Of a stretch of 36,542 bases of DNA, positions 1 through 36,542 are shown in pieces. The stretch comes from Tannerella forsythia (GTDB lineage: Bacteria; Bacteroidota; Bacteroidia; Bacteroidales; Tannerellaceae), in NCBI RefSeq assembly GCF_003860135.1, contig NZ_RQYN01000029.1, positions 1 through 36,542 of the forward strand, in the 5' to 3' direction. The position numbers and the translations under genes were made by a program. The first letter of the stretch is position 1; each line of letters opens with the position of its first letter. The notes beneath the pieces are model-generated. The model was given only the letters and a program-made list of their open reading frames with translations. It searched no databases and was not told where the DNA came from.

Positions 1-57
1 ACGAAAATGGTTCATCGGACTATGGGATTTCCCCATAAATCTAAACCAAAAAGTTCC

Positions 58-129
58 TATCGCGTAATCTGGGTTCAAAGGGGGCAAGCATGGTAAACGC
101 CGAACAGTGTATCGTGTAATTTGGGTTTA
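58..129. repeat. Short direct repeats at left edge
   Basis: A 20-bp sequence at 58-77 recurs with three mismatches at 110-129 (tatcgYgtaatYtgggttYa). Between them lies a 38-bp stretch (74-111, ttcaaaggggg...) that recurs at 35853-35890 near the other end of the window with six mismatches. Nothing coding is evident in 1-168; it looks like repeat-rich intergenic DNA. Confidence 0.6.
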
Positions 130-168
130 TTCAGCACCATTTCCCCTTTCATTTTTCCGAAAAAATGA

Positions 169-176
169 TACCTTTG
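169..176 (+). promoter_or_regulatory. -7 promoter element of DUF3575 gene
   Basis: TACCTTTG matches the Bacteroidetes -7 consensus TAnnTTTG. It would start a leader of about 130 nt before the ATG at 310. The -33 element is not clear. Confidence 0.55.
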
Positions 177-264
177 CCCCGACTTTCCGGAACGAATATA
201 CCAACTTTCCACATCTTCCGGTCACAAGGTCAACTAAATCAAGCAAACATTTTTTTGAAAACTG

Positions 265-294
265 CTCCCTGTGGGACGAAGGTCCTGCAGGGAG
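265..294 (+). promoter_or_regulatory. Leader hairpin touching the ribosome binding site
   Basis: The bases ctccctgtgggac (265-277) pair with gtcctgcagggag (282-294) over 13 positions, two of them G-U, closing a GAAG loop. The 3' arm runs straight into ggagga, the purine-rich stretch in front of the ATG at 310, so the hairpin could hide or expose it. No U-run follows, so it is not an ordinary terminator. Confidence 0.5.
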
Positions 295-309
295 GATAAA
301 GAACGTATA

Positions 310-945
310 ATGACGATGAAAAAAAGAATGTTTGTAATATGCGTGGGATGGGTAACGGCCATCGCCGCCTGCGCACAAAAGGTGGCCGTGAAAAGCAATG
401 TGCTTTACGATTTGACGACGACGATCAACGTCGGCCTCGAATATGCCCTTTCCGACCGGTGGACGGTGGAGATCAGCGGCAATTACAACCCGTGGACGTT
501 CACTCAAACCATCAAAAACGGAGACGGAACAGTGCTGGAACGATACGACGGAATGTTGCGCCATTGGATGGTACAGCCCGAAATGAGGCGCTGGCTGCGC
601 CGCACGTTCGACGGCCATTTCGTCGGGCTGCACGTACTGGCAGGACAATATAACTGCGGCGGATTGGGAATCTTGCCGAGCGGATGGGCTGACGGACGAC
701 AAGGAACCGACGGCGTGCAACACAAGCGCTTCGAGGGTTGGATGGCCGGCACGGGGGCAACATACGGCTATCTTCTGAAACTGAAGGGACGGCTCCGGAT
801 CGAATTTTCGATCGGAGCAGGCTACCTCTACCTTGACTACGACAAATATTCACCCCGCGAAAGCAAGCCGAGAGAAGACAGTCGTTATGCACATTATTTC
901 GGACTGACAAAGGTCGGTGTCTCGGCCGTCTTCCTGCTCAAATAA
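310..945 (+). CDS. DUF3575 family envelope protein
   Basis: A 211-residue protein if started at the ATG at 310 (a second ATG at 316 gives 209). It opens with a hydrophobic signal-like segment (KKRMFVICVGWVTAIAACA) and then the DUF3575 hallmark: VAVKSNVLYDLTTTINVGLE, followed by LSDRWTVEISGNYNPWTF. The alternating polar/hydrophobic pattern and a final aromatic strand (GVSAVFLLK) fit a small outer-membrane beta-barrel. DUF3575 proteins are common in Bacteroidales, often near fimbrial or surface-assembly genes, and have no settled function. Here it stands alone behind its own promoter and a structured leader. Family call is firm, role unknown. Confidence 0.8.
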   Translation: MTMKKRMFVICVGWVTAIAACAQKVAVKSNVLYDLTTTINVGLEYALSDRWTVEISGNYNPWTFTQTIKNGDGTVLERYDGMLRHWMVQPEMRRWLRRTFDGHFVGLHVLAGQYNCGGLGILPSGWADGRQGTDGVQHKRFEGWMAGTGATYGYLLKLKGRLRIEFSIGAGYLYLDYDKYSPRESKPREDSRYAHYFGLTKVGVSAVFLLK

Positions 946-975
946 TCTCCGCACCGAAGCCATACGACACCCCGC

Positions 976-1006
976 TTGGGTTTTAGCAATTAAAATCATA
1001 CCTTTG
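976..1006 (+). promoter_or_regulatory. Promoter of mlaEF
   Basis: TTG at 976-978 and TACCTTTG at 999-1006, 20 bp apart, fit the Bacteroidetes -33/-7 pattern. The leader to the ATG at 1039 is short, about 25 nt. Confidence 0.6.
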
Positions 1007-1038
1007 CACCGCGAACAAAAAAAGAGAACGTAAAGCGC

Positions 1039-1782
1039 ATGATCAAAGCATTGCAGCAATTGGGCGAGTATGTCTTGCTGATGAACAAAGTGTTCACCAT
1101 CCCGACACGATGGAGCATGTTCTTCAAGCAATTGATGCGTGAAATCTATAAGCTCGGCGTCGATTCGATCTGGATCGTCGTCATTATCTCCGTCTTTATC
1201 GGGACGGTTATCGCCATACAGATTTCACTAAACATCACCTCGCCGCTTATTCCTAAATTCACCATCGGATATACGACGCGTGAAATCATCCTGCTCGAAT
1301 TTTCATCGTCGATCATGTGTCTGATTCTGGCGGGTAAGGTCGGCAGTAACATCGCCTCCGAAATCGGGACCATGCGGGTAACCGAACAAATCGATGCCAT
1401 GGAAATTATGGGGATCAATTCGGCCAATTTCCTGATCATGCCGAAAATCGCGGGGATGATGCTCTTTATCCCCGTACTCGTGATATTCAGTATGACGACC
1501 GGCATCTTCGGCGGTATGTTCGCCAGCTATATCGTAGAAGGAATGACCCCTTCTTCGTTCGAATTCGGATTGCAATACTTCTTCAACCCGTTCTACATCA
1601 CGTATTCGGTGATCAAGTCGGTCGTCTATGCCTTCATCATCTCTTCGGTCGCCTCCTTCTTCGGCTACAACCTGAAAGGCGGCTCGCTCGAAGTAGGCAA
1701 AGCCAGTACGAATGCCATTGTCATCAGCAGTATCCTGATTCTGCTGGCCGACGTGATCTTAACCCAAATCATGCTGACCTGA
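1039..1782 (+). CDS. mlaE: MlaE-type ABC permease, phospholipid transport
   Basis: Inner-membrane permease of the MlaE (DUF140) family, 247 residues, which moves phospholipids between the inner and outer membrane together with the MlaF ATPase. Typical features are the N-terminal amphipathic helix, the conserved block around SSSIMCLILAGKVGSNIASE (about residues 93-112), EIGTMRVTEQIDAMEIMGI just after it, and about five membrane segments to the C-terminus. The full family length is present. Its stop overlaps the mlaF start by one base (TGATG), so the two are co-translated. Family known; the lipid direction in this organism is not shown by sequence. Confidence 0.93.
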   Translation: MIKALQQLGEYVLLMNKVFTIPTRWSMFFKQLMREIYKLGVDSIWIVVIISVFIGTVIAIQISLNITSPLIPKFTIGYTTREIILLEFSSSIMCLILAGKVGSNIASEIGTMRVTEQIDAMEIMGINSANFLIMPKIAGMMLFIPVLVIFSMTTGIFGGMFASYIVEGMTPSSFEFGLQYFFNPFYITYSVIKSVVYAFIISSVASFFGYNLKGGSLEVGKASTNAIVISSILILLADVILTQIMLT

Positions 1783-2555
1783 TGATCGAAATCAAGAACC
1801 TGACGAAAGCCTTCGACGGACGTGCTGTGCTCAACGACATCAACGCCGTCTTCGAAACAGGCAAAACCAATCTGATCATCGGACGAAGCGGATCGGGGAA
1901 AACCGTCATGCTTAAAAGTATCATCGGACTGATTCGTCCCGACGCGGGCGAAGTATGCTACGACGGACGGAATATCGTAAAAATGAGCAAAGCGGAACTA
2001 AACTTGCTGCGCCGCGAAACGGGCGTACTCTTTCAAGGCTCGGCGCTGTTCGACAGTATGACGGTACTCGAAAACGTGATGTTCCCGCTCGATATGTTCT
2101 CGAAAGAAACAGCCCGCGAACGTGAAAAACGCGCCATGTTCTGCCTCGAACGCGTGAATCTTTCCGAGGCCCACGACCTCTACCCTTCCGAAATCAGCGG
2201 GGGAATGATGAAACGCGCGGCCATCGCCCGTGCCATCGCGCTGCAACCTCAATACCTGCTCTGCGACGAACCGAACTCCGGACTCGACCCGAAAACGTCG
2301 TTAGTCATCGACAATCTGATTCACAGCATCACGAAAGAATACAACATGACGACGATCATCAATACGCACGACATGAATTCGGTCATGAATATGGGTGAGA
2401 ACATCATCTTTATCAAGGAAGGAGTAAAAGAGTGGCAGGGTACCAAAGAACAAGTTGTTTCGTCGAACAATAAAGCACTGAACGATTTCATCTTCGCTTC
2501 CGACCTGCTTCGCAAAGCCAGCGAACTGGAAGAACAACAATTGCGCGAAGGATAG
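1782..2555 (+). CDS. mlaF: MlaF-type ABC ATPase
   Basis: ATP-binding subunit, 257 residues, partner of MlaE. Walker A is GRSGSGKT (about residue 38), the signature is ISGGMMKR, Walker B is YLLCDEPNSGLDP, and the switch histidine lies in INTHDMNS. The EPNSGLDP D-loop and GGMMKR signature are characteristic of the Mla/Ttg2A branch, not of sugar or metal importers. The usual third gene, the MCE-domain substrate-binding protein mlaD, is not downstream; the next gene is on the opposite strand after 277 bp. It must be elsewhere or absent. Confidence 0.93.
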   Translation: MIEIKNLTKAFDGRAVLNDINAVFETGKTNLIIGRSGSGKTVMLKSIIGLIRPDAGEVCYDGRNIVKMSKAELNLLRRETGVLFQGSALFDSMTVLENVMFPLDMFSKETAREREKRAMFCLERVNLSEAHDLYPSEISGGMMKRAAIARAIALQPQYLLCDEPNSGLDPKTSLVIDNLIHSITKEYNMTTIINTHDMNSVMNMGENIIFIKEGVKEWQGTKEQVVSSNNKALNDFIFASDLLRKASELEEQQLREG

Positions 2556-2832
2556 TCTTCGGCACCTCGCCCCGCAAACCTCAAAAAATTTCGCATCTAC
2601 CCGAAAACAACCATTAACCATTCTGTCCCGGCTCGTTGACGATTGACAAAGATGCCGTCGCGCAGACATACAAGTGCCGGGACGGGCTACGTTCCACGCA
2701 GGAAATCCTTTCTCCTACATGGGGAAATGATTCGCCCCGGATCGGAAACGTTTCGTTCCGCGTGGGAGGAACTTCCTCCGAAATCGAAAGGTTGTTCAGT
2801 CGAATAGATTCAATTCGTACCCCCGTCGCACG
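2556..2832. other. Intergenic stretch between mlaF and minus-strand glyoxalase gene
   Basis: 277 bp between convergent genes. No ORF with family features is visible. There are several short GGAA/TTCC dyads around 2720-2790 but no hairpin with a U-run that I would call a terminator. Confidence 0.4.
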
Positions 2833-3210
2833 TTATCGCTCGGGCAGGATTTCGATCCAATACCCGTCAGGGTCTTCGATAAAATAGAGCCCCATTTCTT
2901 CATTCTCGAAACATACGCATCCCATTTCCTTGTGATAACGCCGTACCTCGTCGTAATCGCCGGGAACACGCATGCAGAGATGATACTCACACTCTCCCAA
3001 GTCGTAAGGTTCCACACGGTCGCGCAACCATGTGAGCTCAAGCAGAAAGCCGGTCTGTTCGTCGGTCAGATAAACCAGAATGAACGAACCGTCGGCCGCC
3101 ACTTTCCGACGTTTTTCCTTTAATCCCAACGCCTTCTCATAAAATACCAGACTGCGCTCCAAATCCAGCACATTGAAATTGTAATGATCGAATTTACTTT
3201 TGATAACCAT
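2833..3210 (-). CDS. Glyoxalase I-like VOC protein
   Basis: 125 residues, one vicinal-oxygen-chelate domain. I start it at the ATG at 3210 (MVIKSKFDHYNFNV); the longer frame to 3525 only runs across the neighbouring gene. All four metal ligands of glyoxalase I are in place: H9 (FDHYNF), E59 (LLELTW), H77 (EYHLCM) and E120 (YWIEIL), with FIEDPDGYWIEIL as the typical end. A lactoylglutathione-lyase-like lyase is therefore plausible, but Bacteroidales often lack glutathione, so the thiol cosubstrate is uncertain. It lies 11 nt behind the MBL-fold gene and is likely transcribed with it. Confidence 0.85.
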   Translation of the reverse strand: MVIKSKFDHYNFNVLDLERSLVFYEKALGLKEKRRKVAADGSFILVYLTDEQTGFLLELTWLRDRVEPYDLGECEYHLCMRVPGDYDEVRRYHKEMGCVCFENEEMGLYFIEDPDGYWIEILPER

Positions 3211-3221
3211 CCTGTTTCGAT

Positions 3222-3932
3222 TTAAAAAGTGATACTTTCTCCTGTTCTTGTCCATCCGGCAAAATGACATCCCGCCTTTTCGGCATACGATCGGAAAGCG
3301 TTTGCCGTCTCGTACGATTCTCCGAAATGCATCGGCGCAAACCAATCGGTGCGAATCGCATCGACAAACTGTTCCGCCCCGCGCATATAGTTCGTTCCCA
3401 ACCTTGCATCGACGGGAAACATCGCCAGATCGAGATGCTTCGTCACATTCGTCAAGGTTTTGAGCTCGCGCAGATAAAGTCGTTCGCTGGCCATCGCTTC
3501 TTCTTCGGTCGATTCCTCGTCCCAATGCCAGTTGTTGAGGTCGCCCGCGTGAAAAATCATTTTTCCTTCCGTCTCAATCAGAAACGAGACACCGACATCC
3601 GTCGAGCCGAAAGCCCTGACACGAACAAGTTCATCCTCCCACGCCTCTCCCTTGATTAAAAAGGAGGCGTCGTCTGCCGAAGCGAGTTTCTTTTTCAAGA
3701 TGTCTTTTGAAAACACATAGCGGATGTCGGGGTACTTCTCCTTCCATGTCAATATCTCCGGATTAAAATGATCGGGATGCCAATGCGTGCAAAGCACATA
3801 TACTCGCCCCGAAAAATCCGACAACGCACGTTCTACGGCCTTGTTTTCCGAATCCTTCCAGTAATCGATAATCAGTATACTTCGCTCGGCCTGTACCAGA
3901 TATCCACTGTGAAAGATATATGTCAGTTTCAT
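3222..3932 (-). CDS. MBL-fold metal-dependent hydrolase
   Basis: 236 residues from the ATG at 3932. The metallo-beta-lactamase fold is shown by CTHWHPDHFNPE (HxHxDH metal site), IFHAGDLNNWHW (second-metal H and D) and a late histidine in APMHFGES. It resembles the YycJ/UPF0173-type soluble hydrolases and not the classical glyoxalase II. It precedes the VOC gene by 11 nt in the same direction. An MBL hydrolase next to a glyoxalase-I-like protein suggests detoxification of a reactive carbonyl adduct, but this is inference from the pairing. Confidence 0.82.
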   Translation of the reverse strand: MKLTYIFHSGYLVQAERSILIIDYWKDSENKAVERALSDFSGRVYVLCTHWHPDHFNPEILTWKEKYPDIRYVFSKDILKKKLASADDASFLIKGEAWEDELVRVRAFGSTDVGVSFLIETEGKMIFHAGDLNNWHWDEESTEEEAMASERLYLRELKTLTNVTKHLDLAMFPVDARLGTNYMRGAEQFVDAIRTDWFAPMHFGESYETANAFRSYAEKAGCHFAGWTRTGESITF

Positions 3933-3954
3933 TCGTTTTCGTTCTTTTTTCTTG

Positions 3955-3962
3955 CAAAGATA
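3955..3962 (-). promoter_or_regulatory. -7 element for MBL hydrolase / VOC operon
   Basis: Read on the minus strand the sequence is TATCTTTG, a good TAnnTTTG match, 22 nt before the ATG at 3932. Confidence 0.6.
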
Positions 3963-3977
3963 CATTTTTTTCATCAT

Positions 3978-4332
3978 CGATTTATCTGTGTCAAGGCAAC
4001 CGTATCACCATAGAGTCATCTTTTCGATACGTAAGCCATCGATGTTTCTACGAGTGGGTTGCAGCTACATGTAGTCGTTGTAAATATAAGCTCTGAGAGA
4101 TTAGATTGGTCATCGTCCTGAGTATTTATTTCTGTGGAAGAAACGATTATACCACAATATTAGTTGAACTTTCTCGGGTCTCCCCCAAAGTAGATGCACC
4201 GGCTATTTTTAACATAAAGATATGATTTCCCTCCTCATAAATAGGGATTTTTTGCATCAAAATAGTTATTAGTAGGGATTGTGAACAGCGTTCTTACCCT
4301 CTAACTTTGCAACCTAAAAAAGACGTATAGAT
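3978..4332. other. Divergent control region, about 350 bp
   Basis: AT-rich region without an ORF between the minus-strand hydrolase and the long plus-strand gene run. It carries two copies of a TAGGGATT motif (4242-4249 and 4273-4280) and the promoter of the downstream genes. The rest (3980-4230) shows nothing I recognise. Confidence 0.5.
4273..4309 (+). promoter_or_regulatory. Operon promoter with TAGGGATT box
   Basis: TAACTTTG at 4302-4309 is the -7 element. TAGGGATT at 4273-4280 begins 29 bp upstream of it. The same box with the same 29-bp spacing occurs before the DUF4198 gene (22439 to 22468). The position next to the -33 region fits an activator or an overlapping repressor site. The binding protein is unknown. 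Confidence 0.55.
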
Positions 4333-4971
4333 ATGGATAAGAGAATCAAACTGACAGGATACATCGGAATTGTGGCGAGCCTACTGATGTTCGCCGGCGA
4401 TATGTTGCTTTACTTTACGACGGAAAATTTCACCGGTAGGCACAACGAGTTGCTGCTATCGATGGGCAATGTCTCTTTCGGGCGATTGGTGGCAGGCGGT
4501 TTGCTCGGTCCTCTGTCTGCCGTGCTCTACATTGTGGGATTGTATCACCTCTATCTCCGCACCCAAGAACCCTACCGGCGTTCTGCACGGGTGATGTTTG
4601 CTATCTTTATCGTAGGCTATATGGTCGATGGGGCGTATCACGCCTTTTTCCCTGCCTTCGGCATTGTCGCAGCACAGGGGCATCCCGAATTTATAGAGCC
4701 GCTTGCAAAATATGTCGGCTATCTGGGTATGCTATTATTCGGATTCCTGGCGGTGGGTTGGACGATGTTCACCGTCATCACACTGCGTCGCCGCAACGAT
4801 TATCCCTTGTGGATACTTCTCTTCAACCCGCTACTGACCGCATGGCTCAACTTCGTATGGGTGCAGCTGCCGGCACCTTTCCAAGTGCTGATTGCCGGAG
4901 GCTGGTACAACCTTATTCACACGCTATTTTTTGCCGCATCGCTATTATCATTAAAGAAATCAATTAAATAA
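4333..4971 (+). CDS. Polytopic membrane protein, DUF6796-like (copy 1)
   Basis: 212 residues with about six hydrophobic membrane segments and no soluble domain. The N-terminal block GIVASLLMFAGDMLLYF matches in pattern the protein at 11346 (GIVAAICWIAGDMLIVGF); both also share a second-segment GALL/GGLLGPLSA..Y region and a late WLNP/FNPL segment, so they are paralogues. I assign the DUF6796 family from memory. The function is unknown. It is the first gene of the long plus-strand run, 23 nt behind the -7 element, and is 9 nt ahead of the methyltransferase-like gene. Confidence 0.65.
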   Translation: MDKRIKLTGYIGIVASLLMFAGDMLLYFTTENFTGRHNELLLSMGNVSFGRLVAGGLLGPLSAVLYIVGLYHLYLRTQEPYRRSARVMFAIFIVGYMVDGAYHAFFPAFGIVAAQGHPEFIEPLAKYVGYLGMLLFGFLAVGWTMFTVITLRRRNDYPLWILLFNPLLTAWLNFVWVQLPAPFQVLIAGGWYNLIHTLFFAASLLSLKKSIK

Positions 4972-4980
4972 TATAAATAT

Positions 4981-5544
4981 ATGGAACTCTCTTTTTTTAC
5001 AACATTCGAAATCGGTTGGCTGAATGGATGGATACCGTCATTCGCCATGTTGCTGGTGCAAATTCTTTTTATGCTGCTCTTTCCTCAAGGAGGCAAACGT
5101 GCGGTCGACACGTCGTGGTACACACCTCAAGACCGTCGGTACGCAGTTCTGAGTTCGGTAGCTCAGGCAGCAGTGCTGATAGTATCTGTTTTTGCGCCGT
5201 TTAAGTTCGGTACCCCATGGTTTGCTGTCGGTACGGCTGTTTACCTGATTGCATTTGCCCTGTTCGTATGGTCTTTCTTTTCGTATAAGGCAGGTAAGGC
5301 GGGCGAAACGATTCAGGGAGGCATTTACCGTTACTCACGCAACCCGATGTACTTCTTCTTCATGCTCGGCATGCTGGGCGTATGCATCGCCACGGCTTCG
5401 CTGTGGTTGTTCATTGTCATGGTACCGTTTGCTGTTTTTACGCATGGCATTATCCTCGGAGAGGAGCGTTATTGCGAAGCCACTTACGGCGAAGGATACC
5501 GCAAATACAAAGCCAATACACCACGATATTTTTTAATTGTATAA
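4981..5544 (+). CDS. Isoprenylcysteine carboxyl methyltransferase-like membrane protein
   Basis: 187 residues, about five membrane segments. The C-terminal half carries the ICMT/PEMT SAM-binding signature: GGIYRYSRNPMYFFF (about 111-125), then EERYCEATYGEGYRKYKANT and a final TPRYF. Such bacterial proteins methylate a small hydrophobic substrate at the membrane; none is proven for this branch. It follows copy 1 of the DUF6796-like gene by 9 nt. The next 330 bp are repeats. Confidence 0.85.
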   Translation: MELSFFTTFEIGWLNGWIPSFAMLLVQILFMLLFPQGGKRAVDTSWYTPQDRRYAVLSSVAQAAVLIVSVFAPFKFGTPWFAVGTAVYLIAFALFVWSFFSYKAGKAGETIQGGIYRYSRNPMYFFFMLGMLGVCIATASLWLFIVMVPFAVFTHGIILGEERYCEATYGEGYRKYKANTPRYFLIV

Positions 5545-5553
5545 GGCAGTACA

Positions 5554-5588
5554 GGTGTTGGGTATTGGGTATTAGGTTTTGGGTTGTT
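5554..5588 (+). repeat. Heptamer array (GGTnTTR), five units
   Basis: Five head-to-tail 7-bp units ggtgttg, ggtattg, ggtatta, ggttttg, ggttgtt. The same unit forms the arrays at 5813, 9689, 12417, 14220, 15126 and 15527. Confidence 0.8.
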
Positions 5589-5662
5589 AGGGGCGAACCC
5601 ACGTGTTTGCCCGATAATATGAAATGTCCGCCCCGATAAAATGCAATAAATATGATAATAAT
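5588..5662 (+). repeat. 75-bp dispersed hairpin repeat, copy 1
   Basis: About 93% identical (70 of 75) to 14827-14901. It starts with a stem of gggcgaac against gtttgccc around a 6-base loop and ends in an A/T-rich tail containing atgataataat. Both copies directly follow heptamer units. A degenerate version is visible near 12139-12198. Confidence 0.8.
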
Positions 5663-5690
5663 CGGAAATGACGAATGTTGCAATGTGGCT

Positions 5691-5791
5691 GTAGAGACGC
5701 AATTACTTTTGCGTTTAAGCGAGAGCAGAGCCGAATTTATTCGAGCTATGCCGAGCAAGAGCAAAATGTTAGAATAAAATTGCGTCTCTAC
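5691..5791. repeat. 101-bp MITE-like element, copy 1
   Basis: Perfect 14-bp terminal inverted repeats, gtagagacgcaatt at 5691-5704 and its complement at 5778-5791, enclose 73 bp with an inner hairpin (ccgaa/ttcg). No ORF. A second 101-bp copy lies at 12290-12390, 86% identical. The size, termini and lack of coding suggest a non-autonomous element or REP/BIME-like unit. Confidence 0.7.
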
Positions 5792-5812
5792 GGTGGTGGC
5801 AAAATGCTAAAA

Positions 5813-5840
5813 CCTAACACCCAATACCCAAAACCCCAAA
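5813..5840 (-). repeat. Heptamer array, four units
   Basis: Units cctaaca, cccaata, cccaaaa, ccccaaa, the reverse complement of the plus-oriented array at 5554. With it, the array flanks the hairpin and MITE-like repeats on both sides. Confidence 0.75.
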
Positions 5841-5873
5841 ATAAGAAATCAATCAATAAAAATAATAAGTATT

Positions 5874-6074
5874 ATGAGCATTACGAATTTTATCAACAGC
5901 GAAACAGGCACCATCGTACAGGGTGTAAATGGCATACGCCTGTGCCGGGAGTCGTGGATGACCGAAAGAGCCATGAGGCGGGCAGCACGTTGCAAAACGG
6001 GCACGCAGCCCATAAAGGATGTGCTACAAGAAAGTGAATGTGTTACTGATAAAGACATAGCTCTGCGTATATGA
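5874..6074 (+). CDS. Small protein of 66 residues, coupled to TonB receptor
   Basis: The ORF begins with ATG after an A-rich leader like those of its neighbours and ends in TGA overlapping the receptor's ATG by four bases (ATGA at 6071-6074), a standard translational-coupling arrangement. The product starts MSITNFINSETGTIVQGVNG, is basic in the middle (ERAMRRAARCKTG) and has three cysteines (about residues 24, 40 and 57). There is no signal peptide or membrane segment. I do not recognise a family. It could be a regulatory leader, a small cytoplasmic partner, or a peptide substrate for the methyltransferases further down; none of these is demonstrated. Confidence 0.6.
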   Translation: MSITNFINSETGTIVQGVNGIRLCRESWMTERAMRRAARCKTGTQPIKDVLQESECVTDKDIALRI

Positions 6075-8416
6075 AACATAAAATATTTTTTACTCTGGGT
6101 GTTTTACAGGTCTGTTTCTGTATAGTATTGCCCTCTTGGGCACAAACGGCACGCATTACCGGCGTGGTGATCGACGCCGAAAACAAAGAACCGCTTATCG
6201 GTGCCAGCATCTATATCGAGCAGTTGAAACGCGGTGAAGTTACCGGGCAGAATGGTACGTTTGTCCTCGACAAATTGGCTGCCGGCACATACACTACTGT
6301 TATTTCGTATATGGGCTACCATTCACATACAGAGACAGTCGTCCTTCGTGAGGGAGAAAGCCGAAAGCTGGTCGTTCGCCTCAAAGAAGAAGCTCAGTCG
6401 TTGGGAGAGGTTACCGTTACCGCCAAGGGCGAAGCCCGCAAGCTACGTGAGCAGGCTATGCCGATAGCCGTTATTTCCATGAGCCAGTTGCAGGGCACGG
6501 TCAACAGTGTTTCCGATATATTAGCCAAGACGGTGGGCGTTACCCTGCGTTCGTCCGGAGGAGTAGGGGGTGCGTCGCGTATTTCGGTACGCGGACTCGA
6601 AGGTAAACGCATCGGTTTCTTCCTCGATGGAACACCGATGAGCGACAACACCGACTTTATCGACATCAACGATATTCCGATTGATATGATAGACCGTATC
6701 GAGATATACAAAGGCGTTGTACCGGCTAAGTTTGGAGGGTCGGCTATGGGCGGTGCTGTCAATATCATCATCAGAGAATACCCCGACCGTTATGCCGACA
6801 TAAGTCATTCGTTCGAGTCGTTCAATACGCACAAAACGCAGTTAGTTGCCAAGCGAAACCTAAAAGAGAAAGGACTGGTGTTCGGGATGGGCGGCGGACA
6901 CACCTATTCCGACAACAACTACGTGATGGAGTCACCTTACGTAAAAGGGCTGAAGATAAAACGCAACCACGACCGTTTCCAAAAGTGGGTTGTAGGTGGC
7001 TCTGTCAGAGCACGCAAATGGTGGTTCGACGAGGTCGAAATCGAACCCATTTTCATAAAGACCGACCGCCAGATACAAGGCATAGAGACCGATATACGCA
7101 GTGCTACCATTAGCTCACACGTTTTGGGACTTGCCACGAATATAGAGAAAAAAAACTTCCTTGTCGAGGGATTGGATTTCGAAATGTCCACAAGTGTTGC
7201 CTATTCGATATATAATCTGATAGACACTGCAAAAGTCTGGTACGATTGGCAAGGCAATAGCTATCCCACGACTTCGCCCTACGGAGGCGAGTTGGGCACC
7301 CGCTACGCTTCCAATTCGGACGACCGGAAGATGGTGCTGCTGCACAAACTGAACTTCGAGTATCTGCTACACAAGCAGCATTCGCTCAACTTCAACTCAT
7401 TCTTCACCATTGCCAACGGATATCCCAAAGACGAACTGCGTACCCAAAGCATCGGCAAGCAGATAGTTTTCGACTCACGGATGCGTAGTTGGGTAAGCGG
7501 GCTGACCTATGACCTCCGTTCCAGCGACGATAAGTTCCTCAATTCACTTACGGGACGATACTATCTCTATACGATGGATACCCGTCAAGCCGATTTGTAC
7601 GGCTACAACATCCGTCCGATACATACCGTTAAGAGCAGTTTCGGAATAAACAATGCCTTGCGGTACCGCTTCCTCCCCGATTTGATGGGCAAATTCTCAG
7701 CCGGATACGATGTGCGGCTCCCCTCCGAAACCGAATTGTTAGGCGACGGATTCTTTGTTTCGCCTGCCGAAAACCTGTCGCCCGAACGCAACACAAGTGT
7801 AAACATCGGATTACTTTACGACCTGGCGGGCAAGAAACGCAGCAACCTGCAGGTAGAGGTAAACGCCTTTTATATGTATCTGCAAGATATGATACGCTTT
7901 ACACGCAGTTTTCTGGGAGCACAATATCAGAATTTCGGCGAGATGCGTACACTGGGTGTCGAAGCCGAAGTAAAAGCCGATATATTGCCCTGTCTCTACG
8001 GATATGTCAATGCCACGTATCAGGACCTGAGAGACGCCCGCCGGTTCGAAGAAAACAGCACCGTACCCAATCCCACCAAAGGCAAGCGGATGCCCAACAT
8101 TCCCTATCTGTTAGCCAATGCCGGACTGGAGTTTCATAAAGAAAACCTCTTTGGCGGACGCGGGCAAAATACCCGCATCTTTGCCGATTGCTCCTTTATC
8201 GAAGAGTATCTGTACGATTTCGAGATGACGAGCAACCAGCGGCGCATCCCTCGCAGTACGACCATCGATTTCGGTTTCGAGCACAGCTTCCTCAACAGCC
8301 GACTGTTCGTCTCCGGTAAAATCAAAAACCTGACCGACGCCCGCGTGCTGTCGGAGTTCAACCGTCCGCTGCCCGGACGCAGCTTCGGCGTGAAACTCAG
8401 GTATATTTTCAAATAA
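6071..8416 (+). CDS. TonB-dependent outer-membrane receptor
   Basis: 781 residues. A signal peptide ends near SWAQ (residue 25). Then comes a CarboxypepD_reg-like beta-sandwich (about 27-110: ITGVVIDAENKEPLIGASIY), a plug domain (about 115-235, with ISVRGLEGKRIGFFLDG and MGGAVNIII), and the 22-strand barrel with the usual aromatic end (RSFGVKLRYIFK). The size is that of a siderophore, heme or cobalamin receptor; SusC-type receptors are about 1000 residues, and no SusD gene follows. The next gene is a DUF4374 lipoprotein, the pairing known from the Bacteroides xenosiderophore system XusA-XusB (recalled, not searched). The ligand cannot be read from sequence. Confidence 0.93.
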   Translation: MKHKIFFTLGVLQVCFCIVLPSWAQTARITGVVIDAENKEPLIGASIYIEQLKRGEVTGQNGTFVLDKLAAGTYTTVISYMGYHSHTETVVLREGESRKLVVRLKEEAQSLGEVTVTAKGEARKLREQAMPIAVISMSQLQGTVNSVSDILAKTVGVTLRSSGGVGGASRISVRGLEGKRIGFFLDGTPMSDNTDFIDINDIPIDMIDRIEIYKGVVPAKFGGSAMGGAVNIIIREYPDRYADISHSFESFNTHKTQLVAKRNLKEKGLVFGMGGGHTYSDNNYVMESPYVKGLKIKRNHDRFQKWVVGGSVRARKWWFDEVEIEPIFIKTDRQIQGIETDIRSATISSHVLGLATNIEKKNFLVEGLDFEMSTSVAYSIYNLIDTAKVWYDWQGNSYPTTSPYGGELGTRYASNSDDRKMVLLHKLNFEYLLHKQHSLNFNSFFTIANGYPKDELRTQSIGKQIVFDSRMRSWVSGLTYDLRSSDDKFLNSLTGRYYLYTMDTRQADLYGYNIRPIHTVKSSFGINNALRYRFLPDLMGKFSAGYDVRLPSETELLGDGFFVSPAENLSPERNTSVNIGLLYDLAGKKRSNLQVEVNAFYMYLQDMIRFTRSFLGAQYQNFGEMRTLGVEAEVKADILPCLYGYVNATYQDLRDARRFEENSTVPNPTKGKRMPNIPYLLANAGLEFHKENLFGGRGQNTRIFADCSFIEEYLYDFEMTSNQRRIPRSTTIDFGFEHSFLNSRLFVSGKIKNLTDARVLSEFNRPLPGRSFGVKLRYIFK

Positions 8417-8465
8417 ATAACCCACTAAACAACATATTTAATAACATTTATAAATAATAAAACGT

Positions 8466-9686
8466 ATGAATAAAAAAATGATTTTGGCAGCTTGCGTGGC
8501 TGCATGTGTGATGACCGGTTGTGAAAAAGAAAACAACAACCAGTCCGTTGCCGACGGCGGTATGGGTAATATCCTTATTGAAACAACCGTAAAAAACCCG
8601 GATGGCATGAGCGGCTCGTCCTACCTCCAGTTGATATCCGATTTTTCGGGCAACATAGATAATTCCAAAGCGATACAGTTGAATTATGCCGACCCCATTG
8701 TGATTGTCGGAAAAGATGTATTCTCCTTCCCTTCTTTCGGCAAAGACGGTTCGCAGCAACTCCGGAAATACACGTACGATGCTGCTGACAAAAAACTGAA
8801 AGGTCCCCAAAGCATGGACGTTACGCCCGGTTCGGGAGCATACAATTTGGTAGGTGTCAGCGAAGAGAAAGCCTATATGCCGCTCTACAATTTGGGAACG
8901 GTGTGGATCATCAACCCCAAAACCATGCAGAAGACAGGCGAAATCGATTTGAAGCCTTACGCTCACGGCGATGCCAGTCCCGAACCTGCTATGGGACTTA
9001 TCTACAATGGGAAGTATTACCTGGCATTAGACCAGATAGGCGGAAATTTCCAACCCTACGACGAATATCAGCAGGCGGATGTCGTGATTATCGACGTCAA
9101 AACCGATAAGGTGCTGAAAGTGGCTTCCGAGAAAGCAACGGGACTTACTTTTCCTACCCGTCCGTTTTTGAAAGATATGATTTTTACCGACGAAAAAAAC
9201 GACCTTTACATCGCCTGCACCGGCTACTTCGGATTCGTGCCGGGCAAAACGAAAAACGGATTTGTATGTCTCTCTACCACGACCGACGAGTTTGATACTT
9301 CCAAATCGTGGGACATCTCGCAGACGGTGATCGAAGGAACAGCGGAAAACTACAAACCCGCTTCCGTCTATAACTGCAAATACCTCGGAGGCGGCAAATT
9401 GGCAGCCTATGTGTGTATACAGGAGCTGAACACCTCCAACCCTCACACTTCGCGTAATGCCATGGCGGTAATGATCGATCTAAAGGCTAAGACCGTCAAA
9501 AAAGTGGAGGGTATACCCTTGACCGATGGACATAGTATATTTATAGAAAGCTATAAAAATCAAATCGTATGGGGAGCTTACGGTGAACACAAAGTCGGCT
9601 TCTTTACTACTCAGTTGGATGGCAGTAATGCAAAGCTCGTACTCGGCACCATCGGCAATCCTACTTTTATGCATTCGTTTGAATAA
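8466..9686 (+). CDS. DUF4374 surface lipoprotein, XusB-like
   Basis: 406 residues, starting 49 nt after the receptor. The N-terminus is a lipoprotein signal with lipobox MTGC (MNKKMILAACVAACVMTGC), then an acidic/asparagine stretch (EKENNNQ) as in surface-exported Bacteroidetes lipoproteins. The body fits a beta-propeller: repeats of the type YMPLYNLGTVWIINPKTM, VVIIDVKTDKVLKV and MAVMIDLKAKTVKKV. DUF4374 includes XusB, which binds a ferric siderophore at the cell surface in Bacteroides (from memory). With the TonB receptor ahead of it, a role in ligand capture is likely. The usual third gene of that system, a PepSY inner-membrane protein, is not present here. Confidence 0.85.
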   Translation: MNKKMILAACVAACVMTGCEKENNNQSVADGGMGNILIETTVKNPDGMSGSSYLQLISDFSGNIDNSKAIQLNYADPIVIVGKDVFSFPSFGKDGSQQLRKYTYDAADKKLKGPQSMDVTPGSGAYNLVGVSEEKAYMPLYNLGTVWIINPKTMQKTGEIDLKPYAHGDASPEPAMGLIYNGKYYLALDQIGGNFQPYDEYQQADVVIIDVKTDKVLKVASEKATGLTFPTRPFLKDMIFTDEKNDLYIACTGYFGFVPGKTKNGFVCLSTTTDEFDTSKSWDISQTVIEGTAENYKPASVYNCKYLGGGKLAAYVCIQELNTSNPHTSRNAMAVMIDLKAKTVKKVEGIPLTDGHSIFIESYKNQIVWGAYGEHKVGFFTTQLDGSNAKLVLGTIGNPTFMHSFE

Positions 9687-9688
9687 AA

Positions 9689-9747
9689 GGTATTAGGTTT
9701 TGGGTATTGGGTTTTAAACAAAGCAACCCAACACCTAAAACCCAAAT
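9689..9747. repeat. Heptamer arrays in inverted orientation
   Basis: Four plus-oriented units (9689-9716) face three minus-oriented units (9727-9747) across a 10-bp spacer, so the RNA can fold into a long hairpin between the DUF4374 and methyltransferase genes. No U-run follows. It may stabilise or process the transcript instead of ending it. Confidence 0.7.
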
Positions 9748-9760
9748 AAATTTGAAATTT

Positions 9761-10594
9761 ATGAACGAAAAAATAGAAAACAAACTGACCGAAATACCCG
9801 AAACGATGCTTATCACGCTTTGGGCAAAGGCAACCGAAACAGGCCGTCACGATGGTCTGCTGCACGACGAGAAAGCGGTCGAAATACTCCGTCGGATCGA
9901 TTACGATTTCACCAAGTTCCGCAAAGCCAAATTCTCGCAGGTGGGCTGCTGCATACGCGCCGGCCTTATCGACCGCGAAGCGCAAGACTTTCTCAGCCGT
10001 CACCCCGATGCCGTAGTTGTACAACTCGGAGCCGGCATCGATGCCCGCTACGAACGTCTTAACTATCCCGCCGTAACCCACTGGTACGACCTCGATCTGC
10101 CCGAAGCCATCGACCTGCGACGAAAGTTCCTCCCCGAAACGGAACGGAATACATTCATCGCCTCCTCGCTCTTCGATGAGGAGTGGATGGAGCAGGTACA
10201 GTCGCACCGTAAGCCTGTGCTGATACTTATCGAAGGCGTGCTGATGTATTTCGAACCCGAACAGGTACGTGCCTTTTTCGACAAAGTTTGCAGTCGCTTC
10301 GACGAAGCGACCATCGTCTTCGACATGCTTGTTTTCGCAGCCGTAGGGCACTCACGTCAACACGATTCGCTCCGCAGCATGAGCGACAAGGTGGAATTCA
10401 AATGGTCGCTGCTCCATACAAAGGAGATGGAGACGTGGAACGGCCGGATCCGTCTCGAAAGAGAACATTATCTGAGCAATTACGCACACGGGCGTTACCC
10501 TTTCATTGCCCGAATGCTCTACAAAATACCCTATTTCTTCCGCCGCTTCAATCAGCGAGTGGTCGTATTGCATATCGGTAACCCTCAAAATTAA
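9761..10594 (+). CDS. LCM/TcmP-type SAM methyltransferase
   Basis: 277 residues from the ATG at 9761; the frame is open further up but only through the heptamer repeat. It belongs to the leucine carboxyl methyltransferase-like family (PF04072) with the SAM site VVQLGAGIDARYERL (about 86-100) and the following acidic strand HWYDLDLPEAIDLRRKFL. LILIEGVLMYFEPEQV (about 157-172) is the other family mark. Bacterial members O-methylate small molecules such as polyketides. The next methyltransferase gene starts 6 nt downstream, so the two enzymes are made together. Confidence 0.88.
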   Translation: MNEKIENKLTEIPETMLITLWAKATETGRHDGLLHDEKAVEILRRIDYDFTKFRKAKFSQVGCCIRAGLIDREAQDFLSRHPDAVVVQLGAGIDARYERLNYPAVTHWYDLDLPEAIDLRRKFLPETERNTFIASSLFDEEWMEQVQSHRKPVLILIEGVLMYFEPEQVRAFFDKVCSRFDEATIVFDMLVFAAVGHSRQHDSLRSMSDKVEFKWSLLHTKEMETWNGRIRLEREHYLSNYAHGRYPFIARMLYKIPYFFRRFNQRVVVLHIGNPQN

Positions 10595-10600
10595 CAAGTC

Positions 10601-11254
10601 ATGCAAAAGAACGCCTACAGCAAAAGAGTGAACCGCTACGACGACGTACTGACCGGACGCCGCTGGTGGTCGCATATTTATATGAAGTACCTCTGGCGGA
10701 CGGACGACAATGCCATTGCCCGCGAGGTGCTGGCGATGATTCCGGACGATTTTCGGGGGAAAATACTGGATGTACCCATCGGTACGGCTGTCTTCACTGC
10801 CGAGAAGTTCAGCAGATTGACCGATACCGAAGTCGTCGGGCTGGACTATTCCGATGAGATGCTTGCCATTGCCGGCAAACGTGCGGCGACGATGCAGCTC
10901 CGCAACCTCCGCCTCGAACAGGGCGACGTGGGCAAGCTGCCTTACCCCGACGAGAGCTTCGACTGTGTACTGTCGATGAGCGGTTTCCAAGCCTTCCCCG
11001 ACAAACCGAAAGCATTTGCCGAAACCTTCCGCGTGCTGAAACAGGGCGGGCTTTTCTGCGGATGTTTTTACGTTACGGGGCAGCGTCCGTGTGCCGACCG
11101 TTTTGTACGTCACGTACTCGACCGCAAAGGGTTGTTCGTACCGCCCCACCTCACCCGCAACGAAGCCGAAGACCTGCTTCGCTCGCTTTATGGCGACAAC
11201 GTAACCGTACGTAACGAACGCTCAATACTGATTTTCAAAGCAATAAAACCGTAG
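10601..11254 (+). CDS. Class I SAM-dependent methyltransferase (type 11)
   Basis: 217 residues. Motif I reads ILDVPIGTAVFT (about 55-66) instead of the common DVGCGTG, followed by VVGLDYSDEMLAIA (motif II acidic residue D82 or near), LEQGDVGKLPYPDESFDCVL and a motif III-like LKQGGLFCGCFY. It is a typical Methyltransf_11 protein acting on a small molecule. It sits 6 nt after the LCM-type methyltransferase; the substrate of either is unknown. Confidence 0.88.
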   Translation: MQKNAYSKRVNRYDDVLTGRRWWSHIYMKYLWRTDDNAIAREVLAMIPDDFRGKILDVPIGTAVFTAEKFSRLTDTEVVGLDYSDEMLAIAGKRAATMQLRNLRLEQGDVGKLPYPDESFDCVLSMSGFQAFPDKPKAFAETFRVLKQGGLFCGCFYVTGQRPCADRFVRHVLDRKGLFVPPHLTRNEAEDLLRSLYGDNVTVRNERSILIFKAIKP

Positions 11255-11345
11255 CGTCACTTGCGGAGAAAGGCAATGACCGCTAAGAACGCAAAGAAGA
11301 TATACACATACATCTTAAATATAAAATTAAGGACAAGAAAATAAT
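11255..11345. repeat. Gap with (A)CGCAAAG-type repeat
   Basis: The 91-bp gap contains ccgctaagaacgcaaagaa, whose reverse complement recurs twice near 12199-12235 together with plus-oriented cgcaaag units to 12290. This is a third short-repeat family in the operon. Confidence 0.5.
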
Positions 11346-12095
11346 ATGGACACAATGATGATACAACAAAATAAAAATGAGAAAACGCTCAAACAGACAT
11401 TGCCCGCTATTTATGCAGGAATTGTGGCGGCTATCTGTTGGATTGCAGGCGATATGTTGATTGTTGGTTTTACGCCATCACCCGATAAATACCCGCTTTT
11501 TTCCGAAACCTATGCTTCGCGGGTGAATGTCGATTTGGCTACACTGATGCTTTCGGGCTCCACTTCGCGTTTGATGTGGGGTGCCTTATTGGCAGTTTTT
11601 TCCGTGCCGTTGTATATTTATTCGGCAATGGTTATTTCGCAAATCATCCACCGAAAATTTACGATGCTTGTCTTCGTTCCACTGTTTTTGGGGATGTCGT
11701 ATTCACCGTTGGCACATGCCGGATTCTTCTATGTAGGCGAAATATACAAAACTATCCTGAATACCGATGTATCTGCCCATGAGCAACTGCTGCAAACCGC
11801 CGACGGTTTTGTAAAAATATTGGAAATAGTATGGATTACGTCGCTTGTTGTCATGGGCTTGGGGTGGTTGATATTCGGCATACTGGTGGCGAAAGGCAAA
11901 ACATGGCTTAAGCCCGCCGCTTTCTGGCTCAACCCCATTGTATTTCTTATCGGAATATTATTGCTTACCATCCTGTTGCCTTCTCCGCTTAAAGATTGGG
12001 TAGGTTGTGCCGCCTTCAATGAGGCGTATTTTCTGTTTTTTGTTACACTGCTCGTAGCTGTGCTGAAAGCGATAAAGCATAGTTCGCAGAAATAA
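11346..12095 (+). CDS. Polytopic membrane protein, DUF6796-like (copy 2)
   Basis: 249 residues; starts are possible at 11346 or the ATG codons at 11355 and 11358. There are about six to seven membrane segments. The block YAGIVAAICWIAGDMLIVGF matches the pattern of the first gene of the operon, and the order of segments is the same, so it is a diverged paralogue with a longer N-terminus. Function unknown. Two related membrane proteins at the beginning and middle of one operon suggest each serves one half of the gene set, or that a duplication was kept. Confidence 0.65.
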   Translation: MDTMMIQQNKNEKTLKQTLPAIYAGIVAAICWIAGDMLIVGFTPSPDKYPLFSETYASRVNVDLATLMLSGSTSRLMWGALLAVFSVPLYIYSAMVISQIIHRKFTMLVFVPLFLGMSYSPLAHAGFFYVGEIYKTILNTDVSAHEQLLQTADGFVKILEIVWITSLVVMGLGWLIFGILVAKGKTWLKPAAFWLNPIVFLIGILLLTILLPSPLKDWVGCAAFNEAYFLFFVTLLVAVLKAIKHSSQK

Positions 12096-12461
12096 TAACT
12101 TTGTAAAAATCTTTAGTGACCCTTGCAATGAGAAGGATGAAACAGGTGTTAAGTATCGGGCATGTAAGGACGAATACACAGGTTCGCCCGATAAAACTTA
12201 CCTTGCGTTCTTGGCGTATTCTTTGCGTTCTTGGCGGTTCAATGCCTTTTACCGCAAAGGTCGCAAAGAGTTTCGCAAAGGTTGCAAAGATAGAGACGCA
12301 ATTACTTTTGCGAGTAAGCACAAGCAGAGCCGAACTTGTTCGGGCTATGCCGAGCGTAAGTAAAATGTTAGAATAAAATTGCGTCTCAACGGTATGGTGG
12401 TGGCAAAATGTTACAACCCAACACCCAAACAGGCAGAATATAAATTTAAACAATCAATAAT
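12096..12461. repeat. Repeat-filled gap of 366 bp
   Basis: No gene. From left to right: a degenerate copy of the 75-bp hairpin repeat (about 12139-12198), inverted cgttcttggcg / cgcaaag units (12199-12290), the second MITE-like element, and two heptamers (cccaaca, cccaaac at 12417-12430) just before the next ABC gene. Confidence 0.65.
12290..12390. repeat. 101-bp MITE-like element, copy 2
   Basis: Same length as the copy at 5691-5791 and 87 of 101 bases identical. The terminal repeats differ at the outermost bases (atagagacgcaatt, with aattgcgtctcaac at the other end). The inner hairpin is kept with changed bases (cgaacttgttcg). Both copies are followed by ggtggtggcaaaatg, copy 2 after five extra bases, so the mobile or duplicated unit may be slightly longer. 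Confidence 0.7.
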
Positions 12462-14213
12462 ATGAACACATTAAAAAAATTTCAGACCTATATGGGCGAG
12501 CGACGTATATTGTTTCCGTTGGCGCTCATTGCTTCGGGGCTTAGCGGCTTGCTGTCGCTCTTGCCCTTTGTGTTTATCTGGCTGATTGTTCGCACGCTGC
12601 TCGGCAGTGGCGGGCTGGCAGCCGATACGCCTGTATTCGCCTACGCATGGTGGGCTTTCGGTACGGCTTTGGGAAGTATCCTGATTTATTTTGTCGCCAT
12701 TATGATGTCGCATCTGGCAGCTTTCAGGGTCGAAACCAATATGCGTCGCATGGCGATGGGCAAGGTGGTCGATATGCCTCTCGGCGTTTTCAGTAAGGAG
12801 ACAGGCGGGCGGATGCGTAAGATTATCGACGACGACGCCTCGAACACACACTCCTTCCTTGCCCATATCCTGCCCGATGTGGCAGGCAGCATCGTGGCAC
12901 CGCTGTCGGTCATTGTGCTGCTCTTCGTCTTCGATTGGCGTTTGGGCATTGCCTGTATGATACCGCTTATCATCGCCTTTGTAACTATGGGCTATATGAT
13001 GGATCCCCGACGGAACAGCTTCCAGAGGCAGTATCTCGACGCACAGGAGCGGATGAGTGCCGAAGCGGTCGAATATGTGCGGGGTATCCCGGTGGTAAAG
13101 GTCTTTCAGCAGACGGTATTTTCGTTCAAACGTTTCTACGACAGCATCATCACCTATCGCGATTTGGTAACCAAATACACGCTCGGCTGGCAGAAGCCCT
13201 ATTCCTTTTATACGGTTGTCGTCAATGGGTTTGCCTATTTTCTTGTGCCGGCAGCCATCCTGTTGGCAGGTCGTTCGGGCAATTACGCCACCGTCATTAC
13301 GGATATGTTCTTTTATATCCTCATCACACCGGTTATTTCGTCCAATATTATGAAGATTATGCACTTGAATCAGAATATGTTTTTAGCCGGCGAAGCCATC
13401 ACGCGTTTGGAGAACCTCGTAGCCGAGCCACCGCTTGCGGAGGTATCCGAACCGCAGTCGCCAAAGGCATTCGATATTGAGTTCGACAAGGTCGTATTCC
13501 GTTACGACGGAGCAGACCGCAATGCTGTAGACGGTGTCAGCTTCACCGTTCCCCAAGGGCAGACTTACGCATTGGTGGGACAGTCGGGCGGCGGCAAGAC
13601 CACCATTGCACGGCTCATTCCCCGCTTCTGGGACGTAGCGCAGGGCAGCGTGCGGATAGGCGGTATCGATGTGCGTAACATCGGCAAGCAGGAGCTGATG
13701 CGTAACGTGTCGTTTGTCTTTCAGAATACGAAACTCTTTAAGACCACGCTTCGCGAAAACATCACCTATGGTGTACCCGGCGCCACACAGGAAGCCATCG
13801 ACCGTGCCGTCGACCTGTCGCAGAGTCGTGAGATAATCGACCGCCTGCCCGACGGGTTAGATACGAAAATCGGAACCGAAGGCACCTACCTCTCCGGCGG
13901 CGAACAGCAACGTATCGCACTGGCACGTGCCATCCTCAAGGACGCTCCGATTGTGGTGCTCGACGAGGCAACCGCCTTTGCCGACCCCGAAAACGAACAC
14001 CTCATACAGCAAGCCCTCCGCCGGCTGATGAAGGGAAAAACGTCGCTGATGATAGCTCACCGCCTTACTAGCGTGCAGGATGCCGACCGTATCCTCGTCG
14101 TTGCCGACGGCAGGATAGCCGAACAGGGCACACACAACGAACTGCTCGCCCTCGGAGGCATATACAAAGAGCAGTGGAACGAATATCAAAAATCGGTAAC
14201 ATGGACGGTGTAG
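12462..14213 (+). CDS. ABC half-transporter, exporter fold (subunit 1)
   Basis: 583 residues: six-helix ABC transmembrane domain (about 15-310) fused to an ATPase. Walker A GQSGGGKT (about 374), signature LSGGEQQR (about 477), Walker B IVVLDEATAFADPENE (about 497), H-loop MIAHRLT. The ATAFADPENE form, in place of the usual ATSALD, is one I associate with the IrtA/YbtP group, exporter-fold proteins that import ferric siderophores. A second half-transporter follows at 15609; the heterodimer is the natural assumption. In this operon it would be the inner-membrane step after the TonB receptor. Export of a methylated product is the alternative. Confidence 0.88.
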   Translation: MNTLKKFQTYMGERRILFPLALIASGLSGLLSLLPFVFIWLIVRTLLGSGGLAADTPVFAYAWWAFGTALGSILIYFVAIMMSHLAAFRVETNMRRMAMGKVVDMPLGVFSKETGGRMRKIIDDDASNTHSFLAHILPDVAGSIVAPLSVIVLLFVFDWRLGIACMIPLIIAFVTMGYMMDPRRNSFQRQYLDAQERMSAEAVEYVRGIPVVKVFQQTVFSFKRFYDSIITYRDLVTKYTLGWQKPYSFYTVVVNGFAYFLVPAAILLAGRSGNYATVITDMFFYILITPVISSNIMKIMHLNQNMFLAGEAITRLENLVAEPPLAEVSEPQSPKAFDIEFDKVVFRYDGADRNAVDGVSFTVPQGQTYALVGQSGGGKTTIARLIPRFWDVAQGSVRIGGIDVRNIGKQELMRNVSFVFQNTKLFKTTLRENITYGVPGATQEAIDRAVDLSQSREIIDRLPDGLDTKIGTEGTYLSGGEQQRIALARAILKDAPIVVLDEATAFADPENEHLIQQALRRLMKGKTSLMIAHRLTSVQDADRILVVADGRIAEQGTHNELLALGGIYKEQWNEYQKSVTWTV

Positions 14214-14219
14214 AGATTA

Positions 14220-14272
14220 GGTGTTAGGTTTTGGGTATTGGGGTTTAGGCAAAAACAACCCAACACCTAAAA
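14220..14272. repeat. Heptamer arrays in inverted orientation
   Basis: Four plus-oriented units (14220-14247) face two minus-oriented ones (14259-14272), the same arrangement as at 9689-9747, in the gap after an ABC gene. Confidence 0.7.
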
Positions 14273-14299
14273 CAAATAATTATCAAGAAAAAAAATAAT

Positions 14300-14809
14300 A
14301 TGATGAAATCATTTGCAGAAGCTCTTTGGAGCAACAACAGAAGTGAGAAGATACCCGAAGCATACGATTACTTCGGAGGTTTAACAGGCGAATGGGATAT
14401 TGAATGGAACGACCATCTGGAAGATACCATACCCAGACGTGTAAAAGGCGAATGGATATTTTCGCGGGTATTGGAGGGGACAGCCGTTCAGGATTTGTTT
14501 ATCGTACCCTCGCGTGCGGAACGGTTGAAAAATCCGCAGGCTGATGCCGAATACGGCACCACGTTGCGTATCTACAATCCCAAGACGATGGCATGGGATA
14601 TTTTTTACGGATGTACGGGCAGTGCCTTTCGTCTGACAGCGGTAAAATCGCGCGAAGAGGTCGTACTGACCGAAAACAGCGAAGGGAAGATGCGCTATAT
14701 CTTTTCGGATATAACCGCCAATACCTTCAGATGGCGAAAGGAATATGCAGACGCCGAAGGTCGTTGGACGGTTGTAGCAATAGTAACAGCCGTAAGGAAG
14801 AAATGTTAA
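14300..14809 (+). CDS. Small soluble protein, DUF1579/lipocalin-like
   Basis: 169 residues, no signal peptide. FGGLTGEWDIEWNDHL near the start, then alternating strands (VKGEWIFSRVLEG, YGTTLRIYNPKTMAWDIFYG, FRLTAVKSREEVVLTE, NTFRWRKEYADAEGRWTVV) fit the small beta-barrel families (DUF1579 or nitrobindin-like) that hold hydrophobic ligands. The exact family is a guess. It lies between the two ABC half-transporter genes, so an intracellular ligand-binding or sensing role in the same pathway is possible. Confidence 0.6.
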   Translation: MMKSFAEALWSNNRSEKIPEAYDYFGGLTGEWDIEWNDHLEDTIPRRVKGEWIFSRVLEGTAVQDLFIVPSRAERLKNPQADAEYGTTLRIYNPKTMAWDIFYGCTGSAFRLTAVKSREEVVLTENSEGKMRYIFSDITANTFRWRKEYADAEGRWTVVAIVTAVRKKC

Positions 14810-14826
14810 TGGAGGTGTTGGGTACG

Positions 14827-14901
14827 TAGGGGCGAACCCACGTGTTCGCCCGGTAATATGAAATGCCCGCCCCGATAAAATAGAATAAATATGATAATAA
14901 T
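14827..14901 (+). repeat. 75-bp dispersed hairpin repeat, copy 2
   Basis: Second copy of the repeat at 5588-5662, with a perfect stem gggcgaac/gttcgccc here. A heptamer (ggtgttg, 14815-14821) precedes it. Its last bases supply an ATG that opens the reading frame through the 21-bp array. Confidence 0.8.
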
Positions 14902-14917
14902 GGAAAACTACTTACAC

Positions 14918-15127
14918 TACGTGGGAAATTGCTCCCCCTATGTGGGAAATTGTCTCCCCTATGTGGGAAATTGTTTCCCCTACGTGGGAAATTGTTCCCC
15001 CCACGTGGGAAATTGTCTCCCCCACATGGGAAATTGTTCCCCCTACGTGGGAAATTGTCTCCCCTACGTGGGAAATTGCTCCCCCTATGTGGGAAATTGT
15101 TCCCCCCACGTGGGAAATTGTTCCCCC
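14918..15127. repeat. 21-bp minisatellite, ten exact-length units
   Basis: Ten head-to-tail units of exactly 21 bp, consensus taYgtgggaaattgtYtcccc, 210 bp in total with a few substitutions and no length change. Because 21 is a multiple of three, frames stay open: the plus strand reads YVGNCSP repeats in one frame and LSPLCGK or MWEIVSP in the others, and the minus strand is also open. Each unit is a near-palindrome (ggga...tccc) and unit joints can form cccacgtggg. I see no start signal that makes any frame clearly a gene. Confidence 0.9.
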
Positions 15128-15167
15128 CAACACCCAACACCTAAAACCCAACACCTAAAACCTGAAA
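15126..15167 (-). repeat. Heptamer array, six units
   Basis: Follows the 21-bp array directly: cccaaca, cccaaca, cctaaaa, cccaaca, cctaaaa, cctgaaa. It ends 6 bp before the ATG of the VOC gene and so takes the place where the ribosome binding site would be. Confidence 0.75.
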
Positions 15168-15173
15168 AGACAG

Positions 15174-15584
15174 ATGAAAATACGTAAAATATATGCCTGC
15201 TGGGTTTATGTGAGCGATATGGAGCAATCCGTTCGTTTTTATCAAGACATAGGCTTTACCGTCAAATTCGTTGAGGACGACGGTGTCTGGGTGGAATTCG
15301 ATTTGGGCGAAACATCGTTTGCCCTTCTGCAACGACCGGCGGAGAAAGGTAAGGTGCAGCCCCGAAAGACACGAATTATGTTTGAGGTAGCGCATATCGA
15401 AAAGATGCAGGAACATTTGATTTCTCTCGGAGTCAGGCTGATTGGAGGTATTAGGGAAGAGCCTTACGGCAAACTGCTGACCTTCGAAGACCCCGACGGA
15501 CATTGGCTGGAATTTTTCGAAAACAACCCAAAACCCCAAACCCAACACCTAACACCCAAGACCCAAAACCCAAAACCCAAATAA
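15174..15584 (+). CDS. VOC-fold (bleomycin-resistance-like) protein
   Basis: 136 residues, one glyoxalase/bleomycin-resistance fold domain (about 1-117): ACWVYVSDMEQSVRFYQDIG at the start and GKLLTFEDPDGHWLEFFE at the end. A natural end is the glutamate after WLEFF. The last 19 codons, NNPKPQTQHLTPKTQNPKPK, are translated from an eight-unit heptamer array (15527-15582), so a repeat has extended the protein. Such VOC proteins bind or modify small molecules; the substrate is unknown. It lies directly ahead of the second half-transporter. Confidence 0.82.
   Translation: MKIRKIYACWVYVSDMEQSVRFYQDIGFTVKFVEDDGVWVEFDLGETSFALLQRPAEKGKVQPRKTRIMFEVAHIEKMQEHLISLGVRLIGGIREEPYGKLLTFEDPDGHWLEFFENNPKPQTQHLTPKTQNPKPK
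15527..15582 (-). repeat. Heptamer array inside a coding end, eight units
   Basis: cccaaaa, ccccaaa, cccaaca, cctaaca, cccaaga, cccaaaa, cccaaaa, cccaaat without interruption. All but the last bases are inside the VOC reading frame. Confidence 0.85.
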
Positions 15585-15608
15585 TAACTAATAAAAACAT
15601 ATCATACA

Positions 15609-17339
15609 ATGCTTAATTATTTTCAGAACCGTTTTGCCCTTTCGGAAAAAGGGGCGCGCTCGCTGGCAGGAGGAATTGTTTTTTCTGCCCTGTTGAATAT
15701 TGCCATGATGTTTCCGGCAGTATTTGTGTTTATGTTTCTGACGGAATATCTCCGTCCTGTATTCGACCCTCATAGCACCGTTACCAACGGTTTCTGGTAC
15801 TATGCAGCGGTAGCCGTCGCCTTTCTGACGGTCGCTTTCGTCATTGCCCTTTGGCAATATACCAATACCTTTTCCAACATCTATACCGAGAGTGCCAACC
15901 GCCGTATCGCACTTGCCGAGAAGCTTCGCAAGTTGCCGTTGGCATTCTTCGGCGAGAAGAACCTTTCCGACCTGACGTCGAATATCATGGACGACAATAA
16001 TATTATGGAGCAACTTTTTTCGCACACCATGCCCCAGCTCTTTGCCTCCGCCTTCACCACCTTGCTTATCGGTGTGGGGCTCTTTTTCTACCAGTGGCAA
16101 CTGGCTCTGGCATTGCTTTGGGTGGTTCCGGTGGCTCTGCTCCTGATATTGCTGTCGAAGAAGCTGCTCGACCGGCTCAACGTCGACTATCATCACACCA
16201 AACTCGATGTAGCCGAACAGGTTCAGGCAGGACTCGAATGCGTGCAGGAAATCAAAGCCTACAACGGCGAAGAGGCATACCTCGAAAGCCTCGACCGAAG
16301 CCTGAACCGTTACGAAAAAAGCCTCACCAAAGGCGAATTTGTCGGAAATCTTCTGATTAACGGAGCCAATGCGATACTCAAGCTCGGTATGGCAACGGTC
16401 GTCATCGTCGGCGCCTACCTCTTGTCCGTCGGCACGGTCGATGTGTTTACCTACCTCATCTTCCTGATGATATCGGCAAGTATCTACAACCCCATCAGCG
16501 AGATATTCAACAGCGTTGCAGGGCTCACTGTTCTCGACGTACGCATCAACCGCATGAAGGAGATGGAAGAAATGCCCATACAGCAGGGCAGGACGGAATA
16601 TCAACCGAACAACTACGACATCACTTTCGAAAAGGTCGATTTTGCTTACGAGGAAGGCAAACAGGTGTTGCAGGGCGTCTCGTTCACGGCACGTCAGGGA
16701 GAGGTAACGGCGCTGGTAGGTCCTTCGGGCGGAGGCAAGAGCACTTCGGCAAAACTTGCCGCCCGCTTCTGGGACATCAACGGCGGACGCATCACCCTTG
16801 GCGGTGAAGACATCTCGCAGATTGACCCCGAAGCCCTGCTCCGCAACTATGCCGTAGTCTTTCAGGATGTGCTGCTCTTCAATGCCAGCGTGGCGGATAA
16901 TATACGTGTCGGCAAGCAGGACGCCACCGACGAAGAAGTCCGCCGCGTTGCCCGTCTGGCACAGTGCGACGAGTTCGTCAGCCGTCTGTCGCAGGGATAC
17001 GATACGCTTATCGGCGAAAACGGAGCGTCGCTCTCAGGCGGTGAGCGTCAACGTATCTCCATTGCCCGCGCCCTGCTCAAAGACGCTCCCATCGTACTGC
17101 TCGACGAAGCCACCGCCAGCCTCGACGTCGAGAACGAAACGAAAATACAAGCCGGTATCTCGGAGCTGATAAAGAACAAAACCGTGCTCATCATCGCTCA
17201 CCGCATGCGTACCGTAGCCAATGCCCACAAAGTGGTCGTGCTCAAAGAGGGACACGTAGCCGAGCAGGGGCATCCCGCCGAGCTGATGAAACAGGGCGGC
17301 GAGTTCGCCCGTATGGTAGAAAGACAAAAGAAGAATTAA
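15609..17339 (+). CDS. ABC half-transporter, exporter fold (subunit 2)
   Basis: 576 residues: transmembrane domain (about 10-305) and ATPase with Walker A GPSGGGKST (about 371), signature LSGGERQR (about 474), Walker B IVLLDEATASLDVENE (about 494) and H-loop IIAHRMR. It is the partner of the protein at 12462 (together IrtAB/YbtPQ-like or a heterodimeric exporter). The last 55 codons, from about 17172, occur again at 18111-18281, and the last 17 or so at 20461-20532. The copies share the ending ERQSKAG, while this gene ends ERQKKN, so its final codons appear replaced by the left edge of the first inserted module. Confidence 0.9.
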   Translation: MLNYFQNRFALSEKGARSLAGGIVFSALLNIAMMFPAVFVFMFLTEYLRPVFDPHSTVTNGFWYYAAVAVAFLTVAFVIALWQYTNTFSNIYTESANRRIALAEKLRKLPLAFFGEKNLSDLTSNIMDDNNIMEQLFSHTMPQLFASAFTTLLIGVGLFFYQWQLALALLWVVPVALLLILLSKKLLDRLNVDYHHTKLDVAEQVQAGLECVQEIKAYNGEEAYLESLDRSLNRYEKSLTKGEFVGNLLINGANAILKLGMATVVIVGAYLLSVGTVDVFTYLIFLMISASIYNPISEIFNSVAGLTVLDVRINRMKEMEEMPIQQGRTEYQPNNYDITFEKVDFAYEEGKQVLQGVSFTARQGEVTALVGPSGGGKSTSAKLAARFWDINGGRITLGGEDISQIDPEALLRNYAVVFQDVLLFNASVADNIRVGKQDATDEEVRRVARLAQCDEFVSRLSQGYDTLIGENGASLSGGERQRISIARALLKDAPIVLLDEATASLDVENETKIQAGISELIKNKTVLIIAHRMRTVANAHKVVVLKEGHVAEQGHPAELMKQGGEFARMVERQKKN

Positions 17340-17359
17340 AAAGCAAAAATTAAAATAAA

Positions 17360-18091
17360 ATGAAAAACTGTATAATATTGATTTCTTTATTATTTATTTC
17401 CTGTTCAATAAATAAAAAAGTAATAGAAGGAGAAATTCCTATTTTAAAAAATAGGATGAGAGCAAGCCATATAATATATGGAGTTGATGATTTGCCGAAA
17501 GCCGTAAAAGAATGGCAAGAAAAAGGCTTCTATGTAGAATATGGGCAAGATACAAAAGATGTCAATGCTTTGATATATTTTAGTGAAGGACCATTTATAG
17601 AATTAATTAATGCAAAATATATTTCAACTTTTCAGAAAAAGATATTCTCTCTCTTAGGTTGGAAACCCCTAATAGACAGAATGTCTAATGTAGAAATAGT
17701 CAATAAAAATATAGGTAGCTTTTGTATAGAAAAAGATGCGGGAAATCTTGATGAACAAATTAAATGGTTAGAAGCAAAATATAATGAGAAAGGATTTTAT
17801 TGGAAAAAAGTAAAACGAAACGACATTAAAGGGAACAAACTGAGATGGAAGCTGTTCTTTCCTAACAACTTGGGATTGCCTTTTTTAATGTCTTACTATG
17901 AAAATGTGGAACCGAAACCTAAAAATTTTGTACACCCGAATGGTGTAATAGGAATAAAAAAACTAACATTGGTTACGGATAAACATTCAATCGAAATCTT
18001 AAAAGAATTGGTAAATGATAATCGTATCATCTATCAGATTGGAAATCGTCAGGCGGAAGTAGTTGATATAGAGTTTGAATATGATGAATGA
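17360..18091 (+). CDS. Glyoxalase-like (VOC) lipoprotein, AT-rich, probably acquired
   Basis: 243 residues. MKNCIILISLLFISC is a lipoprotein signal with cysteine 15 as the lipid site. ASHIIYGVDDLPKAVKEWQE (about 35-54) is the start of a Glyoxalase_3-like VOC domain, with a second half from about 190 (IGIKKLTLVTDKHSIEILKE). Codons are markedly richer in A and T (aaa, aat, ata, tta) than those of the ABC genes on both sides. It lies between two copies of the ABC gene end and has the look of a foreign cassette. Substrate unknown. Confidence 0.75.
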   Translation: MKNCIILISLLFISCSINKKVIEGEIPILKNRMRASHIIYGVDDLPKAVKEWQEKGFYVEYGQDTKDVNALIYFSEGPFIELINAKYISTFQKKIFSLLGWKPLIDRMSNVEIVNKNIGSFCIEKDAGNLDEQIKWLEAKYNEKGFYWKKVKRNDIKGNKLRWKLFFPNNLGLPFLMSYYENVEPKPKNFVHPNGVIGIKKLTLVTDKHSIEILKELVNDNRIIYQIGNRQAEVVDIEFEYDE

Positions 18092-18281
18092 TAGCTTAAA
18101 AAATGAGACTAAGAACAAGACCGTACTCATCATCGCTCACCGCATGCATACCGTAGCCAATGCCCACAAAGTGGTCGTGCTCAAAGAGGGGTGCGTAGCC
18201 GAGCAGGGACATCCCGCAGAGCTAATGAAACAGGGCGGCGAGTTCGCCCGTATGGTAGAGAGGCAAAGCAAAGCGGGGTAA
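18081..18281 (+). pseudogene. Duplicated 3' end of the ABC half-transporter gene
   Basis: From 18111 the sequence repeats 17172-17322 at about 94% (9 differences in about 150 bases), in the same reading frame (KNKTVLIIAHRMHT...ERQSKAG). An ATG at 18081 or 18084 overlapping the VOC stop gives a 65-66 residue peptide with the H-loop but no Walker motifs. It cannot work as an ATPase; it is a partial duplicate. Confidence 0.85.
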
Positions 18282-18309
18282 AAAGAGGGGGCAATAGCTC
18301 CCTCTTTGA
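18282..18309 (+). terminator. Rho-independent terminator
   Basis: aaagaggg (18282-18289) pairs with ccctcttt (18301-18308) around an 11-base loop, with T-rich sequence after it. It would end transcription of the long operon after the duplicated ABC end, so genes downstream need their own start. Confidence 0.65.
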
Positions 18310-18442
18310 TTATAGAAAATTTTGTAACTTTGCAATCTAAAGGTTTGATGTTTTATTGATCAATGTGTTTGTAAAATTTAAATCAGGAAACACCACCCTC
18401 CAAGAAATGAATTAAAAACAAAAAATAATTACCTTTGCAGTT
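18310..18442 (+). promoter_or_regulatory. Two possible -7 elements before a small ORF
   Basis: TAACTTTG at about 18327-18334 and TACCTTTG at 18430-18437 match the -7 consensus. The second lies only 5 nt ahead of the ATG at 18443. The sequence is AT-rich, as in the rest of the inserted module. Confidence 0.45.
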
Positions 18443-18607
18443 ATGAATATAAGCGAAAAGAATAGATACAAGGTTGTTTTCAAAAAAGCGTTGGATAAGT
18501 TTACAGACAAACTTGAAAAATACGTTTCCACCGAAAACGGCGATTGGCGACAGTGTAACACTGTACCTTTGTTTTCAGAGGAAAATTTATCATTTAAGTC
18601 TAACTAA
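18443..18607 (+). pseudogene. 54-codon ORF, possible gene remnant
   Basis: Reads MNISEKNRYKVVFKKALDKF at the start, then a lysine-rich helix-like part and GDWRQCNTVPLFSEENLSF. The first 35 residues look like the start of a longer protein, after which the composition changes abruptly, so I suspect a truncated gene. It has a -7 element directly in front. No family recognised. Confidence 0.4.
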
Positions 18608-18653
18608 TATCGCCTGACCGTTAATAGCAATTGTAGCAAACTATTCATAGATA

Positions 18654-19571
18654 ATGGAAAAGATGGAAATCATAAAGACAAATACTTTAACGAAACGCTT
18701 CGGTTCAACCGTTGCGACAGATAACATTGCCATTCACGTTAATCAGGGCGAGATTTACGGTTTCTTGGGACTAAACGGTGCGGGTAAGACAACCCTAATC
18801 CGTATGCTGTTAGGAATGATAAAGCCCGATAGCGGAACAATCACACTTTTTGGCAACGAACTTACACCGCAATTCAGACAATGGAATGAAATCGGTTATT
18901 TGGTTGAAACGCCCTATTCATATCCCAATCTTTCGGTTTACGAAAACCTGAAAGTGATTTACAAATTGCGACAACAGAACAACCCAAAAGCGATTGACGA
19001 GATTATTGAAAAACTAAAACTCACAAAATACATAAACACCAAAGCCAACGCCTTATCACTTGGCAACCAACAACGATTAGGACTTGCAAAAGCACTCATA
19101 CACAAACCTAAGCTTCTGATATTGGACGAACCGATAAACGGTTTAGACCCGGAAGGAATTGTAGAAGTTCGGGAGCTTTTAACCGACCTCGCCAAAAACG
19201 GTTCAACCATTTTTCTTTCAAGTCACATACTCGGCGAAATTTCCAAAGTTGCAAACCGTATTGCCATCATTCACGAAGGAAGACTGATTAAGGAGTTGAC
19301 GACAAAAGAATTATCAAGTCAAATCATCAAGAAAATTCTGGTGCAAACAACCGACAATCAAAAGGCAATTCAACATTTACAAAATGCCAATTATTCGGTT
19401 GAACCAATAGAGACAGACGAAATAGAAATTACAGATAGCGAAGCATTGGAAAAACCGGAACTCATATCAAAACTATTGACAGAAAACGGACTTCCACCGA
19501 AACAAATTTTCCTGTTTACGGAAGATTTAGAAATGTATTTTCTGCGAACCATAAAAGGAAACAAACGATGA
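18654..19571 (+). CDS. ABC-2 exporter ATPase (BcrA-like)
   Basis: 305 residues; ATG at 18654 or 18663. Walker A GLNGAGKT (about 43), signature LSLGNQQR, Walker B LLILDEPINGLDPEG, H-loop FLSSHIL. The C-terminal 80 residues are the extra domain of the bacitracin/lantibiotic-type drug exporters (BcrA group). It is translationally coupled to the permease (ATGA at 19568-19571). The AT-rich codon use differs from the surrounding operon. It could export a peptide antibiotic or another toxic compound; substrate not readable. Confidence 0.88.
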   Translation: MEKMEIIKTNTLTKRFGSTVATDNIAIHVNQGEIYGFLGLNGAGKTTLIRMLLGMIKPDSGTITLFGNELTPQFRQWNEIGYLVETPYSYPNLSVYENLKVIYKLRQQNNPKAIDEIIEKLKLTKYINTKANALSLGNQQRLGLAKALIHKPKLLILDEPINGLDPEGIVEVRELLTDLAKNGSTIFLSSHILGEISKVANRIAIIHEGRLIKELTTKELSSQIIKKILVQTTDNQKAIQHLQNANYSVEPIETDEIEITDSEALEKPELISKLLTENGLPPKQIFLFTEDLEMYFLRTIKGNKR

Positions 19572-20356
19572 AACAGCAAATATGTGCATTACAAGCAGAA
19601 CTGATAAAAATAAAACACTCGAAAATTATTTGGGCAACTTTTATCGCATTTGCATTAGCACCAATTATGGGTGCTGTTTGCATTTTTATCATTCAAGGTG
19701 GCGAAGCATTGGGAAAAACAGGCGCACTTGTTGCCAAAGCAAAAGCAATGAACTTTGAGGCAAATTGGGAATCGTATTTTGATATACTGACACAAGCCGT
19801 TAGCGTTGGCGGTATTTTGGTTTTCGGGTTCGTGGCAAGTTGGATTTTTGGTCGTGAATATTCTGACGGAACAGCTAAAGATTTGCTTTCACTCCCTACA
19901 TCACGAACACAAATTCTGAACGCAAAATTTAGTCTGTTCGTACTTTGGTGTTTCCTGCTTGTGCTGTCAAATTTGTTGCTGGCATTTGTTTTCGGAGCAC
20001 TTTTGCAACTCCCACCACCGGGCAGTGGTTGGCTGCTCCAATCGTTAGGCGACTATTTCTTTACGACCGTTTTGACAATTATTATTGGTTTTCCGATTGC
20101 ATTTTTCGCTCTTTGGAGCAAAGGCTATCTTGCACCTTTGGGCTTTGTTGCATTGACATTGGTATTTGCACAAGTAATTGCAGCGACAGGTTACGGCTCA
20201 TATTTTCCTTGGTCAGTCCCCGCACTTTATAGTGGTGTAGGCGGCGAATACAAAATCTTACTTGACAATTACAGCTACGGAATTTTAGTCCTGACGAGTA
20301 TTGCAGGGTATATAGCGACAGTGATGTATTGGAACTATGCAGACCAAACGAAATAG
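19568..20356 (+). CDS. ABC-2 exporter permease
   Basis: 262 residues, six membrane segments. QAELIKIKHSKIIWATFIAF at the start and SWIFGREYSDGTAKDLLSLP (about 90-109) after the second segment are the standard ABC-2 permease marks. It overlaps the ATPase gene by four bases. Together the two form one complete transporter with no regulator beside it. It is the last gene of the second inserted module. Confidence 0.87.
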   Translation: MKQQICALQAELIKIKHSKIIWATFIAFALAPIMGAVCIFIIQGGEALGKTGALVAKAKAMNFEANWESYFDILTQAVSVGGILVFGFVASWIFGREYSDGTAKDLLSLPTSRTQILNAKFSLFVLWCFLLVLSNLLLAFVFGALLQLPPPGSGWLLQSLGDYFFTTVLTIIIGFPIAFFALWSKGYLAPLGFVALTLVFAQVIAATGYGSYFPWSVPALYSGVGGEYKILLDNYSYGILVLTSIAGYIATVMYWNYADQTK

Positions 20357-20368
20357 AGAGAAACAACT

Positions 20369-20458
20369 ACCGCCAACATGGGCTTTGCGTCAGGCGGGAT
20401 TACACACAAATTTGAAGTTTGGTCTCCCGCACCAGCGTTCGTCTCGTGTTGACAGGCC
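20369..20458. other. Long imperfect inverted repeat, attC-like
   Basis: Outer arms gccaaca (20372-20378) and tgttgac (20447-20453, one mismatch) and inner arms gcggga (20394-20399) and tcccgc (20425-20430) enclose a 20-30 bp centre, with less well paired sequence between. A 60-140 bp imperfect palindrome just after a gene is what integron attC sites look like, but the core RYYYAAC/GTTRRRY boxes are not exact. It marks the right edge of the inserted module. Confidence 0.3.
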
Positions 20459-20460
20459 TT

Positions 20461-20532
20461 CATCCCGCCGAGCTGATGAAACAGGGCGGCGAGTTCGCCC
20501 GTATGGTAGAGAGGCAAAGCAAAGCGGGGTAA
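20461..20532 (+). pseudogene. Second duplicate of the ABC gene end
   Basis: The first 50 bases equal 17271-17320 without a difference; the final 22 equal the end of the copy at 18081-18281 (gaggcaaagcaaagcggggtaa). The frame and stop codon are kept. This is probably the original end of the ABC gene, now separated from its body by two insertions. Confidence 0.85.
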
Positions 20533-20591
20533 AAAACCATGAATGAAGGACGGTTGAAAGATTGTATCGAAAACCAGCAAATTTATACTAT

Positions 20592-21374
20592 ATGAACATT
20601 TACGAATTCGGTATCGAAAATCAGAGGAAACTGCTCTTTTTTCAAGGGTCGTGTACCTGCTGGAAAGATTATATGCCCTCCATAGAGCTGCTCTCGAAGG
20701 AGTTTCATGTGATTGTTCCCGCTCTGGAAGGACACGACCCTGCCGAGAAAACGGATTTTATCTCTGTAGAAAAAACCGTCGGCGACACCACCGACTATTT
20801 ATTGAAACGTGGGTATAAGGAACTTTATGCCGCTTACGGACTGAGTATCGGCGGGGCAATGGTTTTACGCCTGTTGGCGGAACAGCGCATACAAGTACAT
20901 AAAGCTATCGTAGACGGAGGCACAACACCCTACGAATTTCCATACTGGTTCACGCGTCTGATCCTGCTTCGCGATTACCTGATGATTCAACTCCTCAGAA
21001 GCAGCATGTTCGTTCTAAAGCTCTTTTTCGATCCCAAACGCTGGACACCCGAAGGCTGCGATCCGGAAGCCGAATACAAAGCCATACTTCTGTTTCTGAA
21101 AGGACTTTCGGGAAAAACCATTTGGAATATCTTCGACTCTGCCAACAACTACGATATGCCAAACCCCATGCCCAAGTTGTCGACGGAAACACTGTTTTGC
21201 TACGGCTCTCGCGAAAAAAACGCCCGGAAGAGCAACATCCGTTGGGTATTGAGCCATGTAAACGGCGTACAGCTGCGGGAAATACCGGATATGGAACATG
21301 GCGAGCTGGTCATGCTGCATCCCAAGCAATTCTACGAAACGCTGACCGACTTTCTGAATCGTGCTAAAGTATAG
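20592..21374 (+). CDS. Alpha/beta hydrolase
   Basis: 260 residues from the ATG at 20592 (the frame is open to 20562). The nucleophile elbow is YGLSIGGAM (serine about 91), an acidic residue follows in the late half, and the catalytic histidine is likely in IPDMEHGELVML (about 238). The N-terminus LLFFQGSCTCWKDYMPSIEL is the first strand and oxyanion region. It is a general small esterase/lipase fold. It stands 59 nt after the ABC gene end, so before the insertions it directly followed subunit 2. An esterase opening an ester-type siderophore would suit the operon, but this is inference. An 18-codon ORF (20539-20595) overlaps its start by ATGA. Confidence 0.8.
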   Translation: MNIYEFGIENQRKLLFFQGSCTCWKDYMPSIELLSKEFHVIVPALEGHDPAEKTDFISVEKTVGDTTDYLLKRGYKELYAAYGLSIGGAMVLRLLAEQRIQVHKAIVDGGTTPYEFPYWFTRLILLRDYLMIQLLRSSMFVLKLFFDPKRWTPEGCDPEAEYKAILLFLKGLSGKTIWNIFDSANNYDMPNPMPKLSTETLFCYGSREKNARKSNIRWVLSHVNGVQLREIPDMEHGELVMLHPKQFYETLTDFLNRAKV

Positions 21375-21375
21375 A

Positions 21376-21384
21376 GGGGGGGGG
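21376..21384 (+). repeat. G9 homopolymer
   Basis: Nine consecutive G just after the hydrolase stop and 46 bp ahead of the glutaminase -7 element. Such runs change length by slippage. Confidence 0.6.
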
Positions 21385-21429
21385 CGATATCTATACAAAA
21401 ACTTTTATTGGATGAGCATGTATTTTTTA

Positions 21430-21437
21430 TAGTTTTG
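21430..21437 (+). promoter_or_regulatory. -7 element of glutaminase gene
   Basis: TAGTTTTG matches TAnnTTTG, 31 nt before the ATG at 21469. Confidence 0.55.
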
Positions 21438-21468
21438 TATCCGAATTATAGTGAAGTGTTTTTGCGAA

Positions 21469-22383
21469 ATGAACTACAAAAAAATATTCGAAGATATTTT
21501 CGAAAAGCTGAAGAAAATCCCTGATGAAGGCAAGGTGGCAGATTATATTCCGGAGTTGGCGCGTGTCAACCCCGATTCTTTCGGTGTCCATCTGACGACA
21601 GTCGATGGTGCGCATCATGCTTTCGGTGACTCCGAAACCCGTTTCTCCGTACAGAGTATTGCCAAGGTGTTGTCGTTTGTACTTGCTTATTCGCATGTGA
21701 AAAGCAATATCTGGAAACGAATGGATCTGGAGCCTGCGGGAACGCCTTTTAATTCGCTCGTACAATTGGAATACGACAAGGGGAAGCCGCGAAATCCGTT
21801 TGTAAATGCCGGTGCGATAGTCGTGTGTGATATTCTTGTGAGTCGGCTGGAAAATCCCTCGGTCGAGGTGTTGGAATTTGTACGAAGCTTATCGGGAAAT
21901 AACGAGATCGATTTCAATCTCAAGGTCGCGCATTCGGAGCGATCGATGGCCTATCGTAATTACGCACTAGTCAACTTGATGAAGTCGTTCGGGAATATCA
22001 AGAACGATATTGAGAAGGTCATGGACTTGTATTTTAAAATATGTTCCATCGAAATGACATGCAGAGAGTTGTCCGAGTCGTTTCTTTTTCTCGCCAATAA
22101 CGGTATTGTCCCTTATTCGGGTAAGCCAATCCTTTCTCCGAGCCGTACTAAACGAACGAATGCGCTGATGCAGACTTGCGGATTCTATGATGAGGCCGGA
22201 CAGTTTGCGTTTAAAGTCGGACTTCCCGGTAAGAGCGGTGTGGGCGGTGGTATCGTAGCAGTGCATCCGCAAAGATACAGTATCGCCGTATGGAGTCCAC
22301 GGTTGAATCAGAAAGGAAATTCACAGAGGGGGATCTTGTTTTTGGAAGAGTTTACGACTAAAACCAAGCTTTCGATTTTCTGA
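21469..22383 (+). CDS. glsA: Glutaminase A
   Basis: 304 residues from the ATG at 21469 (an upstream GTG at 21451 is less likely). This is the serine-dependent glutaminase family with a beta-lactamase fold, which converts glutamine to glutamate and ammonia. Catalytic serine and lysine are in FSVQSIAKVLSF (the S-x-x-K motif), followed by GKPRNPFVNAGAI, the tyrosine of YRNYALVNLM and the late GKSGVGGGIVAVHP. The family length is normal (about 300). It has its own promoter and is likely transcribed alone. Confidence 0.95.
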   Translation: MNYKKIFEDIFEKLKKIPDEGKVADYIPELARVNPDSFGVHLTTVDGAHHAFGDSETRFSVQSIAKVLSFVLAYSHVKSNIWKRMDLEPAGTPFNSLVQLEYDKGKPRNPFVNAGAIVVCDILVSRLENPSVEVLEFVRSLSGNNEIDFNLKVAHSERSMAYRNYALVNLMKSFGNIKNDIEKVMDLYFKICSIEMTCRELSESFLFLANNGIVPYSGKPILSPSRTKRTNALMQTCGFYDEAGQFAFKVGLPGKSGVGGGIVAVHPQRYSIAVWSPRLNQKGNSQRGILFLEEFTTKTKLSIF

Positions 22384-22425
22384 TTCTCGTTTGGAAATCC
22401 GGAGGCGTAGTGTGAAGAGTTGGAA

Positions 22426-22475
22426 AAATCCCTACAAATAGGGATTTCCCGGATGCCGGAAAAAGGCTTCCTTTG
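22426..22475 (+). promoter_or_regulatory. Palindromic operator and promoter of DUF4198 gene
   Basis: aaatcccta (22426-22434) and tagggattt (22439-22447) form a perfect 9-bp inverted repeat with a 4-bp spacer. TTCCTTTG at 22468-22475 is the likely -7 element, 29 bp after the start of the right half. The same right half and spacing is found at 4273/4302. Confidence 0.6.
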
Positions 22476-22504
22476 TACAAACAAATTATTTTATTCCATT
22501 CAAA

Positions 22505-23239
22505 ATGAATCTACAGAAAATAATCATCTCATGTTGCTTCTGCTTTCTTCTGCTGATCATTCCGCATGTGTCGAAGGCGCATACAATGTGGATCGAATCG
22601 TCTTATCAGGGGAATGTAGGTCAGGAACAGCAAGTCAAAATCTTTTTCGGCGAGTTTTCGATCGATATGATTACGCCTACGCAAAAATGGTTCTCGGATA
22701 TTGCCGATTGCAAGTTGATGCTTCTCTCTCCGAACGGAGAGAAAAAAGCGTTGTCGAAGGCTCAGGAAGAGAATTGTTACACGGCTTCGTTTACGCCTGA
22801 GGCCGAAGGTTGGTATCTGATTTATCTTGAACATCTCGTAAAAGACTTGTATGAAGGAATGCGTATTACGTATCAGGCGCTCTCGTGGGTAAAAGTGGGT
22901 ATCCCAACGGGATTGCCGGCCGTACTGTCACCTTTCAGTAACGGGAAGCTGATCCTTCCTCCACAGGTACCTTTTGAACTGAATGCTTCGACGGAGGTGA
23001 CACTCGTCAAAAACAGCGTACCGGTCGTTTCACAACGTTTCACGCTTACGGCAAATAACGGATGGCGGAAGAGCCTGCGGAGCGGCAAAGAATCGGGTAA
23101 GGCAAGCACGGAGCTGATCTTCTCTGCGAAGTATTTATACGAATGGAGCGAAAGCATCCCCGTCACCAACGATACGGAGAAGGTACAACCTGAACATCGT
23201 ACCGATTACGTGAATACGTGCTACTTCTTCCGTTTGTAG
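22505..23239 (+). CDS. DUF4198 periplasmic protein
   Basis: 244 residues with a signal peptide cleaved after VSKA (about residue 26), so the mature protein begins HTMWIES. The N-terminal His plus the following pattern (FFGEFSIDM, EAEGWYLIYLEH) fit the DUF4198 family, seen beside nickel, cobalt or zinc transporters. An N-terminal histidine after signal cleavage is a common metal (copper) ligand. It is followed by a CDF metal exporter at 23388. A role in periplasmic metal handling is likely but unproven. Confidence 0.75.
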   Translation: MNLQKIIISCCFCFLLLIIPHVSKAHTMWIESSYQGNVGQEQQVKIFFGEFSIDMITPTQKWFSDIADCKLMLLSPNGEKKALSKAQEENCYTASFTPEAEGWYLIYLEHLVKDLYEGMRITYQALSWVKVGIPTGLPAVLSPFSNGKLILPPQVPFELNASTEVTLVKNSVPVVSQRFTLTANNGWRKSLRSGKESGKASTELIFSAKYLYEWSESIPVTNDTEKVQPEHRTDYVNTCYFFRL

Positions 23240-23387
23240 GCCTTTTGGGGGGCTACAGGTGAGGATTGCCTCATACTACGCTTGTTCGCAATACCTGAAA
23301 ATAGGAGTCGCGAACGAGTAGTACATACGATCAATACATTTACAAAATACGTTTCGACTTTTGAATGAATCTTTAAATTAAAGAGAA

Positions 23388-24377
23388 ATGAAACACGATC
23401 ATGAAACAAAAAACGAGATGCGCAGGCATCATGGTCACGGCCATCACAAGCATGATCATCACCATCATGCACACCGGATAAGAGGACGGAAACTGTTGTG
23501 GGTAACGCTGCTGAATTTTTCGATCACGATTGTGCAGATTATTGGAGGAGTCCTTTCCAACAGTCTCTCTTTAATCTCGGATGCGATACACAATCTGGGT
23601 GATTCGTCGGCTATCTTCATCGCTTTTCTAGCCGGCAGACATGCTGAAAAACAGCCCGACGAACACAAGACGTTCGGCTATAAACGCATCGAAATCCTAG
23701 CGGCGCTTTTCAATGCTGTCGTGTTGATTGCCATTTGTATCTATCTGTTTTTCGAAGCTTATCAACGGTTTATGACACCTGAACCGATTAAAGGGAAGGT
23801 GATGCTTATTGTCGCCGTTTTCGGTTTGTTGGCCAATCTGATATCGGTTGTTGTACTGCACAAAGACAAATCACACAATCTGAATGTACGTGCCGCGTAC
23901 TTGCACCTGCTGGGTGATACGCTGTCGTCCGTGGCTGTCATAGCCGGAGGAATTGCCATCTGGATGTGGGAGCTGTATTGGCTTGACCCACTCATCACCG
24001 TATTGGTAGGCATATACATCATCCGTCATACATGGTCGATTATGCGGCAGACCGTCAATATCCTGATGCAGGCCACTCCCGACGGAATAGATGTCAATAC
24101 CGTGAAACGGAGGGTTGAGGAACTCCCCGAAGTAGAAAACATGCACCACCTCCATATCTGGCGGATGGACGACGATCATGTTCATCTCGAAGCACATGTG
24201 AATATCCGTACAGACTGCGTGTTATCTGCTGTACAGCCTGTCAGGAAACGTATTGAAAGGATGCTTTTCGAATCATTCGGTATTAACCATGTAACTCTTC
24301 AGATCGAATACAAAGGATGTCAGGGAGAAGACGGATTGATTCATCAAAGCGAACGGGTGCATACTACGCATAAGTGA
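23388..24377 (+). CDS. CDF family metal cation exporter (CzcD/ZitB type)
   Basis: 329 residues. The first 32 residues hold a dense His cluster (HHGHGHHKHDHHHHAH) that binds metal in the cytosol. Six membrane segments follow; segment II has SDAIHNLGDSS and segment V HLLGDTLSS, the H/D transport site of zinc exporters (Zn, Co, Cd). The cytoplasmic C-terminal domain (from about 230) carries HHLHIWRMDDDHVHLEAHV. It proton-antiports divalent metal out of the cell. It pairs with the DUF4198 gene, separated by 148 nt. Confidence 0.94.
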   Translation: MKHDHETKNEMRRHHGHGHHKHDHHHHAHRIRGRKLLWVTLLNFSITIVQIIGGVLSNSLSLISDAIHNLGDSSAIFIAFLAGRHAEKQPDEHKTFGYKRIEILAALFNAVVLIAICIYLFFEAYQRFMTPEPIKGKVMLIVAVFGLLANLISVVVLHKDKSHNLNVRAAYLHLLGDTLSSVAVIAGGIAIWMWELYWLDPLITVLVGIYIIRHTWSIMRQTVNILMQATPDGIDVNTVKRRVEELPEVENMHHLHIWRMDDDHVHLEAHVNIRTDCVLSAVQPVRKRIERMLFESFGINHVTLQIEYKGCQGEDGLIHQSERVHTTHK

Positions 24378-24412
24378 ACGGATGATCCGGATTCGTTCCG
24401 GCAAACATAGGC

Positions 24413-24445
24413 GGGTGTGTTATAACATGGCGTTTTGACACACCC
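24413..24445 (+). terminator. Stem-loop after the CDF gene
   Basis: gggtgtgt (24413-24420) and acacaccc (24438-24445) form a perfect 8-bp stem with a 17-nt loop. No U-run follows, so termination is uncertain. Confidence 0.35.
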
Positions 24446-24520
24446 TCATTATGCTTGACGGAACCGTGAAACGAAAGCCGATAACGGCGAGTTATGATCT
24501 TTCAGCGAAGATTTTTTCGT

Positions 24521-24528
24521 TATCTTTG
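24521..24528 (+). promoter_or_regulatory. -7 element directly before ribF
   Basis: TATCTTTG with only four bases (tgcc) before the ATG at 24533. Transcription from it would start at or within a few bases of the start codon. Confidence 0.5.
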
Positions 24529-24532
24529 TGCC

Positions 24533-25468
24533 ATGATCATCATACGCAATCCAGAAAAAAGGCAAGGAAATGCTTGGGCGGCGACAGTCGGATTTTTCGA
24601 TGGCGTTCATCAAGGACATCGTTTCCTGATCCGTGAACTGCGTCGTCTGGCCGATGAGCGTGGGCAGTCTGCCGCCGTTTTTACATTTCCGGTACATCCG
24701 CGTATCGTCCTACAGGCCGACTATCAGCCGAAATTGCTGAATTCGTTCGACGAGAAATTGAAACATCTGGCAACGACGGAGGCCGACTGTTGCGCCGTGC
24801 TTGACTTCACACGCGAATTGGCCGCTCTCTCAGCCCGTGAGTTTATCGAACAAGTTTTGTGGAAACAATGGGGTGTCCGCACCTTGTTGGTGGGGTACGA
24901 CCATCGTTTCGGACGCAACCGCGAAGAAGGCTTTGAGGAATATGCTGCTTACGGGAAAGCGTGCGGCATGGAAGTGCTGAAGGCCACTCTTTATCTCCCG
25001 TCGGAAGGTGAAGAAGCCGTGAGCTCATCGCGGATCAGGCAGTTTCTTGCCGAGTGCCGCGTAGAAGAAGCGGCGCAGATGCTGACGTACCCGTATCTTC
25101 TGAAAGGACATATCGTCGGTGGGCGTCAGATTGGCCGTACGATGGGATTCCCGACAGCCAACATCGAAGTCGACGAACCGTTCAAAGTCTGGCCGGGCCA
25201 TGGCGTCTATGCCGTATGGGTACACTTGCGCGGTACTCGTTACAAGGGGATGCTCTCCGTCGGCAACCGCCCAACGGTCGATGGTCAGTCGCTGACGGTC
25301 GAAGTCCATCTGTTGCATTTCTCCGACACCGTCTATGGTGAAGCAATCGAAGTCGAGTTCATCCGTTTCGTACGTCAGAACAGGAAGTTCAAAGACTTGG
25401 AAGCCTTGAAAGAACAGCTTGAGCTGGACCGGGAAGAAGTAGACCGTCTACTGCATCATCAACCGTGA
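24533..25468 (+). CDS. ribF: Bifunctional riboflavin kinase / FAD synthetase
   Basis: 311 residues from the ATG at 24533 (MIIIRNPEKRQGNAW). N-terminal nucleotidyltransferase domain with GFFDGVHQGH (HxGH motif, about 23-32) and the ISSSR-type motif AVSSSRIRQFL (about 166). C-terminal flavokinase domain from about 190 with GRTMGFPTANIEV (PTAN motif) and GMLSVGNRPTV. It converts riboflavin to FMN and FAD in the cytoplasm. The argE-like gene starts 21 nt later. Confidence 0.95.
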   Translation: MIIIRNPEKRQGNAWAATVGFFDGVHQGHRFLIRELRRLADERGQSAAVFTFPVHPRIVLQADYQPKLLNSFDEKLKHLATTEADCCAVLDFTRELAALSAREFIEQVLWKQWGVRTLLVGYDHRFGRNREEGFEEYAAYGKACGMEVLKATLYLPSEGEEAVSSSRIRQFLAECRVEEAAQMLTYPYLLKGHIVGGRQIGRTMGFPTANIEVDEPFKVWPGHGVYAVWVHLRGTRYKGMLSVGNRPTVDGQSLTVEVHLLHFSDTVYGEAIEVEFIRFVRQNRKFKDLEALKEQLELDREEVDRLLHHQP

Positions 25469-25489
25469 CGTAACGTATTGCACATCGAA

Positions 25490-26563
25490 ATGGAAACATA
25501 TTATCAGGCCATAGATTTGCTCAAAGAGATGATTAAGCGTTCTTCGTTTAGTCGTGAAGAAAGGGAGGTGGCCGATTTCTTACAGTCCGAATGGAAGGCT
25601 GCGGGGCACGTCGTACATCGTAAGGGGAATAACCTCTGGATGACTTCCCGGAACATCGATCTCTCCAATCCTACTATCCTGCTCAATTCGCACATCGATA
25701 CGGTCAGGCCCGTACAAGGTTGGACGAAAGACCCGTTCACTCCCTATGAAGACGACGAAACCGAGCGCCTCTATGGTTTGGGCAGCAACGATGCCGGTGC
25801 GAGTGTCGTCGCTCTTTATGCCGCATTTACTCAATTGTCGGCCAATGAACAGCCCTATAATCTGATTTTTCTGGCTTCGGCCGAAGAAGAGGTGTCCGGA
25901 CAGGGAGGAGTTGAAAGTGTTCTGCCCGAGTTGCCTCCGGTCGCGTTCGGTGTCGTGGGTGAACCGACCGGGATGCATCCGGCGATTGCCGAAAAAGGAC
26001 TGCTTGTGCTCGATTGTGTCAGCCACGGAAGAGCCGGTCATGCCGCTCGTAACGAAGGTCTCAACGCGATCTCCGAAGCCATGAAGGATATCGCGTGGTT
26101 TCATTCATACGCTTTTCCGCGTCGCAGCGACTTGTTGGGGGGCGTAAAAATGAGTGTGACGATGATCGAAGCCGGCACACAACACAATGTAGTGCCCGAC
26201 CGATGCCGGTTTACCGTCGATGTACGCACCAATGAACTTTATTCCAACCGGGAAGCGTTGGACGAAATACGAGCGCACGTCTCTTGCGACGTGACGCCCC
26301 GCAGCCTGCGTCTCAACTCGTCGCGTCTTGATACTGCGCATCCGTTTGTGCAACGTGCCGTGATGTTGGGGAAAGAACCGTTCGGTTCTCCCACGATGAG
26401 CGATCAGGCTTTGATGCCGTTTCCTACGGTGAAGATCGGGCCGGGCGATTCGGCACGTTCTCACAGCGCCGACGAATACATCGAGCTGCCGGAAATACGT
26501 GAAGCGATCACGCTTTATATCCGTTTATTGGATCAGCTCAGTATCAACTCTTTTCCATGTTGA
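25490..26563 (+). CDS. argE: M20 peptidase, acetylornithine/succinylornithine deacylase type
   Basis: 357 residues from the ATG at 25490. Zinc ligands: H68 in LLNSHIDTV, aspartate in LGSNDAGAS, the pair in SAEEEVSG, a late histidine in SARSHSADEYI. The dimerisation domain lies about 170-280. The closest role is ArgE, releasing ornithine from its N-acyl form; in Bacteroidales arginine synthesis uses N-succinyl intermediates (from memory), so desuccinylase is possible. A dipeptidase of the same fold cannot be excluded. It overlaps the flippase gene by seven bases. Confidence 0.8.
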   Translation: METYYQAIDLLKEMIKRSSFSREEREVADFLQSEWKAAGHVVHRKGNNLWMTSRNIDLSNPTILLNSHIDTVRPVQGWTKDPFTPYEDDETERLYGLGSNDAGASVVALYAAFTQLSANEQPYNLIFLASAEEEVSGQGGVESVLPELPPVAFGVVGEPTGMHPAIAEKGLLVLDCVSHGRAGHAARNEGLNAISEAMKDIAWFHSYAFPRRSDLLGGVKMSVTMIEAGTQHNVVPDRCRFTVDVRTNELYSNREALDEIRAHVSCDVTPRSLRLNSSRLDTAHPFVQRAVMLGKEPFGSPTMSDQALMPFPTVKIGPGDSARSHSADEYIELPEIREAITLYIRLLDQLSINSFPC

Positions 26564-27807
26564 AAAAAATCCTTGCGACAGTCGGAACGCGCTATGCGAT
26601 CGCTTTGCTCAACCTGCTGCTTATCCTGATTCACAGCCGGGTGCTGGGTAAGGATGGGATAGGGGTCGTCGGAGTGATTTATGCTTCGGTGAATCTGGCG
26701 GTTATCTTTAACAGTGTCCTCTGTGGCAATACGATCGTCTACTTTATGCATCGGCAGCCTTTCCGTACCGTCTTCTGGCCGACGTATGTATGGGCTTTCG
26801 TCGGTTCGGCGATTGCTTGTATCTGCATGGCGCTGCTGGGGATGCTTCCCGAAGGGTATGGCTTTATTGTTTACGGGCTATCTGTCCTGCTTTCGCTCGT
26901 AGCGGCGAATGCTCGTTTCCTGCTGGGTAAAGACCTGATCAAGGCGTTTAATACGGTTTTTATCATTCAGGGCGGGTTGTTGTTTTTTATCCTCGTAGGA
27001 CTCTACTTCGGACTGAACCAACGTGATGTGTCCGGGTATCTGTGGGGCCTTTTTCTGACGAATCTCATCGCATGGATGGTCAGTCTGGGATTGATGGTAA
27101 AGCCGTTCTTTCGTGTGCAGCACGAAAATCCGGCATTGGGTTCGTGGCTCAAAGGCGTGAAAGCGATGTTTATGTACGGTCTTTGGAGCAGTGCCGACAA
27201 TTTGGCCGAAGGGCTGACGACCCGTCTGAATTACTTTCTGTTGCAACGGTTTGGCGGATACGGACAGGTCGGGTTGTTGGATTCGGGCACGAAAATTTCC
27301 GAAAGTATCTGGCATATCAGTCACGGGGTGAGCTTTATCGCTTACAGTCAGATAGCCCGGACATCGGAGACCGAACGGCAGCGCAGCCTCACGCTGCGAC
27401 TGTTTAAGCTGACCTACTCAACACTGATCGTAGCCATGGCACTTATCCTCTGTTTGCCGGAGTGGGTCTATACGGATTATCTGTTTACGCCCGAATTTAC
27501 GGGAATTCGGAAGGTGATTGAGGCCTTGGCAGTCGGGATTGTGACTTTCGGCAGTAATCGTATCCTGAGCCATTACTTCATCGGGACGGGACGCGTGCGC
27601 GTCAGCGCCGTATGTTCCTGTGTCGGATTGCTTGTACTGCTGATAGCAGGAGGATTGCTGATTCCCGCTTACGGGGTGACCGGAGCGGCACTTTCTTCGA
27701 GTATCGCGTTTTCGGCCATGCTGCTTTTTTCCATTGTCGCGTTTCTCCGTCTTACCTCAACTCGCCCTGTTGAATTATTGCCGGGCGTGTTCCGCATCAA
27801 AAAGTAG
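26557..27807 (+). CDS. Polysaccharide/oligosaccharide flippase (Wzx-like)
   Basis: 416 residues, about twelve membrane segments, of the MOP (MATE/Wzx) superfamily. The opening MLKKILATVGTRYAIALLNL and the long hydrophobic run through AYGVTGAALSSSIAFSAMLL are typical. These proteins flip lipid-linked sugars across the inner membrane. There are no glycosyltransferase genes beside it, unlike most wzx genes, and it overlaps argE, so its partner pathway is not visible. Ends 64 nt before the convergent thiN gene. Confidence 0.8.
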   Translation: MLKKILATVGTRYAIALLNLLLILIHSRVLGKDGIGVVGVIYASVNLAVIFNSVLCGNTIVYFMHRQPFRTVFWPTYVWAFVGSAIACICMALLGMLPEGYGFIVYGLSVLLSLVAANARFLLGKDLIKAFNTVFIIQGGLLFFILVGLYFGLNQRDVSGYLWGLFLTNLIAWMVSLGLMVKPFFRVQHENPALGSWLKGVKAMFMYGLWSSADNLAEGLTTRLNYFLLQRFGGYGQVGLLDSGTKISESIWHISHGVSFIAYSQIARTSETERQRSLTLRLFKLTYSTLIVAMALILCLPEWVYTDYLFTPEFTGIRKVIEALAVGIVTFGSNRILSHYFIGTGRVRVSAVCSCVGLLVLLIAGGLLIPAYGVTGAALSSSIAFSAMLLFSIVAFLRLTSTRPVELLPGVFRIKK

Positions 27808-27871
27808 CTCTTTGAGCAGAAACGCCCGATTGGGCAGCTCCTTGAAGCATGCTTCCAACTGATACGCTCAG

Positions 27872-28516
27872 TCAATAGGCACGGAACACAATGACTTTGC
27901 CTTCCGTTTCTACTTCGAATTGATCGCTCAGCGCCTCGTTCAACGTGCCTTGCCACCAACGGGTGATGCGTTTTCGGGTTAGAGGCCAGCGTACGTTGCG
28001 GAGAGTTAACGGTTCGCTGTCTACACAAAAAACGGAAATCTGCTGTCCGGCATACGACGCAAAAGAGGTCTTTGCCGCGGCAGGTGTGAAGATGCCGTAG
28101 TCCGTACGCATCTCGACGGTTGCCTGGTCCATATAATCGGCCAACAGGCTGATGTTACCGAGTGTGTGATCTTCACGTTTCCCCGTGGCACCGACGATAA
28201 GTAGTCGGTGATGCCCCTGTTTGAGGGCATAACGTACCACCTTCGTCAGGTCATTCGTCTCCTGCTCCGATTCAAGATAGAGTCTGTCTGCCACTTGGTC
28301 GCGCGCCGTTTCGGAGATGGAATCGCCATCGCCTACCACGGCCAGCGGCATAAAGCCGGCGCGAAGGAGCGCGTCAGCAGCTCCGTCACAACAGATAATC
28401 CGGTCATGGAACTGTTCGATCGCCCCATACGCGGCCGGATGCGAAGGAAAGTCTCCGGCTGCCACAATGACCGTGTCGGGAGTCGATGCTATAGGATGTT
28501 TATGTGTGAAATTCAT
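27872..28516 (-). CDS. thiN: Thiamine pyrophosphokinase
   Basis: 214 residues. The typical motifs are IICCDGAADALLRAGFMPLAVVGDGDS-type (written here as CCDGAAD and VGDGDS), QETNDLTK and LIVGATGKREDHTLGN. It makes thiamine diphosphate from thiamine and ATP. The C-terminal half is the small beta domain that binds thiamine. It is transcribed alone on the minus strand. Confidence 0.93.
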   Translation of the reverse strand: MNFTHKHPIASTPDTVIVAAGDFPSHPAAYGAIEQFHDRIICCDGAADALLRAGFMPLAVVGDGDSISETARDQVADRLYLESEQETNDLTKVVRYALKQGHHRLLIVGATGKREDHTLGNISLLADYMDQATVEMRTDYGIFTPAAAKTSFASYAGQQISVFCVDSEPLTLRNVRWPLTRKRITRWWQGTLNEALSDQFEVETEGKVIVFRAY

Positions 28517-28539
28517 GAAAATGAGTGTTAAAAACGGTG

Positions 28540-28547
28540 CAAATGTA
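28540..28547 (-). promoter_or_regulatory. -7 element of thiN
   Basis: On the minus strand TACATTTG, 23 nt before the ATG at 28516. Confidence 0.5.
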
Positions 28548-28713
28548 AGATTTTATTTGGATAGTAAGGGCAAAGTTCAGACTTTTGCACCACCGTTTCA
28601 TTCCTCTGCCGCGTGGTTTCTACATCGTCGTTCTGAATCATACCGGCAAAAAAATATTTGTGCGGTAGAGGAAAAAGAGGAAAAAGAGCGAAACATTTTG
28701 TTCGCCTTATTTG

Positions 28714-28721
28714 TTACTTTG
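28714..28721 (+). promoter_or_regulatory. Possible -7 element of the Big_2 protein gene
   Basis: TTACTTTG, one mismatch to TAnnTTTG, 27 nt before the ATG at 28749. Confidence 0.4.
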
Positions 28722-28748
28722 TTAGTAATTAATTAAACAATAAAAGAC

Positions 28749-30374
28749 ATGAAAAAATTTACATTTACGTTTTATCTTGGAGCAATCCTCTGTATGATGG
28801 CTTTGCTTCCGAATGCAGCATGGGGGCAGTCTCCCAAACCCGGATGTACCTTGACCAGAGACACGATCCGAATAGATGTCGGTCAGTCCGATTCGGTCAA
28901 AGTGAATGTCATACCGAAAACAGACACGGTGGCGTGGAAGTCGAAAAACCCGCTGATTGCAACGGTAAAATATGCCGTATCCGACAGTACCTATGGTAAG
29001 ATTACCGGCATAAATCCGGGCAGAACGGAAATTGTGGTGACATCGCAAAGTAAGGTCAAAGACTCTTGTGTCGTCATTGTTTATGAGCCGGTCACGAGTG
29101 TAGAGCTGAAGGATAAAAAGGGGATGGATATCAAAGAACTCTATATGACTGTCGACAGCAAAGACACGCTTTACGCGAAGGTCAATCCGTCGGGAGCGAA
29201 TAAGAAAGTACGATTTTCCAGCCTGTCGGGACTTGCGACTGTCAACACATTCGATACCTTGGGGGTGATTACCGCGCGATCAAGGCCCGGGACGGTAAAG
29301 ATTGTCGTTACGGCCGGACATGAAGGCAACTTGAAAACCGATACGTGTCTGGTACACATTATCAATCCGGTGACGGAAGTTTCTTTTCCGGATATCAAAG
29401 ATACGGTCATAATGCACCTGCATCATAAAATGTTGTTGCGTGCCGTCGTCAAACCGGCCGATGCGGATGATACGAATTTGGCATGGTCGGTCGAAGGTGG
29501 GTCGGTGACGGCAACTCCCATGGCCGATGATACGAAAGTCGCTCGAATCGAATCCGTAGCCCCCGGAATATCGAAAGTGACGGCTATGGCGAAGAACGGA
29601 AAGTCCGCCACGTGTGTCTTTAAGGTGCTTCCACCCGCAGCTGTAGCAGGTTTATCGCTCGATAAGGACACGCTTTATATGGCTGTCGGAGAGCGTGACA
29701 CGTTGACGGCAAAAATCTTCCCGAACGATGCCTTTAAGAAGAAAGTGAAATGGTCGTCCACGAATGCGGCTTATGCGGCTGTTACGCCCGAGACGGATAC
29801 CACGGCTGTCGTATTGGCTAAGAAGCTCGGTATCGCACTGATCGTTGCCGAGTCGTTAGACGGAAGCTTTAAAGATACATGTTATGTGAGTGTGCTAGAA
29901 ACAATACCGGTCAAGGGTATCGATATAGACAGTACTTCCATCAGGTTAGCTGCCGGGAAGAAAGGCAAGCTGAACGCAACGATTAAGCCGACCAACGCCA
30001 CGAATAAGAAGGTGGTATGGACAAGTGGCAACACGGCTGTTGTAACGGTCGATTCATGTTATTTGACCGGAATAGCTTCGGGTGAGACCTGGGTGTATGT
30101 CCGCACTGTTGACGGAGGCTTCAGGGACTCTTGTAAGGTGACGATTTACGGTTCGAACGCCAATGAGAAAATTGTTGAGAACGTGGATATCTGGAGTTTC
30201 GATAACAGTTTACGCATCCGCACCGACAAAATGCGGCCGCTGGCTATTTATACGATTTCGGGCGCGCTCTACCGCAAAGAGAATGCCGTAGTCGGTGAGC
30301 GTATTATCACGCTGCCTAAGGGCGTTTACATTGTCGTGCTGGGCGATGTTCGCAAAAAAATCTTTGTGCAGTAA
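28749..30374 (+). CDS. Big_2 repeat surface protein with T9SS-like C-terminal domain
   Basis: 541 residues. A signal peptide ends at AAWGQ (about 26). Five bacterial Ig-like Big_2 domains follow (about 30-470), recognisable by their recurring YAKVNPSGANKKVRFSS / LTAKIFPNDAFKKKVKWSS / LNATIKPTNATNKKVVWTS strands and the DSCxV ends. The last 70 residues (from about 475: AIYTISGALYRKENAVVGER then LPKGVYIVV) match the type IX secretion sorting domain, so it is probably carried to the cell surface by the Por system. Adhesion or structural roles are usual for such proteins; none is shown here. Single gene with a strong terminator. Confidence 0.82.
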   Translation: MKKFTFTFYLGAILCMMALLPNAAWGQSPKPGCTLTRDTIRIDVGQSDSVKVNVIPKTDTVAWKSKNPLIATVKYAVSDSTYGKITGINPGRTEIVVTSQSKVKDSCVVIVYEPVTSVELKDKKGMDIKELYMTVDSKDTLYAKVNPSGANKKVRFSSLSGLATVNTFDTLGVITARSRPGTVKIVVTAGHEGNLKTDTCLVHIINPVTEVSFPDIKDTVIMHLHHKMLLRAVVKPADADDTNLAWSVEGGSVTATPMADDTKVARIESVAPGISKVTAMAKNGKSATCVFKVLPPAAVAGLSLDKDTLYMAVGERDTLTAKIFPNDAFKKKVKWSSTNAAYAAVTPETDTTAVVLAKKLGIALIVAESLDGSFKDTCYVSVLETIPVKGIDIDSTSIRLAAGKKGKLNATIKPTNATNKKVVWTSGNTAVVTVDSCYLTGIASGETWVYVRTVDGGFRDSCKVTIYGSNANEKIVENVDIWSFDNSLRIRTDKMRPLAIYTISGALYRKENAVVGERIITLPKGVYIVVLGDVRKKIFVQ

Positions 30375-30401
30375 GATTGTACATAGGTTGTTATTTTTGA
30401 A

Positions 30402-30441
30402 AGAGCCTGCCGGAAGCCATAGCCGAGCAGGCTCTCTTTTT
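30402..30441 (+). terminator. Rho-independent terminator
   Basis: agagcctgc and gcaggctct form a 9-bp stem with a 16-nt loop, followed by cttttt. It ends the Big_2 gene; the convergent radical SAM gene stops at 30531. Confidence 0.85.
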
Positions 30442-30530
30442 GGGTAAAGCTGCCTGAATGTCTAAATTTTCGCCCCCCGCTCAGCAAGGTGTATCTAGAA
30501 AGATATAAGTCTGATTATTAATAAATAACG

Positions 30531-31766
30531 TCATTTTTGTCTTCTTATTTCGTGCATGATGTTGGCCGGTGGTCGACCGTTACGCAGTTCTTCGGCCATG
30601 AACATCATGGCCGGCTCGACGTGTGCAAAATAACGTTTTAATCCGGCACAGAGATAGTTCAAGCCATACTCGCCATCGGTCGATACGGCGATTCTGTTCT
30701 TCGGGCATTCGCCGTTGCACAATTTTAAGAAGCGGCAGGAGCGGCATTGTGTTGGCAGACCGTCCTGTTTATCGTTCCCGAAACGGCGTTGTTCGTCCGA
30801 GAGGGTCATTTCCACGAGCGTTTTTTCGTACAGGTTACCGCGCCGGTATTCGGGATAGACGAAATGGTCGCAGGCATAGACGTCGCCGTTATATTCCATG
30901 GCCAGCGCATGACCACATGTTTTCGCATAGATGCAGACGCCGGGAGGCTCACCGAGGGTACCTGCCAATGTGGCGTCGAAAAGCTGTATATAATATTGTC
31001 CCACATCGTGGCGTACCCATTCGTCGAACACCGCAATATAAAAATCGCCGTAAGCGATCGGATCGACCGACCAGGGTGCCAATTCACAGTCTTCCGGATG
31101 GTCGGCCGCCGTGAGCAGCTCGAGCCCGTCCGCACGGGTACCAAGTCGTTCGACAATCGGAGAGAATTGCATGTAGCGGCTACCGATCTCTTTGAAGAAG
31201 TGATACATTTCGAGCGGAAAACGCACGTTGTAATCGTGCAATACCGACAGCGTATTGAATTCCACTCCATGACGGTGCAACCGCTCGATGCCTCGCATGA
31301 CTCGGGCAAATGTACCCCGTCCCCCGCAATCCTTACGATAGCGGTCGTGCATCGTTTCCGGCCCATCAATGGAGATGCCGACCAGAAAATCGTTGTCTTT
31401 GAAGAAACGGCACCATTCGTCGTTAAGCAACAGCCCGTTCGTCTGGATACAATTCTGTATCTCCCGGCCCCGTCCGTATTGTCGTTGGAATTTCAGCGCT
31501 TTGCGGTAGAAGTCGAGACCTCGCAGCAGCGACTCGCCTCCGTGCCATGTGAATTGTACGAACGGGCTTGTCTGGCATTCAATATAGGCTTGGGTAAATC
31601 GTTCGAGGGTATCATCGGACATTCTGTTCTGCTTGCGTTCCTGATACAGTCCGCTTTTTTCGAGATAATAGCAATACTCGCAGTCCATATTACAGAGCGC
31701 GCCTACCGGCTTCGCCATCACGTAGATCGGAAACGAGAGCGGAGTGAAATACAGTGTCGGTTTCAT
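30531..31766 (-). CDS. Anaerobic sulfatase-maturating enzyme-like radical SAM/SPASM protein
   Basis: 411 residues from the ATG at 31766. The radical SAM cluster is CNMDCEYC (cysteines 25, 29, 32). The C-terminal SPASM domain has CIYAKTCGHALAMEYNGDVY and CRSCRFLKLCNGECP, the seven-cysteine pattern of AnSME that holds two extra Fe-S clusters. AnSME oxidises the active-site Ser/Cys of sulfatases to formylglycine without oxygen. No sulfatase gene is in this window, so the substrate must be encoded elsewhere. Other SPASM maturases (peptide modification) are less likely because the whole length is that of AnSME. Confidence 0.85.
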   Translation of the reverse strand: MKPTLYFTPLSFPIYVMAKPVGALCNMDCEYCYYLEKSGLYQERKQNRMSDDTLERFTQAYIECQTSPFVQFTWHGGESLLRGLDFYRKALKFQRQYGRGREIQNCIQTNGLLLNDEWCRFFKDNDFLVGISIDGPETMHDRYRKDCGGRGTFARVMRGIERLHRHGVEFNTLSVLHDYNVRFPLEMYHFFKEIGSRYMQFSPIVERLGTRADGLELLTAADHPEDCELAPWSVDPIAYGDFYIAVFDEWVRHDVGQYYIQLFDATLAGTLGEPPGVCIYAKTCGHALAMEYNGDVYACDHFVYPEYRRGNLYEKTLVEMTLSDEQRRFGNDKQDGLPTQCRSCRFLKLCNGECPKNRIAVSTDGEYGLNYLCAGLKRYFAHVEPAMMFMAEELRNGRPPANIMHEIRRQK

Positions 31767-31771
31767 AAGGG

Positions 31772-31779
31772 CAAAAGTA
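31772..31779 (-). promoter_or_regulatory. -7 element directly before the radical SAM gene
   Basis: Minus strand TACTTTTG, then five bases (cccct or similar A/T-poor spacer) and ATG at 31766. A start at or next to the ATG is likely. Confidence 0.5.
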
Positions 31780-31945
31780 CGGAATTTTCGCCGATGGCAA
31801 AGAGCGTCTTTCTTATACATTTATGAATAGAAGGTTTGAACGCGGATACATGGATTTAAGTCGTTGTTTTTTAATCTTTAGTGCGCTCGTCTCGCAATTA
31901 CGGAAAAATTTCCGCAATATATTTGTTTATCCGGTTTCTATATCG

Positions 31946-31953
31946 TACTTTTG
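31946..31953 (+). promoter_or_regulatory. -7 element of frdCAB
   Basis: TACTTTTG, with an AT-rich 54-nt leader to the ATG at 32008. Confidence 0.6.
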
Positions 31954-32007
31954 CGACATCAAAAGAAACGTTAAACCGAATAAATAAACATTTAAAACAA
32001 TTTGCTT

Positions 32008-32697
32008 ATGTGGTTACTAAAATCTTCTATCGGGAAAAAGCTGGTGATGAGTATATCCGGTATTTTCCTGGTTTTGTTTTTGCTGTTCCACTTGTCGATG
32101 AATGTGACGGCGGTCTTCTCGACCGACGCCTACAACATGATTTGTGGATTGCTGGGTGCGAACTGGTATGCGGTAGTGGCGACCATCGGTTTGGGAGCGA
32201 TTATTGCCATTCACTTTGTGTATGCGGTGATGCTGACGCTGCAAAACCGGAAGGCTCGCGGGAACGACCGTTATGCGGTGAATACGCGTCCTCAGGGAGT
32301 GAGCTGGGCTTCGCAGAACATGTTCGTGATCGGTGTGGTGGTCATTGGCTTTATGATTCTTCATTTTAGCCAGTTTTGGTACAAGATGATGTTTGCGGAA
32401 TTACTCGGACATCACGAAGTAGAGCTGGGTGGCAGTGTAGTGTCTCCGCAGGACGGGGCCGCGTTCATTCAGTATTATTTCAGCCAGTTATGGGTGGTGA
32501 TAGCCTACTTGATTTGGTATGTGGCCTTGTGGTTCCACCTCACACACGGTGTGTGGAGTGCGATTCACACCATCGGCTGGAACAATCACGTGTGGATGAA
32601 CCGTCTGAAAGTGATTAGCAATGTGGTGGCTACGCTTATCTTTTTGGGATATGCTTTTGTTACGCTCTTCTTCTATGTGAAAAGCCTGTGCGGCTAA
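32008..32697 (+). CDS. frdC: Fumarate reductase / succinate dehydrogenase cytochrome b
   Basis: 229 residues from the ATG at 32008 (the upstream TTG at 32002 is unlikely). Five membrane segments as in the single-subunit di-heme cytochrome of Wolinella-type enzymes (SdhC/FrdC, TIGR02046 group). Histidines in several helices (FHLSMNVTAVF, IAIHFVYAV, MILHFSQFW, LWFHLTHGVW) supply the heme ligands. It passes electrons from menaquinol to the FrdB clusters. It is the first gene of frdCAB, with 41 nt before frdA. Confidence 0.93.
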   Translation: MWLLKSSIGKKLVMSISGIFLVLFLLFHLSMNVTAVFSTDAYNMICGLLGANWYAVVATIGLGAIIAIHFVYAVMLTLQNRKARGNDRYAVNTRPQGVSWASQNMFVIGVVVIGFMILHFSQFWYKMMFAELLGHHEVELGGSVVSPQDGAAFIQYYFSQLWVVIAYLIWYVALWFHLTHGVWSAIHTIGWNNHVWMNRLKVISNVVATLIFLGYAFVTLFFYVKSLCG

Positions 32698-32738
32698 TAT
32701 GAACAAACAAGATGTAATTTCTTTTAAAAGCAATCGTT

Positions 32739-34679
32739 ATGAGTCAAATAAATTCAAAAATACCACAGGGGCCGTTAGCCGAGAAGTGGACCAATTATAA
32801 AGCACACCAGAAACTGGTAAACCCGGCCAACAAACGCCGTTTGGATATTATTGTCGTAGGTACCGGGCTCGCCGGCGCTTCGGCTGCCGCCTCGCTGGCC
32901 GAAATGGGGTTTAACGTATTTAATTTCTGTATTCAGGATTCGCCGCGTCGTGCGCACTCCATTGCTGCGCAGGGAGGTATCAATGCGGCCAAGAACTATC
33001 AGAACGACGGTGACTCGGTGTATCGTCTGTTCTACGACACGATTAAAGGGGGTGACTATCGGGCTCGTGAAGCCAACGTGTATCGTTTGGCCGAAGTATC
33101 GAACGCCATTATCGACCAGTGTGTGGCGCAGGGTGTACCTTTTGCCCGCGAATACGGCGGGTTGCTCGACAACCGTTCGTTCGGTGGGGCACAGGTATCG
33201 CGTACGTTCTATGCCCGCGGACAGACGGGACAGCAGTTGCTGCTGGGCGCTTACTCGGCGCTGAGCCGTCAGATCGGGCTGGGTAAAGTAAAGATGTACA
33301 CGCGTTATGAGATGCTCGATGTCGTAAAGATCGACGGACGTGCCCGCGGGATTCTGGCACGCAATTTAGTAACCGGTAAGATCGAACGCTTTGCGGCTCA
33401 CGCCGTAGTCGTAGCCACAGGCGGATATGTGAACACGTTCTTCCTATCGACGAACGCGATGGCCTCGAACGGATCGGCGGCATGGCAATGCTACAAGAAG
33501 GGAGCGTACTTCGCGAACCCGTGTATGGTACAGATTCACCCGACGTGTATTCCGGTACACGGCGAATTTCAGTCGAAGCTGACGCTGATGTCGGAGTCGT
33601 TGCGTAACGACGGACGTATCTGGGTGCCCAAAAAGAAAGAAGATGCCGAAGCGATTCGCGCCGGCAAACTGAGACCTACACAGATCAAAGAAGAAGACCG
33701 CGACTATTATCTGGAACGTCGGTATCCGGCGTTCGGTAACCTCGTGCCGCGCGACGTGGCTTCGCGCGCTGCCAAAGAACGTTGCGACGCCGGATTCGGC
33801 GTAGGAGCCGGTCAGGCCGTTTACCTCGACTTTGCCGACGCCATCAACCGTCTGGGGCGCGATGTGGTAGAAGCGCGTTACGGGAACCTCTTCCAAATGT
33901 ATGAAAAGATTGTGGACGATAATCCGTACGAAACTCCGATGATGATTTATCCGGCGCTCCACTACTCGATGGGCGGACTGTGGGTAGACTACGAACTGAT
34001 GACCAACATCCCCGGTCTGTTTGCCATCGGCGAAGCCAACTTCTCCGATCACGGAGCGAACCGTCTGGGAGCATCGGCCTTGATGCAAGGATTGGCCGAC
34101 GGTTATTTCGTGTTGCCGTATACGATTCAGAACTATCTGGCCGATCAGATTCAGGTGCCCCGTTTCAAGACCGACGCGCCGGAGTTTGTGGAAGCCGAGA
34201 AGCAGATTCAGGATCGGATCAACCGGTTGATGAATATCAAAGGAAAACGTTCGGTCGACAGTCTGCATAAAGAGCTGGGACACATTATGTGGGATCACGT
34301 CGGGATGGCGCGTAATGCCGAAGGGCTGAAAGAAGCCATCGAGATGTTGAAGAAACTGAAAAAAGAATTCTGGAGCAATGTACGCATTCCCGGCAGGGGC
34401 GACGACCTGAACGTAGAGCTTGAAAAGGCGTTGCGTCTGGCCGACTTTATCGAGATCGGTGAACTGATGGCGCACGACTCGTACGACCGTGCCGAATCGT
34501 GCGGCGGACATTTCCGCGAAGAGCACCAGACGTCGGAAGGTGAAGCGATGCGCCACGACGAAGAATTCTCGTATGTATCGTGCTGGGAATACCAGGGCGA
34601 AGACAAAGATCCGGTGATGCTGAAAGAACCGCTCGATTACGAGTTTGTCGTTCGTCAGCAGCGGAACTATAAGAATTAA
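32739..34679 (+). CDS. frdA: Fumarate reductase / succinate dehydrogenase flavoprotein
   Basis: 646 residues. The FAD site is [21 protein letters not shown] (shortened: [10 protein letters not shown]), and the covalent-FAD histidine is in [14 protein letters not shown] (about 71). The catalytic part includes [20 protein letters not shown] and an arginine in [18 protein letters not shown]. The whole length is normal for the Bacteroides enzyme, which reduces fumarate to succinate during anaerobic growth. Confidence 0.95.
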
Positions 34680-34710
34680 GGAGTTTCACACAGCTTAAAA
34701 GAACAAGACA

Positions 34711-35466
34711 ATGGATAAAAATATCGATATAACCGTAAAAGTATGGCGCCAGCGAGGTCCGAAAGAAAAAGGCGCTTTTGAAACATATCCGCTCAAAGGA
34801 ATTTCTCAGGGCAGTTCGTTCCTCGAAATGCTGGATGTGCTCAACGAACAGTTGGTCAATGAAGGCAAAGAACCGGTCTTCTTCGATCACGATTGCCGCG
34901 AAGGTATCTGCGGGATGTGCTCATTATACATCAACGGCCATCCGCACGGCCCGGATTCGGCCATTACCACGTGCCAGTTGCACATGCGTAAGTTCGACGA
35001 CGGAGAGACAATTACCGTCGAGCCGTGGCGTTCGGCCGGTTTCCCGGTGATCCGTGACTTGACGGTCGACCGTCAGGCATACGACAAGATCATGCAGGCC
35101 GGAGGGTTCGTGTCCGTCAACACCGGTGGAGTACCCGATGCCAACGCGATTCCGATTCCGAAGAAAGATGCCGATCTGGCTATGGATGCGGCGGCCTGCA
35201 TCGGTTGCGGCGCTTGTGCGGCAGCCTGCAAGAATGGGTCGGCCATGTTGTTCGTGTCGGCCAAGGTCAGTCAGCTGGCTTTGCTCCCGCAGGGTAAGGT
35301 AGAAGCGGCCCGCCGTGCCAAAGCGATGGTAGCCAAGATGGACGAACTTGGGTTCGGAAACTGTACGAACACCCGTGCATGCGAAGTGGAATGTCCGAAA
35401 CAAATTTCGGTGACGAATATCGCCCGCATGAATCGCGAGTATCTCTCGGCCAAGTTCAAGGATTGA
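34711..35466 (+). CDS. frdB: Fumarate reductase / succinate dehydrogenase iron-sulfur protein
   Basis: 251 residues. The plant-type [2Fe-2S] site is C62, C67, C70 ([10 protein letters not shown]) with C88 (TTCQL). The second half has [11 protein letters not shown] (C163, C166, C169, C173) and then [13 protein letters not shown] (C218, C224, C228), enough for the [4Fe-4S] and [3Fe-4S] clusters. It connects FrdA to the cytochrome. It begins 31 nt after frdA and ends at the operon terminator. Confidence 0.95.
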
Positions 35467-35499
35467 TCGTAGACTCCCAAAGGAGTAAACCGTATGGTA

Positions 35500-35538
35500 A
35501 AAAGCCATCCCGCTTCGAGCGAGATGGCTTTCTCTTTT
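35500..35538 (+). terminator. Terminator of frdCAB
   Basis: aaagccatc and gatggcttt form the stem, with a further cgct/agcg pairing inside a one-base mismatch, followed by ctctttta. Confidence 0.8.
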
Positions 35539-35599
35539 ATACACGAGGTCGTTCGGAAATGTAATGTTAACATGCGAACGGAATTTGTTTGATGATTGA

Positions 35600-35732
35600 T
35601 TTATCCCAGATTCCGCAATAGAACAAATAAGAATGAATTTAATTCAGGCCTTCAGCCCTCCGAACAGGGTCCGGATGTCGATCCCCCACCCTGGCGGGAT
35701 AGGGCTGAAATAAAACGGGCTTTCAGCCCTTG
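35600..35732 (+). repeat. 133-bp repeat with ggctgaaa palindromes, copy 1
   Basis: The same 133 bp, clearly but not perfectly matching, is found at 36329-36461. Both begin with tttatccc.gattccgcaatag and contain ttcagccct, agggctgaa and gggctttcagccct, three mutually complementary stretches. It looks like a REP/BIME-type element. No ORF of its own. Confidence 0.75.
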
Positions 35733-36328
35733 TATGCTCTTCGGGGGTTGAGTTGTTGAAATGTTTATTTGTTGAGTTGTTGGCCTGTGAACATCCCCCC
35801 CTGCCCCCCCCCTTCAAAGGGGGAAGAGCGAAGCGAAGGAGGATGTCATCCCTTCAAAGGGGGAAAGCGTGGTACACGCCGAATCATGTACCCGGTATGA
35901 CAATTAACAATTGACAATTAAATAATGGACGTACGAATGTACGATACATAAAGGGGGGTTACCCCTATACACGGAGGGGTTATACCCTATACACGGAGGG
36001 GGTTATTGCATTAAATTAAGGGATGAAACCCGTCTCTCTCCCCCTTAAATCTCTCCTCAGAGAGGAGGCGGAATTACTCCTAATGCTTAAAAAACGGCTA
36101 CTGTGATAATTGCTTGAATCATTCAATCATGAGTCATTTTCAGCTCATAAAAACAAGCGTTCTTATCGTGATTACTGTTTGCCCCTCCCCTGCAAGAAGA
36201 AAATGCTGATCATAACGATGGATAAAAGGAGCTCAAACTTTCAATTTATTTTTCCGGACAGAAATAATTCCGGACACATTCCGCATACCGTCAAACGCCA
36301 CGTTCTCCTTAAAACCCGTACGCAAAAT
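35733..36328. other. Gene-free stretch between two repeat copies
   Basis: Contains C-rich and G-rich runs (35791-35825 and 35855-35865), the copy of the left-edge repeat at 35853-35890, a two-unit repeat ggggttaYaccctatacacgga at 35955-36000, and otherwise nothing I can assign. The frame at 36110-36442 runs into the second repeat and has no family features. Confidence 0.5.
35853..35890. repeat. Copy of the left-edge repeat
   Basis: 32 of 38 bases identical to 74-111, in the same orientation. Confidence 0.6.
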
Positions 36329-36461
36329 TTTATCCCGGATTCCGCAATAGGACAAATCATAATGAATTTCATTCAGGCTTTCAGCCCTCTAAATAGGGTG
36401 CGGACATCAATACCCCACCCTTACGGGATGGGGCTGAAATAATTCGGGCTTTCAGCCCTTG
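36329..36461 (+). repeat. 133-bp repeat, copy 2
   Basis: Equal in length to copy 1 and in the same orientation. Starts tttatcccggattccgcaat and ends in gggctttcagcccttg. Confidence 0.75.
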
Positions 36462-36518
36462 GTTAAATAATTGTCAATGGTCGTACATTTGTACTTTTGT
36501 AAATAATTCAATAATTAC

Positions 36519-36526
36519 TAACTTTG
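36519..36526 (+). promoter_or_regulatory. -7 element before the last gene
   Basis: TAACTTTG eight bases ahead of the ATG at 36535. A second match, TACTTTTG, lies at 36492-36499. Confidence 0.5.
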
Positions 36527-36534
36527 ATATCAGC

Positions 36535-36542
36535 ATGGACAA
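36535..36542 (+). CDS. Possible start of a gene cut by the window end
   Basis: ATGGACAA behind a good -7 element. Only two codons are inside the window, so nothing can be said about the product. Confidence 0.3.

Follow-up and report, generated by a model that had tools for sequence, protein, structure and literature searches.

The window, a stretch of 36,542 nucleotides from a Tannerella forsythia contig, contains a plus-strand run of genes (Table 1) that includes a TonB-dependent receptor, a XusB-like lipoprotein, three SAM methyltransferases assigned by Pfam (ICMT-like, LCM and type 11), a pair of exporter-fold ABC half-transporters (ABC1 and ABC2), a VOC protein and an alpha/beta hydrolase, all of them named in a preliminary description of this DNA; genes absent from that description were those for two DUF6796 proteins, a Glyoxalase_3 lipoprotein and an ABC-2 type transporter pair. 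A "beta-barrel-like protein" also reported there is presumably the 169-aa product, for which the family scans gave nothing to sustain the label. The NCBIfam scan of 10 window proteins yielded no match over its cut-off among the matches listed, neither tRNAs nor Rfam families were found in scans of the window, and no TetR gene was seen in it. The LCM gene was taken from the ATG at 9761, its reading frame opening at a TTG at 9707.

Table 1 Features of the island and the evidence on which each assignment is based.
Feature	Position	Strand	Basis or remark
Horizontally shared island	4231..21382		DNA homology blocks to G320, ~95-99%
DUF6796 multi-pass membrane protein, copy a	4333..4971	+	PF20599, 68.6 bits
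PEMT/ICMT-type membrane methyltransferase	4981..5544	+	PF04191
TonB-dependent receptor, XusA relative	6071..8416	+	XusA 9GBC match
XusB-like beta-propeller lipoprotein, short type	8466..9686	+	profile and predicted fold
LCM-family SAM methyltransferase	9761..10594	+	PF04072
Class I SAM methyltransferase (type 11/25)	10601..11254	+	PF08241/PF13649
DUF6796 multi-pass membrane protein, copy b	11346..12095	+	PF20599, 69.1 bits
ABC half-transporter 1 (ABC1), YbtP/IrtA-like	12462..14213	+	membrane-domain scores
169-aa protein, probably cargo	14300..14809	+	no Pfam or NCBIfam match
VOC/glyoxalase protein, probably cargo	15174..15584	+	only 3' end common to G320
ABC half-transporter 2 (ABC2)	15609..17339	+	YbtQ first among half-transporters, whole-length profile
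Glyoxalase_3 lipoprotein	17360..18091	+	common to G320
ABC2 3'-end copy	18111..18267	+	copies 17172-17328, 93%
ABC-2 type transporter pair (ATPase, permease)	18654..20356	+	common to G320
Third, shorter copy of ABC2 3' end	20461-20535		
Alpha/beta hydrolase	20562..21374	+	common to G320

By sequence comparison the island is recent horizontal DNA, because 11 of the 12 island genes compared are 95-99% identical to those of G320, a genome of another family, while sdhA is 74% identical between that genome and the one carrying the window (hereafter the own genome); the twelfth gene, XusB, has been swapped. The limits first proposed for the run (4273..21374) were good, as they fall within the homology to this island, whose left edge is uncertain since the G320 contig begins there. 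The homology blocks enclose segments replaced in G320 between the class I methyltransferase (MT11) and ABC1, and also between ABC1 and ABC2; DUF6796 copy b was not found at the corresponding position in G320, and the DNA of the 169-aa protein is 98.7% identical. Repeats were found in several spacers, the ABC1/ABC2 pair is split by a cassette in the window, and the copies of the ABC2 tail are likely scars of cassette insertion.

The receptor is a XusA homologue: it matches 9GBC with 245 bits over residues 27-780 (runner-up, 50 bits), the match to BtuB amounting to 45 bits over residues 130-274 only. The neighbouring lipoprotein, whose Cys19 is invariant in a 10-sequence alignment, had been called a DUF4374 protein of the XusB family. 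Its XusB assignment is made by profile (9HQE, E 1.3e-13) and by predicted fold (model pLDDT 84), the top 6 of 1566 Foldseek matches being B. fragilis XusB chains (E 5.5e-17 to 2.5e-14, query TM 0.69-0.73, identity 15-16%) and the B12 binder BtuG coming second. The DUF4374 part of the name found no counterpart in Pfam, where the protein had no match at E<=1e-3; the search of the own genome with PF14298 (E<=10) did not match it and gave a match on contig C156 instead, and one relative of the lipoprotein reached 22.1 bits against a cut-off of 25. A PepSY gene is missing among the window proteins scanned, as previously indicated, and the three PepSY_TM matches of the own genome are on contigs C80 and C156 only. 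One of these, on C156, has as neighbours a TonB receptor and a protein with weak resemblance to DUF4374.

The ABC pair had been likened to IrtAB and YbtPQ, a view that on scores stands for ABC1 and is ambiguous for ABC2. Scored as half-transporters and not placed in a tree (two-domain exporters sum two matches), ABC1 appears far nearer to YbtP and IrtA, both siderophore importers, than to exporters, its membrane domain alone giving 88 bits with YbtP, 69-80 with IrtA, 30-33 with MsbA and 26 with YbtQ; for ABC2 the full-length profile ranks YbtQ (423 bits) over Sav1866 (395) and MsbA (362), and the membrane domain alone favours exporters by a few bits (TM288 41, MsbA 36, IrtA 33, YbtP 28). The ATAFADPENE form of ABC1, singled out earlier, is real: in a 12-sequence alignment 7 of its 10 residues are invariant and A505, A507 and N511 are kept at 90% or more.

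Recurrence of the gene set was counted in 131 loci, from which 16 named loci (duplicates, own or near-identical) and all those shorter than 6 kb had been removed; as the gene caller keeps the longest of overlapping ORFs, it can overlook genes, the TetR annotated in L196 being one, and the counts are thus lower bounds. Five of 100 LCM loci (L110, L113, L117, L121, L147) were dropped when this simple caller gave no LCM gene, and 20 of 22 LCM genomes were taken in, the own genome and G153 being left out. A TonB relative is present in 17 of the 18 loci with a XusB-like gene, and the receptor, the XusB-like gene and LCM occur together in 8 of the 131 (window and near-identical relative left out), the trio being found in Prevotella, Capnocytophaga and Hallella. 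The combination of ABC1, ABC2 and LCM extends over Bacteroidota, archaea and cyanobacteria, although with only 34-40% identity of the pair in Methanophagales and cyanobacteria; LCM lies within ~2 kb of the pair in 7 of 25 other ABC1 matches of one search, and is the adjoining gene in Phocaeicola, Methanosarcina and Adonisia. At the genome level (own genome left out), ABC1 (E<=1e-110) was found in 5/6 genomes with a XusB-like gene versus 10/288 without (Fisher, 1e-6), and in 8/21 genomes with LCM versus 7/273 without (8e-7); co-occurrence of LCM and the XusB-like gene was non-significant (1/21 versus 5/273, p 0.36). It is on recurrence counts of this kind that the view of the core as more than a chance assembly is based. 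Apart from the island, just 2 sites (L054, L209) combine a XusB-like gene with the ABC pair. Since L018 and L054 denote one site, the 33 ABC-pair rows represent 32 places and the 3 XusB-like rows 2.

The proposal that the genes belong together thus extends to the receptor, the XusB-like protein, LCM, ABC1 and ABC2, and in fewer loci to three other families: DUF6796 (3/131), the class I methyltransferase (over 60 bits in 6/131) and PEMT, whose relatives lie near LCM in L047, L064 and L137 and near ABC1-ABC2 in L047 and L180. Relatives of the class I methyltransferase include one 50% identical near TonB-XusB (L014) and one 58% identical adjoining LCM and a CDF gene (L065); a plasmid search at E<=1e-15 gave no match. 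DUF6796 relatives adjoin the XusB-like gene in 3 of the 18 loci with one (L093, L054, L209), and when the 131 loci were searched with a DUF6796 profile, nothing came up beyond the three that built it. The proposal does not extend to the hydrolase, both VOC proteins or the 169-aa protein, for which, as for the ABC-2 permease, none of the 131 other loci has a relative at the threshold used; judging from this distribution, the hydrolase and both VOC genes are probably passengers. The suggestion that the hydrolase releases the metal is accordingly unsupported, and it was rejected as an esterase of the core, occurring outside the window only in the near-identical G320 island.

Several neighbours of the ABC pair are related to iron: FeoA, FeoB and DtxR are encoded on the same strand in Methanosarcina spelaei, and near the pair lie HmuY genes over the Pfam cut-off in L053 and L180, PepSY in L053 and FUR in L056. 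An MMPL-like gene, present in 10 of the 33 ABC-pair rows, could mean export. With a Prevotella nigrescens pair ABC1 and ABC2 share 65% and 62% identity, and it is only through this operon that the window pair was likened by sequence to the operons described as TetR-ABC-ABC in B. thetaiotaomicron, P. intermedia and P. gingivalis, whose expression, according to PMC10434189, rises 13- to 851-fold in low iron. The same paper gives a 489- to 676-fold rise of xusABC in B. thetaiotaomicron and lists iron-responsive methyltransferases (PG1461-1469, PG1868, PG1870, PIOMA14_I_0824, I_0939).

The reading that we favour, held tentatively and a little short of probable, is that the locus was acquired horizontally and takes up a metal chelate, most likely ferric, after which the chelator is methylated. 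The uptake function is well supported; we infer the ligand, the metal, the transport direction and the methylation target. The XusB-like surface lipoprotein would catch the chelate and pass it to the XusA-like receptor, and an ABC1-ABC2 heterodimer, of importer lineage on the ABC1 side, would move it over the inner membrane in place of the PepSY step of Xus. The least certain steps come last: acting at the inner membrane or in the cytoplasm, the LCM, class I and PEMT enzymes might add methyl to donor groups on the chelator, and this might lower its affinity, free the metal and prevent re-chelation. DUF6796 may be an occasional membrane partner, and the hydrolase, VOC proteins, 169-aa protein and ABC-2 pair would be cargo cassettes.

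Families of the window recur, at 29-38% identity, in NRPS clusters of two other Bacteroidales, G059 and Phocaeicola massiliensis (OY726067), which share one gene order: NRPS, PPTase, TonB, XusB-like, DUF6796, two Sacchrp_dh, a methyltransferase, two PEMT-like proteins, ABC1 and ABC2. The G059 NRPS has two A, two T, one C and one TE domain by Pfam, and that of P. massiliensis is 80% identical to it. In Hyella, the ABC pair and LCM lie between two NRPS-like genes. The locus might accordingly be a remnant of or helper to biosynthesis, a cut-down relative of such clusters living on its neighbours' product, with methyltransferases that tailor a self-made metallophore and an ABC pair that exports or recycles it; the clusters hold the same methyltransferase types, which fits tailoring equally. 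We consider this unlikely: the own genome has no match to the condensation domain PF00668 (one of the 15 genomes searched, G059, has one) and none to IucA/IucC over the cut-off, so that the chelator is, on gene content, more likely foreign; the receptors share only 33-35% identity with their counterparts in the NRPS clusters, so that the same ligand is not expected; and no NRPS gene was seen by eye in any of six XusB-LCM loci (L074, L079, L082, L087, L093, L106).

It is rather unlikely that the genes came together by chance, with only TonB-XusB forming one system, the ABC pair acting as a general iron-starvation transporter and the methyltransferases being unrelated cassettes of a recombining island. 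The spacer repeats, the ABC2 tail copies and the segments replaced in G320 agree with such a history, and LCM is often without these partners (among 80 LCM loci, some of them short, the full ABC pair occurs in at least 6 and a XusB-like gene in at least 9); the reunion of the families in G059 and P. massiliensis, and the LCM gene adjoining the ABC pair in the three genera named above, argue against it. Very unlikely in our estimation is a tetrapyrrole system, in which the pair and the methyltransferases would handle heme or another tetrapyrrole and LCM would esterify a propionate carboxylate. LCM family members methylate carboxylates, HmuY-type proteins are near 4 of the 33 ABC-pair rows (two over the Pfam cut-off, in L053 and L180, one below it and one by similarity only) and CbiX proteins near 2; however, the lipoprotein fold ranks XusB before BtuG, scans of window proteins gave no HmuY match, and the FeoAB, NRPS and XusB contexts need no tetrapyrrole.

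The Bacteroidales, which compete for iron, are among the major bacteria of the gut. The inner-membrane carrier of iron after XusAB and XusC is given as unknown in PMC13142918. Here this inner-membrane step becomes testable, because an ABC pair of importer lineage is physically joined to a XusAB-type pair. The partnership with methyltransferases, which is found across Bacteroidota, archaea and cyanobacteria, suggests a route of chelator handling for which we know of no precedent. Should the P. massiliensis NRPS version (a circular record) make a metallophore, one gut member of the Bacteroidales would have a siderophore of its own. It is conceivable, albeit quite doubtful, that Bacteroidota hold a mobile and hitherto undescribed class of metal-chelate systems that release iron by methylating the chelator, not by metal reduction or ligand hydrolysis, and that occur both as complete NRPS producers (G059, Phocaeicola massiliensis) and as receiver-only islands like that of the window, whose ligand range is changed by XusB swap. 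Literature searches found nothing joining LCM methyltransferases with siderophores and ABC transporters, nothing on P. massiliensis siderophore gene clusters or on DUF6796 and, by title and abstract start, no such system in work on Bacteroides NRPS siderophore biosynthesis; by the BT0507-0509 locus tags only PMC10434189 was relevant by title, and it was also the useful paper on YbtPQ-type transporters.

Compared with known systems, the window resembles BtuBG of B12 uptake in its TonB receptor and propeller lipoprotein, the second-best fold match, but XusB chains fit better and the BtuB match is confined to part of the receptor. With YbtPQ and IrtAB it shares a pair of exporter-fold half-transporters, ABC1 being nearest YbtP/IrtA; unlike in those systems, the ABC2 membrane domain is not clearly YbtQ-like and import is putative. 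IrtA has an extra SIP domain, whereas Pfam gives only two ABC domains in the window pair. The TetR-ABC-ABC operons (BT0507-0509, PIOMA14_II_0447-0449) are alike through the P. nigrescens operon, whose order is as described for P. intermedia, and in the case of BT0507-0509 by description; the window pair differs in having no TetR seen, in its cassette split and in its union with TonB-XusB and methyltransferases. XusABC of Bacteroides (BT_2065-2063; B. fragilis BF9343_4229/4228) likewise has a XusA-family receptor adjoining a surface lipoprotein of XusB fold, although the window lipoprotein is too distant for the DUF4374 Pfam model and methyltransferases, DUF6796 and an ABC pair stand in place of the PepSY gene. 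The P. massiliensis stretch compared showed no LCM gene, and that of G059 lies past a transposase-like gene; without the NRPS, the PPTase and the two dehydrogenases of these clusters, the window has seven gene families in common with them, the XusB-like protein and DUF6796 included.

The gene run at 4.3-21.4 kb of the window (the complete contig G000:C148, 36,542 bases long, from a 3.3 Mb Tannerella forsythia genome in 226 contigs whose relatives are Bacteroidales) lies entirely on the plus strand. Short gaps separate the genes for DUF6796a and PEMT (9 bp), the TonB receptor and the XusB-like lipoprotein (49 bp), the LCM and class I methyltransferases (6 bp), VOC and ABC2 (24 bp), and ABC2 and Glyoxalase_3 (20 bp); the remaining intergenic gaps of the island are wider, with repeats inside several. 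This gene set is real and mobile, and its core is recurrent.

Order and coordinates of the features of the run and of loci discussed in the text.
Feature	Position in run	Record	Coordinates	Strand
DUF6796 membrane protein (DUF6796a)	1	window		+
PEMT/ICMT-type methyltransferase	2	window		+
TonB receptor	3	window		+
Propeller lipoprotein (XusB-like)	4	window	8466-9686	+
LCM methyltransferase	5	window		+
Class I methyltransferase	6	window		+
Second DUF6796 protein (DUF6796b)	7	window		+
ABC half-transporter 1 (ABC1)	8	window	12462-14213	+
169-aa protein without family match	9	window		+
VOC protein	10	window		+
ABC half-transporter 2 (ABC2)	11	window	15609-17339	+
Glyoxalase_3 lipoprotein	12	window		+
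ABC-2 ATPase, ABC-2 permease	13-14	window		+
Alpha/beta hydrolase	15	window		+
Homology to G320		window	4231-21382	
XusB-like gene of G320		L194	4041-5258	
ABC2 3' end, three copies		window	17172-17328, 18111-18267, 20461-20535	
21-bp unit, 10 times		window	14917-15127	
AACCCAAAACCC-type repeats in island spacers		window	5554-5849, 9698-9741, 14230-14273, 15118-15598	
Separate xus-like locus, own genome		G000:C156, L021	5075-15691	
Methanosarcina spelaei locus		L118	875-19307	+
Cation efflux-methyltransferase locus		L065	1870-5680	
Phocaeicola massiliensis NRPS run		L209 (OY726067.1)	10319-30092	

Among all PDB sequences, the TonB receptor matched best to XusA (9GBC, 245 bits, residues 27-780; next chain, 50), a chain of the XusAB complex according to PMC13142918. 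The lipoprotein had been assigned to the DUF4374/XusB family in the preliminary description; a Pfam search gave no match, but a 10-sequence profile retrieved Bacteroides fragilis XusB (BfXusB; E 1.3e-13) and DUF4374 chains (6e-5 to 1e-4), and the AlphaFold2 model (pLDDT 84) had six BfXusB chains as its best fold matches, followed by the B12 binder BtuG. BfXusB, described in PMC13142918 as a short hookless ferrichrome binder, and the window lipoprotein are equal in length (406 residues), so the latter is likely of the hookless type. XusB-like relatives were found in 6 other genomes (295 searched), and a TonB relative was present in 9/9 loci read. A separate xus-like locus of the own genome encodes a TonB receptor, a 425-aa protein with weak similarity to DUF4374 (E 0.002), a PepSY protein, a second TonB receptor, a second PepSY protein and, by eye, a cobaltochelatase-type protein.

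The ABC proteins were compared among the PDB matches listed (best 60 per query), and the ranking was read among half-transporters, since two-domain P-glycoproteins top the whole-length lists through the sum of two matches. ABC1 scored highest with YbtP at full length (YbtP 356, IrtA 288-304, MsbA about 248 bits), with a 12-sequence profile (YbtP 490, IrtA 412-425, YbtQ 374, MsbA 365.5, Sav1866 359) and when its membrane domain was the only query (YbtP 88, IrtA 69-80, MsbA 30-33, YbtQ 26); by score ranking, not by a tree, it belongs to the importer lineage, on the YbtP/IrtA side. The scores of ABC2 were split: YbtQ led with the single sequence (YbtQ 260, MsbA 253, YbtP 251) and the profile (YbtQ 423, Sav1866 395, YbtP 384.5, MsbA 362, IrtA 355), and, for the membrane domain by itself, TM288 (41) and MsbA (36) came slightly ahead of IrtA (33) and YbtP (28). 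The proposed likeness of the pair to IrtAB/YbtPQ is thus borne out for ABC1 and divided for ABC2.

The block is also carried by G320, a genome of another family in the same order, where 11 of 12 compared genes are 95.2-99.4% identical in DNA (left edge uncertain because the G320 contig starts there). Outside the island, sdhA shares 74.4% identity with G320 and 77-83% with four genomes of the own family, none of which gave an ABC1 match at E<=1e-110. For the XusB-like gene, identity falls to 74.5% in DNA (68% in protein), an allele swap of the surface binder between two islands. The class I methyltransferase-ABC1 and ABC1-ABC2 segments are largely different in G320; DUF6796b and the greater part of the VOC gene were not found at those places, and the 169-aa gene is present (98.7%). 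High identity across families, together with these divergent parts, indicates that the island moved between families and exchanged its ligand-binding protein and cargo. The ABC2 3'-end copies lie on either side of the downstream cassettes and look like marks of cassette insertion. The 21-bp repeat is open as a 98-aa ORF.

An LCM search matched 22/295 genomes of the order, and ABC1 and ABC2 were near LCM in 6 of the 20 regions fetched (L047, L049, L050, L053, L054, L056). The ABC1 search gave 27 matches in 23/393 genomes (25 after removal of the window's genome and of the near-identical G320); in seven of the 25 (those six and L190) LCM lies no more than about 2 kb from the pair, some regions ending at contig edges. 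Among the best 80 of 566 confirmed LCM loci of the named collection, nine had a XusB-like gene (L069, L074, L079, L081, L082, L087, L093, L094, L106) and six the complete ABC pair: L071 (Phocaeicola abscessus), L118 (M. spelaei), L126 (Hyella), L131 (Methanophagales), L139 (Bacteroidia MAG) and L145 (Adonisia); the pairs of L126, L131 and L145 share no more than 34-40% identity with the window pair. L069 is almost certainly the same contig as G320:C7, with matching genes. Gene orders included TonB-XusB-LCM-TetR (L074, L082), TetR-TonB-LCM-XusB (L106, Hallella) and TonB-DUF6796-XusB-LCM (L093, Capnocytophaga), TetR being named by eye unless annotated. At genome level (own genome omitted, kinship ignored), ABC1 occurred in 5/6 genomes with the XusB-like gene vs 10/288 without (Fisher 1e-6) and in 8/21 with LCM vs 7/273 without (8e-7); LCM and the XusB-like gene did not co-occur (1/21 vs 5/273, p 0.36). 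The suggested recurrence therefore stands for the core (TonB, XusB-like, LCM, ABC pair) and fails for the hydrolase and both VOC proteins. Along with the ABC-2 permease and the 169-aa protein, these had no relatives (E<=1e-10, >60 bits) in the 131 loci that were 6 kb or longer. Class I methyltransferase relatives numbered 6 and PEMT relatives 4 in these loci, where a DUF6796 profile found just the three loci already known. In L095-L103 (Moraxella, Cardiobacteriaceae, Neisseria, a proteobacterial MAG) the LCM gene (46-50% identical to that of the window) had no other window relative in its locus, so this methyltransferase also occurs alone.

Homology and published expression support chelate uptake across the outer membrane and a metal-responsive ABC pair. 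In M. spelaei, FeoA, FeoB, ABC1, ABC2, LCM, a protein with a CbiX domain and an iron-dependent repressor (DtxR) lie within 19 kb, the archaeal ABC pair being 56-58% identical to that of the window. Around the ABC pair (33 rows, 32 places; labels by similarity to seed genes) were TetR-like (18/33), LCM (13/33, too high as some loci were found via LCM), MMPL-like (10/33), TonB (8/33), HmuY-like (4/33; by Pfam above cut-off in L053 and L180, below in L178), PepSY-like (3/33), flavodoxin (1/33) and FUR (1/33) genes. PMC10434189 reports induction at low iron of BT0507-0509 (TetR and two ABC genes, like the window pair by description; 51- to 676-fold), PIOMA14_II_0447-0449 (102- to 851-fold), one of several Prevotella intermedia TetR-ABC-ABC-MMPL operons (40- to 223-fold), PG1175-1181 (13- to 136-fold), xusABC (489- to 676-fold) and, in P. 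gingivalis and P. intermedia, genes or loci for methyltransferases of the ICMT family and of class I (2- to 64-fold; like the window enzymes by description). A P. nigrescens operon, whose ABC1 and ABC2 share 65% and 62% identity with those of the window, has the order given for P. intermedia (TetR, ABC, ABC, MMPL, lipoprotein-sorting), which links the reported induction to the ABC family of the window. Zinc may also be the metal, since in a Subdoligranulum record TetR-ABC1-ABC2 adjoins a ZnuABC-like zinc/manganese importer (read by eye). Such methyltransferases also neighbour zinc-type transporters: in L065, cation efflux (72%), class I methyltransferase (58%) and LCM (26%) genes adjoin, and a ZIP-like gene (by eye) comes next.

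In the proposed mechanism, the TonB receptor and the XusB-like lipoprotein would take a chelate over the outer membrane, the ABC1-ABC2 pair would import it, and the methyltransferases would methylate the chelator and so release the metal. Alternatively, the methyltransferases could serve biosynthetic tailoring, as in two NRPS-bearing relatives, G059 and OY726067 (a 140-kb circular record of Phocaeicola massiliensis), which have a common gene order: NRPS (80% identical between them, 2,055 columns), PPTase (59%), TonB (73%), XusB-like (61%), DUF6796 (66%), two Sacchrp_dh proteins (65%, 62%), a 264-aa protein (67%), a methyltransferase (88%), two PEMT-like proteins (71%, 72%; one of those in G059 without its own Pfam match), ABC1 (84%) and ABC2 (81%). 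The own genome has no NRPS condensation domain and no IucA/IucC match above cut-off. Tailoring may coexist with uptake if the enzymes act on one ligand in producers and receivers. A chance assembly of cassettes within a recombining island would be another explanation; the meeting of the same families again in the NRPS clusters, where ABC1, XusB-like and TonB proteins have 29-37% identity to those of the window, argues against it. The P. massiliensis run, a candidate metallophore cluster in one gut member of the Bacteroidales, sits downstream of integrase- and mobilisation-looking genes (by eye).

What is new here, compared with the Xus set of Bacteroides (TonB receptor XusA, DUF4374 lipoprotein XusB and a PepSY inner-membrane protein), is a variant of the Xus kind that adds an ABC pair of probable importer lineage and methyltransferases.
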